Origin: Alcanivorax sp. DG881
Lineage (GTDB): Bacteria; Pseudomonadota; Gammaproteobacteria; Pseudomonadales; Alcanivoracaceae
Length of the DNA: 64,000 nucleotides
Reading direction: 5' to 3'
NCBI RefSeq assembly: GCF_000155615.1
Contig: NZ_DS989915.1
Location: forward strand, 475,119-539,118
Shown here: piece after piece, positions 1 to 64,000 of the stretch
Numbering within the stretch: the stretch's first letter is position 1
Layout: the number at the start of each line of letters is the position of its first letter
Position numbers and translations under genes: made by a program
Notes under the pieces: model-generated
Database searches by the model: none
Told to the model about the DNA's origin: nothing
Seen by the model: only the letters and a program-made list of their open reading frames with translations

Positions 1-66
1 AACACGATGTTTCACCTCGACGCATCACTTGCCTGCGTCGTTCACGGCTATTTTCAGGTGTCTTAT

Positions 67-1410
67 ATGTCTCAGCCATTTTGCGTGCCGCCACGGACAA
101 GCACTCTCAAGGCCATCCCCGGTGATGCGGGGCTCCCCCTTATCGGCCACACACTGGGTTTTATGCGCGATCCGATCGGATTAATGCGCAAACGCTACGA
201 CACCTATGGCCCGGTATCCTGGAGCAGCGTGTTTGGTTTACGCATGATCCAGATGCTCGGCCCCGACGCCAACCAGTTCGTTATGCTTAATCGCGGTGAC
301 CTGTTTTCCAATCATGATGGCTGGGATTATTTTATCGGCCGTTTTTTTCATCGCGGCATCATGTTGCTGGATTTCGAGGAGCACCGCTGGCATCGCAAGA
401 TCATGCAGCAAGCCTTTAACAAGGACGTGCTGAAAGGCTATCTCGAGCGCATGGGGCCACACATCGCCAGCGGAATTGAGGACTGGCACAGCATCAATCA
501 ATTCAAGGTGCTTTCAGAGGTAAAGCAGTTGACCCTGGATCTGGCAACGGATGTGTTCATGGGCTATGAGCTGGGGCCGGAAGCAGACTCCCTCAACAAG
601 GCCTTCGTGGATACGGTCCGTGCTGGCACCGCCATCGTGCGCACCAACGTGCCCGGGCTACGCTGGTCCAAAGGGCTTAAAGGCCGACGCGTTCTTGAAG
701 CGTTTTTCCGCAAGGAACTACCCGCCAAGCGCGCCAGCCAGGAGTCGGACCTGTTCAGCGCGCTGTGTCATGCCAGCACCGAGGACGGTGAGCGATTCAG
801 CGACGATGATGTGGTCAACCACATGATATTTCTGATGATGGCCGCCCACGACACCACCACGATTACCCTCTCCACGCTCTTCTATTATCTAGCCAAGAAC
901 CCAGAATGGCAGGAGCGGCTACGCGTAGAGAGCCGTGCCTTGAACAAGCGGGAGCTGGACTATGACGATCTACCCAGGCTGGAAGGTATCAGCCTGGCCA
1001 TGAAGGAAGCCTTGCGGCTATGCTCCCCGGTGCCCTCCCTGCCCCGCAAGACCGTGAAGGATGTGGAGTATGAGGGGTTCTTTATTCCCGCAGGCAGCTT
1101 TATCAATGTGGTGCCCTACTTCACCCATTATATGGAGGAGTATTGGCCAGATCCGGAGCGGTTCGACCCGGAGCGGTTCAGCCCCGAACGGCGTGAAGAC
1201 AAGGTGCATCCCTATGCCTGGATGCCTTTTGGTGGCGGCGCCCACAAGTGCATCGGCCTGCACTTTGCCGACCTGCAAGTGAAAGCGGTTCTGCACCAGG
1301 TATTACTTAATTATCGCTGGTCGGTACCCGATGACTACGAAATGCCGGTGGACACCAGCAGCCTGCCGGTGCCCGCCGATGGTTTGCCGGTAAAACTGGA
1401 AAAGCTCTGA
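67..1410 (+). CDS. Cytochrome P450 (not CYP153)
   Basis: Heme-thiolate monooxygenase, 447 residues from the ATG at 67, normal for a soluble bacterial P450. The I-helix oxygen-activation motif AAHDTT is at residues 259-264, the K-helix ExxR is E314-R317, and the heme loop FGGGAHKCIG is at 388-397 with Cys395 as the axial ligand. The proline-rich start (IPGDAGLPLIGHT) is typical. An upstream in-frame ATG at 7 would add 20 residues with no family resemblance, so I prefer 67. The FGGGxHxCIG and AAHDTT signatures resemble CYP51/CYP120-like enzymes rather than the alkane hydroxylase CYP153. The substrate is unknown; a sterol, terpenoid or fatty acid is possible. No ferredoxin or reductase gene is adjacent. 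It is convergent with the gene that follows. Confidence 0.93.
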   Translation: MSQPFCVPPRTSTLKAIPGDAGLPLIGHTLGFMRDPIGLMRKRYDTYGPVSWSSVFGLRMIQMLGPDANQFVMLNRGDLFSNHDGWDYFIGRFFHRGIMLLDFEEHRWHRKIMQQAFNKDVLKGYLERMGPHIASGIEDWHSINQFKVLSEVKQLTLDLATDVFMGYELGPEADSLNKAFVDTVRAGTAIVRTNVPGLRWSKGLKGRRVLEAFFRKELPAKRASQESDLFSALCHASTEDGERFSDDDVVNHMIFLMMAAHDTTTITLSTLFYYLAKNPEWQERLRVESRALNKRELDYDDLPRLEGISLAMKEALRLCSPVPSLPRKTVKDVEYEGFFIPAGSFINVVPYFTHYMEEYWPDPERFDPERFSPERREDKVHPYAWMPFGGGAHKCIGLHFADLQVKAVLHQVLLNYRWSVPDDYEMPVDTSSLPVPADGLPVKLEKL

Positions 1411-1418
1411 TGAGCATG

Positions 1419-1519
1419 GAGTTGCGAGTTGCGAGTTGCGAAAGCCGAAAACAATCTCGCTGAAATGACCGGTTTTGTTTTTTGAACTTCGCTTCTCGTA
1501 ACTCGATACTCGTAACTCA
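1419..1519. repeat. Heptameric tandem repeats between convergent genes
   Basis: The gap between the P450 and glutathione reductase genes holds three tandem copies of GAGTTGC (1419-1439). A second tract of degenerate heptamers (CTTCTCG, TAACTCG, ATACTCG, TAACTCA) lies at 1492-1519. The two tracts are partly complementary (GAGTTGCGAG against CTCGTAACTC), so a transcript could fold. Convergent 3' ends are a common place for such tracts. Similar heptamer tracts occur at 22623 and 60162. Confidence 0.6.
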
Positions 1520-1532
1520 ATACCGATTGCCA

Positions 1533-2897
1533 TCAAGCCGTGACCAATACCGCCTGACGCAGGGTTACCAGTTCTTCCGCCGCGGTTGGATGAATCCCCA
1601 CGGTGGCATCAAAATCAGCCTTGGTGGCGCCCATCTTGATAGCCACCGCAAAGCCCTGTGTAATCTCGGCTGAGTCTTCACCAGCCATATGCAGACCAAG
1701 TACCTTGTCGGTGGCATCGTCCACAATCAGCTTGATCAGTGAACGCTCCTGCTTGTCACCCAGGGTATAACGCATGGGCCGGAACGCACTTTTATACACC
1801 CGCACCGCCGGCACACGAGCTAACGCCTGTTCTTCCGTCAGGCCCACCGTGCCAATATTGGGGTGGCTGAATACGGCCGTGGCAATGTTGTGATAATCCA
1901 TCGCCGCCTCAGGCTTATGCTCCCCATAGAGTTGCGCCGCCAGCCACATACCCTCTGCAAGTGCCACCGGCGTTAATTGCACACGATCGATCACGTCGCC
2001 AAGCGCATAAAGCCCCTCAACACTGGTCGCAAAGCCGTCATCCACCTTGATAGCACCGCCCTCTGTCATGGCCGGCGCAGCACCCTCAGCAAACAGGTCA
2101 TCCAGCTTGGGGATGCGCCCGGTGGCGTAGAACACTTCATCAAATACCGCCTGCTCGCCGCCTTGATAGTTAACGTGTTTTTCACCGTTAATCGCCTCAA
2201 CACTGGCAACGTCCGCATTGAATTTCAGGGTTACGCCCTGCTCCTTCATCTGTTCAGCGATAAACTCACGAATGTCCTGATCGAAGCCACGCAGGAACAG
2301 AGCACCACGGTAGACCTGCGTTACCTGGCAGCCCAGGCCGTGCAGGATGCCCGCAAACTCCGTGGCGATGTAGCCACCGCCCACCACGGCAACACGCTTG
2401 GGAAGCGTGTCCAGATAGAACAGGTCGTCGGAGATGCGCACATGTTCACGGCCTGGCAGATCTGGCACGAAGGGCTTGCCACCCACTGCCACCAGAATAT
2501 GGCGGGCCGTCAACACGGTTTCACCCACAGAGACCTTGCCACCACCCAATACCTGCCCGTGACCTTCAAAAATCGTCACCCCGGCCTGATTCAGGATCCG
2601 CTGGTAGATACCGTTCAACCGGCTGATTTCACGGCTCTTGTTATCTCGCAGTGTGGGCCAGTCAAACTCCCAGCCTTTCACGGTGTAGCCATAATCCTCA
2701 GCCAGCGCAAATTCCTGGGGAAAATGGCTACCGTACGAAAACAGCTTCTTGGGCACACAGCCGACATTCACACAGGTGCCCCCGAAAAAGCGCTCTTCGA
2801 TAATCGCAACGCTGGCACCATGGGAGGCAGCCATGCGTGCGGCGCGTACACCACCTGAACCGGCACCGATTACGACAAGATCAAATTCCGTGGTCAC
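1533..2897 (-). CDS. gor: Glutathione-disulfide reductase
   Basis: NADPH-dependent flavoprotein that reduces glutathione disulfide in the cytoplasm; 454 residues, the usual length. The FAD-binding GAGSGG is at residues 11-16 and the redox-active disulfide motif GTCVNVGCVPKK has Cys42 and Cys47. The second Rossmann motif (VVGGGYIATEFAG) lies mid-protein. The C-terminal HPTAAEE supplies the catalytic His436 and Glu441. The start is GTG at 2897, supported by AAGGAG six bases upstream. The glutamate-synthase-like gene lies 88 bp upstream on the same strand, so the two could be cotranscribed. The thiol motif and HPTAAEE tail favour Gor over lipoamide or mercuric reductases. Confidence 0.95.
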   Translation of the reverse strand: MTTEFDLVVIGAGSGGVRAARMAASHGASVAIIEERFFGGTCVNVGCVPKKLFSYGSHFPQEFALAEDYGYTVKGWEFDWPTLRDNKSREISRLNGIYQRILNQAGVTIFEGHGQVLGGGKVSVGETVLTARHILVAVGGKPFVPDLPGREHVRISDDLFYLDTLPKRVAVVGGGYIATEFAGILHGLGCQVTQVYRGALFLRGFDQDIREFIAEQMKEQGVTLKFNADVASVEAINGEKHVNYQGGEQAVFDEVFYATGRIPKLDDLFAEGAAPAMTEGGAIKVDDGFATSVEGLYALGDVIDRVQLTPVALAEGMWLAAQLYGEHKPEAAMDYHNIATAVFSHPNIGTVGLTEEQALARVPAVRVYKSAFRPMRYTLGDKQERSLIKLIVDDATDKVLGLHMAGEDSAEITQGFAVAIKMGATKADFDATVGIHPTAAEELVTLRQAVLVTA

Positions 2898-2985
2898 TGA
2901 AAACTCCTTTGTATTTCGTTCATTGTGAAGGCTGCTGCAATCAGCACAAACGCAGCCATTCGATAGTGATTATAGGTGCCGCCAA

Positions 2986-4560
2986 TCACGGACCGGTCCC
3001 AATGCCCTGCCAGCGTACAAACGGCTGCTTTTCACTGGGTCGGCCTTCACGCAGATAGATGCCCGATTCAACCTGTGGCCACAGGCGATCAAGCGGAATG
3101 GACTCGCCATTACTGCTGAGCATGCGGGCATGATAACGGCGTAATTGCCGCGGCTCGCTGACACCACAGGAATGGGCAATGGTTTCCACCTCCTTGACCA
3201 GATTGTCATGGAAGTGCGCCACGCGCTGGGACTTTTCCGCCGGCACCAGCCCGCGCTGTAAGCGCGGATTATGGGTGGTGACACCGGTCGGGCAGGTATT
3301 GCGGTTGCACTGCAGCGCCTGGATACAACCCAGGGCAAACATATAGCCCCGCGCAGAGACGCAGAAATCCGCCCCAACTGCTATCGCCCAGGCCACCATG
3401 CTTGGGGTGATCAGTTTGCCTGACGCAATAATGCGGATACGGTCTGTGAGGCCGTAGCCATCACGCAGATCCACCAACAAGGGCAACGACTCCGCCAGGT
3501 ACAAGCCCACATCATCCATTAATGACATGGGGGCAGCGCCAGTGCCGCCGTCGCCGCTATCGATAGTGATGAAGTCCGGCGCCGATTCCAGGCCACGCGC
3601 ATGAATAGCCAGGAACAAGTCCTCCACCCACGCCCAGGCGCCGAGTACACATTTGATGCCCGTGGGCTTGCCGCTCACCTCGCGCACATGGGCAATCAGG
3701 TCCAGTAGATCCTCCGCGCTATGTACATCCGGCTGGCCGTTGGGGCTAATGGATGCCTCTCCTGCGGGGATGCCGCGAATGGCCGCAATTTCCTGGGTCA
3801 CTTTGGCGGCGGGAAGAATGCCGCCCTTGCCAGGCTTGGCGCCCTGGCTGAGTTTGATTTCGATCATCTTCACTTGCGGCCGCGCCGCGATCGCAGCCAG
3901 GCGCTCATCGTTCAGGTTGCCTTCAGCATCCCTCACACCGTAACGGGCCGTGCCTACCTGGAAGACCACATCACAGCCCCCTTCCAGGTGATAGGGAGAC
4001 AAGCCCCCTTCCCCCGTATTCATCCAGCAATTGGCAATGGCGGCCCCATGGGACAAAGCCTGCACGGCGGGCCGTGACAGGGCGCCAAAGCTCATACCGG
4101 ACACATTGAAGAAACTGCGCGCCGCATAGGGCTGTTCACAGTGGGGGCCGATCATCAAAGGCAAGGTTTTCGCCGCGTCCTTTTCCAGTGTTGGATAAGG
4201 ACAATTCATGAAAATGACCCGCCCCGCCCCGGTTTGCTTGGTCGAGCCAAATGCCATGGTGTTGCTCAAATCTTTGGCGGCGCGGTAAACCCAGGCACGT
4301 TGTGCCCGGTTAAACGGCAGCTCCTCACGGTCCATAGCGAAGAAGTATTGGCGGAAAAACTCACCAAGAGTCTCGAAAAAGTAGCGAAAACGGCCGATTA
4401 GCGGGTAATTACGGCGAATGGCGTGTCGCTTCTGAAAAAAACGGTCTTGTAGCCATAGGCCAACAGCCACCACCGTTAGCAGCAACACCAGCAGCAAAAA
4501 GCCCAGCTCCAGCCAGGCAATGGTGCTGTTCAACCAGGGTTCCAGATACTCAGGAAACAT
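2986..4560 (-). CDS. FMN-binding glutamate synthase family protein (membrane-anchored)
   Basis: Resembles the FMN and Fe-S half of the glutamate synthase large subunit, without the amidotransferase and C-terminal domains. It is 524 residues from the ATG at 4560, which has GAGGAG upstream. One transmembrane segment spans about residues 15-37. The TIM-barrel FMN region includes SFGALSRPAVQALSHGA (about 157-173) and DSGDGGTGAAP (334-344). A Fe-S cluster motif C-x5-C-x4-C is at Cys412, Cys418 and Cys423. Stand-alone homologues are widespread in proteobacteria, and their in vivo reaction is not established. Without a glutaminase domain it cannot be classical GOGAT. A strong hairpin lies just upstream of the start. 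Confidence 0.88.
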   Translation of the reverse strand: MFPEYLEPWLNSTIAWLELGFLLLVLLLTVVAVGLWLQDRFFQKRHAIRRNYPLIGRFRYFFETLGEFFRQYFFAMDREELPFNRAQRAWVYRAAKDLSNTMAFGSTKQTGAGRVIFMNCPYPTLEKDAAKTLPLMIGPHCEQPYAARSFFNVSGMSFGALSRPAVQALSHGAAIANCWMNTGEGGLSPYHLEGGCDVVFQVGTARYGVRDAEGNLNDERLAAIAARPQVKMIEIKLSQGAKPGKGGILPAAKVTQEIAAIRGIPAGEASISPNGQPDVHSAEDLLDLIAHVREVSGKPTGIKCVLGAWAWVEDLFLAIHARGLESAPDFITIDSGDGGTGAAPMSLMDDVGLYLAESLPLLVDLRDGYGLTDRIRIIASGKLITPSMVAWAIAVGADFCVSARGYMFALGCIQALQCNRNTCPTGVTTHNPRLQRGLVPAEKSQRVAHFHDNLVKEVETIAHSCGVSEPRQLRRYHARMLSSNGESIPLDRLWPQVESGIYLREGRPSEKQPFVRWQGIGTGP

Positions 4561-4590
4561 TCGCTCTCCTCGCTCGCTGTATTCGCAGCT

Positions 4591-4635
4591 GGGTGGCTCA
4601 AGGCGGAAATGTGCGCCAGCGCACTTGGGCCACCC
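4591..4635. promoter_or_regulatory. Nested palindrome upstream of the glutamate-synthase-like gene
   Basis: GGGTGGCTCAAG (4591-4602) pairs with CTTGGGCCACCC (4624-4635) with one mismatch. Inside it lies a perfect GTGCGC-CA-GCGCAC (4611-4624). In the minus-strand transcript the hairpin would sit 30 nt before the start codon. It could be an operator, a 5' RNA structure or a single REP-like unit. The rest of the 289-bp divergent gap (4561-4849) shows no gene. Confidence 0.45.
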
Positions 4636-4849
4636 CCGGCGCAATAGTATGATGTCAGTCCGTCGATTTTGTTACGCTTGGCGGCCAGTGTGGTCAATTC
4701 GTCTGGTGCTGGCCAGAAAGAAAAAAGAATGGCGTTATCATGGGGGTAACGCTTGGCTATAAGCCAGAACGACGGAAGAACAACAAATTAACGGTGTTCA
4801 CGGTGCCCAACAAGCATCTTGCTACACCAGAAAAGGGGTACGGGGTTCA

Positions 4850-5506
4850 ATGCGGGTTTTATTGAAGACATCCAGGCTGTCGGGGGCCTTGGCAGTTGGC
4901 TGCATGCTGATCGTCAGTGGCGGCGCCCTGGCAGACAATATCTACAAATACCGTTCCGCGGATGGCACCATCCTGTTCACCGATCAGGCTCAAGAACAGG
5001 TGGGCCAGCAATACACGCTGCTATCCGTTCGCAAAGGCTGGAGTTACACCCCGCGCGCCCTGTCCAACGCCCAGCGTGACCAGTACGACACCATCATTAC
5101 CCAGGCGGCTACCCGCTTCCGCGTGGACCCTGCACTGGTCAAAGCCGTTATCCACGCCGAGTCCCTGTTCAACCACAACGCCATTTCACGGGTTGGCGCC
5201 CAGGGTCTTATGCAGCTGATGCCCGAAACCGCAGCCTACCTGAAAGTCAGCAACCCTTTTGACCCGCGTGCCAATATTCAGGGCGGCACCCAGTTCATCG
5301 CCTACCTGAAAAACAAATTTTCCGATCTCGACCATATTCTTGCCGCCTACAATGCCGGCGAAGGCAATGTGCGCCGCTATGGTGGCATTCCGCCTTTCAA
5401 GGAAACCCAGGCTTACGTGAAGAAGGTGAAACAACTTCGCCAGCGCTATGCGCACCAGTTTGTGGCCGAACTGGGAGAGGAAGAAACGGTGTTTGCGTCG
5501 CGGTAA
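4850..5506 (+). CDS. Soluble lytic murein transglycosylase (DUF4124 + SLT)
   Basis: Predicted periplasmic peptidoglycan lytic transglycosylase, 218 residues. The N-terminus has a signal peptide (about residues 1-28, ending GGALA). A DUF4124-like segment follows (IYKYRSADGTILFTDQ), then an SLT domain from about residue 80. The catalytic region ESLFNHNAISRVGAQGLMQL places the catalytic Glu at 104, and AAYNAGEGNV is the second conserved SLT motif. The small size is typical of short SLT proteins. It appears to be a single-gene unit, ending convergently with the Rieske gene across a REP pair. Confidence 0.9.
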   Translation: MRVLLKTSRLSGALAVGCMLIVSGGALADNIYKYRSADGTILFTDQAQEQVGQQYTLLSVRKGWSYTPRALSNAQRDQYDTIITQAATRFRVDPALVKAVIHAESLFNHNAISRVGAQGLMQLMPETAAYLKVSNPFDPRANIQGGTQFIAYLKNKFSDLDHILAAYNAGEGNVRRYGGIPPFKETQAYVKKVKQLRQRYAHQFVAELGEEETVFASR

Positions 5507-5534
5507 GTCGCCCCGCCCTAAACAATGTCGTTTC

Positions 5535-5620
5535 GTTGGATTACGCCTTTCAGGCTAATTCAACCTACAAAACCCAGCGCTGTTGCCGGGCAGGCCTGAT
5601 TAGCCTGAAAGGCGCAATCA
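5535..5620. repeat. REP pair (class A), inverted units
   Basis: Two palindromic units in opposite orientation: 5535-5570, with core GGATTACGCCTTTCAGGCTA, and 5597-5620, with GATTAGCCTGAAAGGCGCAA. One is the near-exact reverse complement of the other. They lie between the convergent transglycosylase and Rieske genes, a typical REP/REPIN position. The same core recurs at 18589-18620. Confidence 0.75.
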
Positions 5621-5640
5621 GACAACAAAGCCAACGCTCA

Positions 5641-5937
5641 TCAAATTTCCACGCCCAGCCACTGCCCATCATAATCAATCCGAAACTGCTCGAGCTGATA
5701 ACTTGATGTCTGGCATTTACCGCTGCGTAGCGAAAACGTCAGCCCATGCCCCGGGCAACGCAATTGCTCATTCATCACCGTACAGCGGTCGAGCGGAAAG
5801 TCCGCGTGGGGGCAGCGGCGCTGCATCAGCCAGGTGCGACCGTCTTCATGGATCAGCAGCAGCTCCTTGCGCCCGATCGTAACAGGCAGCCGCAGACCGT
5901 CGTAAAGATCCATGATGCGGATAAGTCGATGAAACAT
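5641..5937 (-). CDS. Rieske [2Fe-2S] domain protein
   Basis: Small Rieske-type ferredoxin of 98 residues. The cluster ligands are in RRCPHADFPLDRC (Cys42, His44) and LRCPGHGLTF (Cys61, His64), matching C-x-H...C-x2-H. No membrane segment or oxygenase domain is present, so it is a soluble electron carrier or a NirD-like domain with unknown partner. An internal Met at residue 9 is an alternative start. It stands alone, downstream of ppsA on the same strand but separated by a strong terminator. Confidence 0.85.
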   Translation of the reverse strand: MFHRLIRIMDLYDGLRLPVTIGRKELLLIHEDGRTWLMQRRCPHADFPLDRCTVMNEQLRCPGHGLTFSLRSGKCQTSSYQLEQFRIDYDGQWLGVEI

Positions 5938-5960
5938 GTGCCCTCACCGGTTTCCGTAAC

Positions 5961-5990
5961 GTAAAAAGCCCGCAGAAGCGGGCTTTTTAC
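5961..5990. terminator. Intrinsic terminator after ppsA
   Basis: GTAAAAAGCCCGC-AGAA-GCGGGCTTTTTAC is a perfect 13-bp stem with a T tract on both strands. It lies 34 bp past the ppsA stop (minus strand) and ahead of the Rieske gene, so it should end ppsA transcription. Confidence 0.88.
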
Positions 5991-6024
5991 TGTGCTGCGA
6001 AGCAGCGGGTCGGTCAAGCAGACA

Positions 6025-8403
6025 TTAGTTGCCGTGCTTCTCCGCCAGATAGAACCAGGTATCGAGCACCGAATCCGGGTTAAGGGAAACGGAAGAGATG
6101 CCCTGCTCCATCAGCCATTTGGCCAGGTCCGGGTGATCCGACGGGCCCTGCCCGCAGATGCCGATGTACTTGCCTTGAGCATTACAGGCGTCGATGGCCA
6201 TCTTCAGCAGCTTTTTCACCGCCGGGTCACGCTCATCAAACAGATGACTTACGATACCGGAATCCCGATCCAGGCCCAGCGTCAGCTGAGTCAGGTCGTT
6301 GGAGCCGATGGAGAAGCCATCGAAGTGCTGCAGGAACTCATCCGCCAGCAAGGCGTTGGTTGGCAGCTCACACATCATGATCACACGCAGGCCATTTTCG
6401 CCACGCTTGAGACCATTCTTCGCAAGCAGCTCAATCACCTGCTCCGCTTCACCCACGGTACGCACGAACGGCACCATGATCTCCACGTTGGTAAAGCCCA
6501 TTTCGTCACGGACTTTCTTCATGGCCCGGCATTCGAGCTCAAAACAGTCACGGAAGTTTTCGCTGATGTAACGGCTGGCACCACGGAAGCCCAGCATCGG
6601 GTTCTCTTCCTCAGGCTCATACAGCTTGCCGCCGATCAGGTTGGCGTATTCATTGGACTTGAAGTCTGACAGACGCACGATGACTTTTTCCGGGTGGAAT
6701 GCCGCCGCCAGGGTAGAAATACCTTCGACCAGCTTCTCCACGTAGAAGTCCACCGGATCGCCATAGCCCGCAGTTCGCTTGTCCACGTTCTGCTTAACAT
6801 CTTTCGGCATGGCGTCGTAGTTCAGCAGTGCCTTGGGATGCACGCCGATCATACGGTTGATGATGAATTCCAGGCGGGCAAGGCCCACGCCTTGATTCGG
6901 CAGGCCAGCAAAATCAAAGGCCCGGTCCGGGTTGCCCACGTTCATCATGATCTTGAACGGCAGCTTGGGCATGGACTCAATAGAGTTGCGCTGGATATCA
7001 AACTCCAGCTGACCTTCGTAAATCTTGCCGGTATCGCCTTCTGCGCAAGAGGCCGTGACTTCCTGGCCATCCTTGAGCAGCTCAGTGGCATCGCCACAAC
7101 CCACGATGGCCGGCACACCCAGTTCACGGGCAATAATGGCCGCGTGACAGGTACGGCCGCCACGGTTGGTAATAATGGCCGCAGCACGCTTCATCACCGG
7201 TTCCCAATCCGGGTCGGTCATGTCCGTCACCAGTACATCACCGGGCTGGACCTTATCCATTTCCTTGATGCTGGTCACAATGCGCACTTTACCAGCGCCA
7301 ATCCGCTGGCCAATGGAGCGCCCTTCCACCAGCACTTTACCGGTTTGCTTGAGCAAGTAACGTTCCATCACGTTCACGTCGGAACGACTTTTCACGGTTT
7401 CCGGACGGGCCTGAACGATGTATAGCTTGCCATCGTCGCCATCCAGCGCCCATTCGATATCCATGGGCATGCCGTAGTGCTTTTCAATTTCAATCGCCTG
7501 ACGGGAAAGGTTCTCGATCTGCTCATCCGTCAGACAGAAGCGAATGCGCTCATCCTTGTCCACGTCCACGATTTCAACGGACTTACCGGCACTGCCTTCG
7601 GCGCCATAGATCATTTTCTGCATCTTGCTGCCCAAGTTGCGGCGCAGCACAGCAGGCTTCTTGTTCAGCAGTGTCTTCTTGTGAACGTAGAATTCGTCCG
7701 GGTTAACCGCACCCTGTACGACCATCTCGCCCAAACCGTAGGAAGCGGTAATGAAAACAACGTCCTTGAAGCCGGATTCGGTATCCATGGAGAACATCAC
7801 GCCAGCAGCACCCGTCTCGGAGCGAACCATGCGCTGCACACCGGCAGACAGGGCGACCAGTTTGTGGTCAAAGCCCTGATGAACGCGGTAGCTGATGGCG
7901 CGGTCATTAAACAGGGAGGCGAACACCTCTTTAACCGCGATCATGACGCTATCTACGCCACGAATGTTCAGGAAGGTTTCCTGCTGACCGGCGAAAGACG
8001 CGTCCGGCAGATCTTCCGCCGTTGCGGAAGAGCGCACGGCCACGGGGAGGTCAGCGTTACCTTCGCCGATCTGGGCGTATGCATCACGGATAGCCTTGTC
8101 CAGCTCAGGCTGGAACGGCGCATCAACCACCCACTGACGGATTTCTTCGCCAGTTTTCGCCAGCGCTACCACATCTTCAACGTCCAGCGCAGACAGCGCT
8201 TCGTTGATCTTCTGGGTCAGGTTGTTGTGCTCAAGGAATTCACGGAAGGCTTCAGCGGTAGTAGCAAAACCGCCCGGAACGGAGACACCCGCCGCCGACA
8301 GATTGCTGATCATTTCGCCCAGGGATGCGTTCTTGCCGCCTACGTGCTCAACGTCATCTTTACCCAGGTCCTGAAACCAGACTACATATTCCGCCAAGGT
8401 CAT
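6025..8403 (-). CDS. ppsA: Phosphoenolpyruvate synthase
   Basis: Converts pyruvate, ATP and water to PEP, AMP and phosphate; the gluconeogenic entry enzyme for growth on fatty acids, acetate or propionate products. About 790 residues, full length. The N-terminal ATP-grasp domain ([11 protein letters not shown]) is followed by the swivelling phosphohistidine domain with [13 protein letters not shown] (catalytic His near residue 420). The C-terminal PEP/pyruvate TIM barrel includes [16 protein letters not shown] and the [10 protein letters not shown] cysteine loop. The start is ambiguous. AAGGAG directly abuts the ATG at 8403, leaving no spacer, while the in-frame TTG at 8397 is spaced six bases from it and aligns better with Pseudomonas PpsA. 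It is divergent from its regulator ppsR. Confidence 0.97.
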
Positions 8404-8918
8404 CTCCTTTTACGTGTTACTGGTTGGTTTGTTGGCCAAAGCAGTGTCGGCACACCTTGTGCCGATAGCGCCATAAATGAGTGGCTGCACAAGGTGCCGG
8501 ATCAAATCGAGCCGACATTCTACTCAAAACCGAAACAGTTTGCCTGCCCCCTCTTTCAGATTTGGCCGGTATTTAAGCATCACGTTGGCCAACCCATGCC
8601 CCCGCCCTGCCTCATACACGAGAAAGCGATCCTACCCCATTGAAATTGCAGGTTTTTTGTCAGAGAAGCATTATTGGGCGCAGTGTAGAATCTGCGTCTT
8701 GTCCGGACAACGGGTACCCCCTCAAGGCTGCCTGACAGGCTGGGCCATGCCGTCAGATAGCACTGGTCGCAGTGCGATACAGCGTCTAGACTGGCTCCAT
8801 TCAAAACAACGACTTACCCCGCAGAAGCGGCGCTCGCCCCGCGAATGGCTTGCTTCAAACCCACTCTTAAGGGGCACGGCGAGCGCCACTCCTGCGACTG
8901 AAAAAACGGGCAGACCCA
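8404..8918. promoter_or_regulatory. ppsA-ppsR divergent intergenic region
   Basis: This 515-bp gap carries both promoters. The only clear structure is a perfect inverted repeat TCGGCACA-CCT-TGTGCCGA at 8447-8465, 44 bp upstream of ppsA, a candidate operator or leader hairpin. An open frame on the plus strand runs through here into ppsR in another frame, but it shows no recognisable protein. I see no RNA gene. Confidence 0.5.
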
Positions 8919-9737
8919 ATGAAACGAAGCGCTTTTTACCTATCGGACGGCACCGGGATTACCGCGGAAACCCTTGGTCACAGCATGTTGAGCCAGTTCG
9001 GGGATATCGAATTCGTGCAGATCACCCTGCCCTTCGTACAATCCGATGAGCAGACCCGCGAAGCCGTTGCCCGCATCAACAAGGCCGCAGCAGAAGATGG
9101 CGCCAAACCCGTCGTCTTCTCGACACTGGTCAATACCGACCACCGCTCCATTCTGCATAGCTGTGATGCCCTGATTCTCGACCTCTTTGGGGCTTTTCTG
9201 CGCCCCCTGGAAGACGAGCTTGGCGTACGTTCCAACCACAAGATCAACCAGAGCCACGCCATCCGGGACGCCGAGTCCTACCGCATTCGCATCAACGCGG
9301 TACATTTTGCTCTGGATAACGATGATGGCGCCCGCACGCGTCACTACGATCAGGCTGATGTCATTCTGATCGGCGTCTCACGCTCCGGCAAAACGCCGAC
9401 CTGCCTGTACCTGGCCCTGCAGTTCGGCCTGTTCACCGCCAACTACCCGCTCACCGAAGACGACTTCGACGACCTGCGCCTGCCCAAGGCCCTGGTGGAA
9501 CACAAGCACAAACTCTTCGGCCTCACCATCGACGCCGATCGCCTAAGCGCCATCCGCAGCGAACGCAAAGCCGGCAGCAAGTACGCTTCGCCGCGCCAAT
9601 GCGACATGGAATTACGGGCCCTGGAAGCCATGTACAACAAGCACAATATTCCGTACCTGGATGCGACAGAATTATCGATTGAGGAGATCAGTACGCGGGT
9701 GTTGGCGATGAAGGGGTTGAAGCGGCGGTTGCAGTAG
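8919..9737 (+). CDS. ppsR: PEP synthase regulatory kinase/pyrophosphorylase (DUF299)
   Basis: Bifunctional regulator that inactivates PEP synthase by ADP-dependent threonine phosphorylation and reactivates it by phosphate-dependent dephosphorylation. At 272 residues it has family length. The N-terminal FYLSDGTGITAETLGHSML (residues 6-24) is the family hallmark, and the P-loop GVSRSGKT lies at 152-159. Divergence from ppsA is the standard arrangement and fixes the partner as PEP synthase rather than PPDK. No strong Shine-Dalgarno precedes the ATG. Confidence 0.95.
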   Translation: MKRSAFYLSDGTGITAETLGHSMLSQFGDIEFVQITLPFVQSDEQTREAVARINKAAAEDGAKPVVFSTLVNTDHRSILHSCDALILDLFGAFLRPLEDELGVRSNHKINQSHAIRDAESYRIRINAVHFALDNDDGARTRHYDQADVILIGVSRSGKTPTCLYLALQFGLFTANYPLTEDDFDDLRLPKALVEHKHKLFGLTIDADRLSAIRSERKAGSKYASPRQCDMELRALEAMYNKHNIPYLDATELSIEEISTRVLAMKGLKRRLQ

Positions 9738-9977
9738 CAACCAGCATATAAGCTTGTGCCTGCATATAGCCATAGTAAATCTGACTTGAAGGCTTTGATG
9801 TTATGTCGTCAACAAAAAATCAGGAAACCAAAACCGGCAAGGTAACAGGTATACTGAGACGTTTTTGTAGTTCCCCCGCTTTAGTGGACACCTTCTCCTA
9901 ACTAGACGAGATGGCATATGCCCCGATACAACAATCTGAGAAAGACTTGGCAGTAGCAAAGGCCTGAGCTCGGCTGT

Positions 9978-10120
9978 CAGGAAGGCATTCAGGTCCAGCA
10001 AGTGGCGGCTGGGTTGGATATCCACCCGGTGATGCTTTCGAGGTGGCGCAAGGAATATCTGGAAGGCAAGGGTCGAAAGCGTGTTGAGAGGCTGATGAGG
10101 GAGGCCTCGCTGATGGGTGG
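9978..10120 (+). pseudogene. IS3 orfA/orfB fusion fragment
   Basis: Reading from 9978, QEGIQVQQVAAGLDIHPVML and SRWRKEYLEGK form the helix-turn-helix of an IS3-type OrfA. The sequence then jumps straight to GRKRVERLMREASLMG, normally inside OrfB, and stops. An internal deletion has therefore joined the two frames. No intact start codon is evident. Confidence 0.7.
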
Positions 10121-10141
10121 GTAGCAAAACTGTACCGCAGG

Positions 10142-10492
10142 GTGCCGGGCGTGGAGCGATTTTATCAACGCCACAAGAACCTACGCCTGAATATGCCGGT
10201 CCAAACGGAGATAAATCAGCAGTGGGTAGCGGATCTCACTTATATCAAGGTTAACCGACAATGGCGGTACCTAACGGTTATGCTTGATGTCTATTCGAGG
10301 AAGGTGATTGGCTGGTCGTTGGGAGATCGGAAGACAGCTGATCTGACTCTGAAGGCGGAAGTGATCCATGGTGTGTCGTTTAAAAATGAGCAAGAGCTGA
10401 GGGCGGTGCTGCGTGGTTACATCAACCACTTTTATAACCAGAAACGTTACACTCTGGCATTGGTTATGTGGAAGGAGAGAATGGCAGCTTGA
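10142..10492 (+). pseudogene. IS3 transposase (OrfB, DDE domain) fragment
   Basis: A one-base frame change near 10121 separates this from the preceding fragment. It encodes RFYQRHKNLRLN and QWVADLTYIKVNRQWRYLTV, then MLDVYSRKVIGW, the start of the rve/DDE integrase core, including the first catalytic Asp (WVADLTY). It then skips to HGVSFKNEQELRAVLRGYIN near the C-terminus, so the middle of the domain, including the second Asp, is deleted. It is 116 residues against about 280 in a complete OrfB. Confidence 0.8.
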
Positions 10493-10678
10493 AATGAAGC
10501 GTGTCCATTTTATCGGGGGGAGATCATTTTCACCACAGTATAATGCAAGCGTATAGAAGATGCCTTTCAGGGAAAAATACCACGCACTCCGACGTGAATC
10601 TTATATGTGGAAGAGGCGGCCGCTCGGTACCGCCCAATAAAGAGTCAAATCGCCAATCAAACCAGCGGGCTTTTGGCT

Positions 10679-12067
10679 TTAACAGAAACGAGCGCTTCCC
10701 CAGCAGTTCCTCAAGGGCGCTTCCAAGCCCACAATATTCCCGTTTCTGGCATTTGCATTGCCTGCAATATTACTAACAAACGCCGTTGTTCTATCACTAA
10801 TGTCAAGTGTAAACGCATCAGGTGCATACATTGCCCAACCTACGGGGACAGAATTTGAATAACCAGGGTACTGTACATCTTCTTTTTGAAAGGACAAACC
10901 AAAAAGTGAGGAAGAGACGTCAAGTTGATGGACATTAGATAGATTATAAGGCAGTTGATAAGTATTGTTATCCAAAGATGCGACAGAAGTATTCAGGCCA
11001 GCAGCAAGCTGATTAATGATCTTTTGTTCCATCTGACCTTGGATTAGCCCTTTAATCAGATTGATTAGCCCAGACGGTAGGCCGCTTGAGCGTTCAATTG
11101 ATAAGGAGTCCACAATTGCTGCCACAGCACCTTCAACGCCACCATGAGTATTGCGACCAAGATTCAAATTGGAAATTAATGCCTGACTCCTTCTGTTCCC
11201 AAGTACGGATACCGGCGAATTTCTTGTCACTCCATCAAAACTAACCGTGAGATTGCGAAATTCCTCACATATAAAAAGCACGCAAGCCTCATCATTATCA
11301 AGCCCTAAAGATCTATCAGGTTCATTAAGGCCAAAAACGTTAACACCTGACCCTCCTAAACTACCAGGGCAGGGCCCCGTTAAAGGCCCACAGGTAACAG
11401 CCACATCCTGAGGGTTTCTTCCCCGCCCCTGCTCCTGTAGGTCAAGTTGAGCATTGCCACTCATAAAACCACTGAAAACATTCAGTGACCCAAAAGACAT
11501 CGGGCCTGAAACCTGTTCTCCCCCCATGCGAACGCCAACAACTTCACGCAGCGTCGTGCTGCTATCGTTCTTAATTGCAAACTGGAAAAAGGGTCTGTTG
11601 ATAATAAAATCTTTCAGTTGATCTTGAATGGTTTTGTCAATATTCGTACCTGTGCAAGTTCCATTCCCGCAGTCTCTCAAGAGGCCCGGCTTCTGAATAC
11701 TCCCTAAAACGGGATTCTGCGTAATGCATTGTCCACTGCTATTTGCGACACACCCCAGAGAAAAATTATCTATATCAAGGTCGCAACCATCTGTACCATT
11801 AATGCCTCCACAACCAAGCTGAAGCTTGTCAATGTTCATATTGAGCCTCAACTCTGCATCTAATCCCGCCTTATAAAAAGTATATCCATTTGTGAACTCT
11901 TTATTCATTTGCAGCAGAGCTTGCCCTGTCACATCAGCCAATTGCTCATCTTTAAGCTCAACCATAGCCTGCACGGCTTGCGAGAACAGTAAAAAAACAA
12001 GTGCAAAAAAGCAGCCAGAGGAATTTATCGGCAATAATCGGAAGCTGGATTTTATTTTAATTCTCAT
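10679..12067 (-). CDS. VTGQ-leader exported protein 4 (unknown function)
   Basis: Exported protein of 462 residues from the ATG at 12067; a TTG two codons earlier is also open. The signal peptide (hydrophobic core FFALVFLLFSQAVQA) is followed at once by VELKDEQLADVTGQALLQ, with Gly at residue 48. The same post-signal motif occurs in the three genes upstream and in filA. The body is rich in Asn, Ser and Gly with several Cys (LGCGGINGTDGCD). I recognise no enzyme domain; beta-rich surface structure is an inference. Last gene of a minus-strand group, 50 bp after its neighbour. Its DNA looks AT-richer than the flanks and it borders an IS remnant, consistent with transfer. Confidence 0.75.
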   Translation of the reverse strand: MRIKIKSSFRLLPINSSGCFFALVFLLFSQAVQAMVELKDEQLADVTGQALLQMNKEFTNGYTFYKAGLDAELRLNMNIDKLQLGCGGINGTDGCDLDIDNFSLGCVANSSGQCITQNPVLGSIQKPGLLRDCGNGTCTGTNIDKTIQDQLKDFIINRPFFQFAIKNDSSTTLREVVGVRMGGEQVSGPMSFGSLNVFSGFMSGNAQLDLQEQGRGRNPQDVAVTCGPLTGPCPGSLGGSGVNVFGLNEPDRSLGLDNDEACVLFICEEFRNLTVSFDGVTRNSPVSVLGNRRSQALISNLNLGRNTHGGVEGAVAAIVDSLSIERSSGLPSGLINLIKGLIQGQMEQKIINQLAAGLNTSVASLDNNTYQLPYNLSNVHQLDVSSSLFGLSFQKEDVQYPGYSNSVPVGWAMYAPDAFTLDISDRTTAFVSNIAGNANARNGNIVGLEAPLRNCWGSARFC

Positions 12068-12117
12068 TAGCAATACCCGAAGATGTTATTCTTAAAGGCC
12101 TTAGCCGATATTCGTAC

Positions 12118-14403
12118 TTATTGTTGTTCCAGTGTCAGTGAAGTATAAACTTTCGCAGCGGGAATAATCATGGAGCCCAGATCTTTACCGCCGAATTCGA
12201 TTCTTCCAATCTCAAGAGGATCACCAGCACCACCACCAGGCTTAGTCGCCAATGCTCCAATATTCAGATTGTTCTCAATGCGCAGTTTTGGCTTACCATC
12301 AGCTTCACCAGAAGCCGACAGGAGATCAATTTTCCCGCCCCCTCCGGCAAGAATGAAGTTAGAAGGAATTTCGATATCCCCCGTAATATCCGCTAAACGC
12401 ACATCTACATTTAATTTATTCAAATTGGGTTCAGCAAAGGAAATATAGGTGCCGTCATCATGGCCATGACCGCTACCCGTATCATTGGAAAAACCATTAT
12501 TAAGGTTTGCCAAGCTAAGGAAGCCGCCGAAGTTAATCGCATCCCCATTCAATGAAGGGAAAATCTTGAAAACGAATTCGTCCATTTCCAGGTTCATATC
12601 AATATAGCTACCGTAAACCGGAGACTCCATGCGAGGCACATCGCCTCCACCGAACATCCCGCGAAGCTGCAACCGTACTTCATTGGAAGAAAGATTCAGA
12701 CCATCACCAAGGGATACGCCGACTCCCATATCATTGGTGGCAAACAGTAAGTCAGCCCCCATCAGGCCAATGGCCAGGCCATCAGCAGTTGGGTTGCTCG
12801 GGTCGTGATAACTGGTCTGGAAGTCCGTATCACCGATCATCAGGTGGGTACCATTTTCCCAGCGGGAGCGATCCGGTCTCCCGTTGGCGTCAGCCCCGCC
12901 CTCTGTCTGGATGGCAGCAACCACATCCATGGTAAATCCGGGGGATCCTGGCGTGGCACCATCCCCTGACTGTGGGTAGAGGTACCAGTTGGTACTAATA
13001 TCGCCAAGGGTATAGATCAGAGCCCACCCTTCATCAATATTGTTTGCAGCTGAAACACCGTCGCGATAGACGACCTTGGAAGAATAGGCATGAAGACCCC
13101 ATTCACGATTTATAATCGCAAGCCCTGTGTCTGAAGGCGCAACATCCAGGAGTTCAGTGGGAAGCACCCCACCCGTTGAGCTTGCGCAAGCCGATGGGGT
13201 GCTACCGTAGGTGTTGGCACCACCGAAACAGATGCCCCCAACACTTTGATGAGCCGCGGAAACGGTATCCAGTGTTAGATAGCCGAACTCAAGATCCTTT
13301 CGATTCTGCCCCAAGGTCGTCGGCATACTGATGGGTTGTGTAAATTCCAGATATGACTGCCCCTCATCACCACTATCTTCATATCTGGCTTCGCCAAGAA
13401 CAAACTGGAAATTATCGGCTAGATCAAAACCCAGTGAAGCCGTTAGGCCTTGCGTGAATGTACCGTCATCCGGCAACCAAGCACCCTGAGGGCGCAGCTG
13501 CAAATCAAAGTCCTCGATACCACCGCGCCAGCCGAACAGGAGCATGGGGATTGACTGCTCATTGAACTGAAACGCCGTCGACGCTCCATTGGCAACATTG
13601 GCAAAAACATCAAAAGTGAGATTCAAGTCAGTCCGCGACCCCGGAGCGCTACTCACAACAATTCCGTCAGAGTTTACTCCCACCGTTCCCTGGTGCATGT
13701 CAAACAGGAAACCGAAGTTGTCCAGCTGCACCTCCGTACTCCCTGCCGGCCCCATTCGATAAAACAGACGGCCAGGCTGCCCCATGGTCCATGTATTCGG
13801 ATCCGGGTCGGTGTTATCAATATCCCCGACGTTAACGATCACCCTTGCCTGATCTGCACTGAGTGATGAGTTGGCAAACCCGCCGTCACCAAAAACGGCA
13901 AAACGCCCGCCCGCATCCAGGGCGACGGCCCCGAATGAACGTGATGTGTCTGTGACAGACAAGCTATCCATCTGCACACGCATCCGGTTCCAGGTCGCAT
14001 CAAGGCCCAGGCCAGACCGGCCCTCGTTATTGGTGTAGGAATCGATGGCCAATGCAAAATCTAACGCCTGGCTTGCAGCTGTGCCATCCAGATCAATCGG
14101 CTTGATCACAAACTGGTTTGCGTCGACGGCTGTACCACCAATGATCAGATGGTTCTGAAGTGAGTTGCTATTTGCATCAACTTCACCGTTATCCACTTCC
14201 CAGCGGATTTGTTCAGCTGTGATCGCGCCGCCTTGCGGTACTTCCAAGCCGATAGTCACACCGTCACGGCCTTGCACAGCGCCCATTTCTTGCTCAGAAA
14301 GAACTTCCAAGGCGTGAACGTTAGAAGAAATAAACAGCATTGCTGCAAAAACCGCGGGCGGCACGTGCGGCAGGTTGTTATTTTTTTCTGTCTTTGAACA
14401 CAT
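12118..14403 (-). CDS. VTGQ-leader exported protein 3 (large, unknown function)
   Basis: Exported protein of 761 residues from the ATG at 14403; an earlier in-frame start would overlap the upstream gene and bury the signal. The signal peptide (VFAAMLFISSNVHA) is followed by LEVLSEQEMGAVQGRDGVTI, with Gly at residue 45. The next stretch, GLEVPQGGAITAEQIRWEVD, opens a long repetitive, Gly/Asp/Asn-rich, beta-strand-like body with phrases such as GLGLDATWNRMRVQMDSLSV. The C-terminus is FGGKDLGSMIIPAAKVYTSL. No catalytic motif was seen. The pattern fits an outer-surface or fibre subunit, by inference. It begins 31 bp after protein 2. Confidence 0.78.
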   Translation of the reverse strand: MCSKTEKNNNLPHVPPAVFAAMLFISSNVHALEVLSEQEMGAVQGRDGVTIGLEVPQGGAITAEQIRWEVDNGEVDANSNSLQNHLIIGGTAVDANQFVIKPIDLDGTAASQALDFALAIDSYTNNEGRSGLGLDATWNRMRVQMDSLSVTDTSRSFGAVALDAGGRFAVFGDGGFANSSLSADQARVIVNVGDIDNTDPDPNTWTMGQPGRLFYRMGPAGSTEVQLDNFGFLFDMHQGTVGVNSDGIVVSSAPGSRTDLNLTFDVFANVANGASTAFQFNEQSIPMLLFGWRGGIEDFDLQLRPQGAWLPDDGTFTQGLTASLGFDLADNFQFVLGEARYEDSGDEGQSYLEFTQPISMPTTLGQNRKDLEFGYLTLDTVSAAHQSVGGICFGGANTYGSTPSACASSTGGVLPTELLDVAPSDTGLAIINREWGLHAYSSKVVYRDGVSAANNIDEGWALIYTLGDISTNWYLYPQSGDGATPGSPGFTMDVVAAIQTEGGADANGRPDRSRWENGTHLMIGDTDFQTSYHDPSNPTADGLAIGLMGADLLFATNDMGVGVSLGDGLNLSSNEVRLQLRGMFGGGDVPRMESPVYGSYIDMNLEMDEFVFKIFPSLNGDAINFGGFLSLANLNNGFSNDTGSGHGHDDGTYISFAEPNLNKLNVDVRLADITGDIEIPSNFILAGGGGKIDLLSASGEADGKPKLRIENNLNIGALATKPGGGAGDPLEIGRIEFGGKDLGSMIIPAAKVYTSLTLEQQ

Positions 14404-14434
14404 AGCAATCACCGTGTGGAAAGCAGATGCCGTC

Positions 14435-15187
14435 TTAATAACCGTAAAGATAAAAATCGCCACCAAACGCAATTCCTGCTTGGTGACCATTGTTATCCGC
14501 AATATTTAGGCCCATAAAGGAGCCATTATTGTTGCCTTCCCAACCATTGCCGCTTGGCACAAGCGCATTGGGTTCTACAGCCAGCCCCTCGAAGTACAGC
14601 CCGAAACGCACGTCATTGAACTCAAACCCATCAGCCGCGCCCTCTGGATAGCTCAAGCGAAGACCTGGCATCTCAGCCAATCCTGATGCTGCTGCTCCGG
14701 AACAATCCCCGCTGGGCAGTAAACAAGTAGAGCCATCCTGGTCGGTAAATTTAGCCTCATTGAAGTAACCATGATAAGCGGCACTGCCACCGTGGGAATC
14801 ACCCAACATGGATGCGTCAATTGCCAAACGCCGTAGATCAATTGACGCGTGACCGTTTTTAAAGACCAACCACTCGCTCTCGCGATTTTTCAATTGAAGG
14901 CCGAAGCGGCAATTCATATTTGCCAGGCTGCTACCACCATTAGGAGTATCACAAATAGACAGGGGGGCACCGAGATCGGCTTCCGCGGGACTACTGTTAT
15001 AGTAGTACTGAAAGCTCGCGAGAATCCCTTTCTGCCCTGTAACTGTACCCATCTCTGTATCATCCATGGCTTCCAGGGCCTGGGCGGGATTCGTGTGCAT
15101 GCACAACACCACGGCAAGGACAGCAAAAGCTGGGGGGGCTTTTTCAGGAAAAAGCTCACTCATGCGGAGGAAAAATGAACTGGTCAT
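14435..15187 (-). CDS. VTGQ-leader exported protein 2 (unknown function)
   Basis: Exported protein of 250 residues. The signal peptide (FAVLAVVLCMHTNPAQA) ends near residue 37 and is followed by LEAMDDTEMGTVTGQKGILA, with Gly51 in the motif. The ATG at 15187 overlaps the stop of protein 1 by one base (TAATG), so translational coupling is likely. The body is short, with the Tyr-rich FQYYYNSSP and a C-terminal AFGGDFYLYGY that could end in a beta-strand. No known domain. It lies second in the four-gene group. Confidence 0.75.
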   Translation of the reverse strand: MTSSFFLRMSELFPEKAPPAFAVLAVVLCMHTNPAQALEAMDDTEMGTVTGQKGILASFQYYYNSSPAEADLGAPLSICDTPNGGSSLANMNCRFGLQLKNRESEWLVFKNGHASIDLRRLAIDASMLGDSHGGSAAYHGYFNEAKFTDQDGSTCLLPSGDCSGAAASGLAEMPGLRLSYPEGAADGFEFNDVRFGLYFEGLAVEPNALVPSGNGWEGNNNGSFMGLNIADNNGHQAGIAFGGDFYLYGY

Positions 15188-16509
15188 TAATTGGCCCCCA
15201 ATGTGGTGATTTTCATGTGGTGAATGCGCATACCTTCGATGCGGGAGACCCCCAGATTGGTGACTGGGGTTGCGGCTGAAGGATTCACAAAATAAATACC
15301 GTTATCGGTTGCTGTAGCAGATGGAAGCCCAGCCCCTGTCGCAATATTGACACTATCAAAATTGCCCCAGCGCACGTAGCCACGGGTATCTTCGTTGGGG
15401 TTGGCAATGCTGCCATCTGAATTCAGGGCGCAATCCCCTGTGTTGCCGACATCGCCACAATAAAAATTGTTATAGACCTCGGGAATGTCAGGAATTCGGG
15501 TTAATTCAATAACGAAATCGCCAGTGGCGCTGCCGGAACCATCCCTCACAGCATCCAGCGTAAGAGCCTGGTAATGCAGAACGCCAAGTGGCAAGAAGGC
15601 ATCCACATTTTTGAAATACATACCTTCAGCATCATCAAAATCCGGAACATTATGAAGCGTATCGGCTAATGCACCGGTATCTTTTTGTCGAACAGAGAAA
15701 CGGAAGTCACCGGAAAGCGCGCTTTGGTAGGTAATACCCAAGGTATTATCGGCCGTATTTTCCGTTTGCATGAGCCGCAGGATGGCAGGTTTCCCATCCG
15801 CTGTTGTGGGTTTGCCATGAATGATCGTTTGGCTTTGCAGGAAGTCGGCACAGTCCGCCCCTCCCGACGAGCAGTTTGCTGCACCGATAGCTGCGCTAGG
15901 GTCACCGGCTACACGGTCTACCTCCAACTCGCCCCAGAAACTCCAGCGCCAATCTTCTGTTTGGCTGGGGCCAATCAACTCAAGAATCGTTGGCTTTTCA
16001 TTGCCTGCAGATCCGTCCAGGTAATTGCCTTGAAAATCGTACCCCTCGTAATCAAAAACACGCAGCACGTAAGGGTCATAGATTGAAGCCATGGCACCGA
16101 TGCCGTATTGGTTTGGCGTCACACCCGCCCCAAGACTATTGCCGTTACCTAGAGGGCAAGCAAGAAAGGTATTGCCATAGGCGCTGCTTCCACCGCAAGC
16201 GCTGGAGCCTCCATTAAGCGTGGCATACCAGTCCGTGCCGCCGGGCTGGGCCCCATTTGTCATGGACAACCCATAATAACGTGCGTCGCCTCGCTGCCAG
16301 CCAACACCATTCACCCCCGCACCAGTCAATTCAATAAAACTCTCCGGCGCAAATCGCATGCTGAAATTATCAAGCGCAAAGGCAAAGCCCGCCCCCTGCA
16401 CATCTGACAGAGAGTCATCACTGAGTTCAGTAAGGGCTTGCGCTTGAGCGGCGCCCAGAGTGAGGGTCGCAGCCAACAGCAGGTTGGTCGATTGGAGTCT
16501 TGGGCGCAC
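15187..16509 (-). CDS. VTGQ-leader exported protein 1 (unknown function)
   Basis: First gene of the group; 440 residues from a GTG at 16509 with GAGG five bases upstream. Signal peptide LLLAATLTLGAAQAQA, then LTELSDDSLSDVQGAGFAFA. This is the copy closest to a double-glycine leader, since the motif ends in Gly39-Ala40. The body is Gly/Asn/Asp-rich with several Cys, and includes WRWSFWGELEVDRV. Upstream lie two CTTTAGTCA direct repeats and a 10-mer shared with the filA upstream region. Function unknown; a surface structural role is inferred from the family. Confidence 0.77.
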   Translation of the reverse strand: MRPRLQSTNLLLAATLTLGAAQAQALTELSDDSLSDVQGAGFAFALDNFSMRFAPESFIELTGAGVNGVGWQRGDARYYGLSMTNGAQPGGTDWYATLNGGSSACGGSSAYGNTFLACPLGNGNSLGAGVTPNQYGIGAMASIYDPYVLRVFDYEGYDFQGNYLDGSAGNEKPTILELIGPSQTEDWRWSFWGELEVDRVAGDPSAAIGAANCSSGGADCADFLQSQTIIHGKPTTADGKPAILRLMQTENTADNTLGITYQSALSGDFRFSVRQKDTGALADTLHNVPDFDDAEGMYFKNVDAFLPLGVLHYQALTLDAVRDGSGSATGDFVIELTRIPDIPEVYNNFYCGDVGNTGDCALNSDGSIANPNEDTRGYVRWGNFDSVNIATGAGLPSATATDNGIYFVNPSAATPVTNLGVSRIEGMRIHHMKITTLGAN

Positions 16510-16949
16510 TGTGACCTCGTTTTCTTGTTATTCCAGCCTGAACCTTCATTGGGCACTTTAGTCAGGTCTGATTATCTTTAGTCACAAGGCTACACAGCGA
16601 CAAAACGTATAGCAACACTTGTTAACACAAACACTACACAGTGTCGTCGCTATTAATTTATAAATATCAGCATGTTATGCGCTATAAACAGATCGTCTAC
16701 CATAGCTATGCATGTTTGTACTCTTTATCCGAAAACGGCTTGTTACCAAAGTGCACATATGATGACGAAATGTCTCGTTTGGTTTTGTTTCATTCTGGTT
16801 GGATGTTCAGGCTGATCCCCCCTGCTCAAGGACAAACTGGATAAAGAGTCACCAGGCTGCAGTATTCGCAGAAGGACCGCTTATCCATCTGGGGTTTGGT
16901 GCAGGAAGCCAAGGTGGCCATAACCCAAGCGTAAAGTGTGATATCGGGG
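16510..16949. promoter_or_regulatory. Promoter region of the VTGQ four-gene group, plus unknown remnant
   Basis: CTTTAGTCA occurs at 16556-16564 and 16576-16584, exactly 20 bp (two helical turns) apart. GTTAACACAA at 16621-16630 also occurs at 35054-35063 upstream of filA. ACACT-ACAC-AGTGT (16631-16644) is a small palindrome. The region around 16640-16760 is AT-rich. On the plus strand at 16857-16934 an open end reads LQYSQKDRLSIWGLVQEAKV then AITQA-stop. It looks like a gene tail, but I cannot identify it. Confidence 0.5.
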
Positions 16950-18434
16950 CTATTGCGCCAGCATTCCCATGAATTTATGCACAGGGACTGAGGCCAGCGA
17001 CTGCTGGCTTTTGCTGGCGTTGAGAATTTCCTCCGCTTTGGCTGGCGGGAAACGGGTCAGCAGATTCTGATGGAACTTGCTCTTCAGCACGGGCATGCCC
17101 TCCTCCCTGCGGCGTCGATGGCCTATGGGGTATTCCACCTCGGCAACATCCGTTTTTGTGCCGTCGCTGAAAAAAACCTGTATCGCATTGGCGATGGAGC
17201 GCTTTTCCGGGTCCAGGTAATCGCGGGTGTACTCTGCGCTTTCCACGATCTCCATTTTATTCCGCAGCGTGTCGATCATTGAATTCTTGGCGTGGAAGCC
17301 GTCTTCGTAGTGGTCGGCACTGAGGCCTCCCATGATCAAGGGCACGGCAATCATGTACTGCAGGCAATGGTCACGGTCCGCCGGGTTGGCGAGTGGTCCC
17401 TCTTTGGAAATGATGCGGATGGCTGACTCATGGGTGGTTACGACGATTTTTTCGATATCATCCAGGCGATTTTTTACCTCCAGATGCAGCAGTACCGCAG
17501 CCTCGCACGCCGTTTGCGCGTGGAACTCCGCCGGAAAGCGAATCTTGAAAAGGATGTTTTCCATCACGTAAGAGCCATAACCGCGCTGGAAGCTGAATTG
17601 GCGTTTCTCTTCCGGCTTGATGGCCTGGTCCTTGTTGGTCTTGCTGAACAGCACATCGTAGAAGCCCCATTGGGGGGCGGTGAGCGCTCCGGGAATTCCC
17701 ATTTCTCCACGAAGAGCAATATCCGCAAGGCGAACAGCCCGGCTGGTAGCGTCCCCTGCTGCCCAGGACTTTCGTGAGCCCGCATTGGGGGCATGGCGAT
17801 AAGTGCGCAAGGCCTGCCCGTCCACCCAGGCATGAGAGACCGCAGACAGCATCTGCTCCCGGTCGGCGCCCATGAGGTGCGACACAACAGCGGTAGATGC
17901 AACCTTGACCAGCAACACATGATCCAGCCCAACGCGGTTGAAGGAGTTTTCCAGCGCCAGCACGCCCTGAATTTCATGGGCCTTGATCATCGCTTCCAGA
18001 ACAGCCTTCATGGTCAAGGGCGGTTCACCGTTCGCTACCCGTTTTTGCGAGAGATAATCGGCTACCGCCAGAATCCCGCCCAGGTTATCCGATGGATGTC
18101 CCCACTCTGCAGCAAGCCAGGTATCGTTGTAATCCAGCCAGCGGATCATGCAGCCGATGTCCCAGGCCGCTTTTACGGGATCCAAACGATACGGAGTGCC
18201 GGGAACCCGAGCGCCATGAGGCACCATGGTGCCCTCCACTATCGGACCAAGATGTTTGGTACATTCCGGAAAGCGCAGGGCAAGGAACCCACAACCCAGG
18301 GTGTCGAGCAAGCAATAGTGCGCAGTTTGCCAAGCTTCTTCCGATTCGATGCGGTAATCGCGAACGTAGTCGACAATGTCTTGAATGACTTGGTCGTAAT
18401 CGGGTCGCAGATTCTGATCGGTATTGCTGGCCAT
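16950..18434 (-). CDS. prpD: 2-methylcitrate dehydratase
   Basis: PrpD/MmgE family, 494 residues, full length. It dehydrates 2-methylcitrate in propionyl-CoA degradation, although AcnD/PrpF usually replace it in this gene arrangement. Recognisable family stretches include [20 protein letters not shown] (about residues 76-95), [20 protein letters not shown] and [15 protein letters not shown]. The C-terminal domain has [20 protein letters not shown]. It is the last gene of the prp operon, separated from prpF by 244 bp containing REP elements, so its expression may be partly independent. Confidence 0.96.
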
Positions 18435-18530
18435 GGTAGACGCCTCCCTGGATAGGTTGGCTTTCAGGGTCTCCCCCGAAATGGCAGAGGGTCAAGCATT
18501 GAAGGAGGTTAACTAAACGGCTTTTACAGT

Positions 18531-18620
18531 TGTAGGTCGGGTTCACCCCAGGGCACAGAGAGGCAAAGCCGTAACCCGACAGTGGATTTGTCGGATTACG
18601 CCTTCAGGCTAATCTGACCT
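18531..18620. repeat. REP pair (class A) between prpF and prpD
   Basis: Unit 1 is TGTAGGTCGGGTT...AACCCGACA (18531-18581). Unit 2 is TGTCGGATTACGCCTTCAGG then CTAATCTGACCTA (18589-18620 or 18621). Each is palindromic, and unit 2 shares its core with the REP pair at 5535. Within the operon it could act as a processing or partial-termination site. The rest of the 18435-18678 gap holds only the shared 16-mer at 18620. Confidence 0.72.
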
Positions 18621-18635
18621 AGGGCCTGTTAACAC
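18620..18635. repeat. 16-bp dispersed repeat, copy 1
   Basis: TAGGGCCTGTTAACAC, found again in inverted orientation at 46711-46726. Both copies are intergenic and close to 3' ends. Confidence 0.5.
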
Positions 18636-18678
18636 TACCGAGATGAAGTGGCGTTAGCTGTGCTAAGGCACGCCTACA

Positions 18679-19857
18679 TCAGAAGCAGTCTCCGGGAATG
18701 CGAACATTGCCTTCCATCAAAACACGGGCGCTACGGCTCATGCTGGCTTTGGTGGCCGTCCACTGCCCATCGACCTGCTTGGCCCCCGCGCCAACCCGCA
18801 GCGTGCCCGACGGGTGACCGAAGGTAACGCTGTCACGCTCGCCACCGCCAGCCGCCAGATTAACCAGGGTGCCCGGCACTGCCGAGGCACTGGCGATGGC
18901 AACGGCAGCGGTGCCCATCATGGCGTGGTGCAGTTTGCCCATGGACAACGCTCGCACCAACAGGTCCACATCCTCTTCACCAATTTGCTTGCCGCTGGAG
19001 GCAGCGTAGCTCTTGGGTTTGGAGACGAAGGCAATCTTCGGGGTGTGCTGTCGCGCTTCCGCTTCTTCAATGTTGTCGATCAGGCCCATGTGCTTGGCGC
19101 CGTAGGCACGGATCGTTTCAAATGTTTGCAGCGCTTCCTTGTTTTCGTTGATGTCACCCTGCAGCTCGGTACCGGTGTAACCGATATCTTCTGCGTTGAC
19201 GAAAACGGTAGGAATACCGGCATTGATCATGGTGGCCGGGAAAGATCCGACGCCTGGGACTTCAAGCTCATCAACCACATTGCCGGTGGGGAACATGGCA
19301 CCCTCCCCGTCTGCCGGGTCCATGAAGTCCACTTTTACTTCGGCGGCCGGAAAGGTTACGCCGTCCAGTTCAAAATCACCGGTTTCCTGCACTTCACCAT
19401 TGGTGATGGGAACGTGGGCAATAATGGTCTTCTGGATATTGACCTGCCAGATGCGAACAACGGCAATGCCGTTATCGGGGATACGGTCAGCAGAAACCAG
19501 ACCGTTATTGATGGCAAAGGCCCCGACAGCTGCGGTCAGGTTGCCACAGTTGCCGCTCCAGTCCACGAAAGGCTTATCGATGGAAACCTGGCCAAACAGA
19601 TAATCCACATCGTGATCAGCCTTTTCACTTTTCGCCAAGATCACTGACTTGCTGGTGCTGGACGTGGCGCCACCCATGCCATCGGTGTGCTTGCCATAAG
19701 GATCGGGGCTGCCGATCACCCGTAGCAGAATCTTGTCGCGGGCTTCGCCGGGAACTTGCGCGGCTTCAGGCAGATCCGTCAGGCTGAAGAAAACGCCTTT
19801 GCTGGTACCGCCCCGCATATAGGTGGCGGGGATTTTTATTTGTGGTGCGTGGGGCAT
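18679..19857 (-). CDS. prpF: 2-methylaconitate cis-trans isomerase
   Basis: Isomerises the 2-methyl-trans-aconitate made by AcnD so that it can be hydrated to 2-methylisocitrate. About 392 residues from the ATG at 19857, which has AAGGAG upstream; an earlier in-frame ATG lacks support. The N-terminus IPATYMRGGTSKGVFF is the PrpF hallmark, and DWSGNCGNLTAAVGAFAI carries the conserved catalytic-pocket Cys. The fold is diaminopimelate-epimerase-like. It lies 66 bp after acnD in the operon. Confidence 0.96.
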   Translation of the reverse strand: MPHAPQIKIPATYMRGGTSKGVFFSLTDLPEAAQVPGEARDKILLRVIGSPDPYGKHTDGMGGATSSTSKSVILAKSEKADHDVDYLFGQVSIDKPFVDWSGNCGNLTAAVGAFAINNGLVSADRIPDNGIAVVRIWQVNIQKTIIAHVPITNGEVQETGDFELDGVTFPAAEVKVDFMDPADGEGAMFPTGNVVDELEVPGVGSFPATMINAGIPTVFVNAEDIGYTGTELQGDINENKEALQTFETIRAYGAKHMGLIDNIEEAEARQHTPKIAFVSKPKSYAASSGKQIGEEDVDLLVRALSMGKLHHAMMGTAAVAIASASAVPGTLVNLAAGGGERDSVTFGHPSGTLRVGAGAKQVDGQWTATKASMSRSARVLMEGNVRIPGDCF

Positions 19858-19923
19858 GTCTTGCTCCTTGGAGAAAAACCGGTGGCCATTGGCCAACGCC
19901 AATGCCCACCCTGCAGTTTCGTT

Positions 19924-22515
19924 CTAGCCTGCTTCCGCCATAAACTCGTTGGCGAATTTTTGCAGGATGCCACCGGCGGAATACACGGACACTTCTTCGG
20001 CCGTATCCAGGCGGCACAGCACCGGGATGCGCTCTACGTCACCGTTGGCACGGTGCATTATCAGTGTCAGCTCAGCCCGCGGAGCCGGGCTGCCTTCCAC
20101 ATCAAACGTTTCCGTACCGTCGATGTTCAAGGTGTTGCGCGTTGTCCCTTCCTCGAACTGCAGGGGCATAACCCCCATGCCGATCAGGTTGGTGCGGTGG
20201 ATACGTTCGAAGCCTTCGGCCACGATGGTTTCCACCCCGGCCAGCGCTACACCTTTGGCGGCCCAGTCACGGGACGAGCCCTGACCGTAGTCTGCGCCAG
20301 CGATAATGATCAGCGGCTGCTTACGCTCCATGTAGGTTTCAATGGCTTCCCACATGCGCTTCACTTCGCCTTCCGGCTCTACCCGGGCCAGAGAGCCCTG
20401 GATCACATTACCGTCTTCATCTCTGACCATTTCATTGAACAGTTTCGGATTGGCCAGCGTAGCCCGCTGGGCAGTCAGATGGTCGCCACGGTGAGTTGCA
20501 TAGGAATTGAAGTCCTCTTCCGGCAGGCCCATCTTGTCCAGATACGCCCCTGCAGCACTGTCCAGCAGGATCGCGTTGGACGGCGACAAGTGGTCCGTGG
20601 TGATGTTGTCCGGCAGCACAGCCAGTGGGCGCATGCCTTTTAGCGCACGGGCTTCGGCCATGGTCCCTTCCCAGTAAGGCGGGCGGCGAATGTAGGTGGA
20701 CTGTGGACGCCAGTCGTACAGCGGGCTCGCTGCACGTACGCCATCGCCTTTCTTCTCGAACATGGGAATGTAGGTCTTGCGGAACTGCTCCGGCTTCACC
20801 GCAGACTTCACGATGGCGTCGATCTCTTCATCAGACGGCCAGATATCCTTGAGCATGATCGGGTTACCATCCTGATCGTGGCCCAGCACATCCTTCTCGA
20901 TATCGAAACGAATGGTGCCGGCGATAGCATAGGCCACCACCAGCGGCGGAGATGCCAGGAATGCCTGTTTGGCGTAAGGGTGAATCCGGCCATCAAAGTT
21001 ACGGTTGCCCGACAACACAGCGGTGGAATACAAGTCACGCTCGATTACTTCTTTCTGGATTTCAGGATCCAGCGCGCCGGACATGCCATTACAGGTGGTA
21101 CAGGCAAAGGCCACCACATCAAAGCCTTGCTGCTGCAGCTCTGGCAACAGACCGGACTCTTCCAGGTACATTTTTACCGTCTTGGAACCGGGCGCCAGGG
21201 AGCTTTTCACCCAGGGCTTGCGGACCAACCCCAGCTTGTTCGCATTACGGGCCAATAAACCCGCCCCAATGATATTGCGCGGGTTCGAGGTGTTGGTACA
21301 GCTGGTGATGGCAGCGATGATGACTGCCCCATCCGGCATCAGACCCTCTTCCTGCTTCCACTCCTTGGCAATACCACGGCTGCCCAGCTCGGAAACCGGC
21401 AGCAAAGAGTGAGGATTGGAAGGGCCGGCCAGGTTACGACCAACGGATGACAAATCGAACGACAACACGCGTTCGTATTCCACTTCTCTCAAACTGTCAG
21501 CCCACAAGCCGGTTTCCCTGGCGAATTTTTCCACCAGTGCGACCTGATCATCTTCACGGCCGGTGAGGCGCAGGTACTCAATGGTCTGATCATCGATAAA
21601 GAACATGCCAGCGGTAGCACCGTACTCCGGTGTCATGTTGGCAATGGTGGCGCGATCGCCTACGGATAAACTGTCGGCACCTTCGCCGAAGAATTCCAGG
21701 TAGGCGCCAACAACACGTTCTTTACGGAGAAACTCGGTCAATGCCAGCACCAGGTCAGTACCGGTGATGCCCGGATGCAGCTTGCCTGTCATCTCCACAC
21801 CAACGATATCCGGCAGACGCATCATGGACGGGTTACCGAGCATGACGTTTTCGGCTTCCAGACCACCCACGCCCACGGAGATGACGCCAAGCGCATCCAC
21901 CATGGGGGTGTGGCTGTCAGTGCCCACACAGGTGTCCGGGAAGGCCACGCCATCGCGCACCTGTACCACCGGAGACATTTTCTCCAGGTTGATCTGGTGC
22001 ATGATGCCATTGCCCGGCGGGATCACATCCACGTTATCGAAGGCAGTTTTGGTCCAGTTGATGAAATGGAACCGGTCCTCGTTGCGACGCTCTTCCACCG
22101 CGCGGTTCTTCTCGAATGCGCCCTCTTCAAAACCGGGATGCTCCACAGCCAGGGAGTGGTCAACGATAAGCTGGGTCGGCACCACCGGGTTCACCTGGGA
22201 CGGATCTCCGCCCTTCTCGGCGATGGCATCACGCAGGCCAGCCAGGTCTACCAACGCGGTCTGGCCGAGAATGTCATGGCAGACAACGCGGGCCGGATAC
22301 CAGGGAAAGTCCAAGTCGCGTTTGCGCTCGATGAGCTGCTTGAGCGCATCGGTCAAATCCTGAGGCGCACAGCGGCGCACCAGCTGCTCTGCCAGAATTC
22401 GGGAAGTGTATGGAAGTTTTGCATAGGCCCCAGGCTGGATCGCATCGACCGCCGCACGGGTGTCGAAATAGTCCAGCTCGGTGCCGGGGAGGGATTTGCG
22501 GTATTCGGTGTTCAT
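19924..22515 (-). CDS. acnD: Fe/S-dependent 2-methylcitrate dehydratase
   Basis: Aconitase-family enzyme of 863 residues from the ATG at 22515. It dehydrates 2-methylcitrate together with PrpF. Iron-sulfur ligands lie in ITSCTNTSNPRN and FACTTCNGMSG. The N-terminal substrate region reads YFDTRAAVDAIQPGAYAKLP, the AcnD rather than AcnA form. The C-terminal swivel domain has GADYGQGSSRDWAAKGVAL. The first in-frame start (22569) adds 18 unrelated residues, so 22515 is preferred. It lies between prpC and prpF, the order known from Shewanella and Pseudomonas. Confidence 0.96.
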   Translation of the reverse strand: MNTEYRKSLPGTELDYFDTRAAVDAIQPGAYAKLPYTSRILAEQLVRRCAPQDLTDALKQLIERKRDLDFPWYPARVVCHDILGQTALVDLAGLRDAIAEKGGDPSQVNPVVPTQLIVDHSLAVEHPGFEEGAFEKNRAVEERRNEDRFHFINWTKTAFDNVDVIPPGNGIMHQINLEKMSPVVQVRDGVAFPDTCVGTDSHTPMVDALGVISVGVGGLEAENVMLGNPSMMRLPDIVGVEMTGKLHPGITGTDLVLALTEFLRKERVVGAYLEFFGEGADSLSVGDRATIANMTPEYGATAGMFFIDDQTIEYLRLTGREDDQVALVEKFARETGLWADSLREVEYERVLSFDLSSVGRNLAGPSNPHSLLPVSELGSRGIAKEWKQEEGLMPDGAVIIAAITSCTNTSNPRNIIGAGLLARNANKLGLVRKPWVKSSLAPGSKTVKMYLEESGLLPELQQQGFDVVAFACTTCNGMSGALDPEIQKEVIERDLYSTAVLSGNRNFDGRIHPYAKQAFLASPPLVVAYAIAGTIRFDIEKDVLGHDQDGNPIMLKDIWPSDEEIDAIVKSAVKPEQFRKTYIPMFEKKGDGVRAASPLYDWRPQSTYIRRPPYWEGTMAEARALKGMRPLAVLPDNITTDHLSPSNAILLDSAAGAYLDKMGLPEEDFNSYATHRGDHLTAQRATLANPKLFNEMVRDEDGNVIQGSLARVEPEGEVKRMWEAIETYMERKQPLIIIAGADYGQGSSRDWAAKGVALAGVETIVAEGFERIHRTNLIGMGVMPLQFEEGTTRNTLNIDGTETFDVEGSPAPRAELTLIMHRANGDVERIPVLCRLDTAEEVSVYSAGGILQKFANEFMAEAG

Positions 22516-22592
22516 AGCCTGGGGATCTCTTGTCTGGGTGCTTGAATGTGAACGAAGGAATGAATGCATTGACGCTGAATGCCAAACGCATA

Positions 22593-22619
22593 ATGCCTGA
22601 CGGGGTGAGCGTCAGGCAT
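22593..22619 (-). terminator. Hairpin downstream of prpC
   Basis: ATGCCTGAC (22593-22601) and GTCAGGCAT (22611-22619) form a perfect 9-bp stem between prpC and acnD. No U tract follows on the minus strand, so it is more likely a processing or stability element than a full terminator. Confidence 0.4.
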
Positions 22620-22622
22620 CAA

Positions 22623-22650
22623 GCGTCAGGCGCCAGGCGCCAGGCGCCAG
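22623..22650. repeat. Heptameric tandem repeat after prpC
   Basis: One GCGTCAG followed by three exact GCGCCAG copies, ending six bases before the prpC stop codon. Copy number could vary by slippage. The period matches the tracts at 1419 and 60162, though the sequence differs. Confidence 0.65.
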
Positions 22651-22656
22651 GCGTTA

Positions 22657-23802
22657 TCAACCTCGCTCAGCGATCGGCGTTACCGGGCGCAACTCTTCAC
22701 CGGTGTAATCCGCACTCGGGCGAATAATGCGGTTATCCGCGCGCTGCTCCATCACGTGCCCCGCCCAACCGGTCAGGCGGCTCATTACGAAAATCGGTGT
22801 GAACAGTTTTGTCGGAATGCCCATGAAGAAATAGGCAGACGCATGGAAGAAATCGGCATTACAGAACAGTTTCTTCTCGCGCCACATGACTTCTTCACAA
22901 CGCACGGACACGGGGTACAACACGGTATCGCCCACATCCTGGCCCAGCTTTTCAGCCCACTGTTTAATGATGGCGTTACGCGGATCGGATTCCGTATAGA
23001 TCGCATGGCCGAAGCCCATGATCTTCTCTTTACGTTCCAGCATGCCCATCATTTCTTTCTCGGCATGATCTGCATCGGAGAACTTTTCGATCATATCCAT
23101 GGCCGCTTCGTTGGCGCCACCGTGCAGCGGGCCACGCAGGGTGCCGATAGCACCAGTGATGCAGCTGTGGATGTCGGACAGTGTGGATGCACACACACGG
23201 GCGGTGAACGTAGAGGCGTTGAACTCGTGCTCTGCGTACAGAATCAGCGAAACGTTCATCACACGCTCATGCAGCTCGTTGGGCTTTTCGCCACGCAGCA
23301 TGTGCAGGAAGTGGGCGCCGATGGACGCATCACCCGTGTTTTCATCAATACGCACACCATCGTGACTGAAGCGATACCAGTAACAGATGATGGACGGGAA
23401 ACAAGCCAGCATGCGATCAACACAGGCTTCCTGGGTGGGGAAGGCACCCATCACGCTCGTGTCTTCCTGTTCCAGATTGCCCAGCATGGAACAACCGGTG
23501 CGGATCACGTCCATGGGGTGAGCATCTTTCGGAATCTGCTCGAGAACGGTTTTCAGTTCTGCCGGCAAGCTGCGCAGACCTTGCAACTTGGTCTTGTAAG
23601 CATCCAGTTCCGCCTGGGTCGGCAGCGCGCCCTTGAGGATCAGGTGTGCGACTTCTTCAAATTCGCAGTTTTCCGCCAGATCCTTAACATCGTAACCCCG
23701 GTAGGTCAGGCCGGAGCCAGAAACACCTACAGTGGAAAGTGCGGTTTTACCTGCTACCTGGCCACGCAGGCCTGCGCCGCCGAGTTTTTTTGCTTCTGCC
23801 AT
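22657..23802 (-). CDS. prpC: 2-methylcitrate synthase
   Basis: Condenses propionyl-CoA with oxaloacetate. 381 residues from the ATG at 23802, which has AAGGAG eight bases upstream; the longer frame is rejected. The citrate-synthase catalytic region shows LYAEHEFNASTFTARV (His, Asp-side loop) and GPLHGGANEAAM. The second conserved His is in GFGHAIYTESDPRN. Short length without the type I N-terminal domain and its neighbours identify it as PrpC rather than GltA. It lies 133 bp after prpB. Confidence 0.96.
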   Translation of the reverse strand: MAEAKKLGGAGLRGQVAGKTALSTVGVSGSGLTYRGYDVKDLAENCEFEEVAHLILKGALPTQAELDAYKTKLQGLRSLPAELKTVLEQIPKDAHPMDVIRTGCSMLGNLEQEDTSVMGAFPTQEACVDRMLACFPSIICYWYRFSHDGVRIDENTGDASIGAHFLHMLRGEKPNELHERVMNVSLILYAEHEFNASTFTARVCASTLSDIHSCITGAIGTLRGPLHGGANEAAMDMIEKFSDADHAEKEMMGMLERKEKIMGFGHAIYTESDPRNAIIKQWAEKLGQDVGDTVLYPVSVRCEEVMWREKKLFCNADFFHASAYFFMGIPTKLFTPIFVMSRLTGWAGHVMEQRADNRIIRPSADYTGEELRPVTPIAERG

Positions 23803-23935
23803 GATGTATCTCCTTTGAATCTTATTTCCGCCAATGCGGATTCTGTGCTGTAAGGGCACCACTCGGAGCGGGAACCGGCATGAGGAAATTCAAGACCCGG
23901 TTCGCACCTCAAGAGGGACTCCTACAAAATCGGTA

Positions 23936-24826
23936 TCAGCCCTTGCTCTTGGCGAAGAGTGCATCCAGTTTCTGTTCGTAATCGTGGTAGTTCAGGAAAT
24001 CATACAGCTCCATACGTGTCTGCATGATGTCTACCACGTCTTTCTGGTGGCCCTGCTCACGAATGCTCTGGTACACCTGCAGCGCCGCTTTGTTCATGGC
24101 ACGGAAGGCACTCAGTGGGTACAGGACCATATCGGCGCCGGCCTCAGCCAGCTCTTCACGGCTGAACAGCGGCGTAGCACCAAACTCGGTAATGTTTGCC
24201 AGCAAAGGTGCATCACCCAGGCCTTTTTTGAAGGCTTTATAATCTTCCAGGGTATGTACCGCTTCTGCGAAGATGCCATCAGCCCCTGCTTCGATACAGG
24301 CACGAGCGCGTTCAACAGCCGCTTCCAGGCCGTCTTTCTGGAAGGCATCAGTACGGGCGATAATAAAAAAGTCATCATCGGTCTTGCCGTCAACGGCAGC
24401 TTTTACCCGGTCGACCATTTCTTCCTGGGAAACAATTTCCTTGTTCGGGCGGTGGCCGCAGCGCTTCTGGGCAACCTGGTCCTCCAGGTGTACCGCACCG
24501 GCGCCAGCCTTGATCATTTCCTTAACGGTGCGGGAAATGTTGAACGCCCCACCCCAGCCTGTATCGATATCCACCAGCAACGGCGTGTCCACGGCACTGG
24601 AGATACGACGAACGTCTTCCAGCACATCGTTCATGCTGGTCATGCCCAGATCAGGCATACCGTAACTGGCATTGGCCACACCGCCACCGGAGAGGTAGAT
24701 GGCACGGTAGCCAACCTGTTCCGCCATCATTGCTGCATAGGCATTAATGGTTCCCATGATTTGCAGGGGCTTCTCTTCCGCGAGCGCTTTACGGAAGCGG
24801 CCGCCGGCGGTCAGGTTTGCTGACAT
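23936..24826 (-). CDS. prpB: 2-methylisocitrate lyase
   Basis: Cleaves 2-methylisocitrate to pyruvate and succinate. 296 residues, full length. The catalytic KRCGH motif is at residues 121-125 (Cys123), preceded by the Mg-binding [11 protein letters not shown] (about 87-97) and [21 protein letters not shown] is typical of methylisocitrate lyases. It starts 9 bp after the gntR stop, the first enzymatic gene of the operon. Confidence 0.97.
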
Positions 24827-24835
24827 GGCGTTCTC

Positions 24836-25534
24836 CTAAGTATCCGATTTCAGGTTTTCCGCCTTGTGGGCGGCATATTGGGTTTCGATGTTCTTGCGGG
24901 CACTGCTGATATGGCGGCGCATCAACAGCTCCGCCATCTCACCATCGCGGGCTTCAATGGCCTCCACGATACGGCGATGTTCGTTAAGGGCTTTTTGCGG
25001 ACGGTTGGCCACCGAGCTGAACTGATAACGGTACATGCGCACCAAGTGGTAAAGCTCGCCAATCAACATCTGGCTGAGGGTGCCATTGTGGCTGCCCTGG
25101 ATGATGCGGTAATGGAAATCCAGGTCGCCTTCCCGCTGAAAGTAAGCGGTATCCTGTTGCAGATCCTGCTGTTGCTCATGCTGAGCCAACACGTCATAGA
25201 GGCCGTTGACCTCCTCAACAGACATGTGCTCAGCCGCCAAGCGTGCCGCCATGCCTTCCAGCGCTTCGCGCACATGATAGATTTCGATGAGGTCATCGAA
25301 ACTGAGGGAGGCCACGCGGGTGCCCACATGGACCACGCGCTCCAGCAACTTACGGGATTCGAGGCGACGAATGGCTTCGCGGAGCGGACCGCGGCTGACA
25401 CCGTAGCGCCCTGCCAGCTCGGTTTCGCTGACTTTGGAACCGGGCGGGATCTCGCCACGCACGATATCGTCCTGCAGACGGGCAAAAACCCGGTCCGCCA
25501 AGGTGCGTGCAGATTCTGGTGCAGTGACAGACAT
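24836..25534 (-). CDS. GntR/FCD-family regulator of the prp operon
   Basis: 232 residues. The N-terminal winged helix-turn-helix runs from about residue 10 to 75 (SETELAGRYGVSRGPLREAI), and the all-helical FCD ligand domain from about 85 to 220. It heads the methylcitrate operon and very likely controls it in response to a propionate-pathway intermediate, by analogy with Pseudomonas. The sigma54-type PrpR of enterics is absent. The start at 25534 has no Shine-Dalgarno; a T run and hairpin lie immediately upstream. Two TTGT-N2-ACAA operators lie in the same leader, so autoregulation is likely. Confidence 0.93.
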   Translation of the reverse strand: MSVTAPESARTLADRVFARLQDDIVRGEIPPGSKVSETELAGRYGVSRGPLREAIRRLESRKLLERVVHVGTRVASLSFDDLIEIYHVREALEGMAARLAAEHMSVEEVNGLYDVLAQHEQQQDLQQDTAYFQREGDLDFHYRIIQGSHNGTLSQMLIGELYHLVRMYRYQFSSVANRPQKALNEHRRIVEAIEARDGEMAELLMRRHISSARKNIETQYAAHKAENLKSDT

Positions 25535-25572
25535 AAAAAAGCCCGATTGTTGACAATTTCAACGACCGGGCT
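25535..25572 (-). terminator. Terminator-like hairpin abutting the gntR start codon
   Basis: On the minus strand AGCCCG pairs with CGGGCT (25567-25572 with 25540-25545). The inner arms TCGTTGA and TCAACAA extend the stem with one mismatch. Six T residues follow (25540-25535) and then the ATG of gntR. It can serve as the terminator of filF, 64-101 bp upstream, but it also lies inside any gntR leader starting farther up. Confidence 0.6.
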
Positions 25573-25619
25573 GGACTTTACGCCCTCAGAGCATGGACTT
25601 CAAGGGCGATTGTTGACAA
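25547..25619. promoter_or_regulatory. Two candidate GntR operators in the prp leader
   Basis: TTGTTGACAA occurs at 25547-25556 and 25610-25619, 63 bp apart (six helical turns). Each is an inverted TTGT-N2-ACAA, matching the usual spacing of FCD-type GntR sites. The proximal copy is embedded in the leader hairpin. Confidence 0.65.
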
Positions 25620-25635
25620 TGACTGACTTAAACCA

Positions 25636-27600
25636 TCAAGGCGCCAGAGGATCGCAGCCACTGCCGGGGTCACCAGCGAAAAACTGGACGGCGCCCTGAG
25701 AAATAGCCACCAGCATCTCCTGCTCGTCCTCAGTGAGATCGCTCAGGTTATTGGTTTCATCGGGGTCAGCAGGCGCCGGCAACGCGGCAACCCACTCTTT
25801 CTGTTGAATGTACGGATAATAGCCATCCACCCAGAGCGCACGAAGGCCTTCATCGAAATTGTTATCACCAGTACGGTACATCGGCGTACAGGCATCATCC
25901 AGATCAACCCGCCCCTCAATGGTGACACCAAAGTTGGCGGTGACATCCGGTTGAGCAGCGTCTGGCGCCAACAACAGCGAGATATTGGCAGAGTTGGAAT
26001 CAGTCAGGGTGCGGGTAACAAAACCCACCGCCCAGCTATTGGCTGCGCTGTCCGGGCAAGAGCCATCCGCCGGGCCAGCCATGATCACACCGTAATCCGG
26101 GCTGGAGATATCGCTGATCACATCAAGGCAGAAAACGGCGCTGCCATAATAATCCGCACGGGGCTGCTCTTCTGTGACGCTTTTACTATTGATTTCCGGA
26201 GGGTAGTTACCACTGCCATCATCAGCCGTTTCAATATCCGGGTTGGGGATGGCGGTACAGTCTGCGGCATCATCCTGTGACAGACAGGCGCGCATCAACC
26301 GCACAGTAAACGGCCCAGCCAATGCCAGATCATCAATGATCGTTTGCTCTGGCTCCGCCTGGGGCGCTGCTTCCAGCTCACCGGACAGCGGCAGTTCAAC
26401 CGCATCGCCCACCAGGGTCCCGGTCAATTGTCCCTTGTCACCACTGGCCAGAGAAGACCCCAGGTTCGGATAATTCAGCTCGATATCCGTCTTGCCAACC
26501 CCATTTTCCGGCAAGAAATTATTGTAAACAATCTTGTTAAGGAAACGTCCCTGTACTGCAAGATCCGTATCGCCGTCAGGCTCAATGGATATCACGCCAG
26601 CATTTTCAAACTGCAGCTTTTCATTGACAGCCGCTGACGCTGTAAACGCCACCAGCTCCTGCTTGAAATCATCCTGCGATGCAGCCCGGGCAGCGAACCC
26701 GAGGCCCATTACCTTGCCGTTGGGCAGAATCAGCGGGGGCTGGCCAAGCGCAGTGTCATCGGTCAAGCGACCAGGCAAGTTGATGGTAACGGTGTCATTG
26801 GCAGCGGCAGAAGACGGATTTTCATCCTGGCAGGTAATAAAAATACAGGAGCGGAAACTGTAATTGCCTGCAGACGTATACCCATTAGCTCGCTCTACCT
26901 TGGCCAGGGGCACATTAGGGTCAGGGTCAATTCCGGCCAACGAGCCGGATGTCAATTGCGCATTAACCGCGACAAAGAAAGCGTCCCAATCATTGCGAAA
27001 ATCGGCGTACACAGCAGTATCAATCGCCTGTTCATAGGTCTCCGGATCATTGTCATAAACCTCATGAACGGCCACCGGGATTTCCACGAAGTCCGGTGTC
27101 GCCGAATCCACATCCAGACCCTGAATCAAGGCAGCCACATTGCGACTCTGAGCCTCAGAGGTCGCCTCCCGGAACGGTGAATTCTTCAGGTCAGCCACCG
27201 TGACGGCATAACGGGTATAGGCCTCCTGGCTGGGGAATTCGATACTCCCCAAAGACAGATAATTCCCTTCAAATAGAGCGTTACCAATCAGGAACTCAAC
27301 ACCTTGCGAGTTATTCGGGCACAGCGCATTGAACGCGGGCACCGTGACCACGTTACCGTTCGAATCAACCGATTCCTGATCCGCATCCGAAGTAAAGAAC
27401 ACCACATTGGTACCGGTACAGGTGTACCCCAGATTGCTGACATGGGGGCCCGCCAACTCAACCAGCACATCCCCGCGCGAAGAGGGATCACACCCTGCCC
27501 CGGCCGGACACCCGGGCACGGTCGCATCGGAAAAGTCTTCGCCGCCATTACACCCGGCTAGCGCAAGAGAGAGCGTGGTCAGGACAAAAAGAAATCGCAT
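25636..27600 (-). CDS. filF: FilF-like lipoprotein
   Basis: Large predicted lipoprotein of 654 residues. The lipobox LALAGC places the lipidated Cys at residue 17, and the ATG at 27600 has AGGAAA upstream. No enzyme motif was seen; the sequence is rich in Asp, Asn and Pro with scattered Cys. Position last in the A-B-C-D-E-F order, size and lipobox match the Acinetobacter protein named FilF as I recall it, so the symbol rests on context more than on sequence. Likely an outer-membrane lipoprotein of the surface system. The terminator-like hairpin at 25535-25572 follows. Confidence 0.75.
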   Translation of the reverse strand: MRFLFVLTTLSLALAGCNGGEDFSDATVPGCPAGAGCDPSSRGDVLVELAGPHVSNLGYTCTGTNVVFFTSDADQESVDSNGNVVTVPAFNALCPNNSQGVEFLIGNALFEGNYLSLGSIEFPSQEAYTRYAVTVADLKNSPFREATSEAQSRNVAALIQGLDVDSATPDFVEIPVAVHEVYDNDPETYEQAIDTAVYADFRNDWDAFFVAVNAQLTSGSLAGIDPDPNVPLAKVERANGYTSAGNYSFRSCIFITCQDENPSSAAANDTVTINLPGRLTDDTALGQPPLILPNGKVMGLGFAARAASQDDFKQELVAFTASAAVNEKLQFENAGVISIEPDGDTDLAVQGRFLNKIVYNNFLPENGVGKTDIELNYPNLGSSLASGDKGQLTGTLVGDAVELPLSGELEAAPQAEPEQTIIDDLALAGPFTVRLMRACLSQDDAADCTAIPNPDIETADDGSGNYPPEINSKSVTEEQPRADYYGSAVFCLDVISDISSPDYGVIMAGPADGSCPDSAANSWAVGFVTRTLTDSNSANISLLLAPDAAQPDVTANFGVTIEGRVDLDDACTPMYRTGDNNFDEGLRALWVDGYYPYIQQKEWVAALPAPADPDETNNLSDLTEDEQEMLVAISQGAVQFFAGDPGSGCDPLAP

Positions 27601-27640
27601 ATAGGTTTCCTGTGCATTCGCGTGAGATTCGTTACGCTCG

Positions 27641-28528
27641 CTAGGGGGCGGTCAGAACCAACTCACCTTCCGTCACCTGCTTCAACCCGTCGGTGCCAGG
27701 GCGGCTTTCAAAATAAGGAAGAAAAACAACCAGATAGTATTGACCCGGCTCCCTTTCAACGGTTCCCTGCAAGTAGCCGTAGCGGTACCAGGTTTCCGGG
27801 TACTTACGGCTGAACGGCTGGTCTACAAGCATGACCGGCAAGCCATCCTTGTCCAGCCAGAGCAACTCAACAGCGAGATAGCCCTCCTTGCGAATAAACG
27901 CCATCAGCGATACGCGGCTTACCTCATCAGGGAATGAATAAATTCTTGCCCGATAAGCGGATTCTCCCACCAGAACGGGCGTGTCTGCCCCAAAAGCCAG
28001 TAGCGCTTCCTTGCCGGATTCCAGGGTTTGCGCCTCTGCAAGCAAATGCTGGCAACAATCTGCCCGCAGCGCACGATAGGTTTCCAGGTAAGCATCGGCA
28101 TCCAGGGTTTCATAGGGCGCGGGTGCCGAACTGGCGGCCTCTCGTTCAGCCCCCATGTCCAGAGGGCGACTCACCAACTGGCCTGTTTCATCCACATAAC
28201 TGATGAAACGGTCGTTCTCGCGGGCCTCCAGCTCCTGGTCCACCTCGACACTGGGGCGGTAGTCTTCCACAGACTCGCGATCAGAAGAACCCCTGTTCGG
28301 CGTTTTCTGACTGGAGGCAGAATCGGCGGCCTCAGTCGAGTCGTTTGCTGCACCGGTCTTGCCTGACGCGGCCGGCCGCTCAAGGGTGACCAGATTTCCC
28401 TGTGCATCCATGTAAACGTACAGCCCTCCCTCTCCCGCTGCGCGCTGAGGCTGACTTTGACTGATGCTTTGCCCCTGGCTCTGGCAGCCGGTCGCCAGTG
28501 CCACAAGCAGCAAGATCGACAGGCGCAT
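27641..28528 (-). CDS. filE: FilE-like lipoprotein
   Basis: Predicted lipoprotein of 295 residues with lipobox ALATGC (Cys15). The ATG at 28528 overlaps the filD stop by one base (TGATG), implying coupling. After the lipid anchor comes a Gln/Ser-rich linker, then GEGGLYVYMDAQGNLVTLER. A similar phrase, RFISYVDETGQLVSRPL, recurs near residue 110, so the N-terminal half may contain a short repeated beta motif. The C-terminal half (about 145-295) looks like one globular domain. FilE in Acinetobacter is annotated as a pilus assembly protein; the function here is inferred from order. Confidence 0.75.
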   Translation of the reverse strand: MRLSILLLVALATGCQSQGQSISQSQPQRAAGEGGLYVYMDAQGNLVTLERPAASGKTGAANDSTEAADSASSQKTPNRGSSDRESVEDYRPSVEVDQELEARENDRFISYVDETGQLVSRPLDMGAEREAASSAPAPYETLDADAYLETYRALRADCCQHLLAEAQTLESGKEALLAFGADTPVLVGESAYRARIYSFPDEVSRVSLMAFIRKEGYLAVELLWLDKDGLPVMLVDQPFSRKYPETWYRYGYLQGTVEREPGQYYLVVFLPYFESRPGTDGLKQVTEGELVLTAP

Positions 28529-30195
28529 CAAAACTTGGTTCTGAATGCCAGGCCGACCATCATGATCCTGGCTTCGGTTTTGATATCCAGCCCGGCATAG
28601 GGGTTGTAGACCACATTGTCGATGCCGGTACAGTTAGCCGCACAGCTGGTATCCGCAGGAATTTCATCCTTGCTGTGCAGCATGCCGATACCCAAATCAA
28701 TGTCGGTATCCTTGTCCCATTTGTAGCCCATCCCCAGGCTGTAATAGCGCGCCTCGTTGATCGGCACCATGGGGCTACGGCGATCTTCAGGAATCGCCGA
28801 AGCACGGGGCTCATACCCTGCGCGCAGCTGGATACGGCCGGTCAGGTCATAGGCGGCACCAAAGGCAAGGTTCCAGGTGGACTGGAAATTCAGCGGATAA
28901 CTCAATTGTGTAGACGTGGACCCGGGCGAAAACAGACGCGCCAGGCTCAGCACCGCCGAACTACGGTCGAAGACGATATTGAACGCATCCCATTCCTTGT
29001 AGTCTGCCCAAACCGCATCCACATTGAACTGCAAGCGCTCGGTGGGCTTGATCTTGATGCCGGTCTGGAAGGTGGCCGGCATGGTTAGATCCATACTCAC
29101 CGCCCCAACTTCTTCACTACCAATCCGTGAGGGAATCCCCAATACCGCCAACGCCAATGCCCCCGTAGCAGAGCTGCCGATACCGTTAACGGTTTCCTGG
29201 GTCGCATTGGAATAGGAGATCTTGTAATCCCCTTTCATGTGCGTCTTCGCTTCAGAGCGCCACACCGCCCCCCAGGCAAACCGATCGTTCGGCTCCCACA
29301 ACACGCCGAGGTTATAGGACGGGCTGAATCGCTGATCCATGGAGACTTCCAGCGAAGCCAGATTCTTGAAAGGCCCCAGTCCTTCATCCGGATTACAGAT
29401 CCCGAATAAAATCAGATCCAGTGCAATATTGGACTCACCAGCAAAGGGCGCACAAATACTCTCGTCGATCACCCGGGCAAAACCCAATAATTCATTGGGC
29501 GCACGAAAATCCTGCTCCAGGGCAATAGCCTGGTAACTCATGCCAATGGATGCACCAATGGAAAGCTCGTCATTCACCTGGTAAGCCACCGAGGGAGACA
29601 GGTAAGTAATACGCTCCAGGGCAACCCGCTCACCCATGTAGTTACCCACATCATCTTCATCACGGTAAAAACCTGCCGCCATGGGCAAATATGTAGCCGT
29701 ACCGAAGGTAAACTTAGACCCCGCAGGACGAATGGAAAATGCGGGCAAAGGCCCAGCAATCAAAGGCCCAGGCGGCAAATCCACGGTATCGTTGATGAAA
29801 GGAATATACAGAGAGATCCCCTCCACCGAGCTGGTTGCAGTCTTAAAATTGCGGCAGAAGTCCACACCATCGTCCGGCACATCATCACAGACCACGGGAT
29901 CATCGGAAAAACCAAAGACATTGTAATCTGGTGGCGCAGAGAATTCAGATTCCAGAGAGAAATCGGCGCCGACAAATTGCAGATCCACACGCCGACCGTC
30001 CAGCCGAGCCAGGCCCGCCGGGTTAAAGTGGATGGACATGACCCCAGGCGGATCCGCAGTGACAGCATGGCCCATACTCATTGCCTTCACATCAATAGCA
30101 AGGTTGTTGGCTAACTGCGCATGGGCAGAAACGGCCAAAAGCCCTGCCACCAGGACGAGAATACGCACGCCGAGCCCTTTATTCTTGTTGTTCAT
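28528..30195 (-). CDS. filD: FadL/OmpP1-type outer-membrane barrel (FilD-like)
   Basis: 555 residues from the ATG at 30195, with AGGGG upstream. The signal peptide ILVLVAGLLAVSAHA is followed by QLANNLAIDVKAMSMGHAVT and MSIHFNPAGLARLDG, the typical N-terminus of the OmpP1/FadL/TodX family, whose members move hydrophobic molecules across the outer membrane. It is longer than FadL (about 450). The C-terminus ends in an aromatic residue (FRTKF), as expected of a Bam substrate. It starts 30 bp after the filC stop. In this locus it could be the export channel or a hydrophobic-ligand porin. Confidence 0.85.
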   Translation of the reverse strand: MNNKNKGLGVRILVLVAGLLAVSAHAQLANNLAIDVKAMSMGHAVTADPPGVMSIHFNPAGLARLDGRRVDLQFVGADFSLESEFSAPPDYNVFGFSDDPVVCDDVPDDGVDFCRNFKTATSSVEGISLYIPFINDTVDLPPGPLIAGPLPAFSIRPAGSKFTFGTATYLPMAAGFYRDEDDVGNYMGERVALERITYLSPSVAYQVNDELSIGASIGMSYQAIALEQDFRAPNELLGFARVIDESICAPFAGESNIALDLILFGICNPDEGLGPFKNLASLEVSMDQRFSPSYNLGVLWEPNDRFAWGAVWRSEAKTHMKGDYKISYSNATQETVNGIGSSATGALALAVLGIPSRIGSEEVGAVSMDLTMPATFQTGIKIKPTERLQFNVDAVWADYKEWDAFNIVFDRSSAVLSLARLFSPGSTSTQLSYPLNFQSTWNLAFGAAYDLTGRIQLRAGYEPRASAIPEDRRSPMVPINEARYYSLGMGYKWDKDTDIDLGIGMLHSKDEIPADTSCAANCTGIDNVVYNPYAGLDIKTEARIMMVGLAFRTKF

Positions 30196-30225
30196 GGCTA
30201 GCCCCTTCCAACTGCTTATCACGGC

Positions 30226-31236
30226 TTATGCCCCGGGTTTCAGGCCTGAAAAATCAATCGGCAAAGAAAGTCCAAGCAGCACATCAGGGGAGTCTTCCGT
30301 CAAACCAAACCCGAAACTCAGGTTGACGATGCGATTACTGGAAGTCCGAAGCCCCAACGAGGTATTGATGACACTGGAGGTGGAGTCTTCCGATGCCGCC
30401 GTATAATCCTCGAAAAGAAAATTGGTTTCGAAATTATACGACTGCTGATAGCTCGCACTCAGAGACACCTCATAGGACAACGAATACGCCAGCCCCATGG
30501 AAAAGTTAACGCTGTCGCCAGGTTGTACTTCATTGAGAATCTCGCCGCCCCGGTTTTGATTAAGGCCAGATGCATCGAATGCATAGGTGTAACCCAGCGA
30601 ACCAAACAACACGACCGGATCGATCACCTTACTGGCACTGACCCCTGCCCCAACGGAGTAATAACCAGAGCCGCTGGACACCTCTTCATTCACATTAATG
30701 TCATAGGGGCTATCGCCAGTAGGCGTGCTCAACGTCGTATACAGAGTCGTATTCATGGCCCCCGGTTTTACCGGGAAGGGCTGATAGCGCAGGCTGAAAG
30801 ACACATCCCCCAGTGCAGCCTGGGAGACATCTTTCTGCGTGTCATATTTGTAGGATACGGGCAGGCGCGTGTTGAACGTCAGGTTATTCCAGATACCGTA
30901 ATCCAGCGACAGCGCTGAAGAGAATGCATGCTGCGCATCCTGCTCAATACGAAAACGGCTGATGTTGCCGGTATTTTCGTCAATGGCAATATCGATGCGG
31001 TCATCACGGTAGTAGTTGTAATTGGCCGAAAAATTCAGCGACATTTCGCCACTGGGAAGCAGTGAGTATTGCTTCTCCGCCGCCTGGAAGACCTCTTCCA
31101 GGTTTTTTTCCTGGGTCACGTCCTCGTCAGTGGTCTGCAGGGCTTCTCGGGCTTCGTCAACCTCGGCAGCCCAGGCAACATGGTGCGCCAACAAGAGTGC
31201 GGCCATTGCTGCCACCTTCCCAGACATCATTTTCAT
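30226..31236 (-). CDS. filC: FilC-like outer-membrane protein
   Basis: 336 residues with signal peptide MAALLLAHHVAWA and AAGGAAGG before the ATG at 31236. After a short charged helix (VDEAREALQTTDEDVTQEKN) the sequence alternates polar and aromatic residues in beta-hairpin fashion, for example SLNFSANYNYYRDDRIDIAI. A small outer-membrane barrel is likely, though the C-terminus (DFSGLKPGA) lacks the usual final aromatic. The function is not known. It sits between the C39 peptidase and the FadL-type barrel, matching FilC by order. Confidence 0.75.
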   Translation of the reverse strand: MKMMSGKVAAMAALLLAHHVAWAAEVDEAREALQTTDEDVTQEKNLEEVFQAAEKQYSLLPSGEMSLNFSANYNYYRDDRIDIAIDENTGNISRFRIEQDAQHAFSSALSLDYGIWNNLTFNTRLPVSYKYDTQKDVSQAALGDVSFSLRYQPFPVKPGAMNTTLYTTLSTPTGDSPYDINVNEEVSSGSGYYSVGAGVSASKVIDPVVLFGSLGYTYAFDASGLNQNRGGEILNEVQPGDSVNFSMGLAYSLSYEVSLSASYQQSYNFETNFLFEDYTAASEDSTSSVINTSLGLRTSSNRIVNLSFGFGLTEDSPDVLLGLSLPIDFSGLKPGA

Positions 31237-31280
31237 GCAAGCCTTCCTTTATTATGTTTGTTATACGCCACTGCAGGCTG

Positions 31281-32090
31281 TTATTGGCGGAAGTAGGTTC
31301 GTGTCGGCACGTTGATGACCCGTTTATCCCCGTCATCCTCTGTGATCTGAACCCGGGTTAGCGTGCTGGCTTTATCAGCCCAGTTTTCAATCGGTGCGGT
31401 AAACACCGGAAATACATCAAACGCCAGACGATTAATCGTCCGCTCATCAAGTAAGCGTAGATCATAATCGGTGAGTTCAAGCCCATCCTGAGGCTCAAAA
31501 CCGTTCGGGAACACGATAAACAGGACGTTCTGGTCCCAGACTTCCTGGAATTTCGCTTCAGTAAAACTGATATTTCCCAACGCCGGATCCGCCACATAAA
31601 TATGACCATCCTGGTACTTTTTGAGCACGACGAAGTGTTTGAAGCCACCGTAGGCAATCGGAACAATAGCCGGGTGATCAAGAGACTGAATGTCGGACAT
31701 TTCCGCCCGAAAACCACCACTGGGGTGGCCCAGTGCCGTGGCCAGACGCTTCATGTCGAGCAGAGAGAAACCGCGGCGCTCCACGATCTTGTCGGTTTCA
31801 CCAAAGCGCAGCAGGCCTTCCATAATCTGGCGCTCCTGGAACTGTCGTCCCAGGTACTGGTTGAGCACGGTGGTCAACGCTGCCGAGCCACAGGAGTAGT
31901 CATACGCCTGTCGCGTCACGTTGTGGTAGCGGAACTCGGATACCGGTTTCACCACGAGATTACGCTCGCGTAAGGACACCGGTTGAGTCGGGTGTTCATA
32001 GTAGATTTCGCCCTTCTGCGGGGGCTTGATCACTACAGCCTCATTGGCGGCGAAGTAAATAAGCGCCACACCCAGCATGGAAGTCAGCAT
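31281..32090 (-). CDS. filB: C39-family cysteine peptidase (FilB-like)
   Basis: 269 residues with an N-terminal hydrophobic anchor or signal (MLTSMLGVALIYFAANEAVV), so the catalytic domain should face the periplasm. The peptidase C39 signature is complete: oxyanion Gln61 and nucleophile Cys67 in QAYDYSCGSAA, His152 in GGFKHFVVL, and Asp168 in VADPALG. No ABC transporter or membrane domain is fused, unlike bacteriocin exporters. C39 peptidases classically cut after double-glycine leaders, and five exported proteins in this window carry a related motif. The start has no strong Shine-Dalgarno, but a stop codon immediately precedes it. It is 44 bp upstream of filC. Confidence 0.87.
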   Translation of the reverse strand: MLTSMLGVALIYFAANEAVVIKPPQKGEIYYEHPTQPVSLRERNLVVKPVSEFRYHNVTRQAYDYSCGSAALTTVLNQYLGRQFQERQIMEGLLRFGETDKIVERRGFSLLDMKRLATALGHPSGGFRAEMSDIQSLDHPAIVPIAYGGFKHFVVLKKYQDGHIYVADPALGNISFTEAKFQEVWDQNVLFIVFPNGFEPQDGLELTDYDLRLLDERTINRLAFDVFPVFTAPIENWADKASTLTRVQITEDDGDKRVINVPTRTYFRQ

Positions 32091-32410
32091 CTATGCAATC
32101 CAGCGTTATTGTTATTGTTTGTTTCTTATAGTGGCTGACATGTTAACCACGTCACCCGGCACAGGCAACCATGTTGATTCGCCCAAGGGGCAAACGACTG
32201 GGCTTAACTGTCACCCCGGCCTGTTTATGTATGGTAGCCCCGCGCCGGCATACACCTTTCGTTATTATATGTATCAGTCACCGACATCCAACAACACTAG
32301 CGCTTGCGTGAAACGGGGACGGGAGAGGAACGGCAATGGACTAATACCCATTTCCGCCCTACCGCCAATCAAGATCCCGGAGAGTCCGAAGGGCCTGGCC
32401 CGCACAGCTG
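32091..32410. other. Intergenic region upstream of filB
   Basis: 320 bp between the sulfotransferase stop and filB. It must hold the filB promoter if the B-F genes are transcribed separately. I see no RNA gene, strong terminator or repeat here. Confidence 0.4.
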
Positions 32411-34000
32411 TTATACGGACAAGTCATAGCCATACCGCTCGGCCGCTTCGCGGAAGTGCGGCAACACCGGCTCCATCCATTTGCCGTAATGGCGCCAGCG
32501 TTCACGGGAGGTGCTGTAGATTTTTTGGGTCACACCCTGGTAACTGGGTGTGGCCAGGGTGCCACGGGCCTTTGCATGCTCGTCATAGCGACTAATAGAC
32601 TCGCTCCATTCCAAACCCATGAAATGCAAGATCTTGCTAGTCTCGCCCTCGAAGTCGTCAAGTAAGTCCTCATAACGAACGTAATGCATTCGGTCATCCA
32701 ACTGGAAGACCTCCTGATACTGCCAGAGCAGTTTCATGACATGCTTATAGAAGCTCGCGCCACTCTCCAGATCGAGGAAATTAGCCATTCCTTCATTCAT
32801 TTCGAACGTCTGCATAAAGCCACTAAGGACACAATCACAGGGGTGCCGCAGTGCCACAACAAACTTGGCATCCGGAAACAAGCGTAAAATAATGCCGATG
32901 TCTACCGTATTAAGCGGCATCTTATCTACCAGTACCGTATTTTCCTGAAAATTCACTTCCTGCCTGGCCACACGAAAGTATGTTTCTCGTAGCATGGCAA
33001 TCTGCTCGTCACCTAACTCCCCCATAAAGTTAAAAACATCCATCCATTGTTGCTTCCATCCTGCACCACGAGGAGCCTGACTCGACATGGAGGCTTTGGC
33101 CTGCATCCAGGTAATCGCCTGACGCATTACGGTAGAAACGGTTGGCGGCTCTTCCATGGCTTGGATCGACTCATGGGCATCGAGCATTTGCTCAAGCAAG
33201 GTCGTACCGGAACGGGGGAAGCCCAAAAGAAACACCGGCGTCCGTGAAGCCGGCGCAACAGGTTGCCAGGTGCTTAACCATCCCGGGGTAAAAAGCGATT
33301 TGAAAACTTCAATACGGCGACGAACTGCATTTGTGCTTGTCTCAATGCCTTCCAGCCGTGTCTGCAGCCCATTGCCTTTCGTTAGCGCAGAAAAAGCTTC
33401 CTCATACCGCCCTTTCTTATCCAGCGCTCTTGCAAGAACCTTCCATATACTCGCGACATAACGATCTTGCGAGGCTGTTTCCAGCCAAGGAGGCAACACA
33501 GCGATAACGTTTTCATAGCGTTTCTGCTGAGAGAGAATATTCACCTTGAGTAACCACATTCTGGTTTCAGCGCTCTTTTCCGCAAGCGCGTCAAGCTCTG
33601 CCAAACATGCCAAGGCTTCATCCGGACGAAATAGCCGCTCCAGCGCTTCCGCTTTCGCCAAGTAGTGCTCAGCGTTAATTGAAGGACTTAACTTAGCGAT
33701 TTTGTTGAGTGATTTCAGCGCTTGTGCCCAGTGTGCATCCGCATGGTGGGCCTGATAACTGAGCTGCCAGCTTCGCCAATTCTTTGGCGCCATCTTGACC
33801 GCAAGCTCTGCCAGTGTTTTCGCCAGCGGAATATTGTTTCCTTCTCGGGCCAAGCGTGCACATAAATCTGCCGCATCGTAGTCCACATAACCCTTTTCCA
33901 TAAAACCCATGACTATGCGACTGGCGTCCTGATACTTTCCTTTTTTACACAGCCCTTGAACCAATGGACGTAACTGCTTTGCACTAACTGATTGATTCAT
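32411..34000 (-). CDS. TPR-repeat sulfotransferase
   Basis: 529 residues. About the first 240 are helical TPR-like repeats, and about 255-529 is a PAPS-dependent sulfotransferase. The 5'-phosphosulfate loop is FLLGFPRSGTTLLE (P-loop 260-268) and the 3'-phosphate region includes VVALRHPCDCVLSGF with the conserved Arg and Ser. YVRYEDLLDDFEG is another family motif. No signal peptide, so it is cytoplasmic. The acceptor is unknown; a sulfated glycan, lipid or protein is possible. It interrupts the fil gene order between filA and filB on the same strand, so a role in modifying the surface system is possible but unproven. Confidence 0.85.
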   Translation of the reverse strand: MNQSVSAKQLRPLVQGLCKKGKYQDASRIVMGFMEKGYVDYDAADLCARLAREGNNIPLAKTLAELAVKMAPKNWRSWQLSYQAHHADAHWAQALKSLNKIAKLSPSINAEHYLAKAEALERLFRPDEALACLAELDALAEKSAETRMWLLKVNILSQQKRYENVIAVLPPWLETASQDRYVASIWKVLARALDKKGRYEEAFSALTKGNGLQTRLEGIETSTNAVRRRIEVFKSLFTPGWLSTWQPVAPASRTPVFLLGFPRSGTTLLEQMLDAHESIQAMEEPPTVSTVMRQAITWMQAKASMSSQAPRGAGWKQQWMDVFNFMGELGDEQIAMLRETYFRVARQEVNFQENTVLVDKMPLNTVDIGIILRLFPDAKFVVALRHPCDCVLSGFMQTFEMNEGMANFLDLESGASFYKHVMKLLWQYQEVFQLDDRMHYVRYEDLLDDFEGETSKILHFMGLEWSESISRYDEHAKARGTLATPSYQGVTQKIYSTSRERWRHYGKWMEPVLPHFREAAERYGYDLSV

Positions 34001-34040
34001 AAATAGATCAACGATTTTTCAAAACACAACACGATTTTTC

Positions 34041-34079
34041 TGTGCCATAAAAACAGAAACGCCCAGCAAAAGCCGGGCG
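34041..34079 (-). terminator. Intrinsic terminator after filA
   Basis: On the minus strand CGCCCGGC-TTTT-GCTGGGCG (34079-34060, one G-T pair) is followed by TTTCTGTTTTTAT. It lies 46 bp past the filA stop and would make filA mainly monocistronic, as expected for an abundant structural subunit ahead of lower-expressed accessory genes. Confidence 0.7.
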
Positions 34080-34124
34080 CCTCCAGTACCACATTTGAGC
34101 CTTAAGCGTCACAAAATGGACGAC

Positions 34125-34979
34125 TTAGTGACCGGCAATGGTGATAGCCGTATTGCTCAAATCCAAGCCGGTAACATACACGTTACCAATCGAGTCAGCT
34201 GTACCCAACTGAACACCCATGGCGGCAACTTCGACGCCAGTCAACGCGCCATTGGTGTTAATAACCAGGCCGCTGGTTGTGACCTGGCCGGTAATGCCAT
34301 CAACATCCAGGTTATTGAGAGCCAGTTGATCCACGGAAAGCGCACCACCACCGGCCGCATCGTTCAGCGTCAGGTTATCAGAACCATCGGCCAAGGTACC
34401 GATTTCAATGCTCAGCACAGAGGTAGTTGAAATGGCAAACAGGTTGCTCGCCTCTGAGCCCAGCTGCAAAGAGAGCTCAAGATCATTCAGCGTAATGCTA
34501 ACACTTTCGAGAATAGGATCAGAAAAGGCAGAAGCCTGCACCGCGGTCAGCTCAGTTCCCACCTTCGCAATACCTGCTGCAACTGCACTACCATCGCCAG
34601 GAACAACATCGGTACCATCTGTACCTTGACCGACATACAGATCACCAGTGTCAACAGTTAATTCATCCGCTTGAATGCTTACTTGCAGAACACCACCACC
34701 TGAGCCGCTGCTGGCAGAGTCGATAACAAGATTCAGGTCGCCGTTACCGGTGCTTAGGCCCATGTTCTCAATCAGGATCATGCCCTCACCGGTATTGCCA
34801 GCAAAGCCATCGGTATCTTCAATACCCACGTTCAGAGTGGCATTCAGGTTCAAACCAATGGAAATACCATCCTGACCCGTCACGCTGGACAGCGCGTCAT
34901 CCTGCATCGGCTCGAGAGCCAGGGCGCTCATCGGCGCGACGGCTACAGCGGCAGCCAGAGCAAGTTTCTTGAAATTCAT
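34125..34979 (-). CDS. filA: FilA-like exported protein with VTGQ leader
   Basis: 284 residues from the ATG at 34979, with GAGGAG seven bases upstream. A textbook signal peptide (LALAAAVAVAPMSALA) is followed by LEPMQDDALSSVTGQDGISI, with Gly35 in the motif. The body is a low-complexity, Gly/Ser/Asp/Leu-rich sequence resembling stacked beta-strands (ALSVDQLALNNLDVDGI). No Cys and no enzyme motif. Probably the major secreted or surface subunit of the fil system; the name follows the Acinetobacter family by motif and position. Its own terminator follows, and a complex repeat-rich region precedes it. Confidence 0.82.
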   Translation of the reverse strand: MNFKKLALAAAVAVAPMSALALEPMQDDALSSVTGQDGISIGLNLNATLNVGIEDTDGFAGNTGEGMILIENMGLSTGNGDLNLVIDSASSGSGGGVLQVSIQADELTVDTGDLYVGQGTDGTDVVPGDGSAVAAGIAKVGTELTAVQASAFSDPILESVSITLNDLELSLQLGSEASNLFAISTTSVLSIEIGTLADGSDNLTLNDAAGGGALSVDQLALNNLDVDGITGQVTTSGLVINTNGALTGVEVAAMGVQLGTADSIGNVYVTGLDLSNTAITIAGH

Positions 34980-35286
34980 ATTGTTCTCCTCGTGTGCACA
35001 ACGTTTTTTGTAATGCTTATGTGCGCCCCAGTCTTCGCAGAGCACACAGTTACGTTAACACAACAGTTACAAAAACAAATATGCCCGTTACAAAACGTTG
35101 ACGGCGCTAAAGCCAAGCCCAAGTCACTGTAATTATTATACTTTATTCTATTTTAGAACAGGCGTAACAAGTTGGCCTGACGGAAATGGTCAACCCCTTT
35201 TGTTACGACTGTTACCCTCAGTAACAGGATTGGGCATCGTTGCGTTACAGGGTTAGACTAGCCGCCTCACTTAATTCTGGCAGCCC
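34980..35286. promoter_or_regulatory. filA-pabB divergent region with a GTTAC array
   Basis: Eight GTTAC/GTAAC pentamers lie between 35049 and 35248 (starts 35049, 35066, 35087, 35164, 35202, 35211, 35221, 35244), where chance would give fewer than one. A perfect palindrome CTGTTAC-N5-GTAACAG spans 35209-35227. GTTAACACAA (35054-35063) is shared with the region upstream of the other VTGQ genes. The centre (35120-35160) is AT-rich. Probably regulator-binding sites for filA, pabB or both. Confidence 0.55.
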
Positions 35287-36407
35287 ATGACATACCGTTG
35301 CGTTTTTCAATCTGAAGGCGGCTTACGCTGGCTTGGCGAGCCTGATGCGATACTGACAGCCCAGTCACTGGCAGAGCTTCATCGTTTGCGGGTCCGCGTG
35401 GAGCAAGCGCTGGCGGGAGAATATCGCTTCGCCGCAGGCGTGTTGCCCTATGAAGTCGGTTCCGTATTACAAGGGCTGCCTGCCGCTCCTTTCACCGCTT
35501 GGGCATACCTGTATAAAGAAGCGCCCGCGACACAACCTGACGGCACACTCACTGATACCGACGATTTTTCCCTCACCGCGCCCTTTCAGCCTGAGCAAGA
35601 CAGGCAGGCATACCTGAGCAATTTTGCCCGGATTCAGTCGTACCTTCAGGCCGGTGATTGTTACCAGGTAAACCTGGCGCAACGTTTTTCTGCTGCTTTC
35701 AGTGGTTCGCCCCTTAACGCCTGGCTGGCATTACAACAGGCCCACCCTGCCCCACACAGCTGCTATTTCGACACGGGCAACGGACACAGCGTGTTTGGTG
35801 TTTCACCGGAACGCTTTCTCTCTATCAAGGGCAGGAAGGTGGTGACTGAACCCATCAAAGGCTCACGCCCCCGCGGACACTCGCCCGATGAAGATGACCG
35901 GTTCGCGGCCGAGCTACACGCCAACCCCAAAGATCAGCCGAGAACCTGATGATTGTGGACTTGCTCCGCAATGATCTGGGCATTAGCTGTGAATCCCGGC
36001 AGCATCCAGGCATCCCCACTTTTCGAACTGCGCCGGTTCAGTAATGTGCACACCTGGTGAGCACGATCACCGGCACACTGAAAACCGATGTCACCCCTTT
36101 GCAGGCACTGTTCAGTGCTTTTCCAGGCGGCTCGATCACCGGGGCGCCCAAGAAACGGGCCATGGAGATTATTGCCGAGCTGGAACCGGTAGCCCGCGGA
36201 GCTTATTGTGGCAGCTTTTTCTGGATGGATGATCAGGGCAATCTGGACAGCAATATCCTGATTCGCACGCTACAAACCGAAGGCGACAGGCTCTATTGTC
36301 ACGGCGGAGGAGGCATTGTGTTCGACTCGATACCCGAGGCGGAGTATGAAGAGAGCCGCTTCAAGGTTGCCAGGCTGATGGGCGCCCTGGAGGACAGATT
36401 TCTGTAG
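35287..36407 (+). pseudogene. pabB: Aminodeoxychorismate synthase component I, three frameshifts
   Basis: Makes 4-amino-4-deoxychorismate for folate. The chorismate-binding domain is recognisable end to end: AGDCYQVNLAQRF, then VTEPIKGSRPRG (Lys in PIKG marks PabB rather than TrpE), GGSITGAPKKRAMEII and GGGIVFDSIPEAEYEE. The frame is broken three times. One base is missing near 35940 (Lys-Asp-Gln-Ala junction), one is extra near 35990, and one is missing near 36052. Restoring them gives AENLMIVDLLRNDLG and VHHLVSTITG in one frame. Everything else is conserved, so this is either a very recent pseudogene or a cluster of sequencing errors. Confidence 0.85.
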
Positions 36408-36456
36408 CGCTACAACAAGCAGTCAACACGCCGTAACAGTCCCGCCTCACCAACGG

Positions 36457-36488
36457 AAAAGCCGCGCCCAAGTCTGGGCGCGGCTTTT
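36457..36488. terminator. Bidirectional intrinsic terminator
   Basis: AAAAGCCGCGCCCA-AGTC-TGGGCGCGGCTTTT, a perfect 14-bp stem with A and T tracts, between the convergent pabB and thrH. Confidence 0.9.
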
Positions 36489-36551
36489 CATTTTCAGGCC
36501 TAACACACTCGCTTCGCGTTGTTGCATGAAGTGTGTGGCGTGCAGCGTGCC

Positions 36552-37169
36552 CTACAGCGGAATATCGCGCTCGCTGGCTTTGATGATCTCTTTCTTGAGG
36601 TCATCGTAGCTGTGTACCGCAGGGAACTGCGGAAATTCGGCGATCACATTATCCGGGGCGTGGAACAGGATGCCCTGCTCGGCTTCACCCAGCATGGTGG
36701 TATCGTTATAGGAATCACCGGCGGAAATGACCCGGTAGTTCAGGCTGTGGAACGCAATGACCGACGCCCGCTTCGGGTCTTTCTGGCGCAGCTTATAATC
36801 CGTAATCCGGCCTTTCTCATCCACCTCCAGACGGTGGCAAAACAGGGTCGGCCAGCCCAGCTTCTTCATCAACGGCTTGGCGAACTCATAGAAAGTGTCC
36901 GAAAGGATGATCAGCTGGAAGTTTTCGCGGGCCCATTCGACGAACTCCCTGGCGCCCTCCATCGGGTCCAGGGTATCGATCACTGCTTGGATGTCGGGCA
37001 GGCCGTAGCCATGCTCATCCAGAATCTTCAGGCGCATACGCATGAGTTCGTCGTAGTCCGGAATATCCCGGGTGGTGGCACGCAGCTCATCGATGCCGGT
37101 TTTTTCAGCGAAGTTGATCCAGATTTCAGGGATCAGCACCCCTTCCAGGTCCAGGCACAACAATTCCAC
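36552..37169 (-). CDS. thrH: Phosphoserine phosphatase / homoserine phosphotransferase
   Basis: HAD-superfamily enzyme that dephosphorylates phosphoserine and can transfer the phosphate to homoserine. 205 residues from a GTG at 37169 with AAGGGG upstream, the same length as Pseudomonas ThrH; the longer frame adds 11 unrelated residues. HAD motif I is CLDLEGV (Asp7, Glu9), motif II is LSDTF, and motif IV is AGDSYNDTTML. IPEIWINFAEKTGIDELRAT is characteristic of ThrH rather than SerB. Monocistronic, convergent with pabB. Confidence 0.95.
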   Translation of the reverse strand: MELLCLDLEGVLIPEIWINFAEKTGIDELRATTRDIPDYDELMRMRLKILDEHGYGLPDIQAVIDTLDPMEGAREFVEWARENFQLIILSDTFYEFAKPLMKKLGWPTLFCHRLEVDEKGRITDYKLRQKDPKRASVIAFHSLNYRVISAGDSYNDTTMLGEAEQGILFHAPDNVIAEFPQFPAVHSYDDLKKEIIKASERDIPL

Positions 37170-37383
37170 GGTGTTTCCCCTTTGGGTTGATAAGGCGCGC
37201 ACAATGTAGCGGCGCCCCGGAGGCTTTGCAACGGGGGAGCTGGGGGCATACGCATTGTGGGCGGGAGGGGTTATGGGAGGCGATGCCTATAAGGGCGCGT
37301 CTAAAACGCCCCACACCCCTGATTTTCAGTGAGAAGAGAGGCTTGCACACGAATAAAGATGGGGGGGGGTGAGAGGACCCTTC

Positions 37384-37409
37384 GCGATGCAAGCATCGCT
37401 TCCCACAGG
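37384..37409. repeat. REP element (class B), copy 1
   Basis: Palindrome GCGATGC-AA-GCATCGC (37384-37399) followed by TTCCCACAGG, just downstream of cysB (minus strand). The same layout (palindrome then TCCCACAG) occurs at 45991. It resembles REP families of pseudomonads. The rest of the 37170-37429 gap holds a run of nine G at 37361-37369 and no gene. Confidence 0.65.
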
Positions 37410-37429
37410 GGAGTTAGAGCGTCGAAATA

Positions 37430-38455
<1,026 letters not shown>

Positions 38456-38606
38456 TCATTCAACGCATAGATAACCGCGTTTGCTGCTGTGCCGTCAAGT
38501 CGATGAAAGGATGACACCAATGGCTGAAAGCAGGCGCCACACATTGAACGGATCCTTTCGACCACAAGCCATTGTTAGCCTTCAGGTGCCGAGGCTGCAA
38601 CTTTGC

Positions 38607-39545
38607 TCAAACCGGCGGTGCGTCTTTCTTCTTATTGGAAATGCCGTGAGGAACATGGCCCGCTGCCACATGCTCGGCCGCAGACTCACAGTGGCCCTGT
38701 TGGTCATCAAAAAACACATCCGCCCCGAAGGCACGCAAGAACTCTCCTTTGGATAGCCCGCCCAGGAACAGGCTTTCATCCAGGCGAATATCCCAGTCCC
38801 GCAAGGTGCGAACCACTCGCTCATGGGCAGGGGCACCCCGGGCTGTCACCAGGGCAGTACGGATTGGGCACTCTTCCACGGGGAAGCTGTTCTGTAACTG
38901 ATGCAGCGCTGCCAGAAACGGCTTGAAGGGTCCGCCATCCATTGGTTTTCTGGCGGATTGGCGCTCATTCTCTGTGAAGGCTTCAAGGCCAGCGTTCTGA
39001 AAAATCTGTTCCGACTCATCGGAAAACAACACCGCATCACCATCGAAAGCGATGCGCAAAATGCCATCCGGGCGCTGACACTGCCCCCCGGACAGGATCG
39101 TCGCCGCCGCATAGCCTGCTTCCAGCACCTGCTGCACATCACCAGGGTCCGTGGACAAAAACAGATGGGCTCCGAAGGCCGAGACATAGCGGTGCGGGCT
39201 CTCGCCACTGGCAAACGCCGCACGGGTAATGGGTAGTCCATAGTGGGCAATGGAATTGAACACCCGCAGCCCGGTATCGGAGCTGTTGCGCGACAAAAGT
39301 ATGACTTCGACCCGCCCCTTGCCCTTTTCCAGATCATTAATGGCCAGGAGCTTTTGCACCAAGGGAAAGGCATCGCCCGGTTCCAGCAAATCATCTTCGT
39401 GCTGCACCTGATAATCCTGAAAGGCTTCCAGGCCCTCCTCCAGATAAACCCGGTGGCTGTCAGAAAGATTGAACAAGGCCCGTGAGCTGATCGCGATGAC
39501 TAACTTGCCATCGAACGTTACCGGCATAATTCCCGTCTCGATCAT
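38607..39545 (-). CDS. 5'-nucleotidase (NT5C1-like family)
   Basis: 312 residues, matching the bacterial cytosolic 5'-nucleotidase family (PF06189-like) that dephosphorylates nucleoside monophosphates. Conserved stretches are LVIAISSRALFNLSDSH near the N-terminus, VILLSRNSSDTGLRVFNSI, and LRIAFDGDAVLFSDESE, which carries the HAD-like DxD (Asp-Gly-Asp). The C-terminal LFLGGLSKGEFLRAFGADVF with FFDDQ completes the active site. Monocistronic. The 308-bp gap upstream (39546-39853) serves both this gene and the divergent AlgP-like gene, and I see no other feature in it. Confidence 0.85.
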   Translation of the reverse strand: MIETGIMPVTFDGKLVIAISSRALFNLSDSHRVYLEEGLEAFQDYQVQHEDDLLEPGDAFPLVQKLLAINDLEKGKGRVEVILLSRNSSDTGLRVFNSIAHYGLPITRAAFASGESPHRYVSAFGAHLFLSTDPGDVQQVLEAGYAAATILSGGQCQRPDGILRIAFDGDAVLFSDESEQIFQNAGLEAFTENERQSARKPMDGGPFKPFLAALHQLQNSFPVEECPIRTALVTARGAPAHERVVRTLRDWDIRLDESLFLGGLSKGEFLRAFGADVFFDDQQGHCESAAEHVAAGHVPHGISNKKKDAPPV

Positions 39546-39853
39546 GGTTGATGATGCTCAGTATCCAGCCCCGCTGTTAAAACCGCAACGGCATGCTGAT
39601 ACGCGGGATAATTACCGCTCAATGCCTGACGGAAAATCACGCGCAAGTTAATAAGGTGGTAGCGAACCGTGGGGATTACCCCCGTCCCTCCCCTCCCTTT
39701 CAGACACGTCCGGCATCTCATAATTGATCAATGGTTGTTCAACGTTCATATGTGGCATAAAGTTGCAACGGCAAGTGCGTTGATCTGGGCCAGCGCTCAT
39801 CCCGAGCCCGTTGGCCATTAACGAAATAATCCGTAGGGGAAAGGGAGTCATCC

Positions 39854-40480
39854 ATGGCTGCTAGCAAGGTGAAAGATACTGTCGAGGAACTTCAGGCTCA
39901 GATTCGCAAGCTGGCTGAGCGCTTCGACAAGGAACGCGAGAAGCAGATCGCACAGTTGGAAAAGCAACTGGATAAGGTGCGTGACAGCCTCAATCAGCAA
40001 CTGAAGCGCCAGCGCGAATATTTCGCCAAGCTGGAAAAGCTCCAGGCCGAATACCGTGAAAAGGCCACTACCACCGTCAAGCGTCAGCTCGACCGCGCCC
40101 GCAAAACGGCAGACGACACCCGCAAGCAAGTGGATGATTCAGAAGCTCGCAAGCGTATTCTGGAAACCGAGGTCAAGGTTCTCAAAGCCACCGCCAAACA
40201 GGCCCACAGCCTGGCCCGCGTCATTGGCCAATACGAAAAAGACCTGGAAAAGCGCGCCAAGGAAATCGAGCGTAAGGTAGCGCCCAAGAAAGCAGCGAGC
40301 AAAAAAGCGCCCGCCAAGAAAAAGGCCGCAGCCAAGAAAGCGCCCGCTAAAAAGGCGGCTGCCAAGAAAGCCCCGGCCAAAAAGAAAGCCACCGCAAAAA
40401 AAGCAGCGGTAAAGAAGGCACCCGCTAAAAAGGCAGCAGCCAGGAAGGCACCTGCCAAAAAGGCGCCTGGAGCGTCTTGA
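39854..40480 (+). CDS. Lys/Ala-rich histone H1-like (AlgP-type) protein
   Basis: 208 residues in two parts. Residues 1-140 form a charged coiled coil (IRKLAERFDKEREKQIAQLE). Residues 143-208 are a repeated Lys/Ala/Pro tail built from KAAAKKAPAKK-type units, like the C-terminus of histone H1 and Pseudomonas AlgP. It probably binds DNA non-specifically. AlgP was linked to alginate control in Pseudomonas, which need not hold here. The repeat DNA may expand or contract. A strong terminator follows. Confidence 0.82.
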   Translation: MAASKVKDTVEELQAQIRKLAERFDKEREKQIAQLEKQLDKVRDSLNQQLKRQREYFAKLEKLQAEYREKATTTVKRQLDRARKTADDTRKQVDDSEARKRILETEVKVLKATAKQAHSLARVIGQYEKDLEKRAKEIERKVAPKKAASKKAPAKKKAAAKKAPAKKAAAKKAPAKKKATAKKAAVKKAPAKKAAARKAPAKKAPGAS

Positions 40481-40492
40481 TTCTGGCAGCAT

Positions 40493-40521
40493 AAAAAAAC
40501 CGCCTACATGGCGGTTTTTTT
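40493..40521. terminator. Bidirectional terminator after the AlgP-like gene
   Basis: AAAAAAACCGCC-TACAT-GGCGGTTTTTTT, a perfect 12-bp stem, shared with the convergent PilZ gene. Confidence 0.9.
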
Positions 40522-40558
40522 ATGGCTAATCGCTGGAAAAGGCGCATCTACTCCATTG

Positions 40559-40954
40559 CTACCGGGAGCCAGCCGTTCCGAGCAATGGTTCCATACCCGC
40601 CAGATAGCGGATCTGATGCTGATCCGTATCACCGACCAGTTCACGCAGGTTCGAATAGGTGCGCAACCCGATACGGTAGGCCTGCCCCGCTCGCTGGCAA
40701 CTCACCACTTCAGCGGAAACACGCCGCAGGATCATGCCTGGAGAATAAAGATCAAGCTGCAAAATCGTGCCATTGCTGAACTTGATTGGGGAAGTGAGGC
40801 CGATACCGTAGCGATTATAGTCCAACGCCTTGGCCCGGGTCATGAAACGCCACCCTCCGAACAGCCGATGGCGATAAATGTCGATACGCATTTGCGTGTT
40901 GATTCGTGCCAGCTTGCGGCGGTTTGCGCCACGCGTTTCCCTGCTATCCATCAT
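40559..40954 (-). CDS. PilZ-domain protein
   Basis: 131 residues, a single PilZ-like domain. The basic N-terminal motif (RRKLARI) and the later DYNRYGIGL fit RxxxR...(D/N)-x2-x2-G, although Ser of the usual DxSxxG is Asn here. If functional it binds cyclic di-GMP. Its start overlaps the end of the upstream gene by 11 bp, so the two are coupled. Target unknown. Confidence 0.65.
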   Translation of the reverse strand: MMDSRETRGANRRKLARINTQMRIDIYRHRLFGGWRFMTRAKALDYNRYGIGLTSPIKFSNGTILQLDLYSPGMILRRVSAEVVSCQRAGQAYRIGLRTYSNLRELVGDTDQHQIRYLAGMEPLLGTAGSR

Positions 40955-41621
40955 CGAACCGTATAAGCATGTTGTCGAAGTAATTGACCACCGCCTTCCT
41001 GGCGTCGGTATCCATAGCGGTCAGCCCCTTGTGTGTCGCCGAGGCTGCAGCTTTACATATTGTAACACGAGCGGCAGACACAAGGGCACGATTTACCCGA
41101 CCCAGCCGTAAACAGGAAACAGAGTTATCCATAAAATGCACCACGGCACCGTCATTAATGCTTTGCATCACACTCAAGAGTGCCTCTATCTGCCCCTCAC
41201 CATGCCGATACTCAAGAAACACCATAGACGCCTTTTCCGCCACCGCCGGTTCCAGTGGATATGCCGCGTAAACCCTGCCGTTGAGGGTTTTTCTCAGCCT
41301 CTGAAAATAACCGGCCAGCGCTTGCTGCTCCGCCACCGTGGTATTGCGAATCAGGCGCCCGACCAGGCTGTCAGCAGCCCGATTAATGACCCTCATTGCC
41401 CCCAGAATCAGACGCGCAGCCGCCCCCTGAGCATTCGCAGATTCGATGGGTCCCTTGAAGTAAACGGTTAACACAACATCAACAAACGCAGTGACCAACA
41501 CCTCCAGCTCCACCACATGGGAGGCTTCCGGCTCCCTCTCACATTCCAGCAGATATGCATCAATGGCATCGCGCAGAGGAGCCGGGGCGGGAAAGGCGAC
41601 GTGCAGGGTATTTTCATCCAT
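40944..41621 (-). CDS. Conserved-looking hypothetical protein upstream of pilZ
   Basis: 225 residues, mostly alpha-helical, no signal peptide or membrane segment. It begins MDENTLHVAFPAPAPLRDAI and ends in an acidic/aromatic tail (YFDNMLIRFDDG). I do not recognise the family. Translational overlap with the PilZ gene suggests a joint role in c-di-GMP-dependent control. Confidence 0.65.
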   Translation of the reverse strand: MDENTLHVAFPAPAPLRDAIDAYLLECEREPEASHVVELEVLVTAFVDVVLTVYFKGPIESANAQGAAARLILGAMRVINRAADSLVGRLIRNTTVAEQQALAGYFQRLRKTLNGRVYAAYPLEPAVAEKASMVFLEYRHGEGQIEALLSVMQSINDGAVVHFMDNSVSCLRLGRVNRALVSAARVTICKAAASATHKGLTAMDTDARKAVVNYFDNMLIRFDDG

Positions 41622-41832
41622 ACTTGAGAGACCGTATTAACAAAAACATCGGGGCAGCTGAACAGGCCTTGTACCTGGCCATCCTGAAACACAACTGTCA
41701 GCAATGACGGGCACAGTTATGTCTTCTGGCCCACCCTGGCTTGCCGGGAAGACACCGGAAAGCACATGGCAGTTTCACCGCCCCCAACAGAGCAGGAACA
41801 CAGGGAAAGTGGCGAATCATACTGGAATATTC

Positions 41833-42573
41833 GTGCCGGCACGGCTGCTGTACGGCCTGGCTTTTATGGCGTGCCAGCCAGTGGCAGCGCAGCAGCCCTT
41901 CCCCGCCGAACTCCGGCCCGCTGAAGGTACTTACCGGGTTGTCGTCAATGGCATTCCTGTGGGCCTCAGCGCCACTATTCGTCTGGAAAAAGCCGAGCCC
42001 GGTTACCGCCTGCAATTTACCGCCCGCAACCGCCTGTTCAGTCACGAAGAAAGCGCCCATTTCGACTGGCATAACTGCGAAGCCACCCCCTACCACTATG
42101 AACATGCCAGTGCCGGCTTCGGTATGCAGCGAGGCGGTGAAATCCGCTTCGACTGGGAAACAGGCCAAGCTCTGGGCAGTAAAGCCACCTACGCACTGGC
42201 AACGGACACCCTGGATGCGCTCAGCGTCGCCATGGTGGCACGCTGCCACATGGCCAACGGCGATGCCGCCTTCAGTTACGCCGTCGCCGAGCCTGATGGG
42301 ATGACCGACTACCACTACGCATCACTGGGTACGGATTCACTGGAAACGCCGGCGGGCACCTGGCAGGCAGCAGGTCTGGAGCGAGATTACGCAGAACGGG
42401 GCCGCCATTCCGAATTCTGGGCCGCCCGGGAACTGGATTATTTCATGGTACGGATGGACCACCGGGAGAACCCGTTCATCCGCGGCCGCATCGAACTGAC
42501 CGATTTCCGCTACCTGGATGAGCCTGACAACAACACCGAACGCCAGGACGGCAACACCGTTACCAGCCGCTGA
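41833..42573 (+). CDS. DUF3108 periplasmic protein
   Basis: About 246 residues from a GTG at 41833, which gives a signal peptide ending MACQPVAA; upstream ATGs (41704, 41719) would add a non-signal, low-quality stretch. The mature part opens EGTYRVVVNGIPVGLSATIR and continues with antiparallel beta pattern and DYHYASLGTDSLETPAGTWQ, typical of DUF3108. Function unknown; family members are envelope proteins. Its 3' end overlaps the convergent DUF2489 gene by 64 bp. Confidence 0.8.
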   Translation: MPARLLYGLAFMACQPVAAQQPFPAELRPAEGTYRVVVNGIPVGLSATIRLEKAEPGYRLQFTARNRLFSHEESAHFDWHNCEATPYHYEHASAGFGMQRGGEIRFDWETGQALGSKATYALATDTLDALSVAMVARCHMANGDAAFSYAVAEPDGMTDYHYASLGTDSLETPAGTWQAAGLERDYAERGRHSEFWAARELDYFMVRMDHRENPFIRGRIELTDFRYLDEPDNNTERQDGNTVTSR

Positions 42574-43001
42574 ACGGCCTCGCCAACAACCGCAGCCTGC
42601 TCCTCTTCCAGCTGCCAACGGTAATTGTCCTGATTATAACGGGCGCGGGCGGTCAGCCCCTGACGGACCTCTCCCCGGTCAAACTGCTGGCAGGTCTCTG
42701 CAAATTGATGGACTGCCGCCACATCCACTTTCGGGGAAATATCCGCCGGCAGGCTGTCCAGCAAGGCACTGATGCGAATTGCCGCCTCACTCAGCTCGAC
42801 CTGCTTCTGATCAATCGCGCGACAGAGCACCTCAAGGCTATCGAGTATCTGCGTATATTGCGCTGCATTGCGATCCTGTTCCGCCAGCATGAGGGCTTTG
42901 CGATGACGAACCATCCAGCCTTTCCAGATCAGCAAACCAAGCACGGAGCCAATCAACAGTCCGATCACGATTGCCAGTACTACCTGCCCGGCCATGGCCA
43001 T
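42510..43001 (-). CDS. DUF2489 membrane-anchored protein
   Basis: 163 residues with one N-terminal transmembrane segment (VLAIVIGLLIGSVLGLLIW, about 8-26) and a helical cytoplasmic part resembling DUF2489 (DSLEVLCRAIDQKQVELSEA). Function unknown. The convergent 64-bp overlap with the DUF3108 gene is real in both frames. Confidence 0.75.
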   Translation of the reverse strand: MAMAGQVVLAIVIGLLIGSVLGLLIWKGWMVRHRKALMLAEQDRNAAQYTQILDSLEVLCRAIDQKQVELSEAAIRISALLDSLPADISPKVDVAAVHQFAETCQQFDRGEVRQGLTARARYNQDNYRWQLEEEQAAVVGEAVQRLVTVLPSWRSVLLSGSSR

Positions 43002-43231
43002 ATCGGGTTCTCCTGGAAGACACTATCGGGCCGCTCGGGACCGCGCGCCTCCATCAATAATTTACGTTGCCATCAGGCCGGCGGTCGCCTTTCTGATGCA
43101 CAGTATGGAAATGACAAAATATACTTCATGAACAACGCATCTGCGCAGCGTCATCATGATTGAAAATTGCCGGTCATCACGCCATTGTACGTTCCACTAA
43201 GCGTACGTTCACACTATTCTCCGGAGGCCGA

Positions 43232-43684
43232 TTGAACGCTGACCTGCCCGGGTGGCTCGAGCCACTGGCCCAACAACTGGAACCCTGGCTGCCGGCCCTG
43301 ACTATCACCGGGGTGATCATGGCCTTGGCCTCACTGGTGGCCTTGCCCTGGTTCCTCGTGCGAATACCGGAAAACTATTTTACCCAGGCCTATTCGCCGC
43401 ACCAAAACCGGGGAGTGGTTGCCTGGCTGGTGTGGCTGTTGCGCAACCTGTTGGCGATTTTATTACTGGTCGCCGGCATCCTCATGCTGATCCTTCCCGG
43501 GCAGGGCCTGCTAACCATTTTGATCGCCATCATGACCAGCACTTTTCCGGGGAAATACCGTTTGGAACGCGCTATCATGCGCCGCCCCGGGGTCTTCCGG
43601 GCCGCAAACTGGATCAGGGCCAGGTACCATCGCCGCCCGCTGGAACACCCGGACGCATTCAAGGAGCCCTCCCATGGCCATTAA
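43232..43684 (+). CDS. PGPGW-type small membrane protein
   Basis: About 150 residues from a TTG at 43232, chosen because GGAGG lies six bases upstream; the earlier ATG at 43160 has no ribosome site. Two or three transmembrane segments: TITGVIMALASLVALPWFLV and LLAILLLVAGILMLILPGQG. The latter resembles the PGPGW family core. Function unknown. It overlaps the mtnA start by 11 bp, making it the first gene of the mtn transcript. Confidence 0.7.
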   Translation: MNADLPGWLEPLAQQLEPWLPALTITGVIMALASLVALPWFLVRIPENYFTQAYSPHQNRGVVAWLVWLLRNLLAILLLVAGILMLILPGQGLLTILIAIMTSTFPGKYRLERAIMRRPGVFRAANWIRARYHRRPLEHPDAFKEPSHGH

Positions 43685-44723
43685 TAGCGCCGCCATTCGC
43701 TGGCACGGCGATCGCCTGCAGTTACTGGATCAACGCCTCCTGCCAACGGAAACCCTGTGGCTGGATATTCTCGACAGCCAGCAAGCGGCGGACGCCATTC
43801 GCGATATGGTCGTGCGAGGCGCTCCGGCCATCGGCATCACCGCCGCCTACGGGCTGGCGCTGGAAGCCCAGCGGCTCGGCGAGAGCGCTACCCTCGCCTC
43901 GCTACAGAGTGCCATTGCCTGCCTGGCAGCCAGCCGCCCGACAGCGGTAAACCTGTTCTGGGCACTGGAACGATTGCAACGTGTGGCCGGCGACCTCCAG
44001 GGCAACGCCTTGTGCCAGGCGTTAACGGATGACGCAGAGAGCATTCACCGCGAAGACCTGGCCGCCAATCAGGCCATGGGCGATTTTGGAGCCGACCTGC
44101 TCCCTGATGGCGCCACGGTTTACACCCACTGCAATACCGGCGCCCTGGCCACCGGCGGGCATGGCACTGCCTTGGGCATCATTCGCAGCGCCTGGGCCCG
44201 CAAGCAACTCTCTGGTGTCTATGCCGGTGAAACCCGTCCCTGGTTGCAAGGCAGCCGCCTGACCAGCTGGGAGCTGCTCAATGACGGCATTCCAGTGACG
44301 CTGGTCGCCGACAGCTGCGCAGGCCAGCTTATGCAGCAAGGAAAAGTACAGGCGGTTATCGTCGGTGCCGACCGCATCACCGCCAACGGTGATACCGCCA
44401 ACAAGATCGGCACCTATAACCTGGCCGTACTGGCGCAGTACCATCAGATTCCCTTCATTGTTGCTGCCCCCGTTTCCACACTGGACTCTGCCCTGCCCAA
44501 TGGCAGTCACATCGTGATTGAACAGCGTGATGGCAGCGAAGTGCGTGCCATTCAAGGCAAGCCGGTGGCCCCGGATAACTGCCCGGTGTACAACCCCGCT
44601 TTCGATGTCACCCCGGCGGCGCTGATCACCGCCATCGTCACCGAACAGGGCGTTATCCACCACCCGAATACGGAAAAGCTCAAGGCCCACCTGAGCCAGG
44701 TCAAGGATCGCCGCCATGACTGA
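43674..44723 (+). CDS. mtnA: S-methyl-5-thioribose-1-phosphate isomerase
   Basis: Converts methylthioribose-1-phosphate to methylthioribulose-1-phosphate in methionine salvage. 349 residues, family length. Signature blocks are DMVVRGAPAIGITAAYGLAL, THCNTGALATGG (catalytic Cys) and VGADRITANGDTANKIGTY (catalytic Asp). AAGGAG precedes the ATG. It overlaps mtnB by 8 bp. Confidence 0.97.
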   Translation: MAINSAAIRWHGDRLQLLDQRLLPTETLWLDILDSQQAADAIRDMVVRGAPAIGITAAYGLALEAQRLGESATLASLQSAIACLAASRPTAVNLFWALERLQRVAGDLQGNALCQALTDDAESIHREDLAANQAMGDFGADLLPDGATVYTHCNTGALATGGHGTALGIIRSAWARKQLSGVYAGETRPWLQGSRLTSWELLNDGIPVTLVADSCAGQLMQQGKVQAVIVGADRITANGDTANKIGTYNLAVLAQYHQIPFIVAAPVSTLDSALPNGSHIVIEQRDGSEVRAIQGKPVAPDNCPVYNPAFDVTPAALITAIVTEQGVIHHPNTEKLKAHLSQVKDRRHD

Positions 44724-45351
44724 TCGCCCCTACTCCACCAGCGCATTCCGTGACGCCGCCCGCGCCCTGGCCGCCACCGGGCAACGCATTTATGCCAATG
44801 GCTGGTCCCCGGCCACCAGCAGTAATTACTCCCAGCGCCTGAATTCGGACTTTGCCGCCGTGACTCAATCCGGCAAGGACAAGGGCCTGCTCCGCGAAAC
44901 CGACATCATGGCCGTAGACATGGATGGCCAGCCGGCTTCTGCCGGCAAACCCTCGGCCGAAACCCTGTTGCATGCCCAGCTTTACCGCTTTGATGCCAAC
45001 ATTCAGGCGGTACTGCATACACACAGCCACGCCACCACGGTGCTGACCATGCACTGGCCCGCCAACAGCATTACGCTGGAAGGCTATGAGCTGCTCAAGG
45101 CCCTGGAAGGCATTACTACCCATGACAGCCGGCTTACCATTCCCGTCTTTGAGAACACCCAGGATATCGCCGCCCTTGCCGCCCAGGTGGACAAGGAAAT
45201 GCGCGCCGGTCATATCAGCCATGCCTATCTAATTCGTGGTCATGGCCTGTACACCTGGGCGCAGGACCTGCCGGCCTGCTACCGTCAACTGGAAGCACTG
45301 GAAACCCTGCTGGCCATTGAGCTGGAGTGCCGTCGCCTGCGAGGATGCTGA
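44716..45351 (+). CDS. mtnB: Methylthioribulose-1-phosphate dehydratase
   Basis: Class II aldolase/adducin-family enzyme, 211 residues. Zinc ligands come from HTHSH (His101, His103, with His105 nearby) and a further His in YLIRGHGLYTW. NGWSPATSSNYSQRL is the family's N-terminal signature. Produces the diketone intermediate for MtnC. Confidence 0.95.
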   Translation: MTDRPYSTSAFRDAARALAATGQRIYANGWSPATSSNYSQRLNSDFAAVTQSGKDKGLLRETDIMAVDMDGQPASAGKPSAETLLHAQLYRFDANIQAVLHTHSHATTVLTMHWPANSITLEGYELLKALEGITTHDSRLTIPVFENTQDIAALAAQVDKEMRAGHISHAYLIRGHGLYTWAQDLPACYRQLEALETLLAIELECRRLRGC

Positions 45352-45412
45352 CGCACCCGGCAAGACGACCAGACAGAGCGCGCAAAGAGAGAACTGATAA
45401 AGAGGTGTCGCC

Positions 45413-45958
45413 ATGCACAGCGAACTGAAAGTCTTTTCCGACCAGGCACCTGAGGTGCTGGAACAACACCACACCGACAAGGCGGCCATGGCCCGGGTGC
45501 TGGCCAGCGCCGGGGTCCGCTACGAACAATGGCAAGCCAACCAGCCGTTATCCGAAAGCCCCCAGCAGGATGAAGTGATTCAAGCGTATCAGGCAGACAT
45601 TGACCGACTGATCGCCGATGAAGGCTACCAGACCGTGGATGTGGTCAGCATGGTTCCGGACCACCCGGACAAAGCCGCCTTCCGGCAAAAGTTTCTGGAA
45701 GAACACCAGCACAGCGAAGACGAAGTACGCTTTTTCGTGGAAGGCCAAGGGCTGTTCACCCTGCATATCAATGGCAAGGTCTACGAAGTGCTGTGCACCA
45801 AAGGTGACCTGATCAGCGTCCCCGCCAACACTCCGCACTGGTTCGATATGGGCCCGGCCCCCCGTTTTGTAGCCATTCGCCTGTTCAATAACCCGGACGG
45901 CTGGGTGGCCAACTTTACCGGCAGCGATATTGCACAGCGCTTCAACCGGCTGGGCTGA
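45413..45958 (+). CDS. mtnD: Acireductone dioxygenase
   Basis: Cupin of 181 residues that oxidises acireductone to the 2-keto precursor of methionine (Fe form) or an off-pathway product (Ni form). Metal ligands are His98, His100 and Glu104 (HQHSEDE) and His142 (NTPHWFD). It lies 61 bp after mtnB. Confidence 0.96.
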   Translation: MHSELKVFSDQAPEVLEQHHTDKAAMARVLASAGVRYEQWQANQPLSESPQQDEVIQAYQADIDRLIADEGYQTVDVVSMVPDHPDKAAFRQKFLEEHQHSEDEVRFFVEGQGLFTLHINGKVYEVLCTKGDLISVPANTPHWFDMGPAPRFVAIRLFNNPDGWVANFTGSDIAQRFNRLG

Positions 45959-45990
45959 CGCAAACCACCGCTTATACAGCCAAATCCTTA

Positions 45991-46016
45991 GCGTGCAGGC
46001 ACGCTCCCACAGCAGG
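45991..46016. repeat. REP element (class B), copy 2
   Basis: Palindrome GCGTGC-AG-GCACGC (45991-46004) followed by TCCCACAGCAGG, in the 68-bp gap between mtnD and mtnC. Same layout as 37384. Confidence 0.65.
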
Positions 46017-46026
46017 CTCGACATCC

Positions 46027-46707
46027 ATGATCAACGCCATCATCACTGATATCGAAGGCACCACCAGCAGCATTGCGTTTGTGAAAGACGTGCTGTTCCC
46101 CTATGCCGCCCAACAGTTCCCCGCCTTTCTCCATGCCCACTGGGACGATCCATCGGTACAGGAACAGCTTCAGGCCGCCGCAGCCGAGGCCGGCGAACCC
46201 CTGGACACCCCGGCGCAAGCCAGCGACTTGTTCCGCCGCTGGATAGAAGAAGACCGCAAAGCCACACCCTTAAAAGCCCTGCAGGGCATGATCTGGAAAG
46301 CAGGTTACGAAAACGGCGATTACACCGCCCACATGTATCCCGACACCGCCCCTGCCCTTCGGCAGTGGCACGACAGCGGGCTGGCCTTGTACGTGTATTC
46401 CTCCGGATCTGTCGCCGCCCAGAAACTGTTCTTCGGATACAGCGATGCCGGGGATCTCACCGGCCTGTTATCCGGCTATTTCGATACCACCACCGGGCCC
46501 AAACAGTCCGCAGACAGTTATCGGAAGATCCAGCAGGCCATTGGCCATCCTGCCAACACCCTGCTGTTTTTATCGGATATCGAAGCAGAACTGGATGCCG
46601 CAGCTGAAGCAGGGTTGCACACCTGCCTGCTGGACCGTGAACAGTCCGGGCTGGAAAGTCGCCACCCGGTGGTCAGTGATTTCAACCACATCAACTTCCC
46701 GGACTAG
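46027..46707 (+). CDS. mtnC: Enolase-phosphatase E1
   Basis: HAD-family bifunctional enolase-phosphatase, 226 residues. Motif I is TDIEGTTSSIAFV (Asp8, Glu10), motif II VYSSGS, and motif III/IV FLSDIEAELDAA. It makes acireductone for MtnD. With mtnA, mtnB and mtnD it completes the lower methionine-salvage path; mtnK or mtnP is not in the window. Confidence 0.96.
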   Translation: MINAIITDIEGTTSSIAFVKDVLFPYAAQQFPAFLHAHWDDPSVQEQLQAAAAEAGEPLDTPAQASDLFRRWIEEDRKATPLKALQGMIWKAGYENGDYTAHMYPDTAPALRQWHDSGLALYVYSSGSVAAQKLFFGYSDAGDLTGLLSGYFDTTTGPKQSADSYRKIQQAIGHPANTLLFLSDIEAELDAAAEAGLHTCLLDREQSGLESRHPVVSDFNHINFPD

Positions 46708-46726
46708 GGCGTGTTAACAGGCCCTA
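46705..46726. repeat. 16-bp dispersed repeat, copy 2, within a near-palindrome
   Basis: TAGGGC-G-TGTTAACA-G-GCCCTA, palindromic except the two bases flanking the centre. Positions 46711-46726 are the reverse complement of the 16-mer at 18620. It starts at the mtnC stop codon and ends just before the rlmG stop. Confidence 0.5.
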
Positions 46727-46729
46727 ACA

Positions 46730-47896
46730 TCAGGTCAAGGGTTGCTGGCAACGCCACACCACAAACTTGGCGTTGCTGCCCAATACCGTCACCGACCCGA
46801 ACCGGCGCGACAACACCTTGTGATACCCCAGATGCCGATTACCGATAACCCGTAATTCACCGTCCGGAGCCAGGGCCCGTGCCGCCTGATTAAACAATCG
46901 CCGGGCCACATGATCACCGACCACGTGCCCGTCATGAAAAGGCGGATTCAACAGAATGCAGTCGAACTCTCTCTCCAGCCCCACCAAACCATCACCATGG
47001 TGAAAGTGGCACTGGCGATTGGGAAAGTAGCGCGACACATTGTCACGGGCGCTTTCCAGAGCCAGCCAGGATTCATCACAAAACGTCATCTCAGCGCCGG
47101 GGCTGGCCTGCAATGCAGCCAGGCCGATCACCCCGTTGCCGCACCCCAGGTCCAGCACACGGGAGCCTGCCGGCAACGACTGTGGCAGATGATCCAGGAA
47201 GAAGCGCGCACCAATATCCAGCTGTTGCTGGGCGAACACGCCGGCATGCACGGTTAATTGCCAGTCACCTACTTTCACCTTGCTGGGGAAATCGGTGTCA
47301 GCCAGAACCTGCCCCGGGGTCTGTGCACTGAACAAGCGGGCTTTCTTCCAGCCGTACTCGGCACGACCGTTACCCAGATAACGTTGCAGCAATGGCACCA
47401 ACTGCCGGGGCAAATGTTTATCCATGCCTGCCAACCACACGGGTACCCCCTGTGGAAGATGCTGGCTCAGCCAGTGCAGCTGCCACTCCAGCAGCGCAAC
47501 AGACTTGGGGACACGCATAATCACCTGGTCCGGTGCCTGCCCCGGCGGATCGAAGGGCCACAGAAACGGCAATACCAGTGTCAGGCCGTTATCCTCGGCA
47601 TTGGCCAGAGTGGCAGCCTGGGCCATAAAGGAATCACCACTGCTTTGCACCGCTGCACACCCCGCCGGGGCTGCTTGCTGCAACGCCAGAGCCAGTGCGC
47701 CCTGCTGATCATTCAGCACCAGCGTCCTTGCGCCGGCCTTTGCGGTTTCATCTGCTTCCGATACAGGCAGGCCGCGTTCTGCCAACGTGTTGAGCAGGTA
47801 CAGGTCCGCATTGTCCCAGGCCTGTAAGGTCTCATTGCGCCGGCGTGGCCAGCGCTGCAATGCAAGCTGGCCCCAGGGGTGAAGGAAAGGTGTCAT
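46730..47896 (-). CDS. rlmG: 23S rRNA (guanine-1835-N2) methyltransferase
   Basis: RsmC/RlmG-type methyltransferase, 388 residues from the ATG at 47896. The degenerate N-terminal half precedes a SAM domain with VLDLGCGNGVIGLAAL and the catalytic NPPFHDGHV (N-P-P-F). Length and the single NPPF copy favour RlmG over RsmC (about 340). Confidence 0.87.
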   Translation of the reverse strand: MTPFLHPWGQLALQRWPRRRNETLQAWDNADLYLLNTLAERGLPVSEADETAKAGARTLVLNDQQGALALALQQAAPAGCAAVQSSGDSFMAQAATLANAEDNGLTLVLPFLWPFDPPGQAPDQVIMRVPKSVALLEWQLHWLSQHLPQGVPVWLAGMDKHLPRQLVPLLQRYLGNGRAEYGWKKARLFSAQTPGQVLADTDFPSKVKVGDWQLTVHAGVFAQQQLDIGARFFLDHLPQSLPAGSRVLDLGCGNGVIGLAALQASPGAEMTFCDESWLALESARDNVSRYFPNRQCHFHHGDGLVGLEREFDCILLNPPFHDGHVVGDHVARRLFNQAARALAPDGELRVIGNRHLGYHKVLSRRFGSVTVLGSNAKFVVWRCQQPLT

Positions 47897-48050
47897 TCGG
47901 GTCCTGCCATCGAGAAATACATGGGTGAAATACCTGCGGGCGCGCATTTTGCCCGCTGATTGCCGGATTGGCCAGAAACTGCGCAACCACGCGTGCCCGC
48001 CGCATTTAGGTATGGCATTTTCTGAATTGGCTGCTAGAATGCGCAGCCAT

Positions 48051-48127
48051 CGGAGTATAGCTCAGCTTGGTAGAGTACTACGTTCGGGACGTAGGGGTCG
48101 CAGGTTCGAATCCTGCTACTCCGACCA
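48051..48127 (+). tRNA. tRNA-Pro (anticodon CGG)
   Basis: 77 nt with encoded CCA. The acceptor stem CGGAGTA pairs with TACTCCG. The D-arm is AGCTCAGCTTGGTAGAGT. The anticodon stem CTACG/CGTAG encloses loop TTCGGGA with anticodon CGG. The T-arm includes GGTTCGAATCC. Reads CCG proline codons. Confidence 0.97.
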
Positions 48128-48154
48128 GATAAGCCCCTGGAATAAGGGGGCAGC

Positions 48155-48181
48155 AAAAAGGCCGCGAAAGCGGCCTTTTTC
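48155..48181. terminator. Terminator after tRNA-Pro
   Basis: AAAAAGGCCGC-GAAA-GCGGCCTTTTT, stable GNRA-type loop and T tract, 28 bp after the tRNA. Confidence 0.9.
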
Positions 48182-48246
48182 GTTTCTGAACCATGCAAGG
48201 CGAAACCGGTAAAACCTCATACCGCCCCGCTCATTAATCCGGCATG

Positions 48247-48879
48247 TCACCCTTCAGCCAAACGCGGATTCAGCGTATAGCTAACCGTCAGGCTGGCTTG
48301 AGCCAGTGAATGTGACTTGATCTGTTCAGCCAGTGCCGCGCCGCTTAGATCCTTCCCTTCTGGCAGGGTTTCCACATCCAGTGCATAGACCGTAAAGACA
48401 TAGCGGTGCACGGTGCTGTCATTCCACGGTGGACAAGGGCCGTCGTAACCGAAGTACTGGCCTTCCATGTCTGCGTCGCCCGCAAACCAGCCGGTGTAGT
48501 CATTAAGCCCATGGCGCTGCCCGTCCGGCGCCGCCGGGCCGCGTTTGCCTTTCGGGGTGACGCTGTCGCAATGGCTGCCTTCGCGAATTTCACTCTGGTC
48601 CGCAGGAATGTTGAACAAGGTCCAGTGATAAAAATCGACTCGCGGCAGGCTGGCCGGCACTTCCCGATCTTCCTGGTTCACATCATCGGCCGCGCTGGGC
48701 GCGTCCGGGTCCAGGCACACCACCGCAAAGGAGCGGGTTCCTTCCGGGGCCCCCTTCCAGGCCAGATGCGGATTGATATTGCTCGACAGGGATACGTGGG
48801 TGCCCGGGTCGATCACCGCAAAAGCAAATTTTTCCGGAATCGGTGCCTGGTCGGTGAGGCTGTTGCTAAGTAACTGCAT
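48247..48879 (-). CDS. YbhB/YbcL-family PEBP-like protein
   Basis: About 210 residues from the ATG at 48879, with AAGGAG upstream; the longer frame is rejected. Phosphatidylethanolamine-binding-protein fold: LSSNINPHLAWKGAPEGTRS, VVCLDPDAPS (ligand-site Asp-Pro-Asp), and YDGPCPPWNDSTVHRYVFTV (conserved Gly-Pro-Cys-Pro and His). No signal peptide, so probably cytoplasmic. Physiological role unknown. Confidence 0.88.
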   Translation of the reverse strand: MQLLSNSLTDQAPIPEKFAFAVIDPGTHVSLSSNINPHLAWKGAPEGTRSFAVVCLDPDAPSAADDVNQEDREVPASLPRVDFYHWTLFNIPADQSEIREGSHCDSVTPKGKRGPAAPDGQRHGLNDYTGWFAGDADMEGQYFGYDGPCPPWNDSTVHRYVFTVYALDVETLPEGKDLSGAALAEQIKSHSLAQASLTVSYTLNPRLAEG

Positions 48880-48990
48880 CGGTAAGCTCTCCTTGTTGCA
48901 CTGCATGCATACTCTATCAGGCATGCGGGTAATAACGGGGAATTCAAGTTGCTGGATGCCGAACGCATAGCACCCCAGGCCATTAACCGG

Positions 48991-49506
48991 CTAATCACCC
49001 GCCAGCAGGGGAAACTGCGCCAGTGGCTCATAACTCGGAAACGGCTCGCCCAGCTCACTGCGGTACAGCACCAATGTATTCACGGGTAGCACCCAGTCGC
49101 CAATGGCCTTGAAAGGCGTCTGCGTCAGTCCCGGTTTGGCCAATGTAATATGGGGGCGAAACGGCCGCTCCTCCGGCGAGAAACCGTACCCCTGAAGACA
49201 CAACCAAAGATCATGGTGTAGCTGCTTGAGCGCCGGGCACGCGGCACCAGTCAGCGCCATAAAAGGGCCCTGTTCCTGGGGAAACGGTTCACAACGGTTC
49301 AGTAGCTGCTGAAACGGCGGGTTCTCGCCAGCGAGCTCTGTCAGCGAGCCATGCAGCTGGCTCAAGGCCGATTGGGTCTGCTCCCCCAGGAACGCCAGTG
49401 TCAGGTGCAGGTTAGCTATGGGGGTCGCCCGGCCCATGCTGTGGGACAATGTCACACACTGGTCTGCCAGTGCGTCAGTGACCGGAATCCCGATAAAACA
49501 GCGCAT
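48991..49506 (-). CDS. thpR: RNA 2',3'-cyclic phosphodiesterase
   Basis: 2H-phosphoesterase formerly called 2'-5' RNA ligase; 171 residues from the ATG at 49506. The two catalytic motifs are His34-Leu-Thr-Leu37 and His119-Ile-Thr-Leu122, in HLTLAFLG and HITLAKPG. Acts on cyclic phosphate RNA ends. Monocistronic. Confidence 0.92.
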   Translation of the reverse strand: MRCFIGIPVTDALADQCVTLSHSMGRATPIANLHLTLAFLGEQTQSALSQLHGSLTELAGENPPFQQLLNRCEPFPQEQGPFMALTGAACPALKQLHHDLWLCLQGYGFSPEERPFRPHITLAKPGLTQTPFKAIGDWVLPVNTLVLYRSELGEPFPSYEPLAQFPLLAGD

Positions 49507-49731
49507 GTGTCCTCTTCGACCTCCCACCTGATGGCATGGCGTCCCGACAGGGACAGCGGTAGAATGCCGCCCCGGCTGACCGGAACCCTGAATGTATTCT
49601 GATTAGAGCCTGACATCCTAGGCTATCAGCTCGGTTACGATGCGAACATGACAACAGACACGCTCTGCGTGCCGAACAGTCTGGCCGTTTTCCCTGCAGC
49701 CCCTTCAACCTTCACCCGCGGACACCGCCCA

Positions 49732-50577
49732 ATGAAAGATCAACCACTAAAGGGTGCCTTGCTGCTGATACTCGGGGAAGGCCTGCTGGCGGTGATGGCT
49801 GCCATGATCAAACACCTGTCTGATCACCTCGACACCGAGGTCATCGTGTTTGCCCGTAACCTTTTCGGACTGATGTTCCTGCTGCCCATTATCGCCACTC
49901 GCGGCGGCTTTGGGCAGCTGCGAACCCGCTTTGTGCATCTGCACCTGATCCGTGCTTTCACCGGCGTCAGTGCCATGTTTTGTTTCTTTTACGCCATTGG
50001 GCATATTGCCCTGGCAGAGGCGGTACTGGTCAAAATGACGGTGCCGTTTTTCCTGCCGGTCATCGCCTGGTTATGGCTCAGTGAACGGATTGGATTACAT
50101 ACCTGGCTGGCCATCATCGCCGGCTTTATCGGCGTTGCCATCATTATGCGCGCCGGGCAGGGTCACATTGACCCGGTCATGTGGGTGGCCCTGGCCGGCG
50201 CGGCCATCATGAGCATTGCCAAAGTCAGCATCCGGCGCATGGCGGTTTCCGAGCCCGCCCAGCGTGTGGTGTTCTACTTTGCACTCTTTGCCACGCTGTT
50301 TTCGTCTCTCCCTTTGCTGTGGGCCACCACCCTGCCTGCGGGTACCGATTACCTCTGGCTTATCGCCATCGGCCTGGTGGCCACAGGCGGACAATACGCC
50401 ATGACCACCGCCTACCAGATTGCCCGGCCCGGCCAGGTCGGTGTCTATAATTACTCCTCCGTGATCTGGGCGGCACTGCTTGGCTGGATGTTCTGGGGAG
50501 AAACCCTGGTGCTAACGACCGTTCTCGGCACCCTGTTGATCGTGGCCGCCGGCATCTGGAATCTCAAGTCCCGTTAG
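49732..50577 (+). CDS. EamA/DMT-family transporter
   Basis: 281 residues from the ATG at 49732, ten predicted transmembrane segments in two EamA repeats (for example LLLILGEGLLAVMAAMI and TWLAIIAGFIGVAIIMRAG). The second repeat ends with VLTTVLGTLLIVAAGIW. Substrate unknown; such proteins export amino acids, nucleosides or drugs. The earlier start at 49648 gives an implausible polar extension. Confidence 0.88.
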   Translation: MKDQPLKGALLLILGEGLLAVMAAMIKHLSDHLDTEVIVFARNLFGLMFLLPIIATRGGFGQLRTRFVHLHLIRAFTGVSAMFCFFYAIGHIALAEAVLVKMTVPFFLPVIAWLWLSERIGLHTWLAIIAGFIGVAIIMRAGQGHIDPVMWVALAGAAIMSIAKVSIRRMAVSEPAQRVVFYFALFATLFSSLPLLWATTLPAGTDYLWLIAIGLVATGGQYAMTTAYQIARPGQVGVYNYSSVIWAALLGWMFWGETLVLTTVLGTLLIVAAGIWNLKSR

Positions 50578-50737
50578 GAAACCCGTTCAGATTAGAAAAA
50601 TGGCCCGTTCAGAAGGCTATTTTCGCTGTATATCCCCTATGCTTGGCCCAGCTTGGGCAAGGCAATCTCTTTTTCGCTTCCCCCATGGGGAAACGAGAAG
50701 TGCCTTGAAGGTGACGCCATACAACGGAGAGTTCGGC

Positions 50738-51697
50738 ATGCAACCGAAACACCTTTTTCTTTTTATTCTGTGTACTGTCTTTTTGAATGGCTGCGAAGAC
50801 GCAGCACGCTGGGCCTATGACAATGGCCTGAGCATGGAAAAAAGCCGCGCCGGGCTGGAAGACCAGACCCTGACCACGGCCGACGGCATCGAATGGCACC
50901 TTCTTGTCAGTGAACCCCAAAATGAAGAGTCCACCGACCCAAAAGAAACCGTGTTACTGATTCATGGGTTCAGCGCTGACTCCAGTAACTGGATTCGTTT
51001 CGCCAATGAGCTCGAGGGCGATTTCGTTTTTGTGGTGCCAGACCTGCCCGGCCACGGACAAACCACCCGCACACTGAATCTGGATTACACCATGGCAGCC
51101 CAGGCTTCCCGCCTGCTAACACTGATGGACGCGCTCGACATTCAGCAATTCCATGTGGCGGGCAACTCCATGGGCGGCGCCATTTCCCTGGCTATCGCGC
51201 AACAGGCGCCAGAGCGAGTGCTTTCCATGGGCCTGGTGGACTCTGCCGGGCTGACTCGCCAGACCAAGGAATTCAAAAATGTTCTCGCCAAGAGTGAGAG
51301 CAACCCGCTGATTCCGCACAAGGCTGAACAATTCCAGACCACATTGAAGTGGGCCATGGAAGAACCGCCTTACATGCCCGGATTTTTTATCGACATCATG
51401 GGGCAAAAGAAAGCGGAGAACGCAGATGTGGCTGAAAAAGTATGGGGGGATCTGATGGACGATCCGGGTATGGAGCTCGAAGACAAGAATGTGCTGCCCA
51501 CTATTCAAACACCGACCCTGGTACTCTGGGGGCGCGAAGATCGCTTGCTTGGCGTGGATAATGTAGCTGCTTTTCTTGAGGAATTACCACAATCCCGCGC
51601 GGTGATTCTTGACGGCATTGGCCATGTCCCCATGGCTGAAGCACCCGGCAAAAGCGCCGATGCCTTCCGTGCCTTCTGGCGCGAAGCGCGGCCCTGA
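50738..51697 (+). CDS. Lipoprotein alpha/beta-hydrolase
   Basis: 319 residues from the ATG at 50738, with GGAGA upstream. Lipobox FLNGC lipidates Cys19, so it is envelope-anchored. Alpha/beta-hydrolase features are LLIHGFSADSSNW (oxyanion hole), GNSMGG with nucleophile Ser144, an acid in LWGREDRLLG and the His in GIGHVPMAE. Probably an esterase or lipase; substrate unknown. It could act on lipids in an oil-degrading cell, which is inference. Confidence 0.88.
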   Translation: MQPKHLFLFILCTVFLNGCEDAARWAYDNGLSMEKSRAGLEDQTLTTADGIEWHLLVSEPQNEESTDPKETVLLIHGFSADSSNWIRFANELEGDFVFVVPDLPGHGQTTRTLNLDYTMAAQASRLLTLMDALDIQQFHVAGNSMGGAISLAIAQQAPERVLSMGLVDSAGLTRQTKEFKNVLAKSESNPLIPHKAEQFQTTLKWAMEEPPYMPGFFIDIMGQKKAENADVAEKVWGDLMDDPGMELEDKNVLPTIQTPTLVLWGREDRLLGVDNVAAFLEELPQSRAVILDGIGHVPMAEAPGKSADAFRAFWREARP

Positions 51698-51722
51698 AAC
51701 ACTGCTGCCCCCACAAATCTGA

Positions 51723-52967
51723 TCAACCTCCGCCGGCGCGCTGCTCCGGCGGAGTCCAGTCAAACGGCACCTGATAACTCATCAGAAAACCACCCAGCGT
51801 AATCAGCACCCGGGAAATGCCAATATAGGAATCGGGGATACTGATACGCTCTTCCCGAAAGCGGCTCATCAATTCCCCCATGGCGCCTATCGGTCCCTGC
51901 TCATTGAGACGATCGGTCAGAACATAGAGCGCCAGCTCCTTCAGGGTTTCCGGGCTGCCCCCCTTGAACCCGGCCTGCACGAAAAGCTCACCGATATCCA
52001 CCGGCCCCTCAAACCCCATCAATCCATAGAGCAGGCGGGAGTAACGGCGTACCTCATCCGCCGTGAGCACACCTATGGCGCCATAATCCAGAATCACCAC
52101 CTGCTCATCATCAGTCACCAGAAAATTGCCCGGATGCGGGTCGGCCTGGTAAACGCCAAAGCGAGTGACCTGCTGAAGATAGCTGGTCAACAACACGCCC
52201 AGCAGGTCCTGGGCTTTTTCAGGGTGGGTATCCAGGTAATTGCGCAGTCGCTGCCCGCCTTCCCAGCTGGTCACCAACACCGACTCACCGCATAAACCCT
52301 CGATGATATCCGGGATGCGAATGCGCTCGTGATGGGGCTGGCGGGAAAAACGCAACGTATTCGCGGCTTCGTTGCGGAAATCCAGCTCCATGGCCGTCAT
52401 GATCAGCAGCTGTTCAATGGCCTGCTGCAGGTCGAATTCACGAAAGGTGGGCGCCACCAGCGCCGCCACTGCCTGAAAGACTTTGGCATCCTGCTCAAAG
52501 ACTTTCTTCACACCCGGCAAACGCACCTTGATGGCAACGTCACGGCCATCCTTGAGCTGTGCCCGGTGTACCTGAGCGATGGATGCCACTGCCACCGGCG
52601 CTTCCTCCAGCCAGGCAAACTGCTGGCGCCAGTCACTGCCCCAGGAACGCCGCAAGGTTTTCTCGATCAACGGGAAAGGAACAGGCTGGGCATCATTCTG
52701 CAGCTGCTGGAATGCTTCGATATATTCCAGCGGCAATACATCAGGTCGACAGCTGAAAAATTGCGCCGCCTTGACCCAGAAAGCCCCATTGCGACGACAC
52801 AGCGCGACCAGAATATCCGCCCCGCGACGATGGCAGGCGGCCCGGTCCCCGCTGCGTAGCCCCGACGCATACACCGCACCGATTCGGGCCACCGCAGCAA
52901 CAGCACGAATATACCGCGAACGCCCGGCAGCCAGACCGCCCAGGCCCACGATGCCTTTTCTGATCAT
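51723..52967 (-). CDS. ABC1/UbiB-family atypical kinase (variant KxGQ)
   Basis: 414 residues. The ABC1 kinase core shows ASIAQVHRAQL (Ala-rich loop), VAIKVRLPG (nucleotide Lys), QADPHPGNFLV and ILDYGAIG (catalytic and metal Asp). The family's KxGQ motif reads VKAAQFF here, with Gly replaced by Ala. The N-terminus is basic and short, without obvious membrane helices. Role unknown; relatives act on ubiquinone synthesis or lipid homeostasis. A second family member is at 57616. Confidence 0.87.
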   Translation of the reverse strand: MIRKGIVGLGGLAAGRSRYIRAVAAVARIGAVYASGLRSGDRAACHRRGADILVALCRRNGAFWVKAAQFFSCRPDVLPLEYIEAFQQLQNDAQPVPFPLIEKTLRRSWGSDWRQQFAWLEEAPVAVASIAQVHRAQLKDGRDVAIKVRLPGVKKVFEQDAKVFQAVAALVAPTFREFDLQQAIEQLLIMTAMELDFRNEAANTLRFSRQPHHERIRIPDIIEGLCGESVLVTSWEGGQRLRNYLDTHPEKAQDLLGVLLTSYLQQVTRFGVYQADPHPGNFLVTDDEQVVILDYGAIGVLTADEVRRYSRLLYGLMGFEGPVDIGELFVQAGFKGGSPETLKELALYVLTDRLNEQGPIGAMGELMSRFREERISIPDSYIGISRVLITLGGFLMSYQVPFDWTPPEQRAGGG

Positions 52968-53077
52968 TCTGTTTTTGTCACTCGTATCGCCATTCCTGCA
53001 TTATGCCTGTGATTTCATACTTGAATCACAGGGGGCTTGACCGTACTGTTCCCAAACTTTGCCGCTGGTGAGCGATT

Positions 53078-53713
53078 ATGTCAGGAACAGTTATACGTGC
53101 TGGAGAACCCCATACCATTCGCACTCGCGGCATTACCCTGCTGCGTTCCGGCCACAAGGAAGTCCGCCGGCTGAAACGGGCCAACCACACGCCATCAATT
53201 CACGGCAACAAGGTGTGGAATTCCAGTTACCTGATCATGGATCACCTGACCAAACGGAAGCTGTCCGCTGATGAGCATTTGATGGATATCGGCTGTGGCT
53301 GGGGGCCGCTGTCTATTTTCACGGCAAAACGCTTTGGCTGCCGGGTGACCGCGGTGGATGCGGACCCGGACGTGTACCCTTATCTGGATTTGCATGCCAG
53401 CATCAACAAGGTGGACGTGACACCGCTACAGGCCCGCTTCGAGAAGCTGACGCAGGCCCGGTTGGCGGATGTGGATATCGTCGCCGGTGCGGACATCTGC
53501 TTCTGGGATGAACTGACGCCCGTGCTCTATAACCTGATTCGCCGCAGCCTGCGCGCGGGCGTCAAACAGATCATCATTGCCGACCCCGGCCGCTCTCCCT
53601 TCTATGCACTGGCGGAAAAATGCGAAGCCGGCAAATTGAACAGCCGTGTGGTCGAACGCCGAACCCAAACCCCCAAGGCTTTGCGCGCAGATCTGTTAAT
53701 CATCGACAATTGA
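53078..53713 (+). CDS. Class I SAM-dependent methyltransferase
   Basis: 211 residues. Motif I LMDIGCGWGPLSIFTAKRFG, then the acidic VTAVDADPDVYPYLDL (motif II) and VDIVAGADICFW (motif IV-like). The pattern resembles the ETFB/protein-lysine methyltransferase group, but the substrate cannot be assigned. It lies 54 bp upstream of lon on the same strand. Confidence 0.82.
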   Translation: MSGTVIRAGEPHTIRTRGITLLRSGHKEVRRLKRANHTPSIHGNKVWNSSYLIMDHLTKRKLSADEHLMDIGCGWGPLSIFTAKRFGCRVTAVDADPDVYPYLDLHASINKVDVTPLQARFEKLTQARLADVDIVAGADICFWDELTPVLYNLIRRSLRAGVKQIIIADPGRSPFYALAEKCEAGKLNSRVVERRTQTPKALRADLLIIDN

Positions 53714-53767
53714 ATTTTCCGCCCTCGCCACCATGTTCTTTCCACGGACCATGGAAGTGACAGGATT

Positions 53768-56167
53768 ATGACTGACAACGATAGCGCCCATCACCATACC
53801 GACAAACACCCTTCTGATAGTGCTGAGCCGCAGTCCGGCGGCCTCACGGTGCCAGAACATACGCCGCCACAGCGTATTTACCTGATTCCGGTGAAGCATC
53901 GCCCCTTTATGCCGGGGCTGGTGCAGCCGGTCATGCTGGACAAAGCCCGCTGGCAACAAACCCTCGAGCGAGTCAGCCAGACGCCGCATCAGTCCCTGGG
54001 GCTTGTGTACGTGGGAGAAAAAAACCCGGACTCGGTAACCGCCGAAGACTTTCCCGAGTTCGGCTGCCTGGTGAAAGTCCATGCCCTCAATGAAGAGAAC
54101 GACCAGTTTCAACTGGTTGCCCAGGGCACCTCGCGTTTTCGCATCAACAGCTGGTTGAGCCGCAAACATCCGTTCATGGCTGATGTGAGTTACCCGGAGC
54201 CCCGTGCTGAAGCGGATGAAACCATTCGCGCCTATGGCATGGCGATTATCAACACCATCAAGGAACTGCTGCCGCTCAATCCGTTGTACAACGAAGGGCT
54301 GCGCCACTACCTGCAGAACTTTTCACCCAGTGAGCCCTCGCCGCTTACCGATTTTGCTGCTGCGCTCACCAGTGCCAACGGTGTAGAGCTGCAAACCATT
54401 CTGGAAACCGTGCCGCTGAAGCCGCGCATGGAGAAAGTCCTCACGCTGGTAAAAAAGGAGCTTGAGGTTGCCCGGCTGCAAAGCGAAATTTCCGACGAGG
54501 TCAACGAAAAGGTCAGCCAGCATCAGCGCGAATTCTTCCTCCGCGAGCAGCTGAAAATTATCCAGCGGGAACTGGGCCTGAGCAAGGACGACAAGACCGC
54601 CGAAGCGGATGCCTTCCGTGAACGCATGGATGCCCTCTCTCCCCCGGAGCCGGTACAAAAGCGCTTCGACGATGAATTACAGAAACTGTCCGTGCTGGAA
54701 ACCGGCTCGCCAGAATATGGCGTGACCCGTAATTATCTGGACTGGCTGACCAGCGTGCCCTGGGGCCAGTACAGCGATGATAATCTGGACCTGGGCCATG
54801 CCCAGACAGTACTCGGCGAACACCACAGCGGGCTGGATGATGTGAAAGACCGCATCATCGAGTTTCTCGCCGTGGGCGCCCTGCGCGGCGAAGTGAAAGG
54901 CTCCATCATTCTGCTGGTGGGTCCGCCAGGGGTCGGCAAAACCAGCATTGGCAAGTCCATCGCCGATGCCCTGGATCGCCAGTTCTACCGCTTCAGCCTG
55001 GGTGGCATGCGCGACGAAGCGGAAATCAAGGGGCATCGCCGTACCTACATCGGCGCCATGCCCGGCAAACTGGTCCAGGCGCTGAAAGAAACCGGCACCA
55101 GCAACCCAGTGATCATGCTTGATGAAGTCGACAAGCTGGGCCAATCGTTTCAGGGCGACCCGGCTTCCGCGCTTCTGGAAGTACTCGACCCGGAGCAAAA
55201 CCAGGACTTTCTCGATCACTATCTGGATGAACGCCTGGACCTTAGCCACGCCTTATTCATCTGCACGGCCAACACCCTGGACAGCATTCCCGGCCCCCTG
55301 CTCGACCGCATGGAAGTGATCCGCCTGTCGGGTTATATCACCGAAGAAAAAGTCGCCATCGCCCGGCAACACCTGTGGCCCCGTTCCCTGGAACGGGCCG
55401 GCGTCAAGCCGGGGCAGCTGCGCATCAGCGACAGCGCCCTGCGTCACGTGGTGGAAGGCTATGCCCGTGAAGCCGGGGTACGGAACCTGGAAAAACAGCT
55501 CAACAAGATCATCCGCAAAGCCGCGGTGAAACTGTTGGCTGGCGAGAAGAAAATCAGCATCTCTGGCAAGAACCTGACCGACTTCCTCGGCCAACCGTAT
55601 TTCCAGACAGAGAAAACCCAACGCGGTGTGGGCGTGGTTACCGGACTTGCATGGACATCCATGGGCGGCGCCACCTTGTCCATTGAAGCCAATCAGGTGC
55701 ACAGCAAACAGCGGGGATTCAAGCTGACCGGACAACTGGGCGATGTGATGAAAGAATCCGCCGAGATCGCCTACAGTTATGTGGCGAGTAATCTGGCGCA
55801 GTTTTCCCTGGATCCGGCGCAGCTCGATGAGGCCTTCCTGCACCTGCATGTGCCCGAAGGGGCGACGCCCAAAGACGGGCCCAGTGCCGGCGTTACCATG
55901 GCCACTGCCCTGCTTTCCCTGCTGATGAAAAAACGGGTGCCGCGCAAGGTTGCCATGACCGGAGAGCTGACTCTCACCGGGCAAGTACTGGCGGTTGGCG
56001 GCATCCGCGAAAAAGTCATCGCGGCCCGCCGCGTGGGAATCAAGGAAGTAATTCTTCCGGAGGCCTGTCGCCGGGATTTTGATGAACTGCCCGATTATCT
56101 GAAACAGGGCCTCACCGTTCACTTTGCCGGGCAGTACAGCGATGTCTTCCATACCCTCTGGGGCTGA
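53768..56167 (+). CDS. Lon-type ATP-dependent protease
   Basis: 799 residues. An unusual His/Asp-rich extension (about residues 1-30) precedes the LON substrate-binding domain, then a coiled region (EFFLREQLKIIQRELGLS). The AAA+ module has Walker A GPPGVGKTS (about 384-392) and Walker B VIMLDEVDKLG. The C-terminal protease domain has the catalytic Ser706 (DGPSAGVT) and Lys749 (GIREKVIAARR). Complete and presumably active; it may be a second Lon, since the usual clpX-lon-hupB neighbours are absent. Confidence 0.95.
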   Translation: MTDNDSAHHHTDKHPSDSAEPQSGGLTVPEHTPPQRIYLIPVKHRPFMPGLVQPVMLDKARWQQTLERVSQTPHQSLGLVYVGEKNPDSVTAEDFPEFGCLVKVHALNEENDQFQLVAQGTSRFRINSWLSRKHPFMADVSYPEPRAEADETIRAYGMAIINTIKELLPLNPLYNEGLRHYLQNFSPSEPSPLTDFAAALTSANGVELQTILETVPLKPRMEKVLTLVKKELEVARLQSEISDEVNEKVSQHQREFFLREQLKIIQRELGLSKDDKTAEADAFRERMDALSPPEPVQKRFDDELQKLSVLETGSPEYGVTRNYLDWLTSVPWGQYSDDNLDLGHAQTVLGEHHSGLDDVKDRIIEFLAVGALRGEVKGSIILLVGPPGVGKTSIGKSIADALDRQFYRFSLGGMRDEAEIKGHRRTYIGAMPGKLVQALKETGTSNPVIMLDEVDKLGQSFQGDPASALLEVLDPEQNQDFLDHYLDERLDLSHALFICTANTLDSIPGPLLDRMEVIRLSGYITEEKVAIARQHLWPRSLERAGVKPGQLRISDSALRHVVEGYAREAGVRNLEKQLNKIIRKAAVKLLAGEKKISISGKNLTDFLGQPYFQTEKTQRGVGVVTGLAWTSMGGATLSIEANQVHSKQRGFKLTGQLGDVMKESAEIAYSYVASNLAQFSLDPAQLDEAFLHLHVPEGATPKDGPSAGVTMATALLSLLMKKRVPRKVAMTGELTLTGQVLAVGGIREKVIAARRVGIKEVILPEACRRDFDELPDYLKQGLTVHFAGQYSDVFHTLWG

Positions 56168-56831
56168 CCCAGCGCCCTACTACATTGTCCCCCTGTGCCA
56201 TGAGCGCGTGGGGACGATGTACCGGGATGCCCACATTCTGCTGATCAACAAACCCGCGTACCTGTTAAGCGTTCCCGGTCGTGCGCCGGAGAACAAGGAT
56301 TGCGCGGTCCGCCGCTTGCAAGCGCAGTATGCAGACATTCGTCTGGTACACCGTTTGGATCTGGATACCTCGGGGATCATGGTGTTTGCTCTCACTGCCC
56401 AGGCACAAAGCAGATTGAGCCGGCTATTCCAGCTTCGCACGGTGCAAAAACGTTATCAGGCCGTTGTGCATGGCCTAGTGGAACACGACAGCGGCAGTAT
56501 CGACCTGCCGTTGATTGCGGACTGGCCAAACCGCCCCTTGCAGAAGGTCTGCCACGAAACCGGCAAAAATGCCTTAACTCACTACCGTGTGCTGGAGCGT
56601 GACATTCCCGGCAACCGGACCCGGTTGCTGCTCAGTCCCGTCACCGGGCGCAGCCACCAGCTGCGCATTCACTGTCGCGAGCTTGGCCATCCGATCATCG
56701 GCTGCGACATGTATGCCCCCGCCGAAATCGAAGCCCTCAGCCCGCGCCTGCTGCTGCACGCCGAATGGCTCGCGTTCAACCACCCCGTCACAGGTCTGTG
56801 GCAGGAATTCACTTCCCCCTCCCCATTCTAG
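56142..56831 (+). CDS. RluA-family pseudouridine synthase
   Basis: About 229 residues from the ATG at 56142, overlapping the lon 3' end by 26 bp. The catalytic motif HRLDLDTSGIMVFAL contains the nucleophilic Asp, and ILLINKPAYLLSVPGR and LLSPVTGRSHQLRIHC are RluA signatures. It resembles the RluA branch (23S position 746 and tRNA position 32), but the target is not certain. Starts at 56124 or 56217 are alternatives. Confidence 0.87.
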   Translation: MSSIPSGADPAPYYIVPLCHERVGTMYRDAHILLINKPAYLLSVPGRAPENKDCAVRRLQAQYADIRLVHRLDLDTSGIMVFALTAQAQSRLSRLFQLRTVQKRYQAVVHGLVEHDSGSIDLPLIADWPNRPLQKVCHETGKNALTHYRVLERDIPGNRTRLLLSPVTGRSHQLRIHCRELGHPIIGCDMYAPAEIEALSPRLLLHAEWLAFNHPVTGLWQEFTSPSPF

Positions 56832-56841
56832 GGAACGCTGT

Positions 56842-57165
56842 TCAGGTCCACTCTTCGCCGTAATCGTGGAACAGCTCGTCACCGGCCTTGATTTTCTTCA
56901 GCGCCACCACCGTCAAATCATCGTAATAGGCAACATTGGCGCGCTTGTTATGATTGATGAAACGTAAATCACACAACACCCGATAGCGCTCCTCGCCCTC
57001 ATCATCCAGCCACAACACATAAGGGCCGCTACCCTTTGCAGGCTTAACCTTGCACTGACCCAATTCGGTATTGCGGGCGATATCCCGGCTGGCAAAAAGA
57101 CCCCGGCCATGGACCTCACTGTTGCGGACTTCAACCAGATCATCGCGTAAATAGTGTTCAGACAT
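56842..57165 (-). CDS. SET-domain protein
   Basis: 107 residues, a minimal SET domain. The N-terminal SEVHGRGLFASRDI, the central RFINHNKRANVAYY (pseudoknot Asn-His) and the C-terminal IKAGDELFHDYGEEW match SET signatures of protein lysine methyltransferases. There is no pre- or post-SET domain. The substrate is unknown; histone-like or ribosomal proteins are possible. It is convergent with the pseudouridine synthase gene. Confidence 0.85.
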   Translation of the reverse strand: MSEHYLRDDLVEVRNSEVHGRGLFASRDIARNTELGQCKVKPAKGSGPYVLWLDDEGEERYRVLCDLRFINHNKRANVAYYDDLTVVALKKIKAGDELFHDYGEEWT

Positions 57166-57181
57166 GTTTGCGCTTTACCTT

Positions 57182-57447
57182 GGGAACCTCTGAATAACTC
57201 CTTGCGTACTCAGCGTGGCCTGAAGCGTGCAGCTGTTGAGTCTTGTCTTGACGGACAGGGTGGCTCCCTTTCCTAGAGGCAAGGCGCAGCAGATGTGCGC
57301 TTCAGGCCGCGCCCTCCGGGTCTTCCAGGCTGGCCCGCACTCGTCGTTGCGTTTTTTTCGATGGATGGACATACACCTTCAAAATCGCGCCTAGATTGCG
57401 AGCCAGCCTGAAAGACTGAGCATGCAAGGAGTTATTCAGAGGTTCCC
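57182..57447. mobile_element. MITE-like element with perfect 24-bp inverted ends
   Basis: The ends GGGAACCTCTGAATAACTCC with TTGC (57182-57205) and their exact reverse complement (57424-57447) flank 218 bp without a coding frame. The match continues imperfectly to 32 bp (30 identical). Only a possible TT duplication is visible outside. It lacks a transposase, so it would depend on a helper in trans. It lies 16 bp upstream of the SET gene start and may affect that promoter. Confidence 0.8.
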
Positions 57448-57615
57448 TTGCAGTGATTACGATTACCATGGCATCTTGCCAGAAAATCGACAATGCTGTT
57501 AACAGCCTGTTAAGGCACCTTAACGGCCCAAGCAGACGTTTTACCGGTCAGTTGTTGCAACCTTGCGACAACGCGTTCAAACCGGCATAACAGCCCAGCC
57601 TACAGGGACAATGTT
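57448..57615. promoter_or_regulatory. Upstream region of the second ABC1 kinase
   Basis: Two adjacent perfect palindromes, GCTGTTAACAGC (57495-57506) and GTTAAGG-CA-CCTTAAC (57509-57524), lie about 100 bp before the GTG start. Both contain TTAA and could be regulator sites. No gene is seen between the MITE and the kinase. Confidence 0.45.
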
Positions 57616-59277
57616 GTGAACCTTTTGCACACAGGCAAAGATCTACTGCGGATGAATGAACTGGCAGCGATCCTGCTCAAGTACGGATTTGCCGACGTGA
57701 TTCGGCGGCTGGGACTTTCCACCCCGGTCGAGCATGCGGGAAAACTGGTTCGCAGCAGCATGAAACCAGACATGTTGCGCATGGGCACCGCAGAACGCCT
57801 TCGCCATGCCATGGAGGAAATGGGCCCGACCTTCGTCAAGCTCGGCCAGGTGCTGGCAACCCGCGTGGACATGTTCCCCATGGACTGGATTGCCGAATTC
57901 GAAAAATTGCAGGATCAGGCCCAGGCAGTGCCGTTCGACACGCTCAAGGCAGACATTGAATTATCGCTGGGGAAACCTGTCGACAACCTTTTTGCCCGCA
58001 TAGATCCGGAGCCGATCGGCGTCGCTTCCATTGGCCAGGTGCATAGCGCACTGACTCGCCGTGGCCAGAAAGTCGTACTGAAGGTTCAGAAACCGGGCAT
58101 CCGTGACAAGATTGATTCGGACCTGCGCCTACTCGACCAATTGGCCAAACTGGCCGCCGACAATTCCGTTGAACTACGACGCTACCGGCCCGTAGAACTG
58201 GTGCGCGAATTCAAACGGTCGCTGACACGAGAACTCGATTTCACCATTGAAGGGCGTAACGCGGACCGTATCCGTAAAAACCTCCGGCAGTTTAAATGGC
58301 TGCAGATTCCCAAGGTGTATTGGGACCTCTCATCACCGACGGTTCAGGTACAACAACATGTTGAAGGCATTCCGGCAAAAGCCGTGGAACGCCTGAATGA
58401 GGCCGGGCTGGACCGGGAATTAATCGCACGCCGAGGCGCTCTGGCCGCCTGGAAAATGGCCCTGGAAGACGGCTTTTTCCATGCCGACCCGCATCCCGGC
58501 AACTTCATCATCATGCCGGGGAACCGGATTGCCATGCTTGATTTCGGCATGGTCGGTAAACTCAGCCACAGTCGCCGCGAGCAGATTCTGCAGATTACCC
58601 GCGCGGTGGTGCTGCGTGAGGCCGAACAATGCGCTGGCGTCTTGTCCGGCTGGTCCGACGGGCAACCCATCAAGTTCGACCAGCTGGTATCCGACGTGGA
58701 AGACGTAATCAGCCAGTACCACGGTGTATCAATTTCCCAGCTGGATATCAGTGCCCTGCTCAACGACATCACCGCCCTGGTGCGCAATCACAATCTGGTC
58801 TTGCCCAGCGACATTGCCCTGTTTATCAAGGCCATTATCACCCTGGAAGGCTTTGGCCGACTGCTGAACCCCCATTTTGACCTGATGAGTGAGGCCGAGC
58901 CGTTACTCAAACGCATGATTCGCACACGCTACTCACCGGTTCGCCTGGCAAAAAGCCTGAGTCTGCGAGCGCTCGACGTGGTCGACAAGGTCTATGCGCC
59001 GCCCCCCGTACCAGGCCAGGCCGCTCCCGGTGAGGCGGGCATTGATCCCCGTCACCTGGAGCGGCTGATTACGAGAATCGAACGTGGCCAGTACAGGCAG
59101 GTCCAAACCCTGCTGGTCACCGGCGGATTACTGGCCGGCGCCATCATGTTGAGCGGCCGGGTGCCCCCTGCCCCTTGGGGAATTTCGGTGTTTGGCTTTA
59201 TTATCTTTCTTTCAAGTGCCGGCTGGGCTGGCTGGTTAATGTTCGTGTCCCGACGTTTCCTGCGGGAATGGGAGTAA
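57616..59277 (+). CDS. AarF/UbiB-family atypical kinase
   Basis: 553 residues from a GTG at 57616. The core is canonical: FVKLGQVLATR (KxGQ), IGVASIGQVHSAL, VVLKVQKPG, FFHADPHPGNF and MLDFGMVG. Two C-terminal transmembrane segments (GGLLAGAIMLSG and the last 40 residues) match UbiB anchors. It could support ubiquinone synthesis, but it is not next to ubiE/ubiJ, so the ubiB name is withheld. The M48 protease starts 8 bp later. Confidence 0.9.
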   Translation: MNLLHTGKDLLRMNELAAILLKYGFADVIRRLGLSTPVEHAGKLVRSSMKPDMLRMGTAERLRHAMEEMGPTFVKLGQVLATRVDMFPMDWIAEFEKLQDQAQAVPFDTLKADIELSLGKPVDNLFARIDPEPIGVASIGQVHSALTRRGQKVVLKVQKPGIRDKIDSDLRLLDQLAKLAADNSVELRRYRPVELVREFKRSLTRELDFTIEGRNADRIRKNLRQFKWLQIPKVYWDLSSPTVQVQQHVEGIPAKAVERLNEAGLDRELIARRGALAAWKMALEDGFFHADPHPGNFIIMPGNRIAMLDFGMVGKLSHSRREQILQITRAVVLREAEQCAGVLSGWSDGQPIKFDQLVSDVEDVISQYHGVSISQLDISALLNDITALVRNHNLVLPSDIALFIKAIITLEGFGRLLNPHFDLMSEAEPLLKRMIRTRYSPVRLAKSLSLRALDVVDKVYAPPPVPGQAAPGEAGIDPRHLERLITRIERGQYRQVQTLLVTGGLLAGAIMLSGRVPPAPWGISVFGFIIFLSSAGWAGWLMFVSRRFLREWE

Positions 59278-59285
59278 AATAAACA

Positions 59286-60074
59286 ATGACGTTGCGTAAA
59301 TTTCTCACCCTTGGCGTGCTTGCCACAAGCCTGGCTGCCTGTGCCACCTCACCGCTGGGGCGCCAGCAGTTTCTGTTGCTGCCCGCCGACCAGATGGATG
59401 AAATGGGTGTCACCGCCTATTCCCAGATGAAAGATGAAAAACCGCTGAGCAGCAGCCAGCAGCAGACGGCTTATGTCCGCTGTGTGACCACGGCGATCAC
59501 TGCCACCCTGGATGGCTCCCAGCAATGGGAGGTCAACCTCTTCCAGGACGACAGCGCCAATGCGTTTGCCCTGCCAGGCGGCAAGATCGGAGTGAACACG
59601 GGCTTGCTGAAAGTGGCCAACAACCAGAGTCAGCTCGCCACAGTGATTGGCCATGAAATCGGCCATGTGCAGGCACAACACTCCAATGAGCGCATGTCAC
59701 TTCAATACGCCACCCAAAGCGGCATGCAGGTACTTGGTGCACTTGCCGGGGAAGACAGCGCCACCAAACAAGGTGTATTGGCCGCACTGGGGGTTGGCGC
59801 CGAATATGGGCTGGCCCTGCCTTTCAGCCGCAAACATGAAGCCGAGGCCGATATCATAGGCCTGCAACTGATGGCACAGGCCGGCTTTGATCCGCGTCAA
59901 AGTGTATCCCTGTGGCAGAACATGAACGCGGCCAACGGTAACGAGCCGCCTGAATTCATGTCCACTCACCCGTCCAACAGCACCCGCATCAATGGGCTAC
60001 AAGCACGCATCCCGGAGGTTATGCCGCTGTATAACCAGGCGAAAGCGGCGGGTCGAACTCCGCAGTGTGGGTAA
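59286..60074 (+). CDS. M48-family lipoprotein metalloprotease
   Basis: 262 residues. Lipobox SLAAC lipidates Cys19. The zinc motif HEIGH (His123, Glu124, His127) and the third ligand in HEAEADIIG (Glu187) are intact. LPGGKIGVNTGLL is typical of the BepA/LoiP/YcaL group that acts on outer-membrane proteins in the periplasm. It is cotranscribed with the ABC1 kinase gene. Confidence 0.93.
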   Translation: MTLRKFLTLGVLATSLAACATSPLGRQQFLLLPADQMDEMGVTAYSQMKDEKPLSSSQQQTAYVRCVTTAITATLDGSQQWEVNLFQDDSANAFALPGGKIGVNTGLLKVANNQSQLATVIGHEIGHVQAQHSNERMSLQYATQSGMQVLGALAGEDSATKQGVLAALGVGAEYGLALPFSRKHEAEADIIGLQLMAQAGFDPRQSVSLWQNMNAANGNEPPEFMSTHPSNSTRINGLQARIPEVMPLYNQAKAAGRTPQCG

Positions 60075-60120
60075 AGAATAGCGGCGAGCTGCTCGCAACG
60101 AGTAAAAAACAAGATCCATA

Positions 60121-60159
60121 AAAGCAAAAAACGCAGCTCAAGGCTGCGTTTTTTGCTTT
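60121..60159. terminator. Intrinsic terminator with a 17-bp perfect stem
   Basis: AAAGCAAAAAACGCAGC-TCAAG and its exact complement GCTGCGTTTTTTGCTTT. Unusually long; serves the convergent M48 and nfuA genes. Confidence 0.9.
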
Positions 60160-60161
60160 TT

Positions 60162-60198
60162 CTAGAACTAGATACTAGAAGCTCATAGCTGTTAGCTG
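60162..60198. repeat. Degenerate heptamer tract at the nfuA 3' end
   Basis: Seven-base units CTAGATA, CTAGAAG, CTCATAG, CTGTTAG and CTGTAAT follow a partial CTAGAA. The tract runs into the nfuA stop codon. Confidence 0.45.
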
Positions 60199-60788
60199 TA
60201 ATACGCGTTGTCGGTCACCGAGTGGTCGGTCTTGTCCCGCACACCGGCAAGCTCGGGAATCCGCTCCTGCAGGGTTTTCTCTACCCCGTCACGCAAGGTC
60301 ACATCCACCACGGAACAGCCCTGGCAGCCGCCGCCGAATTCCAGCACGGCCACGTTGTCCTCGGTCAGTTCCAGTAGCTGCACACTGCCGCCGTGGGCGG
60401 CCAGGTTCGGGTTGATCTCGGCGTACAGTACGTAGTTGATCTTTTCTTCGATGCTGGCATCTTCGCTGATATCCGGGACACGGGACTTGGGTGCACGGAA
60501 AGTCAGCTGGCCGCCCATGCTGTCTTTCTTGTAGTCGATAACCGCGTCTTCCAGATAGCGGACGCTCTTACCCTCGATCCAGGCGTGGAACCCTTCGTAG
60601 TCATAGCGAACATCGCTTTCTTCCTGTTCGCCCTCCGGGCAATAGGCCATACAGCATTCCGCGTGCGGGGTGCCTGGGCGCTCGACAAAGATACGCACAC
60701 CAATCTCGGCCTGATCCTGCTTGCTCAGCAAGTCACGCAAGTAATCCTGGGCGGTTTCGGTAATGTCGATCAACTGCTCTGCCATCAT
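60192..60788 (-). CDS. nfuA: Fe/S biogenesis protein
   Basis: About 198 residues from the ATG at 60788 (60785 is equally possible). The N-terminal degenerate A-type domain includes PHAECCMAYCPEGEQ, and the C-terminal Nfu domain has LEFGGGCQGCSVVDVTL with the cluster-binding C-x2-C. Delivers 4Fe-4S clusters, for example to aconitase-type enzymes such as AcnD. Monocistronic. Confidence 0.95.
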   Translation of the reverse strand: MMAEQLIDITETAQDYLRDLLSKQDQAEIGVRIFVERPGTPHAECCMAYCPEGEQEESDVRYDYEGFHAWIEGKSVRYLEDAVIDYKKDSMGGQLTFRAPKSRVPDISEDASIEEKINYVLYAEINPNLAAHGGSVQLLELTEDNVAVLEFGGGCQGCSVVDVTLRDGVEKTLQERIPELAGVRDKTDHSVTDNAYYS

Positions 60789-61051
60789 GATTCCTGGTCG
60801 GGATGAATGAACCCATACGCAATAAAGGGCGTAAGAGGTAAAAGCGGCGACCTGCGCCAGCTTCATTTCCTGACTATTTTAGTCAGGTACTCAGCAGTTG
60901 CAATGGCGACACCGCACACACAATTCAAGTCTGCCTGCTTGATGCTGTCGTCGGGCAGCTGGCAGGAGTACAATATGCCCCCGGCGGCGCGTGCTTATCG
61001 TACGCCGCGAACATCCAACGTTTAGCCTTCAGCCAAAACACAGGATTACCC

Positions 61052-61297
61052 ATGTCAGACCAACACCCCGCTCAGGATCAGGCTCAGCAACCGGATAACG
61101 GCAAGCCCACTCTCTGGCAGACCATTCACAGCATTCTGGCCGGTTTGCTCGGTGTTCAAAGCAGCAAGAACCGGGAACGGGACTTTACCAAAGGCGATGC
61201 GGGCAACTTTATCGGCGTTTATGTCGTGCTCGTTGCGGCCCTGGTGATCGGTATGGTGGTGACCGTGAATCTGGTGCTGGATGCCGCGGCTAAATAG
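61052..61297 (+). CDS. DUF2970 small membrane protein
   Basis: 81 residues: a polar Gln/Asp-rich start, then TLWQTIHSILAGLLGVQSSK, and one transmembrane helix (FIGVYVVLVAALVIGMVVTV). Matches DUF2970 by pattern. Function unknown. Confidence 0.8.
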   Translation: MSDQHPAQDQAQQPDNGKPTLWQTIHSILAGLLGVQSSKNRERDFTKGDAGNFIGVYVVLVAALVIGMVVTVNLVLDAAAK

Positions 61298-61430
61298 CTC
61301 TACGTAATAGAGATATGCCAAGATATTTCTTTTCACTATAAGGGCGCTTTGCTAGAGTGCCGCTCTGCTCCCTCTGGGAGCAACGCTTACCTATTGAATT
61401 TTAAGCATTTAAGGACGGTGATACAGTCCC

Positions 61431-63077
61431 ATGTACGTCTATCAGGAATACGATCAACGGTTGCTGGAAGAGCGGGTGGCGCAGTATCGCGACCAGACCC
61501 GCCGTTTTCTCGCCAATGAGCTCAGCGAAGACGAGTTTCTTGCCCTTCGCCTGCAAAACGGCCTCTACATTCAGCGTTATGCGCCCATGCTGCGTATTTC
61601 CGTTCCTTATGGCCTGTTGGCGAGTCGTCAGCTGCGTCGTCTGGCGCATATCGTGCGGACCTATGACAAGGGTTTCTGTCATGTCAGCACCCGCCAAAAC
61701 ATTCAGCTGAACTGGCCTTCCGTTGAGGAAGTGCCGGACATTCTGGCGGAACTGGCCGACGTACAGATGCACGCCATTCAAACCAGTGGTAACTGCATCC
61801 GTAATATCACCACCGATGAATTTGCTGGCGTTAATCCCAAAGAGATTGAAGACCCACGCCCCTGGTGCGAAATCATCCGCCAGTGGTCTACCTTCAATCC
61901 GGAATTCGCCTACCTGCCGCGTAAATTCAAGATTGCCGTTAACGCCGTACCCGACGCAGACCCGGCCCTGATCGGTGTCCACGATATCGGTGTGCAGCTG
62001 GTACACGGTGCCAACGGCGAAACCGGCTTCCAGGTATGGGCTGGCGGCGGCCTGGGCCGTACCCCCATGACCGGTGCGGTCATCGGTGAATTTGTACCGT
62101 GGCAGGACCTGCTCGCTTACCTGGAATCGATTCTCCGCGTCTACAACAAGTACGGTAACCGCGACAACAAGTACAAGGCGCGTATCAAGATTCTGGTGAA
62201 AGCCCTCGGCGCGGAGAAATACCGCGAACTGGTGGAGCAGGAATTCGCCGAGCTGAAAGGCGGCGAGATGACCCTGACCACCGAAGAAGTGGCACGCATC
62301 AAGGGATGCTTCACCGCCCCGGATTACCAAAGCGCCGATACGGCCGCGCTGGATGCCAAGCTGGCCGAAGACAAGGCCTTTAGCCGCTGGTTCCACACCA
62401 ATACCCGTGCGCACAAACAGGCTGGCTACCGGGCCGTCACCCTGACGCTCAAGCGCACCGGTCGCGTACCGGGGGATATCAGTGACGAGCAACTGGAAGC
62501 CGTTGCCGACCTGGCGGACCAGTACAGCTTTGGCGAGCTTCGCAACAGCCACCAACAGAACATGGTGCTGTCTGACGTGGCCGCCAACGATCTGTATGAC
62601 CTCTGGAAAGCACTGGATGCCCTGGGCTTTGCCACACCGAACCTGGGCCTGCTCACTGATATCGTGGCCTGCCCCGGCGGCGACCTGTGCGCGCTGGCAA
62701 ACGCCAAATCTATCCCTATTGCCGAATCCATTCAGCGTCGCTTCGACGATGTGGATTATGTCCACGATCTGGGCCCGCTGGATTTGAATATTTCCGGTTG
62801 CATGAATGCCTGTGGCCACCACCACATCGGTCACATCGGCATCCTTGGTGTGGACAAGAAAGGCAAGGAATTCTACCAGGTTACTCTGGGCGGTCGCGGC
62901 GACAAACTGTCCCGCGTGGGTGAGAAAATGGGCCCCTCCTTCGAGTCCGAAGAAATCACCGACGTGGTAGAGAAGATCATCAAACTCTACGTGGAAAAGC
63001 GTCTCGAAAACGAGCCGTTTATCGACACCTACGAGCGTATTGGCATGGACCCGTTCAAGGAGCGCATCTATGGGTAA
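61431..63077 (+). CDS. cysI: Sulfite reductase, siroheme/4Fe-4S subunit
   Basis: 548 residues. Reduces sulfite to sulfide in sulfate assimilation, probably ferredoxin-dependent, as no cysJ is adjacent. The two ferrodoxin-like half repeats include HVSTRQNIQLNWPSVEEVPD. Cluster ligands are Cys414 and Cys420 (CPGGDLC) and Cys457 and Cys461 (SGCMNACGHHHIGHIG), the latter bridging siroheme. Nitrite reductases share this architecture, but DUF934 as partner supports sulfite. A possible CysB target. Confidence 0.93.
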   Translation: MYVYQEYDQRLLEERVAQYRDQTRRFLANELSEDEFLALRLQNGLYIQRYAPMLRISVPYGLLASRQLRRLAHIVRTYDKGFCHVSTRQNIQLNWPSVEEVPDILAELADVQMHAIQTSGNCIRNITTDEFAGVNPKEIEDPRPWCEIIRQWSTFNPEFAYLPRKFKIAVNAVPDADPALIGVHDIGVQLVHGANGETGFQVWAGGGLGRTPMTGAVIGEFVPWQDLLAYLESILRVYNKYGNRDNKYKARIKILVKALGAEKYRELVEQEFAELKGGEMTLTTEEVARIKGCFTAPDYQSADTAALDAKLAEDKAFSRWFHTNTRAHKQAGYRAVTLTLKRTGRVPGDISDEQLEAVADLADQYSFGELRNSHQQNMVLSDVAANDLYDLWKALDALGFATPNLGLLTDIVACPGGDLCALANAKSIPIAESIQRRFDDVDYVHDLGPLDLNISGCMNACGHHHIGHIGILGVDKKGKEFYQVTLGGRGDKLSRVGEKMGPSFESEEITDVVEKIIKLYVEKRLENEPFIDTYERIGMDPFKERIYG

Positions 63078-63558
63078 GGTAATCATTGATGGCGCCATCG
63101 TGGACAACCAGTGGCAACGCCTTGAAGGTGACACGCTGGAAGGCGAGCTGCCCATCGGCAACATCATTGTGCCGCTGGCCTACTGGCAGGCGAACCGTGA
63201 TGCGCTGCTCAGTCGTGGCGATGTGGCCGTGTGGCTGGCGCCGGGCGAAGAACCGAAAGACCTGGAAGACGACCTGGGCGCCCTGCCCCTGGTCGCCATC
63301 CATTTTCCGGCGTTTAAAGACGGCCGTGGGTATTCCTATGCGCGAGAGCTTCGCACCCGTTACAACTTCAAGGGTGAAGTTCGCGCCACCGGCGACGTAC
63401 TCCGCGACCAGCTCTTCTACATGACCCGCTGCGGCTTCAACGCGTTCGAAGTGCGCGAAGACCGCAGCATCGAAGAAGCACTGCAAGGTTTGAAAGATTT
63501 CAGCGTCACCTATCAGGGGGATGTCAACGAACCGCGCCCTCTGTATCGACGCGGTTAG
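63070..63558 (+). CDS. DUF934 protein, sulfite reductase partner
   Basis: 162 residues from the ATG at 63070, overlapping cysI by 8 bp, a conserved pairing in Pseudomonas and relatives. FPAFKDGRGYSYARELRTRY and DQLFYMTRCGFNAFEVRED are DUF934 hallmarks. Biochemical role not established; it accompanies CysI. Confidence 0.9.
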   Translation: MGKVIIDGAIVDNQWQRLEGDTLEGELPIGNIIVPLAYWQANRDALLSRGDVAVWLAPGEEPKDLEDDLGALPLVAIHFPAFKDGRGYSYARELRTRYNFKGEVRATGDVLRDQLFYMTRCGFNAFEVREDRSIEEALQGLKDFSVTYQGDVNEPRPLYRRG

Positions 63559-63611
63559 ATTTCAAACCGCTTCTGGCACCATGAAAACGCCGTTACCGCT
63601 TTAGCAGCCTG

Positions 63612-64000
63612 TTAGAGCCAGCGGCGTTTTCGCATCCACACCAGCACCCCGACACTGACAACCCCGATCCCCGCCATAAACCACCAGAAACCCGCAGGGT
63701 CTTCAACACCTGGAAGGCCTCCCACATTGATGCCGAACAGGCCAGTAAGAAAACCCAACGGCAGAAACAACGCGGAGATCATCGCCAGCAGATACATGCG
63801 ATCGTTGATGGCTTCGTTCTGCACGGAGAAAACCTCTTCCTGCAGCAAGGTGGCATGCTCGCGGGCCGCATCCAGATCTTCCAGCAGACGCTGCAAGCGA
63901 TCCCCGGCTTCGCGAAGCAGCAAGGCATCGCCACCGGTGAACATGGCTTCGTTCTGCAATTTGATCAGCGCTTCCCGTTGCGGCGCGAAGAAGCGTCGCA
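63612..64000 (-). CDS. ZntB/CorA-family transporter, C-terminal part (cut by window end)
   Basis: The last 130 or so residues of a 2-TM-GxN ion transporter; the frame stays open to 64000. The stalk helix includes RRFFAPQREALIKLQNEAMF, then TM1 (LLAMISALFLPLGFLTGLF), the pore signature GINVGGLPG and TM2 ending in a basic tail (RKRRWL). The GIN-VGG-PG form suggests ZntB (zinc/proton) rather than magnesium CorA. The 5' end is missing. Confidence 0.85.
   Translation of the reverse strand, partial: RRFFAPQREALIKLQNEAMFTGGDALLLREAGDRLQRLLEDLDAAREHATLLQEEVFSVQNEAINDRMYLLAMISALFLPLGFLTGLFGINVGGLPGVEDPAGFWWFMAGIGVVSVGVLVWMRKRRWL

Follow-up and report, generated by a model that had tools for sequence, protein, structure and literature searches.

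The short motif that five exported proteins share directly behind their signal peptides is very probably a cleavable leader of the C39 type: it stands in tandem with the Sec signal peptide, would be cut by the peptidase FilB, and would mark its bearers for exit by the FilC route. All five proteins are encoded in the window, by which we mean the whole 64,000-nucleotide stretch of DNA analyzed here. The sequence-only reading of this DNA had taken the motif for a sorting or processing tag, and this idea gains support from the match to the C39 register at positions -4, -7, and -12, counted back from the presumed cut, and from the presence of a C39 peptidase in the fil operon. That reading did not include the protease, a second set of four tagged genes, the many tagged proteins of other genomes, or the corresponding arrangement at Fap-type loci.

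The five genes lie on the reverse strand. One is filA (34125..34979), which encodes the Fil fimbrial subunit precursor (FilA model NF050077, 124 bits for a cut-off of 220). Sequence and register pattern give it the leader LEPMQDDALSSVTGQ (34872..34916), with a predicted cut after Gln36, and a fold model of the protein has a low-confidence helix at 27-34 and a beta body from 39. The other four genes form a quartet. Its 440-aa protein (15187..16509) carries the leader LTELSDDSLSDVQGA (16390..16434), the 250-aa one (14435..15187) carries LEAMDDTEMGTVTGQ (15032..15076), the largest (12118..14502; 794 aa for the ORF from its first start, 761 from a likelier Met) carries LEVLSEQEMGAVQGR (14266..14310), and the 464-aa one (10679..12073) carries MVELKDEQLADVTGQ, also written (M)VELKDEQLADVTGQ (11921..11965). 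All five strings reported earlier are present in the sequence, directly behind an AxA-type site as judged by eye; only the order in which they had been listed does not hold, being permuted relative to the genes. The likeness to a double-glycine motif whose second Gly is replaced by Gln, Arg, or Ala is borne out by the register and by the endings after the Gly at -2, which are Gln three times, Arg once, and Ala once. The bodies behind the leaders are indeed dissimilar, with no mutual match among the five proteins at E values up to 1. The 15-residue register occurs in 5 of the 31 window ORFs with a signal-peptide-like run, for 0.04 in shuffled sequence, the pattern having been fixed only after the five motifs were known. 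Just beyond the quartet, a short ORF (10142-10492) resembles by eye what we take to be a piece of an IS3-type transposase, and the stretch separating the quartet from the fil operon (16950-25534) presumably holds a 2-methylcitrate (propionate) cluster with a GntR-type regulator.

Published work gives hydrophobic residues at -4, -7, and -12 as the recognition rule of C39 peptidases (PMC10885120) and describes leaders of the form L(-12)xxxE(-8)L(-7)...G(-2)G(-1), in which residues -10 to -4 are helical (PMC6959990). The five window leaders all have hydrophobic residues at -4, -7, and -12, as does the profile of a set of scattered leader proteins, together with a hydrophobic residue at -15 and Gly at -2. 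In the wider leader set, position -8 is often Glu or Ala, -2 is Gly (rarely Ala), and -1 is mostly Gln. Gly at -2 was found in 109 of 111 leaders, in a set selected with Gly or Ala required at that position, and Gln at -1 in 102 of them. This set derives from 120 unique pattern matches, of which 6 were filtered out and 3 of the remaining 114 were false; L099, L118, and L158 were removed by hand in this filtering, one of the three also having a true leader. An example of another ending is the filA gene of locus L086, whose leader ends in Gly-Arg. The prevalence of Gln at -1 counts against our reading, given the published description of a narrow C39 cleft with specificity for Gly-Gly (PMC6959990). 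The classical double-glycine leader has Gly (or Ala/Ser) at -1 and is itself the N terminus, with no Sec signal and with export by a C39-ABC transporter. The Fil system shares with PCAT1, ComA, and LahT the register -12/-8/-7/-4/-2, the helix from -10 to -4, the C39 fold, and the catalytic residues. It differs from them in that FilB stands alone, without an ABC part, and is expected in the periplasm, in that the leader follows a Sec signal peptide, in cargo of up to about 760 aa, and in the replacement of Gly by Gln at -1. The Fil tag would be the C39 leader principle in a new form, used outside the inner membrane.

The N terminus carrying the leader is already covered by DUF6160 (Pfam PF19657), with which the five window proteins score 51.3 (FilA), 34.6, 26.9, 21, and 14.9 bits, two of the five above the cut-off of 27. 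NCBIfam describes a "putative pilus system" FilA-FilF, of which FilA, FilB, FilC, and FilD are matched by window genes below the cut-offs. The leader lies inside DUF6160, and the names of these entries mention neither a leader nor a cut. Nine DUF6160 matches were found in the organism's own genome (3.8 Mb, E up to 10), namely, the five of the window and four in a second cluster at G000:C2:2313-2319 kb, G000 being this genome (L013:5018-10840). Each gene of one quartet has its paralog in the other, at 27-35% identity: the 440-, 250-, 794/761-, and 464-aa genes of the window correspond to L013:9185-10840, L013:8505-9176, L013:5018-7171, and L013:7181-8503, respectively. The nine tagged exported proteins are of five unrelated kinds, and one protein of the second quartet has Ala at -2, its leader ending in Ala-Arg. 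A leader profile built here recovered the same nine plus one match on a signal peptide only (21 of 39 candidates scored). Besides FilB, one further C39 match of this genome exceeds the cut-off, a lipoprotein-like protein of 337 aa in L014.

The fil operon, also on the reverse strand, supplies candidates for both the peptidase and the pore. The filB gene (31281..32090) encodes the proposed leader peptidase, a stand-alone C39 enzyme that has a hydrophobic segment at its N terminus. It matches PF03412 with 69.8 bits (cut-off, 22), the NCBIfam FilB model with 302 bits (cut-off, 475), and the FapD model with 120 bits. Next to it, filC (30226..31236) encodes an outer-membrane beta-barrel of the FilC/FapF type, the proposed exit pore, with 361 bits for FilC (cut-off, 630) and 76 bits for FapF, both below the curated cut-offs. 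The filD gene (28528..30222), which by its family matches encodes the FadL-type outer-membrane protein of the operon, reaches 776 bits for a cut-off of 970. We read the sub-cut-off NCBIfam scores of FilA, FilB, FilC, and FilD as kinship and not as membership by those models. The filE position holds a lipoprotein-like gene without a trustworthy family match (27641..28531), and the filF position holds one with no NCBIfam match (25636..27600); in locus L071, the gene in the filF place matches FilF with 68 bits, for a cut-off of 390. The amyloid subunits FapB and FapC found no family match among the 10 window genes scanned. Between filA and filB lies a TPR-sulfotransferase gene (32411..34000), whose enzyme could modify a surface product. 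Elsewhere, genome G008 has a FilC-type barrel with an N-terminal OmpA-like domain, preceded by an OmpA-like gene (L073:8865-10860), an arrangement that could tie the pore to the wall. A gene of genome G187 located between filB and a leader protein (L072:1766-2482) begins in leader-like fashion, with LEYLSDEELSQHDG, but lacks the usual ending.

The roles of FilB and FilC that we infer are based on their kinship to FapD and FapF, on gene order, and on co-occurrence. Export by Sec and cleavage by signal peptidase I, a standard step, would bring each protein to the periplasm with the leader of 15-16 residues as its new N terminus. There, FilB would bind the leader helix through the hydrophobic residues at -12, -7, and -4 and cut after Gly-Gln (or Gly-Arg or Gly-Ala). 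The freed protein would then cross the outer membrane, most likely via the adjoining FapF-like barrel FilC, and cutting would gate export. FilA would assemble into Fil fimbriae, and the other eight tagged proteins of the genome would take the same route. The leader could instead serve for docking to FilC or to a chaperone, its removal being a post-export clean-up, which would suit both the adjacency of filB and filC and the occurrence of the tag on very different cargo. We consider this rather unlikely, because the leader bears the C39 contact residues and because the active-site mutation C38A in FapD abolishes the secretion of FapC (PMC5557850), suggesting that there the cut comes first.

If the motif is a leader read by FilB, as we propose, the two should occur together, and the tag had been expected to track the fil genes. 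In two samples of genomes its family was absent where FilB was absent, bar one false match. The class sample (362 genomes) has DUF6160 (E up to 0.01) in 6 genomes and FilB, at more than 200 bits, in the same 6. The order sample (254 genomes) has DUF6160 in 36 and FilB, at 174 bits or more, in 35, with 35 in common. These samples overlap (at least G000, G006, and G145 are in both), and the FilB thresholds were placed at score gaps after seeing the lists, the next C39 scores being 137 bits in the class sample and 125 bits in the order sample. A DUF6160 match in G410 (L256), below the cut-off, was rejected as another exported protein without the leader; this genome shows no FilB. Within families, too, the tag and FilB are present or missing together, among the matches listed: in family f1 both are missing from four genomes of genus g271 and present in seven others; in f3 both are present in five genomes and missing from G145, G488, G547, and G585, of which all but G145 have a weaker C39; and nine genomes of f184 have both, with G378, which has a weaker C39, having neither. 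Because the genomes are related, Fisher values overstate the number of independent cases, and common descent could be what links FilB to its clients. Mere operon linkage is a poor explanation: of the 47 DUF6160 matches in the class sample, 9 are on the filB contig at a distance of up to 20 kb, and the other 38 are elsewhere.

A search with the leader profile, built from 49 leaders, gave a similar picture. Matches reaching the leader number at least 63 in the six FilB genomes (9, 7, 5, at least 17, 4, and at least 21, the two bounds arising because at most 21 candidates were scored per genome) versus 4 in the other 356; the leaders of the six are inside the profile, so that their matches are partly by construction and the 356 others constitute the test. 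Some match with E up to 0.01 occurs in 45 of the 362 genomes, and outside the FilB genomes all but those four cover the signal peptide only or little more. One of the four is that of G154, where a leader ending in Ala-Gly adjoins a different periplasmic C39. In G121, G221, and G008 no DUF6160 match lies near filB, and the tagged proteins (open frames of 101-272 aa) are on other contigs or at a distance of more than 20 kb, spread across many contigs in G121 and G221 and across two in G008. The small core in these genomes is filB plus filC, with an OmpA-like gene between them in G008; filB is 1-6 kb from a contig end in all three, and part of its surroundings is thus unseen. At L077:2676-4256, G008 also has four consecutive small leader proteins, possibly secreted peptides; the tails of three contain Cys.

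The position of the cut can be compared with a solved structure. PDB entry 9xfv is a pilus-like structure from a karst cave, and its chain 9xfv_A, a relative of the window FilA (34125-34979), appears to be a FilA-family fiber subunit; the title and molecule name of the entry give no family, and no paper on it was found among open-licence PMC papers. Acinetobacter sp. Tol 5 is known to carry Fil fimbriae, and Edman degradation served to identify its FilA bands (PMC3498257). The 9xfv chain starts at residue 38, exactly after the predicted bond. This agrees with the earlier expectation of a mature N terminus free of the motif and supports removal of the leader at that bond, with the caveat that the chain may hold only the modeled residues, so that a disordered leader could still be present. 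Alternatively, the segment could be uncut, a retained N-terminal module (beta-fold cap, anchor, or donor strand) that goes back to descent within DUF6160. Pfam does treat it as a homologous domain, and the second quartet is paralogous to the first. Conservation also extends past the predicted cut, as DG[IV] in FilA and, when some quartet genes are included, as [DK]G[IV]; the mature protein may therefore make use of part of the motif. Against this, the solved chain starts after the segment, the bodies behind it are unrelated, its presence follows FilB, and conservation falls after -1 in the scattered set. That set comprises 21 leader proteins of three genomes, with an information content of 2.2-4.1 bits at -15, -12, -10, -8, -7, -4, -2, and -1, 1.4 bits at +1, and at most 1.1 beyond; it was partly picked by a pattern fixing several positions, and the free positions -16, -13, -8, and -6 have 2.1-3.7 bits. 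We therefore regard retention of the segment as very unlikely.

A cleavable leader read by a stand-alone C39 peptidase would not be peculiar to Fil. Like Fil, the Fap system of Pseudomonas has a Sec-exported stand-alone C39 peptidase beside a barrel of the FapF/FilC type, and neighbors of FapD-type genes carry a C39 leader behind the signal peptide. The Fil leader lies directly behind the signal peptide, ends mostly in Gly-Gln, and is found on the fiber subunit and many scattered proteins, whereas the Fap-type leader is found deeper in the sequence of FapE-like proteins and has Gly-Arg/Lys or Gly-Gly as its ending. From 76 weaker C39 matches listed we took 60 loci, and the C39 gene was placed in 57 of them (not in L215, L246, and L250). 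The leader pattern occurs in 49 of 184 exported same-strand ORFs within 2.5 kb of the C39 gene versus 9 of 228 other exported ORFs at these loci (Fisher, 4e-11), and with Gly-Gly endings alone in 21 of 184 versus 6 of 228 (Fisher, 5e-4), values that overstate the number of independent cases since the sampled genomes are related. Shuffles of the near set gave a mean of 5 and a maximum of 11 patterns in 200 rounds. The 49 include ambiguous leader-like matches in FapB-type repeats (GNALSGVTGA-INVN...), which were left out of the later labeling. A leader pattern near the C39 gene is present in 36 of the 57 loci. By a second labeling rule, 49 of 57 have a leader-bearing neighbor; the rule was written after the first had mis-picked loci (e.g., L227, L210, and L212), and this figure and the clade counts are hence partly post hoc.

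The endings differ between enzyme clades. Neighbors of the FapD clade have leaders ending in GR or GK at 20 of 20 loci, with a formal FapE match for the one tested. For example, the FapE of L216 (NF058559, 346 bits; cut-off, 250) has the leader LKDQELATLRGR before YVMPGR; leaders of other loci are VSNQELDQLRGG before FYVN in L206 and LDDDTLDTLRGG before FITS in L210. A third clade, of 28, has 19 GG, 3 GR/GK, 1 GA, and 5 with none, and a small clade has AG in 4 of 4. The last comprises L213, L233, L242, and L255, with leaders such as LTDADMDSITAG; in L213 the leaders are on three consecutive small proteins. On a tree of 73 C39 proteins, where the FilB labels (GQ, 16) were assigned from DUF6160 leaders in general and not measured per locus, the endings require 13 changes versus 41 in shuffles, 0 of 200 being as low; operon co-inheritance alone would also cluster them. 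At L225:5988-10873, a FapD-type gene and its neighbors occur twice in tandem with near-identical sequence.

A 2017 study (PMC5557850) presents the target of FapD as unclear and the Fap proteins as lacking canonical C39 sequences, and the FapD substrate is elsewhere said to be yet to be determined (PMC6173800). In the mass spectrometry of the 2017 study (PMC5557850), FapA-D gave peptides throughout, with no processing, and FapE of Pseudomonas sp. UK4 gave none in its first ~70 residues. This gap exceeds the predicted site (about residue 39 in L216); it agrees with processing and leaves the site unfixed. According to a 2025 review, FapD is thought to process the N terminus of FapE and the periplasmic part of FapF (PMC12822426). 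As a general target of periplasmic C39 peptidases we rejected FapF, since a leader-like linker stretch was found in just 1 of 11 FapF-like ORFs.

The leader could also be cut by another protease, FilB merely binding it like the dead C39-like domains of type I secretion. Such inactive domains exist (PMC5557850), and cleavage by FilB is a prediction. Yet residues Q61, C67, H152, and D168 of FilB are invariant in 36 of 36 FilB proteins aligned, and the Gln/Cys/His/Asp set is kept in 68 of 68 aligned relatives. The loss of FapC secretion in the FapD C38A mutant (PMC5557850) and a leader register that is the C39 register point the same way, and we think it very improbable that another protease makes the cut. 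Chance likeness to double-glycine leaders, conceivable for a short motif chosen by eye, is negligible in the face of 5 motifs for 0.04 expected and of the profile matches in FilB genomes (at least 63 in six, versus 4 in 356 without FilB).

Taking FilB as the enzyme that removes the leader, we lean, with less assurance, toward a broader view. A periplasmic C39 peptidase and a FapF/FilC-type barrel would form a general two-gene secretion pathway, going beyond an amyloid accessory. Its clients would be coded by a Sec signal followed by a C39 leader, possibly genome-wide (at least 17 and at least 21 in two genomes). Four different endings (Gly-Gln, Gly-Arg/Lys, Gly-Gly, and Ala-Gly) would be read by at least four enzyme clades, and FapE would be the substrate of FapD, cut before Tyr or Phe. 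Among the open-licence PMC papers listed, we found none describing the leader, a function for DUF6160, or the substrates of FilB, and a single one naming DUF6160, as a mere list item. The targets of stand-alone periplasmic C39 peptidases have been a question since FapD was found to be needed for Fap secretion. A leader in fixed register on FilA, on the other tagged proteins, and on FapE reduces this question to simple N-terminal tests. If our reading is true, the solved pilus without a family (9xfv) could be named as a Fil-type fiber, DUF6160 would gain a function, and secreted proteins would become predictable from sequence in many gammaproteobacteria.
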